Shown piece after piece: positions 1 through 64,000 of a stretch of DNA of 64,000 bases. A program made the translations under genes and the position numbers. Numbering within the stretch: the first letter of the stretch is position 1; each line of letters opens with the position of its first letter. Below the pieces are notes generated by a model. It did no database searches, was not told the DNA's origin, and was given only the letters and a program-made list of their open reading frames with translations. Where the stretch lies: NCBI RefSeq assembly GCF_963675165.1, contig NC_087387.1:5953601-6017600 (forward strand), given 5' to 3'. This DNA comes from Halichondria panicea (taxonomy: Eukaryota > Porifera > Demospongiae > Suberitida > Halichondriidae).

Positions 1-1232
1 TACCTCTTGATGATGCATCCACCGCACCAAGTGAAACAAAAAACACACCAGTCAGCACAACAACGACACGAGTCACCACAACTAGTGAGGCAATACTGGG
101 ATCAGCCACTGGACTATTGTTGGTTGTGCTGGTGGGTGTCATCATTGGGTGGATATGTACTTGCATTATCATGAGGAGGAGACACGAACAATACCACATC
201 AACCACAGGTCAGTCGACAGTGAGCTCACCTACTGCACCACACCCACCCACACACTAGCCACTATAGGAACTAGATTGTATATATCCTCAATACTTGAGA
301 GCGGCCCAACTCAAATTCTGAGATATGGTTCATGAATCACAACACTTTTAATGAAGCTTACAAGTGCTCATAATTATTATAATTAACACTTACTTTTGAA
401 ATGGATACAATTTTCCGTTTTAAGTGAAGCCAATTATATCCCACGGTAGTTTGACGAAAACAAGTTTTAACAGGCCACCTAAAAGTATTGCTCGTAACCT
501 ATCACAAAATCATAAAAGCAGCTATACTTGGCCAACAGAACTCAAGTCAAATACTACACACGCACACACAGACACACAGATGCTAACGGCTACACATACG
601 CCCACTCCACCACCTCCACACCTCACCCTGCCCCCTCTTGCGAGGCCCCGGACACTACCTACAGCTCAATAGGTCAAACCTACGAGACAATTCCTCCTAG
701 AGTAGTCCAAAGCTTTGACTCATTGACTGTTAATGAAGCATACGGACCAGCTAGGTCTATAGCACAAGATGATGACACGTACAGTAAGCTGGGCAACAGT
801 GTAACAAGGAGGCAAGGAGATTCAGAGCCACACAGAGTGATGGACAAATACCAACAGAGAGTTGATTCAAGAATTGATTACTCCACACAAGGACAAGACG
901 AGTTGGTCGACGATAGCTATAGCAAGCTGGCTGATAGCAAGCTAGTCGGCGATGATAGCTATAGCAAGCTGGTTGGTGACGATAGCTATAGCAAGCTAGC
1001 TGGTGCTGCTAGTAAAAGGTATGATTATTATGAACTGGAGCCACAGGGACTACAGTCGAGTGCCGATCAAAAGAGCTTCAAGATTGTGACGAAGGAAACT
1101 GAGTGTGCTGGTGGAGGGAACACTATTGAGGGGGCGGGAGGTCGTGAGGGGAGTGTGTGTAGTGAGGGGGCGGAAGATTACGAGGTCCCTATTAAAGGAA
1201 ATGTGGAGGATGCTCAAACGATAAATTTTTAA
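1..1232 (+). CDS. Gene A: type I membrane protein with multi-YSKL tail (5' partial)
   Basis: Two exons are visible: 1..208 (the 5' part lies outside the window) and 572..1232. The first encodes a Thr/Ser-rich stalk, then a transmembrane helix ending GWICTCIIMRRRH. It stops at an AG|GTCAGT donor in phase 2. The second starts after a CACACACAG acceptor, the only position that keeps frame, and encodes a tail of about 220 residues. The tail carries YSSI, YETI, four YSKL, YYEL and YEVP. The spacing between YxxL motifs is 5-10 residues, which resembles ITAM or hemITAM arrays without matching the consensus strictly. It is the close paralog of gene E (10,484-12,797), so the missing start probably encodes a signal peptide and a short Cys-containing ectodomain. 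Function is unknown; tyrosine-phosphorylation signalling at the plasma membrane is inferred from the motifs. Confidence 0.75.
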
Positions 1233-1308
1233 TACTGCAAACGCATAGAAAACTGTTTCTCTTACATGTCACATGATACATACATGAACTCATAATACGT
1301 GATGATCA

Positions 1309-1722
1309 TATGTGACAGGCTCTGGGAAAACAGACCAATTGGAGCAGATATTGGTATTGAGCAATAGCCAGATTTATAGACTACAGTGCATAATCTCATA
1401 AAATTTTTCTTGGCTTATAGCTTTCTACTACCTCTCTGCAAAATCTGATGCTCTGAATCCAACTCTTTCCACCAAAGCGCTTTTGTCTAAGCAGCCACAA
1501 TTACCTTACTTTTCCCAATTTGGCAATCTTTGAGTGGGCGTTTTTCAATACCGCTGTTTTACAACTTCGAGTTTCCAACGCGCATAACTCAGGCATGGAA
1601 CAAGCTATGTGCAAACTAAGCATATCAATGCGTAGGCAATTCTTTGCTCTATCATCTTGTATATAGATCGCAAAAATTATAGCTTGCGCCAATTGGTCTG
1701 TTTTCCAGAGCCTGTCACATAT
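1309..1722. mobile_element. Inverted-repeat element (MITE-like), about 414 bp
   Basis: The two ends are inverted copies of about 33 bp, beginning TGTGACAGGCTCTGG on the left (from about 1310) and ending CCAGAGCCTGTCACA on the right (to about 1720), with one indel between them. The interior has no credible coding capacity. This fits a non-autonomous DNA transposon. It occupies part of the 1.3 kb spacer between genes A and B. Confidence 0.65.
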
Positions 1723-2080
1723 AATTATTACAATAAACAAACAAGTTGTTGTAATTATAAGCACTGAAGCAATCTCTTGTGTTCTGATATATTGATGTGC
1801 ATGGTACAAACAAAGTGACCAAAGAAAAATCACCCCCCCTTTTTTGACATACGGATATACTTACAACAATGACAAGGATTCAGAAACCCCACAGTTGACT
1901 CTAACTTTTAAACTATAGGACACACATACATACTGAATGGCATTGCTATATACTATTGCTTTTACTATCAGTATATCAAAACACTATAATTATAAGGAAA
2001 TATGGGATACTATATGCATTAATTCTTTGTCAATTTGTGTTGACTTTTCGGGACGTTGAATTAGTAATCCATTTGACTGT

Positions 2081-2474
2081 TATACCGTATATCTTCTAAT
2101 TTATCGGACAGCAAAAATAATTATTTTGGAAATTGTCCGGGTATAATTGGAACAGAGCATGCGAAGTGTCCGGAATAATTAGAACAAGCAAGCAGCTGCA
2201 TGCGAGCTAGCTAAGTTTAATAGAACAATGTACGACTGAATAGTTGCACTAACTATCTAAAACTAGCTACTCAAAGCTATCTAACTGCAGCACTCCAAGT
2301 CTTACTTGCCGTCTACGAATGGTAACTCAACTTTTCAAGATATTGTCTGGATATTTAGAACAAATGTAATATTAAAGTAATGGAGTGTCCGTTGTATTAG
2401 AACAACGAAAATTGCCCAAAAGAGTGTCCGGGGTAATTAGAAGTGTCCGATAAATTAGAAGATATACGGTATAT
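2081..2474. mobile_element. Inverted-repeat element (MITE-like), about 394 bp
   Basis: Terminal inverted repeats of about 29 bp read TATACCGTATATCTTCTAAT at the left end and its complement, ending AGAAGATATACGGTATA, at the right. The interior repeats short TGTCCGG-(n)-AATTAGAA motifs several times. There is no ORF. It ends about 60 bp upstream of the gene B start codon, so it may contribute to that promoter. Confidence 0.7.
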
Positions 2475-2533
2475 ATAAAAATTACACGATTAAGAAGTGC
2501 AGTTAGCTAAAATTAATGTGCTCAACTATCAAG

Positions 2534-3869
2534 ATGAAGTTTGTATTTGTACTATTAGTAGCAGCAATTCACTGCAGACTTTCCATTGGACTCAATACTA
2601 GGAGTAAGTTAAAATAAGTATAATAATTATAACACAAGAAAACTTTGCATCATAGAATGCAGAATGGCTGCAGATTGTCTTAGAGAAATTGATGACCAAT
2701 GTACAGATATTTGCGATGATTGTACTGAAGATGTATTGAAAGAAAGATGCAATTGCCATCCATTCATTGAACCGTGCATGACAGTGAAAGTAACAGCCAC
2801 TCACACAGTGACCTACGCTCCTCCCATGGTAACTATAAGACCAACATGCTCTCCCCTAGTGGTAGCACCAACATGCACTCTTCCAGTGGCAAAAGTAACA
2901 CCATCATGTCCCACTACCATTACACAGTATTCAAGTATCACACCAACAAACTGTCTACGGTCTACACACACCAAGGAAATGTCTACAACTGTAGGGACAA
3001 GTTACACTGACACGGTTACTAGAAACAGTAGTTCAGTAACAGACAACATTAATACAACTACATGTAACTGCAGTCTAGTGACAGTCACCGCAATGTCAAC
3101 TACCGGAGGAGACTCAAACACCAGTCTTAACACAGCTACTGAAGCAGCTACAAGTAACAGCAATCAAGGGATGCCATGTAACAGTAGTCCAGTGACACTA
3201 GGAGCATTCATAGCTGTATACTAGCAGCACTGCTGGTTGCAGTAACTACAGGATGGATAGTCACTTGTGTGGTCAACAGAAGGAAAGATAAAGCCTCAAC
3301 TACAAGGTACTAGTAAACTAGGAGCACACAGTATTAGCTTAATCTACGTAGTACTGTATCAAATGCAATTGTGAATGAAACACTGTTCAATTAAGCTTCT
3401 GATTGCGATACTATATTCTAGAATTAAATGCTTTTTCCTTTCCGAGTATCATTTTAAACATCACGGGTATACATAGCAGTGAGATTGTTGTGTAATGACA
3501 TGTGTACGTGCACACACCTGTAGCAACAAAGATAATAACGCTCTACAAAACCCAGTGTATGATTCAGAACATGTCCAACGTTACCAAGGCAACCTGTCAG
3601 CTCGTACACAGACAGGTTACAGCTCACAGGGTCCGGCCTACGAGCAGGTCAGGGTTGACACGGGAACTGACTATGATGTCATCGATCGCAGTGGACCACG
3701 CCCACCAACCACACACCCTGTCCCTACATCTGACCAAGACTACAGTACATTGGATACTGACGAGCAAGAGCATGACTATCATGTGCTAGAATCAACCAAT
3801 GCAGGGGGTCCAACAGCTGTGGGGGGTCAAGAGCCTCAAGACTACGAGATACCACTCAGAAAGATGTAG
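2534..3869 (+). pseudogene. Gene B: small Cys-rich receptor with ITAM-like tail; frame broken in the membrane helix
   Basis: Exons 2534..2603 (signal peptide MKFVFVLLVAAIH, phase 1), 2656..3306 and 3524..3869. Exon 2 encodes a Cys-rich ectodomain of about 40 residues (several CxxC spacings, then RCNC), a long Thr/Ser stalk and the start of the helix (LGAFIAV). Compared with paralog D, two extra bases (TA, near 3219-3220) shift the frame and give a TAG at 3222-3224, so the helix and tail are lost if the sequence is right. The tail exon is itself open and carries YEQV, YDVI, YSTL, YHVL and YEIP. YSTL and YHVL are separated by exactly 8 residues, fitting the ITAM spacing. The product may be a secreted ectodomain, a pseudogene, or the result of a sequencing error. 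Confidence 0.7.
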
Positions 3870-4007
3870 TAGCTACGTAAGAGACAGTGTGTGTTTGCAA
3901 TAGAAACTGAAAGCTAACTCAACAGTTTATAAACAACTTCATAATCATGCTTAGTTTGCATGTGTTCTAGTTCAGATTATAACATTGATTTGTACTTGCA
4001 CACTCTT

Positions 4008-4672
4008 CTCAGGTGCATTAAGGACTGGGACCTTCAATTATTGCTGAATTTGCAAATTATAAGCCCCGCCCACACGGTCGCCATGGTTCCGCCCACGCAT
4101 TCATTACTTCAACGTACCACTCCCTTTTCATTTTGCAGTAATTCAGCTAGTTTAGAGAAGTGGCTTAGTCGGCGTTTAAAACACCCTCTAGTAAAGCTTG
4201 CGAGGCAATAGATGACTTCCATAAGCCTTCCTTAGCTGATTTATCCTTGTACTTTGTCAAAAAATTGTTGACCGTGTCCCTGGGAAGCCTACTATCCAAG
4301 ATGAGACTGCTACATCAAACAACTTTCTGTTATTTCTCCCTTGCAAAGACCAGGAGGGCTAAGCGCTAGAGTGAGTTGTTAGCTTAGATAGAACTAAGTA
4401 TAATGAGCAGCAGCAATAGCTAGTAGCCTTAGTGTTTAAACGCCGATTTTTCAATAGAAAAGTGAAATAGTGCTTCGACAAAACGGACCATCCCCACTGA
4501 TCAATTAGTGGGCAGGGCTTCATTTTAATATTTTCCTAGAGAATGGAAGCTAGTGTTTCATTTCATCATAAAAGTTTTACACATATTAATATACATAGTA
4601 AACAGCAGCAGGTTGAAGTGCCTCTTATAAATGTCTTTTTTATGTTGGTCCCAGTCCTTAATGCACCTGAGT
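4008..4672. mobile_element. Inverted-repeat insertion between genes B and C
   Basis: The ends are 25-bp inverted repeats: CTCAGGTGCATTAAGGACTG at about 4008 and its complement ending at about 4672. A second nested inverted pair surrounds a GGCGTTTAAA/TTTAAACGCC motif. The equivalent spacer in the duplicated block (about 8490-8510, between D and F) runs straight from CACTCTC into TTAGTTCCCC with no insert. That is the pattern expected of an occupied and an empty site. No coding capacity is seen. Confidence 0.7.
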
Positions 4673-4734
4673 TAGTTCCCCAAATATCAGACACAGAACA
4701 TGAAGGGTACAAATGAAGCACTGTACAGTATGAG

Positions 4735-5358
4735 ACTAGAGCACTAAAGTGCAAACCCTCGGCTGGTGACATGATAATAAAGAAACCAGAAGAGTGATAA
4801 TGCAGTGCATGTAGCATGTATGACTAGCATGCACTAGCACAGCAACTCAAGAGCAATAAAACTAAACTAACAACGTACATGCATGAGACATGCACTATGG
4901 ACTGGGATCACAGCAAAGAAGCCTGGAGTCTTAGACTAAGAGAAGTATGGCTCCTTCCAGGCTGGAGTACGTATAGGATCCAGAGTCAGTCAACAACCAG
5001 TCACAATTCTACTTTCTTGACAATTGTTCCTGGTACGGGATCACTTCAGCTGAAAATACATAATCAAGCCTTGACTACGTATTTTCAGCTGAAGTGATCC
5101 CGTACCTTGACTCAAGGCCACGTGGCAAGTTTAAGCTTCTTAGCTTTTGCTCGCTTTTACTCGACAAAGAAGCTTTAACATCAAAATCTGCCACTATTGA
5201 AACCAAGATATTGTTGTGTGAAGACTACCTATGCTGCAAACGCAGTGCTATGGCATCCAGGTGAGTAGATATACTCGTTACAAACAAACAAACAAACAAA
5301 CAGACAAACAAACAGACAGGCTACTATAACCCGTGGCCGCCCACGCGCCTCGGGTTAA
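4735..5358. repeat. Second block-specific insertion, containing a perfect hairpin
   Basis: Sequence shared with the D-F spacer is interrupted after TATGAG (about 4734) and resumes at ATGAGGTAT (about 5359), so about 620 bp is extra here. Within it, 5032..5059 and 5079..5106 are perfect 28-bp inverted copies (core ATCACTTCAGCTGAAAATAC) with a 19-nt loop. The 3' part (about 5130-5350) resembles a second copy at about 24,200-24,420, including GAAGCTTTAACATCAAAATC and an (ACAG/AAAC)n tract, which indicates a dispersed repeat family. No gene is visible. Confidence 0.6.
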
Positions 5359-5696
5359 TGAGGTATAATGCATAAGAGGTGGAATAGACTACAAGCAGAC
5401 ACTTGTGTACACATTGGAGATTATTGCATGTGAGGTGGTGGAGGTCAACATATAACCATGCATGTACTCGGGGATTTAAAAAGCCTAACATAATTATATA
5501 ACATGGGCCCAGGTACAAATAACCCGGCTAGGTTTATCATCCACCTGTACTAACAATGTCATGTGTAGTCGGAGTTGAAAGTATAAACATAAACGATAAA
5601 CTACTTAGGGCCTAAGGACACAATAATAGCTTGGGGACCTACGTACACACAAGCCGCACACAACAGTGTTAGCTCTTATAGCTACAATCTTAGAAA

Positions 5697-6879
5697 ATGA
5701 AGCTCTTTCTGGTGTTACTACTAACATACTGCACAGTGGTGACAAGGACAGGAGGTATGCTGCTAACTGAATATAACTTTGACATGTATATAGTCTTTGA
5801 TATGTATATAAGTGTGGTACATATGGTCTACTTTGTATACAGGATTGTTCAGATGCAATAGGCACATTTCTTGTAGAAGAAATTGCTGGTTTTGTGACTG
5901 CTCCTCTCAATGCACGTGCACTACTTGTCTAATGCCAGAAGCCATCACCATCACTGTTAGTGTAACAGTTTGCCCCACAAAGGCAACACAAGTACTAGCA
6001 ACTACATCACAAACACCAGCCATTACTACTGCAGTCAGCTTCATGAGTCCAGTAACACCAACCACTACAATGCCAGGATCTACAGTTACCACCCAACCAC
6101 AGAGTCTAACCCCAGCGAGTCTAACCACGGGCTTAACTGCCTCTACTGGTGTTCTAGTGGCTCTACTGACAGGCACTATACTAGGATGGGTCAGTACTTG
6201 TGTGTACTGGAGATATTGGTACAAACACTTCACCAAACAACAAGAGTGAGTAACTTATCTACTGTACAGTTAGAGCATAATACGATGACAAAAGCATTTA
6301 CTAGCTGTTGATACAAACCATTAGAGAAGTCAATCAAGGATATTTTTACGACTAGCTACCTGTACAAGTATACGTAGTCAAAATGGCTTATGCAAAACTT
6401 AACTCCCCCCTCACACACATATGGTAGAGTAACGGACAACAGTAGGTCGCTACATAATGCAATGTACGACCCCACCCTCACACTACCCACCCCCATCACA
6501 AGCCACGCCCAACTACAGCTCCCTCGGTCACGTCTACGAACTGGTCGAACCAATCGGAGGTGACTATATGACATCATCAATAGGGGAGGGGCTTGTCACA
6601 CCCCCTGAATCACATGACCAAGAGTATAATACGCTGGGCAACACAAGAGTGGATCATGACTATCAGATATTGGAAACAGGGGAAGTGAAATCGACCAATC
6701 AGAATAGCCAGAGCATAACGAAAAATTGTGTGAATGTTGTTACAAGGGAAGCCGTAGAAGAAAGTGGTAGCCATGACGACAATACAAGCAATCAAATCGA
6801 CAGTGGACTAGTTGGGACTCGAGATTGTGATATTGAAAGTGAAGATATTGACAAGACGTACGATAATCTGAAGCACTGA
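5697..6879 (+). pseudogene. Gene C: Cys-rich receptor with ITAM-like tail; tail exon out of frame
   Basis: Exons 5697..5754 (signal peptide MKLFLVLLLTYC, phase 1), 5843..6245 and 6446..6879. Exon 2 gives a short ectodomain with nine cysteines, ending QCTCTTC, then a Thr/Ser/Pro stalk and a helix ending GWVSTCVYWRYWYK. It ends at GA|GTGAGT (phase 2). With the acceptor used by paralog F, the tail reads about 38 residues and hits TGA. The motif-bearing frame (YSSL, YELV, YNTL-8-YQIL, YDNL) is reached only in another frame, and I found no acceptor that restores it. The length difference from F near 6470-6510 is 7 nt, which explains the shift. Either the copy is broken or the sequence has an indel. 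Confidence 0.68.
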
Positions 6880-7165
6880 TTATTGTGTGTGTGTATAAAC
6901 TCATAAATATTCAATTAGCCTCTTAGAAACCAACACAACTATAAAGAAAATGGTTTCAGAAACTCTAAACATCGGCACTAACCTTTGAAATACATTAGGT
7001 AGACAAATGCTATACTATCAGTACCAAACACTCAACGGAATTATGACAACTGTTCTTATGATAAAACATACAATCTGTGTGGACTTGGTGTTGACTTTTC
7101 AGGACATTTAACTTCATACAGAAGGTACATGATAGGTGCAGTTAGTCAAGTTCAACCACATCAAG

Positions 7166-8358
7166 ATGAAGTTTGTATTTGTACTATTAGTAGCAGCAGT
7201 TCACCGGAGCCTTTCCATTGGGGGAACTCCTATACGAAGTCAATAGTTATCATACATAACATGAACACTTTATGGCATTCGTTTGCATTATAGAATGCAG
7301 TCGTTCTGTGAAGTACTTATTCAAGTTAATGGACCAACATGCCTAAATATTTGCCGCAATGTTTTGAGAAACAACTTGATAGATAATATTATAGGCAGTT
7401 GTAACTTGAACTCAGGAGAGGCTTGCATAACGATTATTAATGTAACAGGCATTCAGAGAGATTCATGCTCTCCGGTCATAACACCATCATGCCCCACTAC
7501 AACCACGGTCATTACACAGTACTTGAGTATCACACCAACAAATTGTCTACAGCCTACACACACCAAGGAAATGTCTACAACCGTGGGGACAGGAAACACT
7601 GACGCAGCTACTGGAGAAGCTACATGTACCTGCAGTGAAGTGACAGCCACCATGATGTCAGCTGCTGTAGAAGACCAAAACAGTAGTCCAGTGATACTAG
7701 GAGCATTCATAGCTGTACTAGCAGCACTGCTGGTTGCAGTAACTACAGGATGGATAGTCACTTGTGTGGTCAACAGAAGGAAAGATGAAGCTTCAACAAT
7801 AAGGTACTAGTAAACAAAAACGCACATTATGTTAGGCTAAAATTTTACTACTAGATTACTACAAATTTTAGGATGGACCGTGATGTACTACAATTACTGG
7901 TATAGGTATTTGTGATCTTATGAAGCCATAATTATAGGACTCGCAAAGTTTGATGCTTGTGCAAAACATTGCAGTAAAACAATACACTAGTATTGTACAC
8001 ATACACACACTTGCAGTAACAAAGATAACGCTCTACAAAACCCAGTGTACGATTCCGAACATGTCCAGCGTTACCAAGGCAACCCATCGGCTCGCACACA
8101 GACAGGCTACAGCTCACAGGGTCCGGCCTACGAACAAGTCAGGGTTGACACGGGAACTAACTATGATGTCATTGATCGCAGTGGACCACGCCCACCAACC
8201 ACACACCCTGACCCATATCTGACCAAGACTACAGTACATTGGATACTGACGAGCAAGAGCATGACTATCATGTGCTAGAGTCCACCAATGCAGGGGGTCC
8301 AACAGCTGTGGGGGGTCAAGAGCCTCAAGACTACGAGATACCACTCAGAAAGATGTAG
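7166..8358 (+). pseudogene. Gene D: paralog of B with a tail frameshift and a doubtful first junction
   Basis: Exons 7166..7238 (signal peptide MKFVFVLLVAAVH), 7294..7803 and 8017..8358. The helix is intact here (LGAFIAVLAALLVAVTTGWI, then VTCVVNRRK). The stalk resembles that of B, but the ectodomain differs more. Two problems are visible. The signal exon ends in phase 1, whereas exon 2 needs phase 2 from the acceptor at 7293 or phase 0 from the next AG, so the usual junction is not frame-compatible. One base is also missing relative to B at about 8213-8217, so the frame closes at 8276-8278 before the YSTL/YHVL pair. YEQV and the preceding motifs remain in frame; the ITAM-like pair and YEIP are lost. 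Confidence 0.65.
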
Positions 8359-8766
8359 TAGCTACGTAAGAGACAGTGTTTGCAATAGAAACTGAAAGCT
8401 AACTCAACAGTTTATAAACAACTCCATAATTATCCTAATTACATGTGTTCTAGTTCAGTAGAATAAGATTATAACATTGATTTGTACTTGCACACTCACT
8501 CTCTTAGTTCCCCAAATATCAGACACAGAACATGAAGGGTACAAATGAAGCACTGTACAGTATGAGATGAGGTATTATACATAAGAGGTGGAATAGACTA
8601 CAAGCAGACACTTGTACACATTGGAATGTCATGTGTAGTTGGAGTTGAAAGTATAAACATAAACGATAAACTACTTAGGGCCTAAGGACACAATAATAGC
8701 TTGGGGACCTACGTACACACAAGCCGCACACAACAGTGTTAGCTATTATAGCTACAATCTTATAAA

Positions 8767-9925
8767 ATGAAGCTCCTCTTTCTGGTGTTACTACTAACAT
8801 ACTGCACAGTGGTGACAAGGACAGGAGGTATGCTGCTAACTGAATATGTCTTTGACATGTATATAGTCTTTGATATGTATATAAGTGTGGTATATGGTCT
8901 ACTTTGTACACAGGATTGTTCAGATGCAATAGACAGATTTCTTATTACTGGTTACGTTACTGCTCCTCTCAATGCACGTGCACCACTTGTCTAATGCCAG
9001 AAGCCATCACCATCACTGTTAGTGCAACAGTTTGCCCCACAAGAGCAACACAAGTACTAGCAACTACATCACAAACACCAGCCATTACTACTGCTGTCAG
9101 CTTCATGAGTCCAATAACACCAACCACTACAACTCAAGGATCTACTGTTACCACCCAACCACAGAGTCTAACCCCAGCGAGTCTAACCACGGGCTTAACT
9201 GCCTCTACTGACAGGCACTATACTAGGATGGGTCAGCACTTGTGTGTACTGGAGATATTGGTACAAACACTTCACCAAACAACAAGAGTGAGTAACTTAT
9301 CTGCACTGTAAAATTAGAGCATAATACGATGACAAAGCATTTACTAGCTGTTGATACAAACATTTAGAGAAGTCACTCAAGGACGACTAGCTACCTGTAC
9401 AAGTATACGTAGTCAAAATGGCTTATATAAAACTTAACCCCCCCCCCCCCCCCCTCACACACATATGGTAGAGTAACGGACAACAGTAGGTCGCTACATA
9501 ATGCAGTGTACGACCCAGAGGTCCCCCACCCCCCACAAGCCATAACCAACTACAGCTCCCTTGGCCACGCCTACGAACTGGTCGAACCAATCGAAGGTAG
9601 TTATGACATCATCAATAGGGGAGGGGCTATGATGCCACGCCTACATACCACACCCCCTGAATCACATGACCAGGAGTACAGTACGCTGGACAACACAAGA
9701 GTGGATCATGACTATCAGATATTGGAAGCAGGGGAAGTGGAATTGACCAATCAGAATAGCCAGAGCATAACAGAAAATGATGTGAATGTTGAAATTACAA
9801 TAGAAGATAGTGGTAGTCATGACGACGATACAAGCGATCAAATCGACAGTGGACTAGTTGGGACTCAAGATTGTGATATTGAAAGTGAAGATGCTGACAA
9901 GATGTACGATAATCTAAAGCACTGA
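8767..9925 (+). pseudogene. Gene F: paralog of C with a 20-nt deletion in the membrane helix
   Basis: Exons 8767..8827 (signal peptide MKLLFLVLLLTYC, phase 1), 8914..9287 and 9490..9925. Compared with C, 20 nt are missing between two copies of CTCTACT (near 9208). This removes the first half of the helix and shifts the frame, so the protein would end at 9309-9311 without a membrane anchor or tail. The tail exon is intact and frame-compatible with the ancestral junction (GA|G). It carries YSSL, YELV, YDII, YSTL-8-YQIL and YDNL, the clearest ITAM-spaced pair of the block. A deletion between short direct repeats is a common replication-slippage product. Confidence 0.68.
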
Positions 9926-10483
9926 TTATTGTGTGTCTGTATAAACTTCCCATAAACGTCAACATTTACTAGTAATAAGTGCATGCAGCTGTTTTAGCAT
10001 AATTATACAGAAATACATGTGATTAAATAAACAAGTGAATAATTATATCCATCTAGGTCTGTGCAAATACTCAATTATATATGCATGTACACCACGCACG
10101 CACGCACGCACACACATGTACGACTACTGAATTATTATTATTATTCTCTTTTCGTATAATTACGTAGATCATTAATACGTAGGTCATTAGCAGCATTAAT
10201 AAACGTGCAGGGACGTGGTGTAGAAATGGTTGTAATGAGTAGAATCACCTTCAGCACAATAGAGATATGGAAGAGGTACAGTCAATACAATATGGAGTCA
10301 TGCATGTTGAAACCTTAGCTGGGTCTGATAAGATAAGTACATAAACTGAAAGCACTATGGGGACTCAAAAGATGCACCTACGTCAACACCAACCATCTAT
10401 ATATACAGTGTGCATACAGTACTGATAGACTAGAATAACAGAACATAGTTAGGGCCTACATCGTTCTTAGACTACCTCTTAAA
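9926..10483. other. Intergenic spacer between F and E
   Basis: No ORF or exon with splice support is visible. It contains short (CGCA)n/(CA)n tracts at about 10,091-10,115 and AT-rich sequence. It presumably holds the F 3' end and the E promoter. Confidence 0.5.
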
Positions 10484-12797
10484 ATGAGGACCATAGTTTT
10501 ACTAGCACTTCTCTTACTGATAACTAATGGAGGAGGAAGAGCAGGTGAGTAGGTATCACATAATTATGCCTCGGTGCGCATGCGCAAGCGAGGTACGGTA
10601 GTGTGTTTGTGTGTGTCTGTGTCTGTGTTTGTGTGTGTGTGTGTGTGTAGACTGCTACAGCTGCTCAAGGATGAATCAAGTGCAAGTAAGAGTTTATATA
10701 GGCTTCTAGTCATGTTTACTTGGATTTTAATTCGTGGATTTGCAAAATAATGCTTCGTTCTCGAGTTATGCTTAGTTTTGCTTACTTGGAATGCCATTGC
10801 AGCCTTTTCAGAAGAGCACGTAGCCAAACTTGTTTACCGAATGTTGCTACTCTCTCTGCACTAGAACGCTAGCTATTGGTAGCTGCAAGAGTGAGAAGAG
10901 AGCTGCAAGGCTCTGCAGACGGCAGCCCGCATTAATTTTAGACTTGAACTTTTGGCATCGATCGTTTTTATCAACAATCATGGTCGATCATTACCAACTC
11001 TTTGAGTTTGCATGAATAAAAGCAGCTTTATGTTATGTAGCTTTGGCATCTCCACCGAGGCATCAGCACCTGCGGTACTTTCATTAATATACTAAATAAT
11101 AGTTAGACACTGTTTTGGAGGTGTCTATGGGATTTAGAAGCCCAAAGGCACTGATTTAGTATCCCGAGCGTAGTGAGGGTACTAAAGTGTTTGAGGGCTT
11201 CTAAATCACATGGACACCGACAAAACAGTGTCTAACTCATTTAGATACTAGTGCGCATGCGCAAACCGCTTGACTACAATACAATTACTTGACAACGGAA
11301 TACTAGGTATACTAAGTAAATTTGCAGGTATACTAAGTCCCATAGTATACCTGCTCTGAGGCACTTTTCCCATGTACTTCCCATGTAGATCTTATCAACT
11401 AGTGTCTAATTATTATTAATTACAGGCTAGCTTGATATGATTGAATTTGTGTTTCGATCTATAGACAAATGCTCTGGATTTCAATTAATACTAACAGAAA
11501 CAAACACACTAATGAGCTGGGAATTACAAAGTGCTGAACTACTTACGGATTCTACTTCCACTTTCGAATACAACATCACATACAAAATGGTCGATAACAA
11601 AACTGCTCATCTACAGTGCTCCTGCTCGTTGATCAAGAGCTGTGAGGATACAACAACAACAACGACAGTTAGCACTACACAATTGCCAGATACACCTCCT
11701 AATAACACATCAAGCGCACCAAGTGAAACAACACCAGTCAGCATAACAACGACACCAGCTAGCACACCAAGTGAGGCAATACTGGGATCAGCCACTGGAC
11801 TACTGTTGGTTGTGCTGGTGGGTGTCATCATTGGGTGGATATGCACTTGTATTATCATGAGGAGGAGACACGGACAATACCACATCAACCACAGGTCAGT
11901 CAACTGTGAGCTCACGTTTTCTGATTCAGTTGTTACTTAAGCTTATGATTGACACATTTGATTTTCAAAAGTGAAAAAATTTCCATATTTCGGCTAAATA
12001 CCATGGATAAGTTATTTTGCCAAGAGCGTGTAAAATTATCAATTTTTATACGCCATCTGAAAGTACAAGAGTACACTGTAAGCTATAAGAAAAGCCAATA
12101 TAACGACCACTTAAAAATACTACACACGCACACACACAGACACACAGATGGCTACACATACGCCCACTCCACCACCTCCACACCTCACCCCACCACCTCC
12201 TGCGAGGCCCCGGACACTACCTACAGCTCAATAGGTCAAACCTATGACACAATTCCTCCTAGAGTAGTCCAAAGCTTTGAAACACTGACAGTTAACGAAG
12301 CATACGGACCAGCTAGGTCTATAGCAAAAGATGATGACACGTACAGTAAGCTGGATAACAGTGTAACAAGGAGGCAAGGAGATTCAGAGCCACACAGAGT
12401 GATGGACAAATACCAACAGAGAGTTGATTCAAGGATTGATTACTCCACAGAAGGACAAGACGAGCTGGTTGATGAGAACTACAGCAAGCTGTCTGATAGC
12501 AAGCTGGCTGGTGACGATAGCTACAGCAAGCTAGAGCTAGCTGGCGATGATAGCTATAGCAAGCTGCCTGGTGCTGCTAGTAAAAGGCACGATTATTTTG
12601 AACTGGAGCCACAGGGACTACAGTTGAGTGCCAATCGCTTCAAGATTGTAACGAAAAAAACAGAGTGTGCTGGTGGAGGGAACACTAGTGAGGGGGCGGG
12701 AGGTCATGAGGGGAGTGTGTGTAGAGAGGGGACGGAGGATTACGAGGTACCTATTAAAAGAAATGTGGAGGTTACTCAAACGACTAAAGAGGAGTAA
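10484..12797 (+). CDS. Gene E: intact type I membrane protein with multi-YSKL tail
   Basis: Proposed exons: 10484..10544 (signal peptide MRTIVLLALLLLITNGG, phase 1), a 35-nt micro-exon 10651..10685 (DCYSCSRMNQVQ), 11431..11894 and 12140..12797. Together they give 1218 nt, 405 residues, with every phase consistent. The micro-exon and the acceptor at 11430 were chosen because the neighbouring AG at 11425 gives an immediate stop. The ectodomain is about 70 residues and ends in a QCSCSLIKSC cluster. A Thr/Pro stalk and a helix ending GWICTCIIMRRRH follow. The tail carries YSSI, YETI, three or more YSKL and YEVP. It is about as long as that of gene A and nearly the same in sequence. A plasma-membrane receptor with phosphotyrosine motifs is inferred; no ligand can be named. 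Confidence 0.7.
11102..11236. mobile_element. Short inverted-repeat element in intron 2 of gene E
   Basis: The left arm begins GTTAGACACTGTTTTG, and the right arm ends CAAAACAGTGTCTAAC. The complementarity extends imperfectly over about 40 bp on each side (GGATTTAGAAGCCC / GGGCTTCTAAATC). There is no coding capacity. It looks like a small foldback or MITE insertion. Confidence 0.65.
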
Positions 12798-13218
12798 TTT
12801 TTAAACAGTACAATACTTCAAACTTTAATACATATGCAATTACAGCTATCATAGAAACTGTTTCTTTTACACATCATTAAATGTCACATGATACACACAT
12901 GCACTCATATTACGTGCTCATTAGAGTAATTCCATATATTACAGTGTTTACTTTAAAACCAGACAGTGTATCGTGAATATCATTAAGATAATTAATCCAT
13001 TACTCTAAATATGAACACAGCTCAACAATGCGTATAATCTTCCATTGCTTCACTCCAGACGTGATTGTTAGCATCGCCATGTTTGGCTGGTATAGCATAG
13101 TGGAGTCGTGCCGACTAGGACCATTAACAGCAATAAATACAGTCTCTTTAGATACGTGTAGCTATAGTTCTGAGAAAGTGTATTTGAAGAGTTATACTAG
13201 AAAGTGGTGATTGTTGAA
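12798..13218. other. Intergenic spacer between E and G
   Basis: No exon is supported. The spacer includes the E 3' untranslated region, which resembles that after gene A (ACTGTTTCTCTTACA / ACTGTTTCTTTTACA), and presumably the gene G promoter. Confidence 0.45.
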
Positions 13219-13301
13219 ATGATGCTAACAGTGTTCTTAGTAATAGCCACACTTCTGGACAGTGGCCTAGCAAGTAAGTGCTCGTGTGTGTGTGCGTGTG
13301 G

Positions 13302-13336
<35 letters not shown>

Positions 13337-13452
13337 CGTGTGTGTGGGTGGGTGGGTGGGTGTGGGTGTGCGAGGGGTGGGGTGTGTGTGTGCGTGTAGG
13401 TGTATTTAATTCTACTGTAACATTGAAACTTCTATTCAGCTAAACTACTTCA

Positions 13453-13509
<57 letters not shown>

Positions 13510-15791
13510 CTAATTCTAAGAACCAAGATTAGATTGCTTTGTGCTTGCCACCTATAGAAGAACCACATAGACCCATCCCCATTATCAGATACTACCACCA
13601 CAAAACCTAGCCCAGACAATACAGGCCTGTACCTTATAAATTAAGCCTCCCTCAAGGTCAGATTTAGTTTACACAAGTACACAGCCAGCCATGCACAAGC
13701 TAAGTTGAAGTATTACAGCAGCCAATATCAAGTCTAAGATAAGTTCTATACTTTATGTCAGCATTACCTCAAATGTGAATATATAGCTTACAATCAGCAT
13801 GGCTCCAAGTGAATAGCTTCCAATAATTATTCAGTATACTAGTTGTTCTGAATGCAATAGATGAATGGGAAGGGTTGGTGCACCGTTAAAGACTCTGCAT
13901 GGCCCCAAGTGAATAGCTTCCAATAATTATTCAGTATACTAGTTGTTCTGAATGCAACAGATGAATGGGGAGGGTTGGTGCACCGTTAAAGACTCTGCAT
14001 GGCCCCAAGTGAATAGCTTCCAATAATTATTCAGTATACTAGTTGTTCTGAATGCAACAGATGAATGGGGAGGGTTGGTGCACCGTTAAAGACTCTTTAA
14101 CCCATCATTCTCGACTCTCAAGGTCGGGCATCTGATTGCTTTTTTCTACCAGTATGGTTTTGTGCTGTTTGTTCTTTTTGTTTCCTTTTTTTTTTTTTCT
14201 ATAGTCCCTTAACTATTACTGAAGAGCTTCCCAAAATAATGTAGACACACTGTGATAGACTATATGCAAAATAAACCTAGATACAGATCGGAATGCATTT
14301 ATAATTTTGAGCTATTTCTAAGTTTTAGGCTGAGTCAGTAATTATGTGTCGGAAAGCCCGATCCCACCCTCTATACTTCTGTATATACCATTCTCAAACA
14401 CACACACACACACACACACACGTACAGTGCCAAACTGTCGTAACGGGGACTACAGAGTAATAATGTGCAATCAGGTCCAACAGTGCATCAACAAAGTGTG
14501 GACAGACATACACTGTACATGTGACCTCGCTAACACGCTGCAAACCAGTACAACCGCACAACCATCTACAAACACCATCTGCCCTACCATTACACTAACA
14601 GATACACCAAACACGGCAGTCCAACAAATGGTCGTAGCAATACAAGCCACACCCACACCCACCCCGTACCCTGACCCCTTTCAGGAACTATTCTACGCCT
14701 GCCTCCCCCTACAGTCTCTCTACTTCAGCGTGATGGCGTTCCTATCTCTGCTAGCACTCATACTAGCTATAGGCTGGATACACACGTGCATAATTCTAAA
14801 ACACCGAATCAAAAAGCTGCGACCACCAATCAGTCCGAAAGGTTTAACAGCTAATTTTGTCTTGGCTAGTACATCAGAGGCAGTAGGCACGCTGGTAAGA
14901 GCACACCCCTACGAGAGAATGAAGACTACTAATGTTGACTCAGACTACAACCTTTTGAAAAGGGATGAAATAACTCCAAACGGACTTAAAAGTCCTAAAC
15001 TGTCAATTACCACAAATTTGCCACCAGATTACGAATATAATAAGTTGGAAAAACCGAGTGACAATCACGAAGAAGAGATCGCCGTTGCTATAGCTACTGA
15101 TGACAATCCGGAGCAGAGAATGTCATGTGACTACGATCACCTTGACGATGACGCACTCCCCACAGAGCGCCCCCCGCAGAGAGACGACTACTACACACTA
15201 AAAGGGCCGATCAATCGCACGAACCGTCCCTACCACATTGTGGATAGTCCGGGGGTTGTAGTCAGAGAGAGGTCTAGGAGCAGATGCAGTGACTATAGTG
15301 TCCTAGTGGGACCAGGTATGGCCAGTCACAGGACTCACACTACGAGCGAGCCCGCTATTGGTAGTCAAGGAAACGACGACATGGGTAGTCAAGCCAACGA
15401 AATAAGAATTGGTCAACGAAATGATTACCACGTTTTGGAAGGCCCGTTTCCGACTAAGCCTCCAGCACAAAAACGAAGATCAAGCGATTATCATGTTCTA
15501 GAGGGACCATTTCCAGCCAAGCCTCCTCCACCAATAACAAGGAGATGTGATTACTACATGTTGGAAGGTCCAGGTATGGCTAGCTATAAGCACAGTGCTT
15601 CAGAAAACAATATATTTGAACACTCGACACGTACAGTCGAAAAAAACCAGTGGAGAATGAATAGAAACTCTAACAAAGAAGCTATCAGCATTGAAACTAG
15701 TGCACAGGTGCAGCGTGCACTAGTAACAGACCAAGAGAACAGTATTGGTAATGCTACAGAGGTCACTTCCCCGCAAAGAAAGCATCAATAA
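13219..15791 (+). CDS. Gene G: receptor with very long multi-YxxL/proline tail
   Basis: Exons 13219..13273 (signal peptide MMLTVFLVIATLLDSGLA, phase 1) and 14428..15791, giving 472 residues. The acceptor lies at the end of a (CA)n tract followed by GTACAG. The ectodomain is short, with cysteines ending IHCTCDLANT, then a Thr/Pro stalk. The helix ends AIGWIHTCIILKHRIKK, matching the GW-x-x-TC signature of the cluster. Unlike its relatives, helix and tail are in one exon. The tail carries YNLL, YNKL, YDHL, YYTL, YSVL, YHVL twice and YYML, mostly followed by E/V/K-G-P, with nearby KPP stretches that could bind SH3 domains. The frame ends at an in-frame TAA (15789-15791) but stays open beyond it (next entry). 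Confidence 0.75.
13799..14095. repeat. Three tandem copies of a 100-bp unit in intron 1 of gene G
   Basis: GGCCCCAAGTGAATAGCTTC (first copy GGCTCC) recurs at about 13,801, 13,901 and 14,001. Each copy ends CACCGTTAAAGACTCT. The copies differ by only a few bases. No function is evident. Confidence 0.85.
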
Positions 15792-16127
15792 TATTCCACT
15801 CTGGAAGGCCCCCTCCTACCTCCTAAACCAACAACTATCGATCGTAGTGGAAAACGTGCACTGGAAACAGACCAAGAGAACAGTATTGGTAATGCTACAG
15901 AGGTCACTTCCCCGCAAAGAAAGCATCAATATCACACTCTGGAAGGCCCCCTCCTACCTCCTAAACCAACAACTATTGATCGTAGTGGAAAACGTGCACT
16001 GGTAACAGATCAAGAGAACAGTATTGGTAATGCTACAGAGGTCACTTCCCCGCAAAGAAAGCATCAATATCACACTCTGGAAGGCCCCCTCCTACCTCCT
16101 AAACCAACAACTATCGATCGTAGTGGA
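15737..16127 (+). repeat. 138-nt coding tandem repeat (46 residues), about 2.8 copies
   Basis: AGTATTGGTAATGCTACAGA starts at 15,741, 15,882 and 16,020, giving spacings of 141 and 138 nt. Each unit encodes TDQENSIGNATEVTSPQRKH followed by a tyrosine motif (Y-[SH]-T-L-E-G-P), then LLPPKPTTIDRSG. The unit therefore adds one YxxL motif and one proline cluster per copy. The extra 3 nt in the first unit create the TAA. Confidence 0.85.
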
Positions 16128-16541
16128 ACCGATACTTCACTGGAGGTTCCAAGAATATCAGATTCTGGTACGGAATCAGAAACACCAGAACCAGAAGTGC
16201 CCAACCAGGAGGAATCTCATACCAATGGAACGGGGCCTCAAGCTACCATGGTTGACTCCAATACAGCAGATATAAAGATGCTGAAACACATCACTACAGA
16301 TGACTGTGAACACACGCAAAGTACAGGCTCTATAAACAGTGACTATCATGATCTAAGAGATGCTACACATTTAGATACATCTAGTGAAATGTCGCTAACG
16401 ACTAGTGAAATGTCGCTAACGGCTAGTGAAGTGTCGCTAACGGCAACCACACAACAGAGTGACGCTACCTCTATGGATAGCGACTATCAAGCTTTAGAAG
16501 ATGCTTCACATTTGAGCAATGGTCTAAAGGAACAAGTGTAA
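15792..16541 (+). other. Open extension of gene G beyond an in-frame TAA
   Basis: Immediately after the TAA the same frame is open for a further 249 codons, up to the stop at 16541. It encodes YSTLEGP, two YHTLEGP, YHDL and YQAL motifs plus an acidic Ser/Thr-rich end with a triple TSEMSLT/ASEVSLT repeat, clearly the same kind of tail. The unit 3' of the stop reads CATCAATATCAC, while the first unit reads CATCAATAATATTCC, so the TAA lies in a 3-nt difference in one repeat copy. Options are a recent truncating allele, stop read-through, removal by splicing, or sequence error. Confidence 0.6.
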
Positions 16542-16937
16542 CCACATGCAACAGCTTCAGAGTTTATTAAGAGCTATAGATAATTATAGTTTTTCGTTTT
16601 GTAACGTATGAGCACTCAAACTAGCTAGTATAATTATACATAATACTCATACCAGAAATAAAGTATTAATTTGCATGAACTTATGTATCTTGAAGCACAC
16701 CAGGTTTGAACCGTGATGTGAGCATTGTATAATAACAATTATTGTTCAATATATTCACGTACATAATTATGTATCTAGTATACTGTACAATGCAACAAGG
16801 AATTATGTGCATCACATGTAGGAATCACAAGGAAACACGAAACACTACACGAAACACTACACGAATGGACTTTGTCATACGGAACGAATCAAAGTGCAGT
16901 TTCCGTGTTTACAATAATCTAAATAAGAATCTACTGC

Positions 16938-17128
16938 ATAGGTAGTCTGTACTGCACATGTATATAGGTAGTCTGTACTGCACATGTATATAGGTAGTCT
17001 GTACTGCACATGTATATAGGTAGTCTGTACTGCACATGTATATAGGTAGTCTGTACTGCACATGTATATAGGTAGTCTGTACTGCACATGTATATAGGTA
17101 GTCTGTACTGCACATGTATATAGGTAGT
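16938..17128. repeat. 26-bp minisatellite upstream of gene H
   Basis: About seven head-to-tail copies of a 26-bp unit with core GGTAGTCTGTACTGCACATG are present, nearly without variation. The array ends about 100 bp before the gene H start codon. Its reverse-strand open frames are artefacts of the repeat. Confidence 0.9.
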
Positions 17129-17225
17129 CGCATGTACCAGGTTCAGAGCAGAGCTGACTATAGTTATTTATAGGACAGCAACAAAAGAGACTGTTGCATA
17201 CAACAGAGAAGAGCTCAATAACAAT

Positions 17226-19736
17226 ATGTTCATGAAGCAACTCAACTTCTATCTCTTGATGGTGGTAGTCATCAGCTATAGTGCAAGAGCACAGCAAACA
17301 GCAACACTGCCAACAACAATGCCAACAACGATGGAACCAACAACGATGGAACCAACAACAATGGAACCAACAACGATGGAACCAACAACAATGGAACCAA
17401 CAACAATGCCAACAACGATGGAACCAACAACAATGGAACCAACAACAATGCCAACAACGATGGAACCAACAACAATGGAACCAACAACGATGGAACCAAC
17501 AACAATGGAACCAACAACAATGGAACCAACAACGATGGAACCAACAACAATGGAACCAACAACAATGGAACCAACAATGGAACCAACAACAATGGAACCA
17601 ACAACGATGGAACCAACAACAATGCCAACAGAACCATCAGGTGAGCTATTCCTAAATTAAAAGGCTAGAGAAATAATTACGCTACTAGCTAGAATACACG
17701 ACAGATATTTGCTACGTCTAATTGCATGTACAGGCAGAGAACCAGGTAGTACCCCTCGAATTAACACAGCCACTGCAGACACAACAGATGAAGCAGACGA
17801 AGATGACACAGAAGACCAAGACAGAACACCAACATCTACAGATATGGCAATGACAGAAGGTATACCCACACAGACGCCTACAACCGGAGAACAACGTCCT
17901 GAAACAATACAATCACCACCATCATCAACCAGGACACCAACACAGCGGCCACCACCACCCAGGACACCAACAGGTGAGCTAATCCTAAAGGCTTGAGATG
18001 AAGTGAAGTGATAATGACACTACCTAACATGTAGTCCTAAATGTCCTCCGTTAGTCTACAGTAGGTTAATTTAATGTATACTCTTTCTCTTACAGTTTTC
18101 AACATTCAAATATCAGCTGGTGGTGGAGCTCAAATCAATTTAAACGTGACTGCTCAGCAAGAGCAACGAGACAATTCTATTAGTATCATATTCACTTTCG
18201 AAACAGAAGGCACTCCAGCAAATGGAGCAACTTATGTAATGCGTTGTGAAGCTACCATTGGCACACAACGAGATGTCCACATTAGGAGACTGGCTGATTT
18301 TGTTTCTGTGGCTACAATCGAGAGGTTGCAAGGAAGTCAAAGGTACACATTCAGTGTAAGAGTGGATAACGAGGAAGCCATTACTAATATTAGAATGAGG
18401 GGAATGAGGGAAGACTTCACGATCGATACAATAGCGATTACAAGAAGTTCGATATGTCTAAATGCGGCCATAGCAATTATGACAGTGGCTGTCATTTTGT
18501 TTGTTGTCATGGTGATAGCGTGGGTGATACTGTGCATTGTATTGTGCAAAAAGAGATCAAAAAATCAAAGGTAAGTTTTCATGAAAGCACGTACTGCGGG
18601 TGCTGATGGCTCGGTGAAGGGCAAGAGCTTTAAGGCAATGAAGCTACAGTACACCTCGCTGCACATGCGTAACCATAAAAATAATTAACCAAGGGCTTAT
18701 AAAGAGAAGACTTAGATTATTCTCAAACTTCCTATGGATACTAATTTATACCTCCCTCCCACATGAAATGCTATTTTTAAATGCAGACCTTCTTGACTTC
18801 TGCCAGTAATATGAATTTTGATGAATAATATAAGATAGATGTAAGTTGCATGCGGCCTTGATGCTACGTACCATTTTGATTTTCTTAACTAAATGTTTCA
18901 TTTATTATCTTCTTATCACTAGTTTCAGCCCATCTAAATACGACACGACTAATAACATACGCCCACACAGCCACACCCCCATTACACAGCGGCCCCTCCC
19001 CTCTCCACAACACAATACTGAAGGGCAAACTTATGAAACAATACCTGGCTCCACCTATGAATACATTGTTGCCGGAAGTGTTGCTACGGAAACGGTACTT
19101 TCTAGCGAGAGTAGGGAGTCTCATTGCTACCACGTTTTAGAGAAAACTGTGCCGGAAAAATCGAAAACTATATCAAACGTTTCAAATCAAGTTAGTAACA
19201 CTGACACTGACAATACAGTCAGTCATGACGTGGAAAACAGTAGCCATACTTATAATACTCTGGAAGACAGGTCGATTGAACAGAAATTGGGTGATTCTCA
19301 ACTAACAGAAGACAACGGGAGTCAAGGGGTCACGATTGTTGTACCCCCTCAAGAGCCCCTGGAGTACGAGTTGCCTAGCAACGCATTGAGACAAAACGTT
19401 GCTTATACGGACAGAACCATCACCATACAAGGCGAGTCAATTGTGCAGAAAGAGAGCAAAGAAAATGAAACAAAAGACAAAGGTGGTCAGGAGGTCGAGA
19501 TTATGGTACCCTCCCAAGTGGCCCTGGAATACGAGTTGCCTAGCAACACAATGCGAGAAACTTATACTACCACAGTCAGTACTGTCGTGGGAAATGCCGG
19601 GCACACCAGCACCACTATACAAGACAAGTCGATTGAACAGAACTTAAGTGAGTGTAAACACAGCGAGGAGATATCCACTGATTCTCAATCAAAGGAAGGC
19701 CGAGGCGGTTGCAATGAAAGTAGCAGTAGTTATTGA
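17226..19736 (+). CDS. Gene H: mucin-like stalk, beta-sandwich-like domain, membrane helix, YxxL tail
   Basis: Exons 17226..17640, 17734..17973, 18096..18570 and 18923..19736, total 1944 nt (647 residues), all phase-consistent (1, 1, 2). The protein starts with a hydrophobic signal sequence (about residues 1-23). About two dozen TTMEP/TTMP repeats follow, then a Thr/Pro/acidic stretch. Next comes a region of about 120 residues whose strand pattern (YTFSVRVDN near the end) resembles a fibronectin type III-like fold; that assignment is tentative. The helix is near VAVILFVVMVIAWVILCIVL, a weaker match to the cluster signature, followed by KKRSKNQR. The tail has YETI-4-YEYI, YHVL, YNTL and two YELP. 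The Thr-rich part is probably heavily O-glycosylated. Confidence 0.75.
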
Positions 19737-20059
19737 ACAAATACTCATGAAAACTAATGCTGACTCAGCAGTTACCCATGCATCATCCATTATTATTATG
19801 TTATAATAATTAAGTATAATATATACCTGTGTGAATTATTCACATTAATTTGTAATTGAGTATGTGATCGTGTACAATTGCATATTATTCTTGAATACTA
19901 TTATTATACTAATGTTATTTTTAAACTTAAATATACTTTCACCATCATTGTGCATATCATGCGTGGTCAGAAAGGTCAATCGAACACATTGATAAATAGT
20001 AGCTATAGGTGATAATAGTAGCATTAGACACTATTACATGATTGTGACTTCTAGAGAGA
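19737..20059. other. Intergenic spacer between H and I
   Basis: AT-rich sequence. CATTGATAAATAG near 19,988 also occurs in the conserved leader of the downstream SRCR genes. No exon is seen. Confidence 0.45.
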
Positions 20060-22646
20060 ATGGTTATTTTACTACTAGCTGCTCTGCTGGCTACACAAGT
20101 CACTGCTAAAACAACAGGTTAAAAGTTAAAGCATTATCATATAATTATACCATCTCTCATCTCTTAACAGAATGCATTGAGAGCGTCCTAAGATTGCAAC
20201 TAGCTCCAGACACAGACACCATCAAAGGGTTTCCCGAGTACTGTTACAATGATACATGGAGCAGGATTTGTACCATTGATGGAACCTGGATAACAAATGA
20301 AACTAGGACGAGGGTGGCATGTGAGCAATTGGGCTACAGTGAAGAAGGTGAGTAGAAATGTACTATATTTTAATTATACTATATACATTCATAAGCAGAT
20401 GCATCAGTGAGACTCAACGTATCAGATACATATACAGTGGGCAAGCCCTTTGTATCAGTGTCAAAATGTGCAGAAGGAAACAAAACACTGCAGGAATGTG
20501 GAGTTAGAAGGATTGTGAACAGTAGTTGCATGATATTGTTCAACCAAGTTCAACTAATATGCTATCGAGGTAAACATGCACTGTTCTTAACCATGAAATC
20601 CCTAAAAGAGGTTCTTTGCATATAGTTACATGCCCTAAAGAGCGAGTGAGACTAGTGGGTGGATCTACGAAACATCAAGGTCTAGTGGAAGTATGCTCTG
20701 ATGGACGCTGGGGAACAGTGCAGACTAACAAACCAGCTGAAATTGCAAGGGAAGTTTGCAGAAGACTCGGGAATGGCGAGGATGTAGCCGATTGTAAGAA
20801 TAAATCTACACCTGTATAAAACCTATACAATATACTATTTCTCAGATGTTAAAGTTCAATCAAGATCTTCCAAGCCTGTCTACAATTGTTCAATTATTAG
20901 GGGAACCCTGACCTGTCAAGAATCTATCTATGATAATCGTCTTATTCATCTAAACGTTTCATGTCCAATTTCTAATAGTAAGTTATTTTACAGGTATAAC
21001 AGGCACAGTTAATTGTGTTCCCAATAGACTCGAGACAAGTTAGATTGATTGGTGGCTACAGCTACAGGGAGGGGAGAGTTGAGGTTTGCTTAGGTGATGA
21101 CATGTGGGAATCCGTCTGCAACCTTGGTCAAGAAGGAATCGCCGGAGAGGCTTGCTATCTAACAGGGTTTCCAAGAGAAGGTATAATCATTAATATGCCA
21201 AAATACACAACACTCCACTATTGAAACACACAGGTGTCATGGTTACTAGCTACGGAGAAGAGGAAGAAGGCTATTGCTGTAATAGTACCCTACAGAACTG
21301 CACGCAATGCCTGCAATGCAATAGTCTTGGTGTTGTTTGTCAGGCTTGGGACCAATTACAATCAACAAACAATGCCAGTGAATGTGCAGTACAGCCTCCT
21401 ATGATTGAGCCTACAAGTTCATCTAATATAGCCTCTACTACAGCCTCCTCTTTAACAGATTTCACAAGTCTAGACTCCACTACCACCACCCAGAGCCGGG
21501 GCACTGAACTTGTAACCAGTACCCAACCCACAAGCACATCCCCTGACAACCACACAGCACTGTTTGGAGCCATTATTGGAGTGCTATTTGCTCTACTGCT
21601 AGCTACACTAGTGGGATGGATGTGCACATGCATCATCATGCACAGGAAAAACACAAACACTACAAAGTCAACTAGGTAAGTAATAAGAGTTGACCTCATT
21701 CCTTATACAGCGTTCAAATAGACTAAGCATAATTATAGGTACTTTACTTGTATCGATAAACTTACTAAGTGATAATCAACAGTTTAAAAGCTACAACATA
21801 TTGTTTGCAGTATCCTAATGGCGGTTTTACTGCATAATAAAAGATAACAGTTTTATGACAAAGTTCTCTAAGAGCTAATAATATACACTTTTAGTTTCGG
21901 ATTGGCCAAATCTAACGCACTAGCAAATGGTACTCGAAACTATTTCTAGCAACCAAACTAAACATGCATGCTTACACACGCACGCACGCACACACACACC
22001 CACGCACGCACGCACACGCGCACACGCACACGCACACACACACGCACACACACACGCACACACACACACGCACACACACACACACACACACAGTTCTACA
22101 ATCAACGATCCAATAACTACGGATGACAACTATTCACTGGCACAACTCATTGACTCTTCACACTATGAAGCCCCGCCCACTAAACCTCCACCTACAATCC
22201 CCAGTAACGATGCAACTAACAAGCGCGAGTCAAAAATACAAATAATACATGTGGAATGTGCTACCTACGATTACGTTGGCCCCGACCTGTCACTCTCCCA
22301 ACCAACCAACCCAACTAACCACTATACTGTGACCACAAGCGATGGAGGCTATGCTGTCATTGATAATATCAAACCGAAACCGAAACCGAAACCATCCAAC
22401 CCACCACCAGTGAAGGTTGAGGCCAGTAAGGGAGAGGATGAGTTTTACAATGCAGAGGAGCATATGTACACAGGTATTGATATGAAAGCTAAGAGGGACA
22501 ATAAATCAAAGAATGCAGAAATTGATGGAGAGGAAGAGAACAAGACGAAGGACGAGTTGGTATATAGTATGCCCAGGCCTGTGTGGGAAGTGGAGGGGGC
22601 GGATGTGTGGCGAGTGGAGGGCTCAGAGAAAGACACGAGGTTGTGA
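20060..22646 (+). CDS. Gene I: triple-SRCR type I receptor with tyrosine-motif tail (intact)
   Basis: Eight exons: 20060..20117, 20171..20347, 20399..20569, 20626..20793, 20846..20977, 21028..21180, 21234..21675 and 22094..22646. They sum to 1854 nt (617 residues). The first six introns are phase 1 and the last is phase 2. After the signal peptide there are three SRCR domains, each split over two exons. The first halves carry RVRLVGG, VEVC..GRWGTV and VCRRL type motifs. The second halves carry C..GN.TLQEC or LGVVCQAW. A Thr/Ser stalk and a helix ending LVGWMCTCIIMHRK follow. The tail starts after a long (CA)n acceptor tract and has DNYSLAQ, TYDYVGP, YAVI, FYNAEE and YSMP plus proline clusters. 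SRCR domains commonly bind microbial or self ligands; which ligand applies here is unknown. Confidence 0.85.
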
Positions 22647-22926
22647 AACAGCATTGAGACAGTTATTACATGCACTAGTGGTATTCGGTTATAATAATTA
22701 TAACTTTCAGACTTCGAAACATTAATTATTTGCACATCAGATTTCTAGTTAGTATTTGTTTTTGCTGAGTACGTACCATCAAAAACTGTCATTAGAAATT
22801 GTAAATTAATACTGACACTAATACATCTCAAAATACGCCCCTCCTTCCCTAACCCCTAACCCCGCCCACTATTTGTTCATTTGTTCAAGTGAGTAGACAT
22901 ATAGCTAGTATGTTACAATACACAAC

Positions 22927-23126
22927 TACCGTATAGCCGGGTATATTTCGAGGGTATAAATGTTTGTGGTTTTCGCTGATCAAGCATGTACCGCGAACAT
23001 TTATACCCACGAATTAAATATCGCATGCTGCAGAAAGGCTGCTATTCCGCGAAAATTAAAACCTTTCTAACGGTCATTCCGCGAAAGTTTATACCCTCGA
23101 AATATACCCGCTATATATATATGGTA
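22927..23126. mobile_element. Inverted-repeat element, about 200 bp
   Basis: The left end reads CGGGTATATTTCGAGGGTATAA, and the right end is its complement (TTATACCCTCGAAATATACCCG), each flanked outward by TACCGTATAG / CTATA...GGTA. Internal CGCGAA/TTCGCG-type motifs repeat. It has no coding capacity and looks like a MITE. Confidence 0.75.
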
Positions 23127-24189
23127 TTACACACAGCTAGAGTAGGAATATATTGAACACTTCATCAGACACTGACACTACATGTAGCAATACGCAATGT
23201 ATCAAAGCTGCATGTTAGCACTGGCCATCCAAAAACATTATCTTTTGAATAATAAAAGCATTGCGGATGATGCATGAATTCACTAGGAGACTGAACGCTA
23301 GAGCAAAAACTAGAAATTAAATTTTAAAACTTTTTGTTATTATTATGTAGGCCTCTCAACAAGACATAAAGAGATACAAAACTGGTTTAACTGGTCAAGC
23401 TGTACAAATGGCAGGCTGTACACGAGGCTAGAGGTCACGTGACAGCACTAGAACACACGTAGCCAATATATCACATGTGCATCACATTCACCCCCATCCT
23501 GGAACCATGGATATAGTAAGAGGGAGGGATTAGCAACCGCCAATTCGTGTTTCCCCTTTGGTTTTAATCGAGGCTTGTTTCTAACGTGAGAATCTAATGA
23601 AATTGTTTTTCTGTCTGTATAAACAGTCCACCAGCAGTTCTGTTGCTGCTAAACATCAACTTTCATCTCATGTTTATGACCATTCAGAGGGAAATGTGAA
23701 CCACTTCCCTTTGCCAATCTCTCTCTTCTACTTCATCTATATGCTGGCACACAGATTAAAACACTTCATATCTTATCTTGACTACAAATAAATACCTCCA
23801 GGATGCAACTACACACAAAATTTAACAAGAGTTGTGAATATAATTTATCCGTGTAGGCTTCTTCAGTGAGGAGGCCTCCCAAAAATTTATCACTGTAGCT
23901 TCAGTGCTTTACAAGATGCATGGCTTAGATGACCTTACTTAGATGACCTTACTTATAGTGAAGGTAGTTTTCACTTGTTTGTGGTTCTCAGAGAGATCTA
24001 TGAATAACATTATAGTTACATTACAGAGAAATAAAGTTCATATTCAATCAGAAATAACAGCATAATTTATAACTACGGACTTTGCCATTTGCACAGATTC
24101 TAGTTAATTTTTGACTATTGGAAAATCAGTGTAAACCTAGAGCACCCTCGGCGCTAATTTGTAGTCTTTGAGTCAAAGCCGCGTGTACA

Positions 24190-24420
24190 TCTAGGCCAAC
24201 GAGCAGGTTCGATTTTGCTCACTTTTATTCGACAATGAAGCTTTAACATCAAAATCTGAAACTACTACCTTGTTGTGTTGAGGCTATCCACACAGTGCTA
24301 TCACATCATGTGAGCAGACTCAGAATATTAATACACAGAACGAAAAACAGACAGGCAGACAGACAAACGTGACTGACTACTATAATCCTAAGTCGCCGCG
24401 ACACGGCCTCGGTTTAATAA
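24190..24420. repeat. Second copy of a dispersed repeat also seen near 5130-5350
   Basis: Shared blocks include GAAGCTTTAACATCAAAATC, TTGTTGTGT, an (ACAG)n/(ACAA)n stretch and ACTATAA.CC...GCC...CCTCGG.TTAAT at the end. The orientation is the same as the 5130-5350 copy. The class is unknown; it could be a SINE-like or transposon-derived repeat. Confidence 0.5.
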
Positions 24421-25100
24421 TAATTATATCATAACAATATCAGGATCTACACTTGTACATACTATGGGTCACTTCTTGGAAAGGGTCATAATTATCAGCA
24501 CAGTTATTGTCACCGAAATATAGTGATGGTGTTGTACTCCTCAAAATCAGTCAATGTATCTTTAATTAGCTTGAGTAGGAACATGAGTATATCCATGCAC
24601 CATCCATCCACTCATCCAGCGAAGATAACAATACAAAATGTACTGTCCTCTTCATTAATACATGTAGGAGGTCTTATTATTACCTGCTTAGGCATAATAG
24701 TCTATAGTGACTACTCTACAATAGAAGGGGCCACTATCTGGGTGTCCAGCCTTGAGCACTAGGGTAGGCAGTGAGGGAATTAAAGATAGACACGAATTAA
24801 AATGTGTGCAATAATTGAAAACAACACACACAACAGCACTGTCAATCCTCTGTACAACCTACTGGTTGTACTAATATACGAAATTAATGTACAGTGAGTA
24901 GCACACAAGTTAGAGGCATGCTTAGGACACCCAGACAAACAATGGAAGCTCTAATGCTAATACAACGAGTAGTGGGAGGAGAGTATTACTATATGTAATA
25001 GTCATGTGGAATGAGACTGAAGGTCACAGGGTTCGTTACCACTAAACCGTTAACTGCCCCCCCCCCCCCGCTACTCGTGTACTGTATTACTTCAGCTCAC

Positions 25101-25271
25101 CAGTTTCATTAGCTCCTCACACACTCTCTTGGACGGGAGTACAAGGTCAGAGTTCACTCGCGCTATCTCGTCACCTTGGTTACGCACCTCTTTGATCTGA
25201 TAACCAAAAATAGAATAAGTACAGCAAAAACGAATGAAACAAAATCTTTACAGATTGCTAGGCGATAGCGG

Positions 25272-25306
<35 letters not shown>

Positions 25307-28300
25307 CTTGAGTGGATAGTGGATGATGAAGCTTGTTAGTTGATGGTGTAATATCTTGACCAAGTGTTCCTGTGTGTGGTGTGTGAGGGTGAATGAGTGG
25401 GCGTGTGTGTGTGGGGTGGGCACAGTGATTCACTACAGAACGCAGAGACACTACTTGTTTTGCATATGAAGGCTGAACCTATCGTTGCAGTAGGCAATTG
25501 TCGAGGGCTTATATTTTCATGGATTTCACAGATTTCAACCAAACAACGAAACATTCAGTTCAATATACAAGTACAAGTTTGCTGGCTATCCTCGAATATA
25601 AATATTATACGCAAAATTCGACACTGGAAACAACACACTGCTACACAAAGTTTGTCCCCACACCCACTTCCTCTACTTGTTAGCCTCATCCCCACACCCA
25701 CTTCCTCTACTTGTTAGCTGCATCCCCACACCCACTTCCTCTACTTGTTAGCCTCATCCCCACACCCACTTCCTCTACTTGTTAGCTGCATCCCCACACC
25801 CACTTCCTCTACTTGTTAGTTGCATCCCCACACCCACTTCCTCTACTTGTTAGCCTCATCACCACACCCACTTCCTCTACTTGTTAGCTGCATCCCCACA
25901 CCCACTTCCTCTACTTGTTAGCCTCATCACCACACCCACTTCCTCTACTTGTTAGCTGCATCCCCACACCCACTTCCTCTACTTGTTAATTGCTTGTTGA
26001 GAGGGAATGGTACAGTAGCCCTCATATAAAAGTTCCCGTTGCGTTTCAGTTGCACGTAACGTTCCCGTTTTTACGGAGTCAGAAAACGCTAACTAAACGG
26101 TAGCGTATTATTCATAAACGCACCGTAATTACCTACACCATTCTAGGAGAAAAAACGGGTGGAATTTGCTGAGTTAGCAATAATAATTTTTATTTATTCT
26201 GTATGTACTAAGCAAGCTACAAATGTACTAACTTCTCTAGTGTAATCCAGGGGCATACAAATAGCACTGGGAATACTGCAGAACTTACATGCAAGGCTGG
26301 AAGAAGATGAGAAAGTTGGTAGTAGCAAGTCAACCGGATCTCTCAGTCTGGAATCTTAGATACAGCTACATTATATTATGATCTGATTGTACTATTACTT
26401 TTGTTGAACACTTCATTATAAATTATACACTATCGTATACAATGTCCTGTATCATTAAAACATCATGTCAAATGAAGAATAACAAATTCATGTACAGTGC
26501 TATAAATATAAATATAAATGTTCAAACTAAATGTCAGTAATTATTCTAACTAGATCTAGCTCGCCTTGACCTTGCTTCTTAGGGATTCTGTACTTGCTCC
26601 GTAGCTGTTTGTGAAGGATGAGGATTCTTTGTTTAGTAGAACAGTTCACCAGCTTGATTTCTTGGAACACTAGCCAGCTAGCTACGGAGCAAATCATGCA
26701 GCTACACGTGCGAACGTTATTTCAGAATTAAAACGGTTATTTCCGTACCGTATTAAATTTTAATGAGCTGGCTTCCGTTTTCATTCCGTTTCTACGCGAA
26801 CCGTTGTACGCAAATTGAACGGTACGGAACGGGAACTTTTATATGAGGGCTACTGTATATCGACTGAGTACGGTATTTAATGTTTTTCATTTAGGCCTCT
26901 AAATGAGAGGCCTCCCAAAAATTGTTTGATGATTATCACTCAACTTGTGTACACATTAGTAGGCAAGGGATCTCAATTTTATAGGGAAGATAGTTGTTTG
27001 TGGTTCTAAAAGGTATGACATTACAGAAAAACAAAATTCCTCTTCTCTCAGAAAAACAATGATACTCATTAATGTGTGTGGGTGGGTGTGTGTGGGTGTA
27101 TGTGTGTGTGTGTGCTTAGTTGGCCCACCTCCTCTAGGAAGTGAGGACATGTGAGGATGGACTGACGTGTGAACACCAGAGCAGGCCCCAGGTGAATGTC
27201 CATTATAGCACCATCATCTTCAAGCTCCGTCACACCTGATATTGTCCGTGCGTGAGTGTGTGATGTGTGTGTGTGAGTGTGTGATGTGTGTGTGTGTGTG
27301 TATGTGGGAGGGGGTTGTACCTAAATAGACATTAGATAACTCAATCGAAAACAGTAAGCTCCAAACAAAGCAAAAAACACCCCTAAACGTATAACGTCAT
27401 ATTAACCCTTTCCTCACCAGCAAAGGACGCCCGACTAGAGCACTCTCTCAGAAGCACCGCCCACGCAAACATTACGGCAGAGTGGAGCTCGGGAGTCGAC
27501 CAATCACCTGTAGAGCAACACGTCACTCAAGACTGACCACACCCATATACAAGGACGTACTATTTTGTCATCCTTACATACACTCATGTAGCTATTAAAA
27601 CAGGCCATTATTTTTCTGGATTTTCCAAAAAAATATTTTGTGCTTCCTCCACAAAACAGAACATTTCGATACGAAAGCGATGACTGATCTCTAAACAGAT
27701 AAGCATTTCAAAGGGCTACAAAATTATCTTGTATTGTGAAATTGGACAATCCTCACTCAAGTTATGAGCTCTCAATGTTAGCTTTCAAAACAAAGAAAAT
27801 GGAACATCATTGACTCACCTTTTAGTAGCTCGGCATGGATGGAGGGTACAAAGGTCGCAGAGAGAGCAGGATAATGGTCGTCCAACATTGACTCATCCAC
27901 TGCACTCTCTGTGGAGGGCGTGAGTGGGCGGGGCATTGACAAAATCACACTATTTTTATTTCACAGTACATCACATCAGCTTCTGCACATTATACCGTAT
28001 TACTAGAATGTTCTGCGAGCATCAAACATATGCAAACTTTGCGAGGGTTGATCAACAAGCAACAATAAAATCGCAAAACCTCTAGTAAATACACATGATC
28101 CTTGCCAGAAGGTAATAGTTAGATAGCAAGGGTCAAATCTTCTGCTAATTTGGCTCATTCGCAAATGTTTTTCATCCGCAAAATATTCTAGTAACACGCT
28201 AAGTAATTAAATCACTTTCTCTCACCTGGTGTGATTTCTCCGATATTGAAGCAGGCCAGTAGAGCATGGAACAATATGCAGTCTGTAGACTCAGCACTGG

Positions 28301-29657
28301 CGAACTTCTGGCTCTTCTCGAGAGGTGTCGCTGAAACCTTTGCTGCCTCCCTCATTCCCGGCGTATCCAAGGTAACCTTGGACAGGTATCGTATCAATTT
28401 GAGACTGTTGCCTTCGTTGAAAGGGTTTTGAATGGCCCAGTAAAGTAGACAGTCGGCCAGGGCCGTGCGAATCTCTTCAATGAAGTACACCAATCTAGCC
28501 TTGTGTTTCGGGTCACCTGGAGAGGCAATAAAGAGCGACACGTAATTCACGACTAAACGTAAGGTGACGGAAGTGTATGTAATATATAATTATAGCACGA
28601 GACCAAGTGTTCATGAAATAGACATGGACAAGCACGAGGGCGAGTGTCAATTTTGTATTAAGACGACCCTTTACCAAACCACGCCCTGTGTAATAATAGC
28701 ACGGAAGGTACTGTATGACTTTTATTACACTCTTGTTACCTTGACAACATTATAATAAGCTCACCTATAGCACGGCCTTTGGACAATCGCTCCAGCTCTG
28801 TTGTCACGGTGATGGTATCCAATAGCGATAGTATACGATCCACAATCCCTTCACCGGTCCCCTTATCAAACTAGAGGGAGGGGAAATGAGCATGTACAGA
28901 ATGACCTTTGTACCTACAAATACGTATGCTTATCATGCGTTCCAGACGTCAATTATTGATCAACTCAGCATTGACACTCAAGAATAAACACACCTTATAT
29001 ACACCGTCGTATGTTTCAAAAAATACAATTTTAATCGAACAAGTTTTTGTGTCCAACGTACGATCATGAGGTCATTTGTGAAGCTTGTGACAAAGTGTGA
29101 TGTGTGAGGGGGGAGGTCAAGGGTCCAACACACCCCCTCTCTCGCCTGGACGAGGGTACGGAGGGCGGAGACAAGGCTACGTCGACCATCATAGTAGAGC
29201 AGGACTGCCACCAACCCTCGAGTGAGATTAGGGAACCTGGTGTGGTGTGTGTGGTGTGTGTGGTGTGTGTGGTGTGTGTGTGTGTGGTGGGTGTGGTGTG
29301 TGTGTGGTGTGTGAGTGGGTTGTGTGTGTGGTAGTGTGAGTGGGTGTGTGTGTGGGTGAAAGAAAGGGAAGAGATAATCATAGGGAGGCAGTGGGAGAGA
29401 GTGGTGTGGGTGGTATGAGTGGGCGGGGGCACAGTAGATCCACTATAATTATACACACTCGCTCACCGTGGCAACTGCTGTTCCCCGGCCACAAGAAGTT
29501 CCACAGACGACACTTCATTTAGATCGAGAATATCACTCAGAATAAGAGCCTCATCGATGAAGTCTTGAGGGAGTGTGTGCAGGTTGGGTAGAGTGGGCAG
29601 GGAGAGGCCATCCTTCACTGACTTGAGGACTAGCTGTCGATCAGACACATTTTTAGG

Positions 29658-29695
<38 letters not shown>

Positions 29696-30294
29696 GGGGA
29701 GGCAGGGATCAATCATATCAGTACAGGTCAGTGTCGACTGCCAATAGCAAAGACCACAATTGGATTATCACAATGAATGAAGATCATCATAGGCTGTAGG
29801 GTGTGTTGAAAAGGAATATGTGGAATGGAGTGGATCATATAAAGAAAGCACGCAGATGATGCCCAGGTATCATCACAATGTTCATACAATTGGGAGATTC
29901 AAGTATTTGTCAATTTCGACCAAATGCCATGGACTGTTATAGCTCATGTCCAAGGCCGAAAAATGAGGCCGTGACAATTGCTAAACCTCCCCCCTCCCTC
30001 ATTTAATCAATGTTCGGCTGCCATCACTTATAGTACGATCCAATTTCTGAAAGGTATACCTTTCCATTGACAATGTACAATTAACAAAGAAACATTAATG
30101 TTGATTATACTAATTAGAGTCTCCTAATAATACATGCAGCTCACTGGATTCTTGAGCAGAGATATGAAGTCAGGCTTGTGTTTCTGTAGCACTGCCTCCA
30201 GGCTATAGTAGACATTGTCTTGCTTGCCCACTATGGCAGCATTGACTGTGCCAGCCAGCTCCTTGTAGGGAGCCCACACCCCGCCAGCTGACAT
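25101..30294 (-). CDS. NUP205: NUP205-like nucleoporin, amino-terminal part only
   Basis: Nine minus-strand exons, in order: 30145..30294, 29467..29657, 29062..29236, 28765..28870, 28226..28516, 27819..27908, 27129..27235, 25307..25369 and 25101..25196. They total 1269 nt (423 codons) with consistent phases. Recognisable NUP205 segments are KHKPDFISLLKNP, EALILSDILDLNE, VELLVAGEQQ, GLVAVLLYYDGRRS and VRNQGDEIAR, in the order found in animal NUP205 proteins, which are about 2000 residues long. NUP205 is a scaffold nucleoporin of the inner ring of the nuclear pore. No further exons are recognisable before gene I on the opposite strand. The gene is therefore truncated, has a very distant 3' part, or lies at an assembly join. 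The start is the ATG at 30294, where homology begins. Confidence 0.8.
25654..25990. repeat. About ten copies of a 33-34-bp minisatellite in a NUP205 intron
   Basis: The core CACCCACTTCCTCTACTTGT repeats with alternating linkers (TAGCTGCATCCC or TAGCCTCATC). It lies in the intron between 25,369 and 27,129. Confidence 0.9.
26011..26857. mobile_element. Tc1/mariner-like non-autonomous element in a NUP205 intron
   Basis: The ends read TA-CAGTAGCCCTCATATAAAAG and, at the right, CTTTTATATGAGGGCTACTG-TA. TA target duplications and CAGT termini are typical of the Tc1/mariner superfamily. A longer subterminal region with AACGG/CCGTT motifs is also inverted. At about 847 bp, without a transposase ORF, it would depend on a transposase from elsewhere. 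Confidence 0.75.
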
Positions 30295-31203
30295 CACTCC
30301 TGGGTAAAATAAAATGCTAATTACCAATAATTTTATATGGGAACCACACTCCAATTACGTCAACAATAGCTAACTATATAACAGTAGTAAGACAGCTTGC
30401 TTCGATATAAATTATTGTGTTCTGGTTGGATCTTGTTCAACAGGTGATAATTAATACAGTGTTGTGCAGAGTTTAGTGGCTTCCCTATAGTACACAAGGG
30501 GATTCCCCTAATACAAGGCCACCTATAAAGGGTACAGTACATTAGCCTGTTCAATTGGTGTAAATACATGAGCTTGTTAAAACATTAAACATCGACAATA
30601 AAGATGTGCATGCACTTATTTATATGACTAGATCTGGTTTATTTTTTAATGCTATTACATAAGCTGTTACTTTTTACCAGCACACACCAGATCAATAAAT
30701 ACTGCACAAAAAGATCACAGTCTCCCTCACACTCACTGTGACTGAAGATACAACCTCAGGAAAGTAGTGTAGGGCTGCAGATATGACTTGAGCTGGAGCA
30801 CGTACAAGCTGTCACTACTCCACGTGGTTTACACTCCTGCGCATGCGCAATATCCTGCAAACCACCAGCCCCACCCCTCTTCTAGTGGGATGTGTGACAG
30901 CAGTGGCAGGCAGAGGTCTGGTGAAAAAGAGAACACTCAGTTCACTAGCCTTGACAAAAAAATAATAGAACAGAAAAAATTTACATCTACACATCTTCCG
31001 CAGTGATCAAAAATCGCCCAATCTTTATTGCTTTTTCGATTAATATTATGTGAATGGCTAAGTGAGCTTGTACAGTTAAACAAAACCTTGTCCAGAAACA
31101 TTTGTTAGTGTTTACTGTACATACAATCACGTACTACACTAGCTGTGTTGTGTGTGTGTGACTCTGTGGGTGTGTAGAGATAATCATCTATTATGGTAAA
31201 CCA
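30295..31203. other. Head-to-head spacer between NUP205 and the NHR-kinase gene
   Basis: The two genes diverge from here, so a shared promoter region is expected. No core promoter motif is convincing. An upstream exon of the plus-strand gene could lie here; I could not support one. Confidence 0.4.
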
Positions 31204-33416
31204 ATGGAATGCCATGCGGGGGAGGCAAGGCTGGTGGGTTTTTGGTTTGAAGATGGCTACATCATAAGATCTAGTATGGCTACATGTACTACTGATGGCA
31301 TAGGTGGAGTGCAATGGAGCAGCTCTCGCACTACCTTCCATAGGAACAAGGGGGAGAATGTTAAGCTAACAGAGAGGAAATCAGTAGCCACTAGGATTAA
31401 AGACTCTGGTTATGCTATAGTGTTCACGAGTGAGCCAATGGTTGCTGGACAGATGCTCAAGGTCACTATGATGGGGAGAGAGGACCGTTGGTGGCGTGGT
31501 GGAGGAGGAATGGTGAGAGCCTATTGATAGATCTATAGATAGATCTATTACTTAGCTGTCAATCTACAGTGTATCTTGGAATAAATAACGATTATTATTA
31601 TTATGTGGGCTCTCTTTGAACAGGATATATTGGTTTCACTGGAGAGAACCCGATGAACTCAACACTGACACAGTTAGAGAATTTGAAATGGAAAAATGTG
31701 CACAAGCATTTACTGTATACTCGCGGCACTTCTCTCTGGTCTAACGCCAAGAGATTCTGTAGACTGCATTTCCAAACTCATAATTTTGGAGTGGGTGATT
31801 CCATAGGAATGTTGCTGACGCTGGAGAAGGAAGTCCACTGGTTTGTGAATGATGTGTGGAGAGGGTCTGCACGTATGGAGGAGCACCCCCTGGACACACC
31901 TATGTGGGGGGTCGTGGACGTTAATGGACCGTGTAAACAAGTCAAGGCAGAGATTTGCACTGGTAAGCTATTACTATAGTACACCATGGGTATATAGTGA
32001 GTTGCATGCTCTCTTCTCTTTATTATATACAAGCCCTTGAGTACACGTGCTGTATGTGTAGTCACATGTGTTCACTCCCCCACAGTGTCCAGGTACAACC
32101 CTGACTCAGAGCGGAGGCTGGGAGAGATGGAACTGGGTGGAGTGCCACCACAGGATGCAATACCTCAACCGGAGGGAGCACTGTCATTGTTTGAAAGATT
32201 GCTATATGTAGGATATGGATACTCACAAGATGGTGCTACTGTCTCAACCCCACGTTCAAAAGATAGTCCACTTCAGCAACAGCTCATCCAATCACAATCA
32301 GACATTCAACAGCTTCGACGAGAGGTGGGAGAAAAAGGCCAAGAAAATACTCGACTACTGCAACAATTAGCACATGCCAGTGACCAAGATACAGAAAACA
32401 AACATCAGATAGCTCGACTACAACAACAACTAACACACGCCATTAAACAGTGGACGAAAATCAACCAACAGCTAACACATTCCAACAATCAACGAGAACG
32501 ATCTGACACGGTGAACCAACAGCTGAGAGTCACCCTCAGGGGACAAGTGGACGTCCTCCAACAAAGAATGGCCTATCTTTCAACCATCAATCGTAGCAGC
32601 CACACCCAGGAAGTGGAGTTCTGGCAGGTGTCTCCAGAGGAAGTGTCTATTAGAGAGGACGAGATTCTTGGCCGAGGGGCCTGGGGCTACGTTGTCAAGG
32701 GAACCTTTAGAGGAACAATGGTGGCCGTCAAACGAGTGTATCCTGAAATCTTACGACAGACTACGGTGGATCGAATTCGTCGTGAGATTCACACCATGGG
32801 CCAGATCCGCCACCCCAACCTTGTCCTCTTTGTTGCTGCCGTCCTCAACGAGCAAACAGGTCCCATGATTGTCACAGAGCTCCTGGATACCTCTCTACGT
32901 TCTGCCTACCAGGACAATCGTGTTGGTCCCAACAAGCGAAGGATCTTTGGAGACATCTCCTCAGCTCTGGTTTATCTCCACCGACAGAGGGAACCCATCA
33001 TCCACAGAGATGTGAGCTCTGCTAATGTCCTCCTTCTCTCTCTACCCAACAACAAATGGCTTGCCAAACTCTCTGACTTTGGATCAGCCAACCTAGCTCG
33101 AGATGCCACTACTCCTGGAGAAGGTGCTATTCTGTACACTGCCCCTGAGGCCTATCCCCAACCACCTTCGTCACCTCAACCACCACCACAACAGACGACA
33201 AAGATCGATGTGTACAGTTTTGGAGTGCTTGCTTGTGAAGTAGTGACTCGAACATTTCCGAAATCTGAATTGTTTGTTCGTCTGCTATCGAGTATGGAAG
33301 GTGTATGGCGGGAGCTCCACCCACTCATCACCTCCTGTGTCTCTCACTCCCCTCAGGACAGACCCTCCATGGACACTGTGCTACACCACATCAAACAATT
33401 GGACTCCGAGCCTTAG
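31204..33416 (+). CDS. NHR domain, coiled coil, TKL-type protein kinase
   Basis: Exons 31204..31498, 31624..31962 and 32086..33416, 655 codons in frame. Residues about 25-210 form a Neuralized homology repeat: FHRNKGENVKL, AIVFTSEPM, GFTGENP, HWFVNDVWRGSA and WGVVDVNGPCKQV match its typical blocks. About 275-380 is a Gln-rich coiled coil. About 390-650 is a kinase with all catalytic landmarks: GRGAWGYV glycine loop, VAVKRV lysine, HRDVSSANVLL, DFGSAN, APEAYP and DVYSFGV, so it is probably active. The sequence style is TKL/tyrosine-like rather than a classical receptor kinase. The first donor (CGTG|GTGGAG) was chosen because it alone joins the two NHR halves in frame. The frame is open upstream of 31204 to an AG near 31177, so a 5' exon is possible. 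NHR domains bind proteins in the Notch-ligand ubiquitin pathway in other animals; a role here is open. Confidence 0.75.
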
Positions 33417-33819
33417 CATTGGTGCACGATTATTAGTGAAAAATAATTTTATAATGAAGTTTGATAAACTAAGTGGGTGAATGGCTGCATGGTGTGCTGC
33501 TTGCATGGGGTCAGATAAGCCGCGGCTCACGCTCGTCTGCTCCCGCTTCATATAAAGCCAATTACCTCGGGAAGTTGAACATACCTGTGTGCATGTGTGA
33601 GGGGAGGGGAATACTGATGCAAGCAGTGACCGTGATCTGTGTCTAGTTAAAGTGAATTAGATCTAGTTGGCGTAATTTAAAATAATGCCGAAGCCTATTA
33701 TTAAGCCTAAAATTTTACTGTTGATCTATATAGCTCAAGAATAATTAATGAGCAAATGGTTTATACCCTATAACCTTTATATCAATCTGTTGTTGCAGCT
33801 TAAACAAACTTCCACTATA

Positions 33820-33937
33820 CTCATGGACAGAAAGGAAGCACCCAGAACATTGATAAATAGGCTTGAACAAGAGCATTATAGGCACAGTATTACTATCTAT
33901 TGGTATAATCGTGAGCTTCCATAATTATTTGAAGAGA
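33820..33937 (+). promoter_or_regulatory. Conserved leader upstream of the SRCR receptors
   Basis: A block with AAACTTCCACT, GACAGAAAGGAAGCACCC, CATTGATAAATAGGCTT, GAGCATTATAGGCACAGTA and TTTGAAGAGA before the ATG recurs upstream of J1, J2, J3, J4, K and L, with small differences. Conservation exceeding that of the surrounding spacers suggests a shared promoter or 5' untranslated region. In J2-J4 an upstream in-frame ATG (37052, 40284, 43516) lies in this leader. The transcription start cannot be located from sequence alone. Confidence 0.5.
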
Positions 33938-35776
33938 ATGGCTATTGTACTATTCATCAGCTTTGCTCTACTAGCTACACAAGTCACAGCTCAAGCAGGT
34001 AAACATTGTTGCATCATAGTAACAAAGACACACTATAATTATATATGCATGCTTCTCAAAACCTCCTAGCAGATTGCATTAACAGCACACTCAGACTACC
34101 AATGGAGACAGATATTGGTGTTTCTATCAAAGGGCTTCCTGAGTATTGCTATAGTGGAGTATGGAGGAGGATATGCATGGTTAATGGAGAAATGAGGGCA
34201 GAAGCAGAAAGAAAGCAAAAACAAGCATGCAAACAATTAGGATACAGCACTAAAAGTGGTGAGATATTGGATCGAGCACCTTTTGATATATAATACTGTC
34301 GCACAGCATCACTTTTACCAGGACTGCAGCTGGGTACAGATGAAGAACCATTTGTAACAATTGGGAACTGCAGTATTAATGCAAAGAGCTTACAAGAATG
34401 TGAAGTGAGAGAGACTACTGACTGTACAATGCGAGAGCAGCTCAGATGCAACAGAGGTAAATACAAATTGTTCTATGTGATAACCAAGAGCTTTCTTCCT
34501 AACAGCTACCTGCCCAAGTGAACGAGTAAGACTAGTGGGTGGATCTACTGAGCATTAAGGTCTAGTGGAGGTGTGCTCTGATGGACGCTGGGGAACACTG
34601 CATGCTAGAAATCCAACTGAAATTGCAAGGGAAGTTTGCAGAAGACTCGTGAATGGCGAGGATGAAGCCAATTGTAAGAATAAACCTACTCCTATATAAA
34701 ACCTACTTATATTTCTCAGTTTCTAGTGTTACATCAATTTCTTCCAAGCCTGCCTACAACTGTTCAATTCTTAGGGGAACACTAACCTGTGAAGAATCTA
34801 CTTACGACAATCATCATTTTCATCTAAACGTTTCATGTCCAATTTCTAATAGTAAGTTTTTAGTATACTGGCGTAACTGGCACAGTTGTAATCAATTATT
34901 GTGTTGTTCCTAATACACTTAGACAGCTGCAAGCAAGAAGTTAGATTGACTGATGGATACAGCTACAGGGAGGGGAGAGTTGAGGTTTGTTCAGGTGGCG
35001 TGTGGCGATCTGTCTGCAATTTTGGTCAAGAAGGAATTGCTGGAGCAGCTTGCTATCAAGCTGGGTTTCCAAGGGAAGGTAAGCCATATAAAATGCATAC
35101 TTAGATAAACAAAAACTAACTCACAGGAGCCATGGTTACAAGCTATAGGAGAGAAACCACTGACAGAATTAGCTGCTGCTGTTTCGTTACAAACACAAAT
35201 CTCAACTGTATTTCATGCAAGGAAGTTGCTTGCATTTACATGCTCGGTGTTGTTTGTCAGGTTTGGGACCATTTACAACCTGCAAACAATGCCAGTGAAT
35301 GTAAGTACAGCCACCGTCAATTTACCACAGTCCCTATACACTATAACTCTTACTATACAGTCTCTACTACACCCCTCTCTGTAACAGAGTTCACAAGTCT
35401 GGACTCTACGACCCTGAGCCAGGGCACTGAACTTGTAACCAGTACCCAACTCACAATCACATCCCCTGACAACAACACAGTATTGTTTGGAGCCATTATT
35501 GGAGTGCTATTTACTCTACTGCTAGCTACACTAGTGGGATGGATGTGCACATGCATCATCATGCATAGGAACAACACTACAAAGTCAACTAGGTAAGTGA
35601 TAACTGTTTGCACTCATTCCTTATACAGCGTTCAAATACACAAAGCAAAATTATAGGTACTTTACTTGCATCAATAATGTTTAAAAGCTTACACAATACT
35701 ATAATATTATTTGCAGTAGACTCTATAAATATTAATTATGGAGGGAGAGGGCTAGGAAACACACGTACACACACAT

Positions 35777-35826
<50 letters not shown>

Positions 35827-36329
35827 CTACAATCAAGGATCCAATAACTACGGATGACAACTATTCACTGGCACAAGTCATTGACTCTTCATACTATGAA
35901 GCCACGCCCACTAAACCACCACCTACAAGCCCCAGTAACGATGCAACTAACGAGTGCGAGTCTAAAACACAAATAATACACGTGGAATGTGCTACCTACG
36001 ATAGTTACGCTGGCCCCAACCAGTTACTCTCGCAAGCAATCAACCCATCTAGCTACAATACTGTGAGCACAAGCGATGAAGGAATTGGAGACTATGATGT
36101 CATTGATAATAACAAGCCGAAACAGAAACCAAAACCATCCAACCCACCACCAGTGAAGGTTGAGGCCAGTAAGGGAGAAGATGAGTTCTACAATGCAGAG
36201 GAGCATATGTGTATAGGTACTGATATGAAAGCTAAGAGGGACAATAAATCAAGGAATGCAGAAACTGATGGACTGGAAGAGAACAAGACGAAGAAAGAGT
36301 CTGTATATAGTGTGCTCAGGCCTGTGTGA
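33938..36329 (+). pseudogene. Gene J1: triple-SRCR receptor with a nonsense codon
   Basis: Exons 33938..33998, 34073..34258, 34307..34456, 34506..34673, 34720..34851, 34923..35078, 35127..35592 and 35825..36329 follow the gene I plan exactly. In the fourth exon the codon that reads CAA in J2-J4 is TAA (34556-34558), just after VRLVGGSTEH, which ends the protein inside SRCR2. Everything downstream remains open and, from about 34,707 on, looks identical to J2 and J3. The stop therefore appears recent. The helix ends LVGWMCTCIIMHRNN. A tail TGA at 36327 sits where gene I has TGG, removing about 20 terminal residues. Confidence 0.78.
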
Positions 36330-37165
36330 AGAATGGAGGGGGCGGCTGTGTGGGAAGTGGAGGGCTCAGAGGAAGACACGAGGTTGTGAAGCAAACAATT
36401 ATTGCACGATAGCTCAAACATTATTTGCACATCAGATTTCTTTGTATTTGTTTTTGCTGAGTATGCACTATTTCATTAGCAATACTGACACTCAATACGC
36501 ACTTTTAGCTGACGATTATTGACGTCCGACGAAGATCGGTAGTCTACTAGCGCAGCCGCTCTCGGACGTTCGCAACACACGTGACAATCAGCTCCGCCAG
36601 ATTTGCCCATGGACAATTTGGGCCCGAAATACATTAGTCTAAACATACCATATTGTAGCACTACCAAACAGCTAGTCATCTTTAGCTTGGAAATTGAACA
36701 TTCCCAACACTAGTTATGTACAATCAAAGATAGCTTCGAAACCGGACCTGATTCTGTTAACACCCTCATCTACACAGGACTAGCTGAGGTACTTATCAAT
36801 ACCGTATAGGCTATAGCGGGTAATTCAGAAATGTTTGCCCCAAAAATTAATCTATATAGATTATACACAGCTGTATACCAATGGATAGAGACTTATAGTT
36901 GGACTTCCAGCTCATTCTAGTTGCCCACAATCACTAGATCTAGCTCATGAACAATTAATGAGCAATGCTAACGTTAACGTTGTGTATACACCTTGATATC
37001 ATTAAATGCTAGTGTTACTTAAACAAACTTCCACTTATAATATACTCATGCATGGACAGAAAGGAAGCACCCAGAACATTGATAAATAGGCTTGAACAAG
37101 AGCATTATAGGCACAGTATACTATCTATTGGTATAATCATGAGCTTCTATAATTATTTGAAGAGA

Positions 37166-39008
37166 ATGGCTATTGTACTATTCATAAGCTTTGCTCTACT
37201 AGCTACACAAGTCACAGCTCAAGCAGGTAAACATTGTTGCATCATAGTAACAAACATGCATGCTTCTCAAAACCTCCTATAGCAGATTGCATTAACAGCA
37301 CACTCAGACTATCGATGGAGACAGATGATGGTGCTTCAATCAAAGGGCTTCCTGAGTACTGCTTTAGTGGAGTATGGAGGAGGATATGCATGGTTAATGG
37401 AGAAATGAGGGCAGAAGCAGAAACAAAGCAAAAACAAGCATGCAAACAATTAGGATACGGTGCTAAAAGTGGTGAGATATTGGATCGAGCACCTTTTGAT
37501 ATATAAGTATATAATACTGTCGCACAGCATCACTTTTACCAGGACTGCAGCTGGATACAGATGAAGAACCATTTGTAACAATTGGGAACTGCAGTATTAA
37601 TGCAAAGAGCTTACAAGAATGTGAAGTGAGAGAGACTACTGACTGTACAATGCGAGAGCAGCTCAGATGCAACAGAGGTAAATACAAATTGTTCTATGTG
37701 ATAACCAAGAGCTTTCTTCGTATTAAACAGCTTCCTGCCCAAGTGAACGAGTAAGACTAGTGGGTGGATCTACTGAACATCAAGGTCTAGTGGAGGTGTG
37801 CTCTGATGGACGCTGGGGAACACTGCATGCTAGAAATCCAACTGAAATTGCAAGGGAAGTTTGCAGAAGACTCTTGAATGGCGAGGATGAAGCCAATTGT
37901 AAGAATAAACCTACTCCTATATAAAACCTACACAATAATTATATTTCTCAGTTTCTAGTGTTACATCAATTTCTTCCAAGCCTGCCTACAACTGTTCAAT
38001 TCTTAGGGGAACACTAACCTGTGAAGAATCTACTTACGACAATCATCATTTTCATCTAAACGTTTCATGTCCAATTTCTAATAGTAAGTTTTTAGTATAC
38101 TGGCGTAACTGGCACAGTTGTAATCAATTATTGTGTTGTTCCTAATACACTTAGACAGCTGCAAGCAAGAAGTTAGATTGACTGATGGATACAGCTACAG
38201 GGAGGGGAGAGTTGAGGTTTGTTCAGGTGGCGTGTGGCGATCTGTCTGCAATTTTGGTCAAGAAGGAATTGCTGGAGCAGCTTGCTATCAAGCTGGGTTT
38301 CCAAGGGAAGGTAAGCCATATAAAATGCATACTTAGATAAACAAAAACTAACTCACAGGAGCCATGGTTACAAGCTATAGGAGAGAAACCACTGACAGAA
38401 TTAGCTGCTGCTGTTTCGTTACAAACACAAATCTCAACTGTATTTCATGCAAGGAAGTTGCTTGCATTTACATGCTCGGTGTTGTTTGTCAGGTTTGGGA
38501 CCATTTACAACCTGCAAACAATGCCAGTGAATGTAAGTACAGCCACCGTCAATTTACCACAGTCCCTATACACTATAACTCTTACTATACAGTCTCTACT
38601 ACACCCCTCTCTGTAACAGAGTTCACAAGTCTGGACTCTACGACCCTGAGCCAGGGCACTGAACTTGTAACCAGTACCCAACTCACAATCACATCCCCTG
38701 ACAACAACACAGTATTGTTTGGAGCCATTATTGGAGTGCTATTTACTCTACTGCTAGCTACACTAGTGGGATGGATGTGCACATGCATCATCATGCATAG
38801 GAACAACACTACAAAGTCAACTAGGTAAGTGATAACTGTTTGCACTCATTCCTTATACAGCGTTCAAATACACAAAGCAAAATTATAGGTACTTTACTTG
38901 CATCAATAATGTTTAAAAGCTTACACAATACTATAATATTATTTGCAGTAGACTCTATAAATATTAATTATGGAGGGAGAGGGCTAGGAAACACACGTAC
39001 ACACACAT

Positions 39009-39058
<50 letters not shown>

Positions 39059-39561
39059 CTACAATCAAGGATCCAATAACTACGGATGACAACTATTCAC
39101 TGGCACAAGTCATTGACTCTTCATACTATGAAGCCACGCCCACTAAACCACCACCTACAAGCCCCAGTAACGATGCAACTAACGAGTGCGAGTCTAAAAC
39201 ACAAATAATACACGTGGAATGTGCTACCTACGATAGTTACGCTGGCCCCAACCAGTTACTCTCGCAAGCAATCAACCCATCTAGCTACAATACTGTGAGC
39301 ACAAGCGATGAAGGAATTGGAGACTATGATGTCATTGATAATAACAAGCCGAAACAGAAACCAAAACCATCCAACCCACCACCAGTGAAGGTTGAGGCCA
39401 GTAAGGGAGAAGATGAGTTCTACAATGCAGAGGAGCATATGTGTATAGGTACTGATATGAAAGCTAAGAGGGACAATAAATCAAGGAATGCAGAAACTGA
39501 TGGACTGGAAGAGAACAAGACGAAGAAAGAGTCTGTATATAGTGTGCTCAGGCCTGTGTGA
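37166..39561 (+). CDS. Gene J2: triple-SRCR receptor in the 3232-bp array
   Basis: Exons 37166..37226, 37286..37471, 37528..37677, 37731..37898, 37952..38083, 38155..38310, 38359..38824 and 39057..39561 total 1824 nt (607 residues) with all phases consistent. Signal peptide MAIVLFISFALLATQVTAQA. SRCR1 (KGLPEYCFSGVWRRIC), SRCR2 (RVRLVGGSTEHQGLVEVC) and SRCR3 (EVRLTDGYSYREGRVEVC) follow. The stalk is Thr/Ser-rich. The helix ends LVGWMCTCIIMHR. The tail includes DNYSLAQ, YEATPTKPPP, YDVI, FYNAEE and YSVL. The start is set at the ATG conserved in J1, K and L; an in-frame ATG at 37052 would add 38 residues in front of the signal sequence. Exons 5-8 look identical to those of J1 and J3. Confidence 0.82.
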
Positions 39562-40397
39562 AGAATGGAGGGGGCGGCTGTGTGGGAAGTGGAGGGCTCA
39601 GAGGAAGACACGAGGTTGTGAAGCAAACAATTATTGCACGATAGCTCAAACATTATTTGCACATCAGATTTCTTTGTATTTGTTTTTGCTGAGTATGCAC
39701 TATTTCATTAGCAATACTGACACTCAATACGCACTTTTAGCTGACGATTATTGACGTCCGACGAAGATCGGTAGTCTACTAGCGCAGCCGCTCTCGGACG
39801 TTCGCAACACACGTGACAATCAGCTCCGCCAGATTTGCCCATGGACAATTTGGGCCCGAAATACATTAGTCTAAACATACCATATTGTAGCACTACCAAA
39901 CAGCTAGTCATCTTTAGCTTGGAAATTGAACATTCCCAACACTAGTTATGTACAATCAAAGATAGCTTCGAAACCGGACCTGATTCTGTTAACACCCTCA
40001 TCTACACAGGACTAGCTGAGGTACTTATCAATACCGTATAGGCTATAGCGGGTAATTCAGAAATGTTTGCCCCAAAAATTAATCTATATAGATTATACAC
40101 AGCTGTATACCAATGGATAGAGACTTATAGTTGGACTTCCAGCTCATTCTAGTTGCCCACAATCACTAGATCTAGCTCATGAACAATTAATGAGCAATGC
40201 TAACGTTAACGTTGTGTATACACCTTGATATCATTAAATGCTAGTGTTACTTAAACAAACTTCCACTTATAATATACTCATGCATGGACAGAAAGGAAGC
40301 ACCCAGAACATTGATAAATAGGCTTGAACAAGAGCATTATAGGCACAGTATACTATCTATTGGTATAATCATGAGCTTCTATAATTATTTGAAGAGA

Positions 40398-42240
40398 ATG
40401 GCTATTGTACTATTCATAAGCTTTGCTCTACTAGCTACACAAGTCACAGCTCAAGCAGGTAAACATTGTTGCATCATAGTAACAAACATGCATGCTTCTC
40501 AAAACCTCCTATAGCAGATTGCATTAACAGCACACTCAGACTATCGATGGAGACAGATGATGGTGCTTCAATCAAAGGGCTTCCTGAGTACTGCTTTAGT
40601 GGAGTATGGAGGAGGATATGCATGGTTAATGGAGAAATGAGGGCAGAAGCAGAAACAAAGCAAAAACAAGCATGCAAACAATTAGGATACGGTGCTAAAA
40701 GTGGTGAGATATTGGATCGAGCACCTTTTGATATATAAGTATATAATACTGTCGCACAGCATCACTTTTACCAGGACTGCAGCTGGATACAGATGAAGAA
40801 CCATTTGTAACAATTGGGAACTGCAGTATTAATGCAAAGAGCTTACAAGAATGTGAAGTGAGAGAGACTACTGACTGTACAATGCGAGAGCAGCTCAGAT
40901 GCAACAGAGGTAAATACAAATTGTTCTATGTGATAACCAAGAGCTTTCTTCGTATTAAACAGCTTCCTGCCCAAGTGAACGAGTAAGACTAGTGGGTGGA
41001 TCTACTGAACATCAAGGTCTAGTGGAGGTGTGCTCTGATGGACGCTGGGGAACACTGCATGCTAGAAATCCAACTGAAATTGCAAGGGAAGTTTGCAGAA
41101 GACTCTTGAATGGCGAGGATGAAGCCAATTGTAAGAATAAACCTACTCCTATATAAAACCTACACAATAATTATATTTCTCAGTTTCTAGTGTTACATCA
41201 ATTTCTTCCAAGCCTGCCTACAACTGTTCAATTCTTAGGGGAACACTAACCTGTGAAGAATCTACTTACGACAATCATCATTTTCATCTAAACGTTTCAT
41301 GTCCAATTTCTAATAGTAAGTTTTTAGTATACTGGCGTAACTGGCACAGTTGTAATCAATTATTGTGTTGTTCCTAATACACTTAGACAGCTGCAAGCAA
41401 GAAGTTAGATTGACTGATGGATACAGCTACAGGGAGGGGAGAGTTGAGGTTTGTTCAGGTGGCGTGTGGCGATCTGTCTGCAATTTTGGTCAAGAAGGAA
41501 TTGCTGGAGCAGCTTGCTATCAAGCTGGGTTTCCAAGGGAAGGTAAGCCATATAAAATGCATACTTAGATAAACAAAAACTAACTCACAGGAGCCATGGT
41601 TACAAGCTATAGGAGAGAAACCACTGACAGAATTAGCTGCTGCTGTTTCGTTACAAACACAAATCTCAACTGTATTTCATGCAAGGAAGTTGCTTGCATT
41701 TACATGCTCGGTGTTGTTTGTCAGGTTTGGGACCATTTACAACCTGCAAACAATGCCAGTGAATGTAAGTACAGCCACCGTCAATTTACCACAGTCCCTA
41801 TACACTATAACTCTTACTATACAGTCTCTACTACACCCCTCTCTGTAACAGAGTTCACAAGTCTGGACTCTACGACCCTGAGCCAGGGCACTGAACTTGT
41901 AACCAGTACCCAACTCACAATCACATCCCCTGACAACAACACAGTATTGTTTGGAGCCATTATTGGAGTGCTATTTACTCTACTGCTAGCTACACTAGTG
42001 GGATGGATGTGCACATGCATCATCATGCATAGGAACAACACTACAAAGTCAACTAGGTAAGTGATAACTGTTTGCACTCATTCCTTATACAGCGTTCAAA
42101 TACACAAAGCAAAATTATAGGTACTTTACTTGCATCAATAATGTTTAAAAGCTTACACAATACTATAATATTATTTGCAGTAGACTCTATAAATATTAAT
42201 TATGGAGGGAGAGGGCTAGGAAACACACGTACACACACAT

Positions 42241-42290
<50 letters not shown>

Positions 42291-42793
42291 CTACAATCAA
42301 GGATCCAATAACTACGGATGACAACTATTCACTGGCACAAGTCATTGACTCTTCATACTATGAAGCCACGCCCACTAAACCACCACCTACAAGCCCCAGT
42401 AACGATGCAACTAACGAGTGCGAGTCTAAAACACAAATAATACACGTGGAATGTGCTACCTACGATAGTTACGCTGGCCCCAACCAGTTACTCTCGCAAG
42501 CAATCAACCCATCTAGCTACAATACTGTGAGCACAAGCGATGAAGGAATTGGAGACTATGATGTCATTGATAATAACAAGCCGAAACAGAAACCAAAACC
42601 ATCCAACCCACCACCAGTGAAGGTTGAGGCCAGTAAGGGAGAAGATGAGTTCTACAATGCAGAGGAGCATATGTGTATAGGTACTGATATGAAAGCTAAG
42701 AGGGACAATAAATCAAGGAATGCAGAAACTGATGGACTGGAAGAGAACAAGACGAAGAAAGAGTCTGTATATAGTGTGCTCAGGCCTGTGTGA
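40398..42793 (+). CDS. Gene J3: apparently identical third copy of the SRCR receptor
   Basis: Exons 40398..40458, 40518..40703, 40760..40909, 40963..41130, 41184..41315, 41387..41542, 41591..42056 and 42289..42793. The whole gene matches J2 at an offset of 3232 bp as far as I can compare, including introns, microsatellite length and the early tail stop. It encodes the same 607-residue protein. Either the duplication is very recent or homogenised, or one copy is an assembly artefact. Confidence 0.75.
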
Positions 42794-43629
42794 AGAATGG
42801 AGGGGGCGGCTGTGTGGGAAGTGGAGGGCTCAGAGGAAGACACGAGGTTGTGAAGCAAACAATTATTGCACGATAGCTCAAACATTATTTGCACATCAGA
42901 TTTCTTTGTATTTGTTTTTGCTGAGTATGCACTATTTCATTAGCAATACTGACACTCAATACGCACTTTTAGCTGACGATTATTGACGTCCGACGAAGAT
43001 CGGTAGTCTACTAGCGCAGCCGCTCTCGGACGTTCGCAACACACGTGACAATCAGCTCCGCCAGATTTGCCCATGGACAATTTGGGCCCGAAATACATTA
43101 GTCTAAACATACCATATTGTAGCACTACCAAACAGCTAGTCATCTTTAGCTTGGAAATTGAACATTCCCAACACTAGTTATGTACAATCAAAGATAGCTT
43201 CGAAACCGGACCTGATTCTGTTAACACCCTCATCTACACAGGACTAGCTGAGGTACTTATCAATACCGTATAGGCTATAGCGGGTAATTCAGAAATGTTT
43301 GCCCCAAAAATTAATCTATATAGATTATACACAGCTGTATACCAATGGATAGAGACTTATAGTTGGACTTCCAGCTCATTCTAGTTGCCCACAATCACTA
43401 GATCTAGCTCATGAACAATTAATGAGCAATGCTAACGTTAACGTTGTGTATACACCTTGATATCATTAAATGCTAGTGTTACTTAAACAAACTTCCACTT
43501 ATAATATACTCATGCATGGACAGAAAGGAAGCACCCAGAACATTGATAAATAGGCTTGAACAAGAGCATTATAGGCACAGTATACTATCTATTGGTATAA
43601 TCATGAGCTTCTATAATTATTTGAAGAGA

Positions 43630-46126
43630 ATGGCTATTGTACTATTCATAAGCTTTGCTCTACTAGCTACACAAGTCACAGCTCAAGCAGGTAAACATTG
43701 TTGCATCATAGTAACAAACATGCATGCTTCTCAAAACCTCCTATAGCAGATTGCATTAACAGCACACTCAGACTATCGATGGAGACAGATGATGGTGCTT
43801 CAATCAAAGGGCTTCCTGAGTACTGCTTTAGTGGAGTATGGAGGAGGATATGCATGGTTAATGGAGAAATGAGGGCAGAAGCAGAAACAAAGCAAAAACA
43901 AGCATGCAAACAATTAGGATACGGTGCTAAAAGTGGTGAGATATTGGATCGAGCACCTTTTGATATATAAGTATATAATACTGTCGCACAGCATCACTTT
44001 TACCAGGACTGCAGCTGGATACAGATGAAGAACCATTTGTAACAATTGGGAACTGCAGTATTAATGCAAAGAGCTTACAAGAATGTGAAGTGAGAGAGAC
44101 TACTGACTGTACAATGCGAGAGCAGCTCAGATGCAACAGAGGTAAATACAAATTGTTCTATGTGATAACCAAGAGCTTTCTTCGTATTAAACAGCTTCCT
44201 GCCCAAGTGAACGAGTAAGACTAGTGGGTGGATCTACTGAACATCAAGGTCTAGTGGAGGTGTGCTCTGATGGACGCTGGGGAACACTGCATGCTAGAAA
44301 TCCAACTGAAATTGCAAGGGAAGTTTGCAGAAGACTCTTGAATGGCGAGGATGAAGCCAATTGTAAGAATAAACCTACTCCTATATAAAACCTACACAAT
44401 AATTATATTTCTCAGTTTCTAGTGTTACATCAATTTCTTCCAAGCCTGCCTACAACTGTTCAATTCTTAGGGGAACACTAACCTGTGAAGAATCTACTTA
44501 CGACAATCATCATTTTCATCTAAACGTTTCATGTCCAATTTCTAATAGTAAGTTTTTAGTATACTGGCGTAACTGGCACAGTTGTAATCAATTATTGTGT
44601 TGTTCCTAATACACTTAGACAGCTGTAAGCAAGAAATTAGATTGACTGATGGATACAGCTACAGAGAGGGGAAAGTTGAGGTTTGTTCAGGTGGCGTGTG
44701 GCTATCTGTCTGCAATTTTGGTCAAGAAGGAATTGCTGGAGCAGCTTGCTATCAAGCTGGGTTTCCAAGAGAAGGTAAGCCATAAAATGCGTACGTATAG
44801 AAAAACAAATAATACTCAAATTCAAAGGTGCGATGGTTACAAGCTACGGAGGAGAAACCAGTGGCGGAATGAGCTGCAACTGTTTAGATACGAACACAAC
44901 TCTCAAATGCACTACATGCGAGATCACCAATTGCCATAATATTCTCAGTGTTGTTTGTCAGGCTTGGGAACATTTACAACCCGTAAACATAAGCAGTGAA
45001 TGCACAGAACAGCCTCCTGTGATTGAGCCTGCCTCTACTACAGCTTCTACTACATGTATAGTCCCTACTACAGCTACTGCTATAACAGACTCCACTATCA
45101 CTGGCACTGAACACGCAGTCAGTACCCAACCCACATTTACATCCCCTGTCAACAACACAGTTACACTGCTTGGAGCCATTATTGGAGTGCTGTTTGCTCT
45201 ACTGCTAGCTACACTAGTGGGATGGATGTGCACATGTATCGTCGTGCATAGGAACAACACTACAAAGTCAACTAGGTAAGTGATAACTGTTTGCACTCAT
45301 TCCTTATACAGCGTTCAAATACACTAAGCATAATTATAGGTACTTTACTTGTATCAATACACTTAGGAAAGCTTACAGCATTGTGTGCAGTAATATGGCC
45401 TAAATAAGCTGAGTGATGGTTTGATTATTATGATAAAGTTCTCTAAGAGCTCTTTTAGTTTCCAAATTGGCCAAATCCACCGCACTAGCAGTGAGCACTC
45501 AATGTTAGTTCTAGCAACAACATGGTATATGTATATGCTTTGGATAAATGATACTAAATATACACACCCACATGCACACACATGCATACGCTTACACACA
45601 CACCCACACATGTATACTCCCACACACACACATACACTACTTCAGTTCCGCAACCAACAATCCACTTATCACGGATGACAACTATTCACTCGGACAAGTC
45701 ATTGAATGTGTATACGATGAAGCCACACCCACTCAACCACCTCCTACAGATCCAGGCAACGAGGGCAAGCCAAAAATGCACACATCACACATGGAAACTG
45801 ATTACGCTGACCCCAACCAGTTACTCTTCCAAACAGCCAAAATATCCACTTCCAATACTGTGACCACAAGCAATGATGGAATTGGAGACTATGCTGTCAT
45901 TGATCATAACAAGCCGAAACCATCCAACCCACCACCAGTGAAGGTTGAGGCCAGTAAGAGTGATGATGAGTTCTACAATGCAGAGGTTCATATGTATGCA
46001 GCAGCTGTAAAGGGGCCGAATAATAGAGAGGAAGAGAATAAGACGAAGAAAGGTGCTAATCAGCCGGTGTATGATGTGGCCATGCCCGGGGAAGCTGTGT
46101 GGGGAGTGGAGGGGGCGGCTATGTGA
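43630..46126 (+). CDS. Gene J4: SRCR receptor at the array edge, J2-like front and K-like rear
   Basis: Exons 43630..43690, 43750..43935, 43992..44141, 44195..44362, 44416..44547, 44619..44774, 44828..45275 and 45646..46126 give 1782 nt (593 residues), in frame throughout. Exons 1-5 equal those of J2 and J3. From exon 6 onward the sequence diverges and resembles K: the stalk differs, the helix ends LVGWMCTCIVVHRNN, and the tail begins with NNPLITDDNYSLGQVIECVY and contains YAVI, FYNAE and VYDVA. The tail acceptor is CTACTTCAG after a short (CA)n region. This looks like a recombinant between two receptor types. Confidence 0.8.
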
Positions 46127-46718
46127 GGAGTGGAGGGAGAGGAGGAGTACGCGTACTCGAGGTTGAAACTTTAATACATGCACTGTTGGTGTTCGTTTAG
46201 AGACTTAAAGCACTATTAATTTGAACATCAGATTCATGTTTTTGCTAAGTACGACTAGCTAAAATTATACAAAAATGTCATACAAAATAATTTGGCGATT
46301 GTAAAATTAATGCTATAGCCATTCCTTAATTCCCTCACCCATATTAAATCCTCAGCCTGCATTAAAAGGTGGTATATTATATTATCCGAGGCTTGAACAA
46401 TACCGTATAGCGGATAATTCTGAAATGTTTTCCCCGAAAATTACTTGCTATATACATGAATTATATGACTCACGATTACTAGACATAGCTCATGAATAAT
46501 TAACGAGCAATGATAATCTTAACATTGTGTACGCCTTTATATCAATCTTTAAATTATGCTATTGTTCTAGCTTAAACAAACTTCCACTATAATTATACTC
46601 CTGGATAGAAAGGAAGCACCACAACATTGATAAATAGGCTTCAAATTGAACAAGAGCATTATAGGCACAGTATCTATCTATTGATATATTCCTGAGCTTC
46701 CATAATTATTTGAAGAGA

Positions 46719-48758
46719 ATGGCTCTTGTACTATTCACCAGCTTTGCTCTACTAGCTACACAAGTCACAGGTCAAGCAGGTAAACATTGTTGCATCATAA
46801 TTATGTATAATTATAGTAGCAATCAGATACTATTATGCATGCATGCTTCTCATCAATCAAACCTCCTAGCAGATTGCATTATAACTAAACTCAGACTATA
46901 TAATTAGCAATGGTGCAGATGATGGTGTTTCTGTCCAATATTCTGTGCAATATACACAAATGCTTTTTATACAGTTATCTGCCCCAAAGAGCGAGTAAGA
47001 CTTGTGGGTGGATCCCCTGTACATCAAGGTCAAGAAAGTCAAGACGGTATAGTAGAAGTATGCTCTGATGGACGCTGGGGAAAAGTACAGACTAGCCAGC
47101 CACAACAAGTTGCAAGAGAAGTTTGCAAAAGACTTAACTTTAACGAGATGAATGAAATAACTAGTAACGGTAAGAATCTATATATCTCACACAAAACTAT
47201 AATTATACTCGTGCAGTTTCTAATGTTTCATCTTCCGAACCTGCATTTGTCTACAACTGTTCAATTATTTGTGGATCCCTGACCTGTCAAGAATCTATAA
47301 CAACAATGAACACAATTTTGATCTAAGTGTTTCATGTCACAACCCTCTTGGTAAATAATAAGATATGAATGTATAATTATAATTGTTTTTCCTAATAGAC
47401 TCGGAAAGCTGTGATGGAACAGTTAGATTGGCTGATAGCTACAGCTACAGGGAGGGGAGAGTTGAGGTTTGCTTCAATGGTCAGTGGAGATCTGTCTGCA
47501 ATTATGGTAGAGAAGGAAACGCCGGAGCAGCTTGCTATCAAGCTGGGTTTCCAAGAGAAGGTAAACATAAAATGCGTAAGAATAGGTAAATGCTCACATT
47601 AATGTATAAACTCATTTAAAGGTGCCGTAGTTACAAGCTATGAGAGAGATACCAGTGACAGAATGACACACTGCAACTGTTTAAATACAAATACAACTCT
47701 CAACTGCAATATATGCAGCGACTCTTGCACAAATATCCTTGGTGTTGTTTGTCAGGCTTGGGAAAATTTACAACCTGCAAATATAGGCAATGAATGTACA
47801 GTACAGCCTCCTATGATTGAGCCTACAAATCAATCTACTACAGCCTCCTCTGTAACGGACACAGGTCTGGACTCCACTACCATCCTGAGCCTCCCTGGGG
47901 GCACTGAAGTTGTAGCCAGTACCACAACAAGCACACCTCCTGACAACCACACAGTATTGTTTGGAGCCATTATTGGAGTGCTATTTGCTCTACTGCTAGC
48001 TACACTAGTGGGATGGATGTGCACATGCATCATCATGCATAGGAACAACACTACAAAGTCAACTAGGTAAGTGATAACTCATTTCTTATACATGCAGCGT
48101 TCAGATAGACTAAGCAAATACATGTCCAATGTACTTTAGTTGCATCAATAAACTTACTGAATAACAGTAAACAGCTTAAAGCTTACAGCATTGTTGTACT
48201 ACATAATCGTGACAACAATGTTCCTACACTTTCATTTTCCGAATGGCCAAATCAAATGCACTAGCATTGTTCAATCAAAGTTAGTTCTAGCAAAAACATG
48301 TATACTTTGGGTTGTACGTAAATACACACTCACATGCACACACATCATGTATCATGTATACCAGGCCCAGATCTAGGCCGGGGGTGGGTTTCAGGGGTTG
48401 CAACCCTCCCAAACACTCACAAAAACTAGCTCAACCTACACTTGTGTTGCTTGTGACACACTAAGTAGTAAACACACAATAATTTTCATTCCACACATAC
48501 CATTCCATACATGTATTATGACAAGGCACCTAGCTGTAGTAGACAGTAGATTTGTAAGTATACTTTGTGCATGTTTACTATGATATCAATTTCAATTAAG
48601 GGGCGTGGTCAAACATTTAGCGCGCGCGCTAACGCATGCTTTTGTTTTATAACCCCCGTATAAATTTTGGCTGGATTCGCCCCTGTATACACCTACACAC
48701 CCACACACACACACACATGTATACGCCTACACACACACACATACACACATGTATACAC

Positions 48759-48857
<99 letters not shown>

Positions 48858-49344
48858 CTTCAGTTCTCCAACCAACAATCCACTTATCACGGATGACAAC
48901 TATTCACTCGGACAAGTCATTGAATGCATATACGATGAAGCCACACCCACTCAACCACCTCCTACAGACCCAGCTAACGAGGGCAAGCCAAAAACGCATA
49001 CATCACAAATAGACTCTGATTATGCTGACCCCAACCAGTTGCTCTTCCAAACAGCCAAAACATCCACTTCCAATACTGTGAATACAAGCAATGAAGGAAT
49101 TGGAGACTATGCTGTCATTGATCATAACAAGCCGAAACCATCCAACCCACCACCAGTGAAGGTTGAGGCCAGTAAGAGTGATGATGAGTTCTACAATGCA
49201 GAGGTTCATATGTATGCAGCAGCTGTAAAGGGGCCAAATAATAGAGAGGGAGAGAATAAGACGAAGGAAGGTGCTAAACAGCCGGTGTATGATGTGGCCA
49301 TGCCTGGGGAAGCTGTGTGGGGAGTGGAGGGGGCGGCTGTGTGA
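46719..49344 (+). pseudogene. Gene K: SRCR receptor with decayed SRCR1 and a frameshift in SRCR2
   Basis: Signal exon 46719..46779. The first SRCR1 exon (from about 46,871) soon reaches TAG, and the second SRCR1 exon is absent. Remaining exons: 46975..47169, 47217..47350, 47399..47560, 47622..48066 and 48864..49344. Because these introns are phase 1, the signal exon could splice straight to 46975 and give a two-SRCR form. However, exon 47217..47350 is 134 nt, not a multiple of 3, and reaches TAA before its last Cys. The tail is open, with DNYSLGQ, YAVI, FYNAE and YDVA motifs, and its acceptor follows the longest (CA)n tract of the window. Confidence 0.72.
48760..48855. repeat. Long (CA)n microsatellite before the K tail exon
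   Basis: An almost uninterrupted (CA)n run of more than 40 repeats, preceded by variant ACACACATGTATAC blocks. It ends 9 nt before the CAG acceptor at 48,861-48,863. His-Thr and Cys-Val open frames over it are artefacts. Confidence 0.95.
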
Positions 49345-49967
49345 GGAGTGGAGGGGAGGAGGAGTACTCGAGGTTGAAACTTTAATACATGCACTGTTGG
49401 TATTCGGTTATATAATTATGTGAGACTTGAAGTACTTTTAATTTGCACATCATTAAATATTGTTTTTGCTAGCTACAAATTGTACGAAAATGTCATACAA
49501 AAATAATTTTGTAAACTAAAATTAATCCTTCTCTCACCCATGCATGTAATTATGTGTCTTTATAAGGTAGTTCTCACCTCCTCACATGGAAAGCTACAGT
49601 CACCTGCATTAAAGGTGGTATACTTCATGCATTATAATTATTATCCGAGGCTTGAAACAAAAGTATAGTTGGTAATTCTGAAATGTTTGCCCCGAAAATT
49701 ACCCGCTATATGAATTATCATTCTAGCTGCTCACGATCACTAGATCTAGCTCATGAATAATTAACGAGCAATGGTTTACCCTAACCTTAACGTGGTGTAT
49801 ACACCTTGATATCAATCTTGCTATTGTTGCAGCAGCTAAAATAAACTTCCACTATATATACTCATGGACAAAAAGAGCACACCGAACATAGATATAGGCT
49901 TAAACAAGAGCATTATAGGCACAGTATATATCTATTGGTATAATCGTGAGCTTCCTATTTGAAGAGA

Positions 49968-52455
49968 ATGGCTATTGTACTATTCATCAGCTTTGCTCTA
50001 CTAGCTTCACAAGTCACAGCTCAAGCAGGTAAACATTGTTGCATCATAGTAACAAAGACACACTATAATTATAATTTATATGCATGCTTCTCAAACCTCC
50101 TATAGCATATTGTATTAACAGCACACTCAGACTATCAATGGAGACAGATGATGGTGTTTCAATCAAAGGGCTTCCTGAGTACTGCTTTAGTGGAGTATGG
50201 AGGAGGATATCACTATGCATGGAAAGGTTGGCAGACACAGAGCAAAAACTGGTATGCAAACAACTAGAATACGATGAAAGTGGTGAGATAATTCTCGAAA
50301 CTACAAACTAACATTTATCAGGCACCTTCATGCATGATAACACACAGCATCGATATCAACATCAAGAGTTATGTATACAAGTGAAGCACCACATGTAACA
50401 ATTGGGAACTGCAGTATGGATGCAAAGAGCTTACAAGAGTGTGAAGTGAGAGAGACTACTACTGACTGTAAAATGCGAGAGCAGCTCATATGCAACAGAG
50501 GTAAGCACACTCACTACATATACTTGTATTCTCTGCATGTGATAAGAGCTTTCTTGTGCAGTTATTTTCCCCAAAGAGCGAGTAAGACTAGTCGGTGGAT
50601 CTATTGAGCATCAAGGTCAAGTGGAGGTGTGCTCTGATGGACGCTGGGGAATACTGCAGACTAGCCAGCCACAACAAGTTGCAAGAGAAGTTTGTAGAAG
50701 ACTCGACTTTAACGAAATTACCAGTGACGGTAAGAAATCTATGTCACATGCACAGACCATGACAATCAGTCTATAGCATCTTCCAAGCCTGTCTACAACT
50801 GTTCAATTATTTGTGGATCCCTGACCTGTGAAGAATCTACAAACAACTTTGATCTATTGAGCATTTCATGCCAAAACATTGGTAAGTGCTATATAATATA
50901 TGCTATATATAATTGTGTTCTCAATAGACCTGGAAAGCTGTGATGATGATGGACAAGTTAGATTGACTGATGGTTACAGCTACCGGGAGGGGAGAGTTGA
51001 GGTTTGCTTCAATGGCGTGTGGGGATCTGCATGTCTGCAATCTTCGTCAAAAAGGAATTGCCGGAGCAGCTTGCTATCAAGCTGGTTTTCTGAGAGAAGG
51101 TAGTTTTAATAAGCCAAAACACACAACACTTCAAACACATAGGTGCCATGGCTACTAGCTATGGAGAAGAGAGTAGAGGCTATTGCTGTAGTAATATCAC
51201 AATAACCCTACAAAGCTGCCAACTATGCTTTATTCAGGGATGTGATATCCTTGGTGTTGTTTGTCAGGCTTGGGCTCAATTACAACCAACAAACAATGCC
51301 AGTGAATGTACAGTACAGCCTCCTATAATTGAGCCTACAGGTTCATCTAATATTATAGCCTCTACTACAGCCTCCTCTTTAACAGATTACACAAGTCTGG
51401 ACTCTACTACCACCACCCAGAGCCGGGTCACTGAACCTGTAACCACTATCCAACCCACAAGCACACCTCCTGACAACCACACAGCACTGCTCGGAGCCAT
51501 TATTGGAGTGCTATTTGCTCTACTGCTAGCTACACTAGTGGGATGGATGTGCACATGCATCATCATGCACAGGAACAAAACAAACACTACAAAGTCAACT
51601 AGGTAAGCAATAAGAATTTGACCTCATTCCTTATACAGCGTTCAAGCAAATATATTATGTCGAATGTACTTTAGTTGTATCAATTATAAACTTACCGAGT
51701 AACAGTAAACAACTTAAAAGCTTACAGCATTGTTCAGTATGGCTGGTTGTATATACTACATAATAATAATTATGACAACGTTCCTAGCACTTTCAGTTTC
51801 CGAATAATAATAATTTGCCAAACCAAATGCACTAACAATGTGCACTCAAAGCAAAAGCATGCATGCATGCTTTGGGTAAATACACACCCACAAACACACA
51901 CTATTTAGTTCCACAACCAACAATCCACTTATCACGGATGACAACTATTCACTCGGACAAGTCATTGAATGTGTATACAATGAAGCCACACCTACTCAAC
52001 CACCTCCTACAGACCCAACTAACAATGTCAAATCCAAAACGTCACAAATGGAAACTGCTACCTACGATTACGCTGGCCCCGACCTGTCACTCTCCCAACC
52101 AACCAACCCAACTAACTACGATACTGTGACTACAAGCGATGAAGGAATTGGAGACTATGATGTCATTACTGATATCAAACAGAAACCAAAACCATCCAAC
52201 CCACCATCAGTGAAGGTTGAGACCAGTAAGAGTGAAGATGAGTTTTACAATGCAGAAGAGCATATGTACGCAGCTATTGATAAGAAAGCTAAGAGGGAAA
52301 ATAAACCAGAAACTGGTGGAGAGGAAGAGAACAAGATGAAGAAAGGTGCTAATCACCCGATGTATGATGTGGCCATGCCTGGGGAGGCTGTGTGGGGAGT
52401 GGAGGGGGCGGCTGTGTGTGAAGTGGAGGGGGAGTACTCGAGGTTGAAGCGTTGA
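49968..52455 (+). pseudogene. Gene L: triple-SRCR receptor with a 4-nt insertion in SRCR3
   Basis: Exons 49968..50028, 50106..50282, 50348..50500, 50562..50729, 50777..50881, 50928..51099, 51143..51602 and 51909..52455. The SRCR1 acceptor used by J genes (CAG|ATTG) is mutated to CAT. An AG three bases upstream (50104-50105) keeps frame with one extra residue. Exon 6 is 172 nt instead of a multiple of 3: GCAT is inserted near 51,029-51,032 (TCTGCATGTCTGC against TCTGTCTGC), so SRCR3 goes out of frame. The helix (LVGWMCTCIIMHRN) and the tail, with DNYSLGQ, TYDYAGP, YDTV, YDVI and FYNAEE, remain open. The copy may be dead, or the insertion may be an error. Confidence 0.75.
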
Positions 52456-52849
52456 CACACTGGTGGTGTTCGGTTATAATTATGTGAGACTTGATTTGCA
52501 CATCAGTTAGTTTAAATAGTGTTTTTGCTGAGTAAGACTATAAAATTATATGCTTAATTTGGCGATTGTAAATTAATGGTAAAACTGATTACGCCATCCT
52601 TCCACTATTTATTTGTATTTTTGAGTTCACGAGTATTGGTCCCTGTAGTCTAGACACATTGAGTTAGCATATACACAGTGCCGGCTCTCTAAAGTACGCC
52701 GTAATGACCACCTTGATACCAGCCATTTAGTTTGGCACGGATTGCTATAGATAGATGTTTAACTCGGCCTGAAATGCGGTCACTTGCTATTCCGTATACT
52801 GGCTGCCCCAAACTAGTTGGGCCTGGCCCGACTTTCCGTTAGGACGGGA

Positions 52850-52980
52850 GGTCGGGGTGCAAGCTTATCTGAGATTTGTTCTGCTGCATTATGTAACACT
52901 CTCAAGTCAAATGCTGCAATCTGATAGGGCGCCACTATACTGGCGGCAGAACAAATTCCAGATAAGCTTGCAATCCGACC
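52850..52980. mobile_element. Short imperfect inverted-repeat element
   Basis: The left arm contains GCAAGCTTATCTGAGATTTG and TTCTGC; the right arm has GCAGAACAAATTCCAGATAA and GCTTGCAATCCGACC. The arms are about 35 bp with a few mismatches. No coding sequence. Confidence 0.6.
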
Positions 52981-53196
52981 TTCCGTTGAAAAGAAAAAAC
53001 AATTACTAATCAAACTGTTATATCCAATATAGTAAACGTATTCAATAACAATGAAAGTACAACAATAACAATTAACCTCAAAGAAAGCATATTCCTATAC
53101 CATAATTATGCACTGTTGTTGAATTGGACACAGGTGTGATTTCAGTCGTGCATTTGACAGTTCATGCTCCAACATAGTATAACAGTATAATTACAG

Positions 53197-53565
53197 ATGA
53201 TTAATTATAAGCAGTCATCTCTAATGGAGGAAGAGCCTAATGCAGACTATCTTTACTACCTCCAAACCCCAACTTATGATGTACCGGTAGAAGTTGATGT
53301 TCATGAGTATGAATGGTGTTTTGTTGAGAGCCCCTCAGAAGAATCTTTCTGCTTCAAATGCAAGAAGATCTTAAACAAGCCTGTGCTCACGGAATGTTGT
53401 GGGATTCATTTATGCACGTCATGTGCTGAGCCAGACATGCCAGGCGATTCTCAGTGCCCACAGTGCTCCTTTTTACAAGCAAGCTGTATGATAAATGGAG
53501 GGCTATTCTTCGCCTCAGGGTTTTTTGCCCACTGGGGGGAGTGGAGGGGGAGTGCACGAGGTTGA
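53197..53565 (+). pseudogene. Truncated, inverted copy of the 5' end of gene Q fused to a receptor tail end
   Basis: From about 53,010 the plus strand matches the reverse complement of the gene Q promoter and start (62,695 down to about 62,160). It encodes MEEEPNADYLYYLQTPTYDV, the acidic lead and the RING (CFKC...CCGIHLCTSC...CPQC). A stretch between the RING and the zinc-finger region is shortened and shifted in frame. At GCCCACT (about 53,533) homology to Q stops and the sequence becomes GGGGAGTGGAGGG...CGAGGTTGAAGC, the 3' end of SRCR tail exons. The fragment therefore joins two gene families and is unlikely to make a working protein. Confidence 0.7.
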
Positions 53566-54593
53566 AGCATTGATACATATAGACACTTATGTATTAGTTA
53601 TTGCCCAGCCAGAGTGCAATATATGGCATATTGCACGAGGGCGCCTGCAATAACTAACTTGTTGCCCAATGACGTTAAACTCGTCTGACTGGTCATATAA
53701 GTCATACTAAAAGACATGTGTTTTGAAGAAAGTTAGTGTATTCATTAGTTTGCTGAATTCCGTAGTAAATTTTTAGGTTTTCTTATACCTATTAAAAGTA
53801 GTAGCCTATAAAAGAACCAAATGAGTTCTTGGGTGGGTTGGTGGGGCATAGGTCCTAAATGGATATCTCTTACAGAAATTTACGTACAGTGGAAGTGATA
53901 CAACATGCCATATACTGAGCACTGGATTGCTTTGATCTGCCCACTTAATTATAATTATTTGCACATCAGATTCTAGTTAAACAACTATATTTTATAGAGT
54001 AAAAATAAGGTATATACCATTCACTGGAATAGTGAATCCAACACTGTACACAATGTAATAAAGCTGAAGGTGTAATGTTAGCAACTGGCAAGTATTCCAA
54101 AAACCATTATATCTACGTACCATCACAAAGAAGCATCACGAAGATAATAGAGCAATACAGTTCTCATCGTGGTCTCCATCAACAATTATTATTGCTATAC
54201 TTTTTCTAGACTATAGACTATTGTACGCGGCCGTGGCTGTCAATTAATATTCTGTTTATTGCAAGTTCCTAGTATATCTGATAGCATACGGTCAGTACTT
54301 GAGACATGAATTGTGTCGTGTTGAACTGACAGTTATGTTTCGAGCATGTTTTTTAGTATCAATGTGTACCTCATACGTAATATTGAGCAGGTGAATATCA
54401 TTAATTTTAATTACTAAGACTAATAATTTAATTATTGTGGCCCTCATTTCTCAGTAATAATTAAATAATGTAATAGCAAAACACCAATGCACTTAATTAT
54501 TAATTTTTACAAGCTTGTTTGACCAATGTTCGAAAAATCAAGATGACTCACATTTCAGTTATCACACAATGAATTCACTATGCTTAGCTTTTA
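53566..54593. other. Noncoding stretch with a dispersed repeat copy
   Basis: No exon seen. About 54,120-54,285 is an inverted relative of 63,682-63,830 (AGGAACTTGCAATAAACA, GACAGCCA, GTACAATAGT.TATAGTC, TGTATTGCTCT, GCTTCTTTGTG). It lacks the palindrome present there. Confidence 0.55.
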
Positions 54594-57521
54594 TTACAGA
54601 CTACTATAAACTGATTCTGATTCTGATTCTGATTCTGATTTCGATTCTGATTCTGATTCTTGCTCAACTAAAGACGATATTACTGTATTGAGTGCTGGCC
54701 TAATCCAAGGCTCCTGTTTTAAGCATTGAGTCATTAGTTTATAACAGATGACTGGGCACTTCAAAAGTTGAGGCACATACTCAACATCTTCACTTAAAAG
54801 TGCGTACGCTGGATTGACGGTTAGTAATCGAACATCTTCGTCCACGTTCGTAATGGATGATTGAGAGTTGCTTCGAGTGATCACTTCCCAGATTAATGTA
54901 CCGTAGGACCATACATCTGATTTTAAGCTAAATTTTCGCTCTTTTAAAGCTTCTGGTGAGCAATTGCATCTAGAAATGCTTTCATTCTCTTTTATTACAA
55001 CCTCTGCAGCATAGTACTCTAAACATATTGCGCTACCAAACTCTCCAATTTTTAGTATTAAACCTTCACCAACATGTATCGTTTCAGCTCTAATGTTTCG
55101 ATGTATGCAAAGGTTCTGGTGAAGATAGTCAAGTCCTTGTGCAACTTGTTCACACATTGATATTTGCTGGTGTAAAAGGATTGTAACATTTGATCGTAGA
55201 TACTGCTTTAAGGTTCCATGATCCATATGCTCTAGTATTATACAAATCGGCTCACTGTTGGACACTATCCCGTGAAGCTTGATGATGTTACTATGGTCTA
55301 GTTTCATTAGAGTACGAGCCTCCTGAAGAAAATCTACTGACGAGATTCCCAGCTCAAGCATTTTTATGGCCACTGGATAATCATTGTATGTACCTTCCCA
55401 CTTTTTAATCACGCTATTACTATCAGCGCTTTTTGAATCCATTTTTGTTAGTTCAATATTTAGGTCAGATCGTTTAATTTCCCAGCGTGAGCGTATTACT
55501 TGGTTGGCATGCTGCTCAAGATCATTATACTTTTGTTTAAGATATGACACCAACTCTTCTGTATTTCTATTAGTCTCCTTGTATTTCTCTTCGATTGCTA
55601 TTTTTAGCTCTTCTATTTGTTGCTTAAAGATGTTGGTGACTTTATGAAACTGATCGTTTTTCTCAGTAACATATTTTTGCAAAAGCTCCTCTTTTTTATG
55701 CAGTTGTTCTAAGAAAAATTCACCATTAAGATGTAAATGATGTGGAGATTTTACTACTAGATGCTCTGTTAGATTCTTCCTTTGTATCTGCTCTGTGCAT
55801 CCTGCGTAACTGTAGTAGCATTCAACTATCTCCTCTGGGCATTCTAACAAATGTTGTTGCAAGTTCTTCTGTTTGACAGGCTCTATTCCGCAGCTGTTGG
55901 GACAGGGGGTGGGGATATCTGGACAATCTTTCTTGTGTTCTCCGCTAACCACAACCTGCTCACCATTCATACCACAGTACTCGCAAGTCACTGGTCGCCG
56001 TGGGCATAGTGTCTCGGTGTGTTCAAAAAGTTTATACCTCTCAAGACTCTTGCCGCATTTATGTTGGCATTCTAACATAGTGTAGTCACAATAATCATCG
56101 CTTTCCGCATCTTTGTGTGTTTCTCGTTGCCCTAGTTGTCCAATCCAAAGACATCCACGATCAGCTAGAGGACACCTCACTCTTAATGCAAGAACCTTCT
56201 CCCATTTAAACTTATCTAAAATCGCTGGTTGAGATGTTTCACCACATTGTGGACACTGATACTTGTTAAAAACATCTGGCTCAATGCAATAATATGGATT
56301 CTCGATACAAGATGCACAATAGTGCTTGCTGCAACATCCAGTTAACATAGGAAAACCGAAAACTTTTGTACAAGCAGGACAGATAAAGTCTCTTGAAGGA
56401 GGATCTATGAAGTCAGATAAATCAATATCATCCCATTTTCGATGTATCTTCAACGGTAACAAATCAGATGTTTCGATTTTTGCCACCGAATCAAGTGGGT
56501 TATATAATTCTTCCATGTTGTTATAATCTTCATCATCTTCAGAATCTTCATCTCGAACTAACGTTGCAGAACAGCAAACCGAATGGCATAACAAATCTTT
56601 CTTTGCAACTTTTTGCCCACATTTATCTGGGCAGTTAATCTCAACATGTTTGCAATCTCCGGTGGTTAAATCAAGATGAGCCCCTCTAGCTCCTAGCTCT
56701 CCGATCCATGGACAGCCACTGTTGAACAAAGGGCATCTTACATTTAGCTTAAGAATTTCTTTCCATTTTTCGTTATCAATTGAAGCAGCAATGTCATCTT
56801 GACCACAGTCTGGGCAAATGTAAGTAGTTGTGTGCCAGTTGTATGGGTCTTCTATGCATGAAGCACAGTAATATTTATTACAGCATTCAGTCAACATCGG
56901 CCTTCTTAGTTCAAATTTGCAATGTCGACAAGAGCACTCTCTTGGAAGATTGTTAACAAAGTCTACTGGATATTGGTCCATATTGCTTCCAATGCAAGTG
57001 ATTGGACATTCATCTTCATGTTTTCCGCTGATGAAATCATACTCTCCCTTTTCATTGCAATGCGAGCAAATTGCTGGACGTTTGGGACAGTCCTCCTCCA
57101 TATGCTTTGTTAGTTTGTTTTTGTCTTCAAACCTTTTCCCACACTTACGCCGGCAATCTTTTTCAGCATATTCACAGTCTCCAGTCAGTGGATCTGTGTG
57201 TGTTTTTCTTGATCCCAGCTCTCCCACCCAAAGACACCCACGTCCAATGAAAGAGCATTTCACTTTCAGTTGTCCAATCATGGCCCACATCTGCTCATCA
57301 AGCTTTACATCAACATCGTACATTTTGCATCGTGGACACTCAACCTCGCAGTAGGTTCGCATATCATAATCATCATCTTGTAGGCATTCCTTACAAAAAT
57401 GTGTCTGACAACAGCTTGCCAGCATCGGTTTTCTCAGTACATTATCACAGACGTAGCAGATGAATTCCTCTGGAGGAGGGTCAACAAATTGAGCCCATCT
57501 GTAATTTACATAACATGCCAT
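54594..57521 (-). CDS. Gene O: triple RING, TRAF-type zinc fingers, coiled coil, TK-like pseudokinase
   Basis: One intronless frame of 975 residues. RING domains lie at about 22-66, 195-245 and 375-430 (for example CYVC...CCQTHFCKEC...CPRC). Cys/His zinc-finger repeats of TRAF type follow RINGs 1 and 2 and extend over about 440-580 after RING 3 (CPRRPVTCEYCGMNGEQ). A coiled coil spans about 600-690. The kinase-like domain (about 700-945) keeps VAIK and SDVWSYG but has HRN for HRD and GEFG for DFG. The glycine loop is not recognisable, so catalysis is unlikely. The C-terminus is a Glu/Ser repeat ending VYSSL, itself a YxxL-type motif. RING-TRAF proteins usually act as E3 ligases or receptor adaptors. 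The fusion suggests a scaffold that senses or relays phosphotyrosine signalling; this is inference. Confidence 0.8.
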   Translation of the reverse strand: MACYVNYRWAQFVDPPPEEFICYVCDNVLRKPMLASCCQTHFCKECLQDDDYDMRTYCEVECPRCKMYDVDVKLDEQMWAMIGQLKVKCSFIGRGCLWVGELGSRKTHTDPLTGDCEYAEKDCRRKCGKRFEDKNKLTKHMEEDCPKRPAICSHCNEKGEYDFISGKHEDECPITCIGSNMDQYPVDFVNNLPRECSCRHCKFELRRPMLTECCNKYYCASCIEDPYNWHTTTYICPDCGQDDIAASIDNEKWKEILKLNVRCPLFNSGCPWIGELGARGAHLDLTTGDCKHVEINCPDKCGQKVAKKDLLCHSVCCSATLVRDEDSEDDEDYNNMEELYNPLDSVAKIETSDLLPLKIHRKWDDIDLSDFIDPPSRDFICPACTKVFGFPMLTGCCSKHYCASCIENPYYCIEPDVFNKYQCPQCGETSQPAILDKFKWEKVLALRVRCPLADRGCLWIGQLGQRETHKDAESDDYCDYTMLECQHKCGKSLERYKLFEHTETLCPRRPVTCEYCGMNGEQVVVSGEHKKDCPDIPTPCPNSCGIEPVKQKNLQQHLLECPEEIVECYYSYAGCTEQIQRKNLTEHLVVKSPHHLHLNGEFFLEQLHKKEELLQKYVTEKNDQFHKVTNIFKQQIEELKIAIEEKYKETNRNTEELVSYLKQKYNDLEQHANQVIRSRWEIKRSDLNIELTKMDSKSADSNSVIKKWEGTYNDYPVAIKMLELGISSVDFLQEARTLMKLDHSNIIKLHGIVSNSEPICIILEHMDHGTLKQYLRSNVTILLHQQISMCEQVAQGLDYLHQNLCIHRNIRAETIHVGEGLILKIGEFGSAICLEYYAAEVVIKENESISRCNCSPEALKERKFSLKSDVWSYGTLIWEVITRSNSQSSITNVDEDVRLLTVNPAYALLSEDVEYVPQLLKCPVICYKLMTQCLKQEPWIRPALNTVISSLVEQESESESKSESESESESVYSSL

Positions 57522-57700
57522 AGTAACTAACTCTAGATTTTCTGGGCCTGTAACAGTGAGGCAACAGTAGCCTGCATGGCCTTATTTATAATAATTATTG
57601 TCCAGCTAGTAAACGTTTTGTTTTGACAGTTACAATGAAAGTAAAACTATAACATTTCAGCTATGTTTAACAGTTGGTTAACGATGGTGATGATAAATAA

Positions 57701-57880
57701 ACATTTCCTTAGCCGTTGTGTAACTACTGTCAGTAAGTTTGTTATGATAGTGATGACAAATAAACATTTCCTTAGCCGTTGTGTAATTACTGTCAGTAAG
57801 TTTGTTATGATAGTGATGACAAATAAACATTTCCTTAGCCGTTGTGTAATTACTGTCAGTAAGTTTGTTATGACATTTTG
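57701..57880. repeat. 63-bp tandem repeat, about three copies
   Basis: ACATTTCCTTAGCCGTTGTG starts at 57,701, 57,764 and 57,827. The copies differ by one or two bases. The array separates the start of gene O from its truncated duplicate. Confidence 0.9.
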
Positions 57881-58116
57881 CATCGTGGACACTCAACCTC
57901 GCAGTAGGTTCGCATATCATAATCATCATCTTGTAGGCATTCCTTACAAAAATGTGTCTGACAACAGCTTGCCAGCATCGGTTTTCTCAGCACATTATCA
58001 CAGACGTAGCAGATGAATTCCTCTGGAGGAGGGTCAACAAATTGAGCCCATCTGTAATTTACATAATATGCCATAGTAACTAACTTAGATCTTCTGGGCC
58101 TATAACAGTGAGGCAA
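57868..58116 (-). pseudogene. Duplicated 5' fragment of gene O (RING 1 only)
   Basis: About 350 bp covering the promoter, start codon and first RING of gene O (57,333-57,690) is repeated here as 57,882-58,230 with a few substitutions. The frame starts MAYYVNYRWAQFVDPPPEEF and ends just after the RING (CPRCKMS), where the 63-bp repeats begin. It could encode an isolated RING peptide but is more likely a duplication remnant. Confidence 0.75.
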
Positions 58117-58340
58117 CAGTAGCTTGCATGGCCTTATTTATAATAATTATTGTCCAGATAGTAAACGTTTTGTTTTAACACTTACAATGAAAGTAAAACT
58201 GTCACTTGTTTAACAGTTGGTTAACGATAGTGATGATGATTGTTAAATAATCATTACTGTTAGTAAATTTGTTTTGACAGTTAAAATGAAACTAAACTGT
58301 CGCATAATTAGCAATGTTTAGCAGTTGACTTAAAAGGTTG

Positions 58341-60503
58341 TTAAATAATAACTGTGGCATAGTCATGCGAATCTTTGACATGTTCTAGTAAGTCTATTAT
58401 TGCTTCAAATGTTGGTCTTCTCCAAGGATTAGATTTCCAACAATCTTGCATTAAAGAATAAAGCTTTGGGGGGCAATTGCTCGGTTGATACATACAATGT
58501 CCAGAAATAATTCTTTGAATGACCTCTACATTACTTTGGTTCGGATATGGTGTTCGACCACGTGTTGCAATTTCATACATTAGTACTCCATAGGACCACA
58601 CGTCTGATTTTAAGATGAATTTTCGTTCCAAAAGGACTTCTGGGGGGCTCCATCTAGCTGGTATCATCTCCTCTTTTGAAGCTATGTACTCTTCTTTGTA
58701 ATAAGTTAACTGTTTGGCTTTTTTAAAGTTGGAAATTTTACAGACACATTTTTGTCCAATACAAATTGTTTCAGCTCTAATGTTTCGATGTATGCAAAGG
58801 TTCTGGTGAAGATAGTCAAGTCCTTGTGCAACTTGTTTACACATTGATATTTGCTGGTGTAAAAGGAATCTACCTGTCGATCGTAGATACTGCTCTAAAG
58901 TTCCATGATCCATACGCTCTAGTATTATACAAATCGGCTCACTGTTGGACACTATCCCGTGAAGCTTAATGATGTTACTATGGTCTAGTTTCATTAGAGT
59001 ACGAGCCTCCTGAAGAAAATCTACTGACGAGATTCCCAGCGGAAGCATTTTTATGGCCACTGGAGCATCTTTGTAGGTACCTTCACACGTATCTTCATTT
59101 TTGTCAGGAGACAACAATGTGGTATATCTTAATTGGTCTCTTGATATTTGCCAAGTTAAATGAGCAGTTGATGCTGTTTCCTCATTTAGTTTCTTGTAAT
59201 TGCATTGAACGTCTTTTACAATTTTTTCGGAATCGATACGAAGCTCTCGATACGGTATGTCACACATCTCTACTAACTTTATAAGCTCTTTAATATGACA
59301 GTTGTACAACTCAAATAGTTGTTGATCTTTTTCTGTTTCCAGTTTATGTATTAAATCGTCTTTTTTATCAAGTTCTTTGACAAAAAATTGGGTTTGCAAC
59401 TGAATATGTTTTAGCGAATTTTCTTGAATATGCTCTATCAACTTCTTCCTTTTAGCTTCAAAATTGCACCCTGTATAATTGAAGCTACATTCAACTATCT
59501 CCTCTGGGCATTCTAACAAATGTTGCAGCAAGTCCTTCTGTTTGACAGGCTCTATTCCACAGCTGTTGGGACAGGGGGTGGGGATATCTGGACAATCTTT
59601 CTTGTGTTCTCCGCTAACCACTACTTGTTCACCATTCATACCACAGTACTCGCAAGTCACTGGTCGCCGTGGGCAAAAGTATTTTAAATGTTCTTCATAA
59701 TCGTATTTCTCAAGCTCTTCTTCGCAACCATATTTGCATTCAATGTTAATATATTGGCAATCTCCTGTTTCTGTTTGAATATGATTTGCTCTCGCGCAAA
59801 TTTCCCCTGTCCAAAGGCAACCACGGTGAGAAAATGGGCACTTCACATCTAACTCAAGAATACGCTTCCATTTTGAGTCATCTATTATTGATATGGAACA
59901 TATTTTTTCACACTCGGGGCAGTAACGAGTTTTATCGTCCTCATCGTGTGGGTTGTTGAAACACCATGTGCAGAAATGCATTTTACAGCACCCTGTTAGA
60001 ATTGGCTTCTTTAGAACACTGTTACAAGCTGAGCAGATAAATTCGTTCGGGGGAGGCTCAACAAAATCAAAGTCATAAAGAAGAATAGTATCCGTAATGT
60101 TCAGATCTTGACTAACGTCTAAATTCTCGACAGGTGACAGCACTTCTTCTTCAACTTTGTATTGGCAGTCTCCTGTCTCTGGCTTAAGATGACTTGCTCT
60201 TGCATGAAGTTCCCCGGTCCAAAGACAACCACGGTGAGAAAATGGGCACTTCACATTCAAGTTTAGAATGTACTCCCATTTTTGTTCATCAAGTACAGAG
60301 GATAAACATATTTGCGAACAATTGTGGCAGTAAAGCTTCATATCATCTTCATCATCTGGATTATTGAGACACCAAATGCAGAAATATTTCTTGCAGCACC
60401 CTGTCAGAATTGGCTTCTTTAGCACACTGTTACAAGCTGAGCAGATGTATTCATCAGAAGGAGGTTCAACAAAATCCCAGTCATAACTGAAGATTGAATC
60501 CAT
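58341..60503 (-). CDS. Gene P: double RING, TRAF-type zinc fingers, coiled coil, TK-like pseudokinase
   Basis: Intronless, 720 residues from the ATG at 60503 (MDSIFSYDWDFVEPPSDEYI). An in-frame ATG at 60623 exists, but the added 40 residues look like leader sequence. RINGs lie at about 21-63 and 158-200 (CSACNSVLKKPILTGCC). Zinc fingers follow, with the CPRRPVTCEYCG block shared with gene O, then a predicted coiled coil. The kinase-like domain (about 475-715) keeps VAIKM, RWSPPEV and KSDVWSYGVLMYE plus GRTPYP, a tyrosine-kinase signature. It has HRNIRAET for the catalytic loop and SNF for DFG, so it is probably inactive. Function is unknown; adaptor or E3 roles are inferred from the domains. 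Confidence 0.8.
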   Translation of the reverse strand: MDSIFSYDWDFVEPPSDEYICSACNSVLKKPILTGCCKKYFCIWCLNNPDDEDDMKLYCHNCSQICLSSVLDEQKWEYILNLNVKCPFSHRGCLWTGELHARASHLKPETGDCQYKVEEEVLSPVENLDVSQDLNITDTILLYDFDFVEPPPNEFICSACNSVLKKPILTGCCKMHFCTWCFNNPHDEDDKTRYCPECEKICSISIIDDSKWKRILELDVKCPFSHRGCLWTGEICARANHIQTETGDCQYINIECKYGCEEELEKYDYEEHLKYFCPRRPVTCEYCGMNGEQVVVSGEHKKDCPDIPTPCPNSCGIEPVKQKDLLQHLLECPEEIVECSFNYTGCNFEAKRKKLIEHIQENSLKHIQLQTQFFVKELDKKDDLIHKLETEKDQQLFELYNCHIKELIKLVEMCDIPYRELRIDSEKIVKDVQCNYKKLNEETASTAHLTWQISRDQLRYTTLLSPDKNEDTCEGTYKDAPVAIKMLPLGISSVDFLQEARTLMKLDHSNIIKLHGIVSNSEPICIILERMDHGTLEQYLRSTGRFLLHQQISMCKQVAQGLDYLHQNLCIHRNIRAETICIGQKCVCKISNFKKAKQLTYYKEEYIASKEEMIPARWSPPEVLLERKFILKSDVWSYGVLMYEIATRGRTPYPNQSNVEVIQRIISGHCMYQPSNCPPKLYSLMQDCWKSNPWRRPTFEAIIDLLEHVKDSHDYATVII

Positions 60504-60716
60504 GCTGATCAATATGAGGTTTGACTTACAATAGCTATTATGAATCGTAATTATACGAAAGACCGACCTATATGCAATGTAGTTATTGCATAAACGGTGT
60601 TTGGTATGTGTAAAATAGTTCATTGTGTTTATTTTACACTTTTACACGGAACAGTGAATGTGAGAAATAAGCGTGAAAACAACAACTTTTATTATTTTAA
60701 ATTAACATTATTTTAG

Positions 60717-62503
60717 CTATAAATCATTTAACTGGTCAACTATTGTACTGAATGAAGGTCTTTGCATCGGATCTTCACTCCAACACAGTTTCATAATCTG
60801 GTAAACTTCATACGAGCATTGAGCGGGTTTGTTCATTTTACACCCTGACTCAATGAAGTCTTCTACGTCGGACATCTTCATAGCCTTGCACGTCATGACT
60901 TCATATTGCAAAATACCAAATGACCAAACATCTGATTTTATAGAGTATCTGTTTTCGTAATAACTTCTGGTGCTGATTTGAACGACACTCTTTCACCTTG
61001 TGGGATTTCAAATTCATCCTGTTGATCCTTTAAAATTCTAGATTGTGTGAAACTTCCAATTTTACATCTTAGATCATTTCCAACGAGTATGCTACGAGAT
61101 GTTAAAGATCTATGGATAAGGTGTAGGCCTTCAAGATAGGCCATTCCTAATGCTACTTGTTGAATTATAGAAAGTTGCTCTTTCAGACTTAAATTTTTAC
61201 CTTCATTTCGGAAATAGTGGGACAAATTTCCATGATTCATGTATCCAGTCACGATAAGAAATGGTTCTTGAGTTGTACTTACTCCCCATAACTGGACCAC
61301 GTTAGGATGTTGAAGCTGCTTCAAAAGATATGCTTCTTGCAGGAACATTGATGATGTGACTGTGCCAAGCTTTTGTTTCTTGATTGCAACTGTCTTATAC
61401 CCGAACTCCTGTCCCTTCCACACTTCCGTTAAAGGGCCAGATGTGATTTTGGAGACCAACTGAAGCTGTCTCCGATCTAGCTCCCATAGCAACCTATCGT
61501 TTGTGTGCTTGCTAAACAGCACTTTCATGGTAAGCTCATAGTGCTCATGAACTTCATTCATCCTTTGTCTTGTTCTGCTGTGCTCTGTTTCGGTCTGGCT
61601 TATTTTATCTTTCAAATGAGATTTTTGACTTTCCAAACTATCTCTATTAACAAATTCGTGTAACCGTTTTTCACTCTCTTCAGCATATTGTTCAAACGTT
61701 CGCTTACTTTTTTGAACACTATTACGGGCATACATTGTTTCAAGCTGCAGATGTTGCTGAAATTGATCTTCTAGATGTTGGAGCATATCCTTTCTTTTAG
61801 TAAGGACATCACATCCAGCAAACCTGTAATTGCAAGGTATTGAAAGCTCTGGACATGTTTCCATGTGCTCATCAAAAAATGCTTGATTAAATCCTTCACC
61901 GCATATGTTGGGGCACAGTACATAATACTCGGGGCAGATGTGAAGATGGTCACCTATAATGTCCTCGTATTGACCCGTTGTTTTGCAATGTACACATACG
62001 GCCGAGCGTTTCGGACAAAGATTCTCAAAGTGATCAGTTATTTGGTGACGTTCAAGGCTTTCTCCACATCCGTTAGCACATTCAAAGTCCATATAATGGC
62101 AGTTACTCAGAAGATGCTCGTGACATGCTTTTAGTTCTCCCTCCCACTCACACCCTCTCTCTTTTAGTGGGCAAAAAACCCTGAGGCGAAGAATAGCCCT
62201 CCATTTAGATTTGTTGAGCATACATCTTGCTTGTAAAAAGGAGCACTGTGGGCACCGGGACAGTTTAGTAGAATCGCTTGGCATGTCTGGCTCAGCACAT
62301 GACGTGCACAAATGAATCCCACAACATTCTGTGAGCACAGGCTTATCCAGGATCTTCTTGCATTTGAAGCAGAAAGATTCTTCTGAGGGGCTCTCAACAA
62401 AACACCATTCATACTCATGAACATCAACTTCTACCGTTACTTCATAAGTTGGGTCTGTGAGGTAGTAAAGAAAGTCTGCTGTATATACAGGCTCTTCCTC
62501 CAT
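60717..62503 (-). pseudogene. Gene Q: RING, TRAF-type zinc fingers, coiled coil, pseudokinase with a frameshift
   Basis: The main frame 62503..60938 encodes a RING (about 45-92), TRAF-type zinc fingers (about 110-240), a coiled coil (about 245-330) and a kinase-like amino lobe (VAIKKQKL, GYMNHGNL). It has HRSLTSRS for the catalytic loop and GSF for DFG. After APEV the frame ends, but the rest of the C-lobe (KSDVWSFG, then MKLCWSEDPMQRPSF) continues in another frame to 60717. A single base missing from a T-run (A-run on the coding strand) at about 60,952-60,955 explains this. It may be a true frameshift or a homopolymer error; if an error, Q is a third intact family member. Confidence 0.75.
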
Positions 62504-64000
62504 TTGAGATAACTGCTTATTATTAACGATTTGTAATTATTTATACTGATATACTATGAAAAGGTGGGTTGGAGCAGCAATGCATACTGAAAATCACACC
62601 TGCTGTGTTCATATGCATGGTATAGAAATATTGTAGCTTGCTTATACTTTCATTGTTATTGAACACGTTTACTATATCGGATATAACAGTTTACTTACTG
62701 CAAATAAGTATTTTGTTTTTCGTTTTAAAGTATATCACATTGTAAAACTGAAGTGAAAGATAATTGCACACCCACACAGCCTCACGCATTCAATATAATT
62801 ATGCCAGCCTGAGGTCATTTTTTCTGTTACTCAAATGCAATGCCCCATACTAAGTAACACCAAGGGCGTATAAAGAAGAGAGGGCATGCAACAGCAAAAT
62901 AACAGAGGTTCAAACGTAGGCGGATGAATGTTTGAACCCTACTAGCTATATGTACTGATAGTGGAGTTGCTAGCCTCGATCTCAGGCAGAGTTTTCGCTT
63001 TATAAGGGTTCGGCGAACAACTAGGCCTGGTACTAGTTGTCTGCGCATGCGTCAGTCGAAAAGTACTTGTTATGCACTGCGAGGTCCTTTATAGGACACC
63101 TAATTCGGGTCAAATCTGGATTAAAGGCCTTGTGTAAAAGGGGCTATAGTATAGCTCTTAATCTTATACATACAGTATCAATCATGCATCTAGTAGTAGG
63201 GAAGTTATTGCATTCAACTCAACAATAATTATAACGGAGACATTGCACATGTGGTTGGCTGTCACAAAATAACCCCCTCAAAGTGAGGGCCACAGCATGA
63301 CAAACCGTCGTTGTCATAGTGATTATAATACAAGCAAGAAACGGAATTCACCCTACAATAAAGTAGGCACTGCTCATGCATTAATATAAGGCACACATGA
63401 ATTGATATCCTCAAATTAATACCGAAACTGTAACATTCGAAACAATGTCAGTCTAACACGATACAATCACAATATCTTAACTGCTGACCATATTATATCA
63501 GGTACTAGTACACAGTAAAAACAGATTCGTTATAATAACATAAAACATCTCAAATAAAATGCATCATTTGAAATTTAATGTAGAAATGACAGAAATTTAT
63601 GTCATTTCTACATTAAATTTCAAATGATGCATTTTATTTGAGATGTTTTATGTTATTATAACGAATCTGTTTTTACTGTGTAGGAACTTGCAATAAACAT
63701 AACATTGACAGCCATGGATGACCATGTACAATAGTTTATAGTCCAGCAATCAGTAGCAATATTGGCAGAGACCACAATGAAGATTGTATTGCTCTGACCA
63801 TGCTTCTTTGTGGCCAACTATAGTGAAAGCAAGTAAGTATGCATCAACTGTTGGGACAGTTTGCAATTTATATATTCAGATTATGGTGCTGGTGGGTAAT
63901 TCTGCATGGGAATTTTTTTGATATCTTGATGCTATTAAGAATTAAAACTTAATATTGAATTGTGCATTATCATAATTATATATGTTACTGAGAAGTGCAC
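62504..64000. other. Gene Q promoter and noncoding end of window
   Basis: About 62,504-62,700 is the Q upstream region, also present inverted at about 53,010-53,196. From 62,700 on no exon is supported. A short hairpin (GGTTCAAAC...GTTTGAACC, about 62,908-62,939) and the palindrome at 63,509-63,682 are the only structures noted. Confidence 0.5.
63509..63682. mobile_element. Perfect palindromic element, 83-bp arms and 8-nt loop
   Basis: The left arm starts TACACAGTAAAAACAGATTC and the right arm is its exact complement, ending CTGTTTTTACTGTGTA. No mismatch is found over 83 bp. TA flanks both ends. The related sequence at 54,261-54,290 reads straight through at the insertion point (ATATACTAGGAACTTGC in the matching orientation). 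This supports a recent Tc1/mariner-type MITE insertion. A transcript would form a near-perfect hairpin. Confidence 0.8.

Follow-up and report, generated by a model that had tools for sequence, protein, structure and literature searches.

The receptor genes of the window analysed here, a stretch of 64 000 nucleotides of Halichondria panicea (C11:5953601-6017600, in a genome of 131 Mb and 39 contigs), probably belong to a tandemly expanded, recombining, tyrosine-signalling family of SRCR type that is carried on one chromosome and includes members with short ectodomains. Their helix module is homologous across the A/E, C, D and SRCR groups (Table 1). A member is predicted to be a single-pass protein encoded in the order signal peptide, phase-1 intron, ectodomain, Ser/Thr-rich stalk, helix, phase-2 intron and tyrosine-motif tail, in which the ectodomain would consist either of SRCR domains (S genes and many C11 relatives) or of a short, fast-changing Cys-rich segment (A/E, C and D). 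Splice sites are predictions from sequence throughout.

Table 1. Receptor genes of the window, with the helix motif and its position
Gene	Positions	Strand	Helix motif	Other features
A, 3' part	1-208	+	GWICTCII, 147	Stalk, helix and juxtamembrane; donor CACAG^GTCAGT, phase 2; 5' part outside window
A, tail exon	516-1232	+		YSKL repeats; open frame, true 5' end not fixed
D1	2534-3869	+	GWIVTCVV, 3251	Signal peptide exon 2534-2603; short Cys-rich ectodomain and stalk; donor 3307; tail to 3869
C1	5697-6879	+	GWVSTCVY, 6184	Signal peptide exon 5697-5754; ectodomain-helix exon 5843-6245; tail to 6879
D2	7166-8275	+	GWIVTCVV, 7748	Signal peptide start 7166; helix exon end 7803
C2	8767-9925	+	GWVSTCVY, 9226	Signal peptide exon 8767-8827; helix exon 8914-9287; tail to 9925
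E	10484-12797	+	GWICTCII, 11833	Signal peptide exon 10484-10544; ectodomain-helix exon 11465-11894; tail end 12797
G	13222-15791	+	GWIHTCII, 14772	Signal peptide exon 13222-13273; Cys-rich ectodomain, helix and tail in a single exon; stop 15789
H	17232-19736	+	AWVILCIV, 18515	Membership uncertain; mucin-like TTMEP repeats, beta-rich domain; phase-2 donor 18571; tail to 19736
S1	20060-22646	+	GWMCTCII, 21614	SRCR receptor
S2	33938-36329	+	GWMCTCII, 35537	SRCR-type receptor; similarity to S1
S3	37166-39561	+	38769	SRCR-type receptor
S4	40398-42793	+	42001	SRCR-type receptor
S5	43630-46126	+	GWMCTCIV, 45220	SRCR-type receptor
S6	46719-49344	+	48011	SRCR-type receptor
S7	50075-52455	+	51541	SRCR-type receptor; signal peptide exon not located

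Frames are broken in D1 (helix exon, between about 3221 and 3251), in D2 (the tail departs from the D frame near 8200) and in gene C2 (a deletion in the helix exon at about 9208, with GWVSTCVY out of frame with the ectodomain), which suggests birth and death of copies. A long frame continues past the stop of gene G (15789-16538) with repeats that resemble the end of the G tail, and the mucin-like stretch of gene H (17300-17660) is open in several frames. S2-S4 are carried on tandem 3232-bp units (34707-44625); positions 34707 to 41393 repeat without a mismatch 3232 bp downstream, reflecting either very recent amplification or an effect of the assembly. Neighbouring genes in the window include two + strand frames that encode portions of a Neuralized domain and, after them, a frame for a protein kinase domain (31162-33416), together with three − strand genes that combine TRAF-type zinc fingers with a protein kinase domain (54594-62503). 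A RING-like Cys pattern at 53191-53562 was recognized by eye (Pfam gave no match at E ≤ 0.01). Rfam returned 0 matches at the gathering score for the whole window.

The membrane module and its distribution

An earlier note on this DNA claimed that the helices end in a shared GW-[IVM]-x-T-C signature. A regular-expression search for GW[IVMLF]xTC in six frames of the whole window gave 15 matches. Fourteen are on the + strand, at the inner end of a single helix (Table 1, all genes except H), and one is on the − strand (13690) in a frame that contains stops. Two of the + strand matches, those of D1 and gene C2, have interrupted frames, and in gene C2 part of the helix is missing. Gene H was fairly described as a weaker match. 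Rather than being terminal, as had been stated, the signature stops a few residues short of the helix end and is followed by II-M-RRR or a similar sequence. The outer end is conserved as well (LGAxxG), with a G-x3-[GA] step 16 residues before GW in 24 of 28 hand-picked modules, near-copies included, compared with 0.8 expected from shuffles; the exceptions are the three C-type modules and that of L023. The full module thus runs from the outer G-x3-[GA] through GWxxTC and a basic stop to a phase-2 intron and is larger than the earlier note had it. G-x3-G-like steps favour helix pairing, and the receptor helices may pair through this face. None of the helices contains a charged residue, so that an adaptor chain of the DAP12 type would not be called for. 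Palmitoylation of the TC cysteine, proposed earlier, is conceivable.

The whole module carries the claim of homology. The short signature alone is weak evidence, because its DNA pattern occurs 52 times in the genome versus 43 times for the reversed pattern. The matches are thus scarcely commoner than those of the control; they are concentrated in place, with 33 of the 52 on C11 (5% of the genome) and 14 in the window. A 45-residue query from gene E gave 94 matches at E ≤ 10, of which 92 are on C11, one on C13 and one on contig C2 (at E ≤ 0.001, C11 accounts for 12 of 14). With a C11 gene that carries SRCR domains as the source of the query, 86 matches were obtained, 83 on C11 and one each on C13, contig C2 and C9; all 45 at E ≤ 0.001 are on C11. 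Merged, the two queries mark 117 distinct C11 sites and three elsewhere, many of them individually weak, the weaker C11 sites resting on clustering. The C11 sites fall at 5.82-6.02 Mb (56), 5.34-5.59 Mb (30), 6.63-6.80 Mb (23, a set perhaps inflated by assembly) and elsewhere (8). Both queries missed genes C2, G and H of the window, and the figure of 117 is thus incomplete and includes broken copies. The reversed gene E module found no match in the genome, although an empty result of this kind proves nothing by itself. Outside the window, module matches within C11:6636234-6797441 pair on opposite strands around a point near 6716000, which would fit a palindrome of some 160 kb or an artefact of assembly.

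With 150 of 1364 candidates scored, SRCR domains gave at least 213 matches (E ≤ 0.01), on at least 12 contigs among the matches listed. Since these domains are found on many chromosomes, the module marks the C11 cluster and not SRCR genes at large. On C13, an SRCR gene (L043, C13:3698201-3701320) has the helix and juxtamembrane segment that best match gene E outside A/E (61% identity, E 3.5e-8), and its tail matches no other sampled tail.

The best-scoring donor after the helix is of phase 2 in 46 of 49 candidate modules and in 37 of the 40 that are distinct by 90-nt identity. The 37 include gene H and the C13 and contig C2 relatives, as well as L019, which is a chance match, and L035, which has N in its donor region; leaving these last two out gives 35 of 38. 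A number of donors score weakly (0.4 or so for the D type). The three candidates without phase 2 are gene G, with no positive-scoring donor, and L009 and L017, which we take to be chance pattern matches. After the signal peptide, a phase-1 donor was located by scanning in D1, C1, E, G, L031, L034, L062, L063 and L065 and by eye in gene C2; the scan gave none for D2 and S1. A phase-1 junction precedes the helix exon in S2, L065, D1, C1, E and several copies outside the window. The sharing of intron phases suggested earlier thus holds after the helix, with the exception of gene G, which has the phase-1 intron and lacks the later one, and after the signal peptide it was seen in D1, C1, C2, E and G.

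Groups held out of the helix profile score 26-63 bits, whereas shuffles reach 21. The A/E, D, C, S, SRCR-type, L054, L023, contig C13 and contig C2 modules score 34-63 bits when held out. The distal modules of L064 and L066 (26.1 and 28.9 bits) lie just above an unrelated frame on contig C9, a chance match that reaches 24.8 bits and exceeds all its own shuffles. Neither gene G (24.6 bits) nor gene H (17.9 bits) exceeds it. A single superfamily built around a fixed membrane segment, as had been proposed, is upheld for the A/E, C, D and SRCR genes by the held-out profile, the C11 searches and the donor phase; G and H are possible members. A PDB search with the helix gave weak matches only (four sequences: DWORF, integrin alpha-X and two ErbB2 helices; best E 0.021), and Pfam gave nothing over its cut-off for the module or the tails in the non-SRCR, non-kinase frames scanned.

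Ectodomains, tails and their putative readers

The SRCR domain (PF00530) was detected in S1 (20574-20816, E 1.7e-6), L065 (E 1.6e-13) and L043 of C13 (E 1.4e-7); S2-S7 are termed SRCR-type from their similarity to S1. No SRCR domain was recognized by sequence, a weak test, in the ectodomains of A/E, C, D, G and H. The idea that the short ectodomains are SRCR halves found no support in a sequence comparison of similarly low power. The gene H domain gave a beta-rich single-sequence model (mean pLDDT 65), with 0 matches at E ≤ 0.001 in a fold search. The description of the ectodomains as unrelated stands to the extent that the short ones lack SRCR similarity by this test; it is tempered by the possibility of exon loss. 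The short-ectodomain genes may have arisen from SRCR receptors through loss of the SRCR exons rather than through gain of new ectodomains, a reading that we hold as a tentative alternative of appreciable probability. Phase 1 is shared by the intron that follows the signal peptide (in genes where one was located) and the intron in front of the SRCR helix exon, so that loss of the exons between them keeps the frame; moreover, relatives with SRCR domains are frequent at the C11 loci examined and the C and D tails match those of the SRCR type.

Similarity links 11 of the 13 sampled tails in a single chain. Those of C, D and the SRCR type are homologous, with an abundance of YxxL, ITAM-like and NPxY motifs. 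The tail of gene A is 86% identical to that of gene E, a search with which matched no other group, and the gene G tail is an outlier. Exchange of tails, put forward earlier alongside that of ectodomains, is consequently not a general rule, although E and G leave some doubt. Two Yxx[LIV] motifs 6-12 residues apart (ITAM spacing) occur in 10 of the 13 tails, compared with 1-7% of shuffles; the pairing is absent from the H, C13 and contig C2 tails as cut.

The tails could alternatively serve mainly for uptake, with NPxY and YxxPhi driving clathrin endocytosis of scavenged particles in place of ITAM signalling. SRCR proteins are classic scavengers, N[PA]xY is present in seven of the 13 sampled tails and Yxx[LIVM] is numerous. 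We nevertheless regard uptake as the less likely main role, in view of the paired motifs at ITAM spacing and of candidate readers of such pairs encoded in the genome. SH2 domains gave 71 matches genome-wide at E ≤ 0.001, among which L070, L071 and L072 were chosen for two SH2 matches close together; their domain strings are those of predicted single genes. L070, an SHP-like candidate, reads SH2-SH2-tyrosine phosphatase, and L071, a Shark-like candidate, SH2-ankyrin-SH2-tyrosine kinase. L072 has tandem SH2 domains, one half of which is below the Pfam cut-off, followed by an apparent kinase start; it is called Syk-like for the tandem SH2 domains, the kinase not having been reached. In a tyrosine-signalling family, the outer part would bind ligand, Src-type kinases would phosphorylate the tail and the tandem-SH2 proteins (Syk-, Shark- and SHP-like candidates) would read the paired YxxL motifs of the C11 receptors. 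Recognition receptors built in this way would form a family in which specificity is interchangeable and the output is the same.

Segment histories

Silent divergence falls sharply from ectodomain to helix inside one exon, by several-fold to more than tenfold. S2 is closest to S5/S6 in its SRCR half (999 of 1000 bootstraps) and to S1/S7 in its stalk (1000 of 1000). Segments of the ectodomain-stalk-helix exon therefore have differing histories, and recombination or gene conversion has mixed the outer parts around a nearly constant anchor. Ectodomain exchange is thereby supported in a refined form.

The same family could also have arisen with no exchange, the ectodomains diverging fast under selection while helix and tail stay constant, silent sites included. 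Distant D and A/E pairs have a high ectodomain dN (about 0.3-0.8) and helix and tail are conserved within groups. Between D1 and D2, the intron after the helix has diverged or been replaced and the tail exon is 83-100% alike in most 60-base steps, which leaves some room for constraint on silent sites of the coding sequence. This account is improbable, however, given the size of the jumps in silent divergence inside one exon and the near-total bootstrap support for the switch in the nearest relatives of S2. Chance or convergence among membrane helices, to which the nearly matched reversed DNA pattern, the C9 frame level with gene G and the weak PDB matches might point, is extremely unlikely as a general account. 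For A/E, C, D and S it is rejected on the C11 clustering of whole-module matches, the empty reversed query, the shared donor phase and tails, and the profile scores; for G and H it may apply.

Relation to known receptor systems

The leukocyte receptor complex of vertebrates comprises clustered receptors with Ig ectodomains and ITAM or ITIM signalling. The C11 family resembles it in its clustered single-pass receptors, diverse ectodomains, tyrosine-based output and birth and death of copies. It differs in having SRCR or short Cys-rich ectodomains instead of Ig domains, a helix without a charged residue for an adaptor, and ITAM-like motifs in its own tail. The allorecognition complex of Hydractinia (Alr genes) is likewise a receptor gene cluster of an early animal, with Ig-like ectodomains; the likeness shown by the one C11 assembly analysed is one of gene clustering, not of polymorphism or allorecognition. 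Draper is a single EGF-repeat receptor, whereas the C11 family is an expanded cluster. A Shark-type SH2-Ank-SH2-kinase locus is present in the genome that carries the C11 family. According to the available part of PMC8092387, these engulfment receptors also combine a modular outer part with cytosolic signalling motifs.

Tandem SRCR expansion in sponges is already known: Amphimedon queenslandica has large SRCR families that arose by tandem duplication and whose SRCR domains vary in number, as reported in the portion of PMC10855680 consulted, which also discusses SRCR exon loss in the sea urchin. The C11 family shares the tandem duplication. In the same portion, SRCR domains of A. queenslandica are split over three exons, compared with apparently two in the S genes and L065, and no common helix signature, tyrosine-motif tails, short-ectodomain members or confinement to one chromosome are named; the word 'tyrosine' has 0 occurrences in the main text. 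The unusual traits are that the anchor-and-tail module hardly occurs off one chromosome, that short-ectodomain members go unnoticed in SRCR searches, that the tails are ITAM-like and that histories are mixed from segment to segment. No description of the C11 module was recognized among the papers listed by searches of the sponge SRCR and immune-receptor literature, in which a helix motif is not findable by text. To our knowledge, SRCR receptor signalling in sponges and the status of any recognition complex have been little worked out; neither is treated in the accessible parts of PMC10855680 and PMC12909245.

It is conceivable, though we give the idea little credence, that the C11 cluster is a self/non-self recognition complex in which outer segments have repeatedly been swapped by recombination onto one signalling anchor, a separately invented early-animal counterpart of the vertebrate leukocyte and NK receptor complexes. 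The constant anchor-and-tail module provides a handle with which to list all members, including the short ones that escape SRCR searches, and permits testing of the swapping of outer parts and of whether ITAM-type signalling by receptor clusters is as old as sponges.
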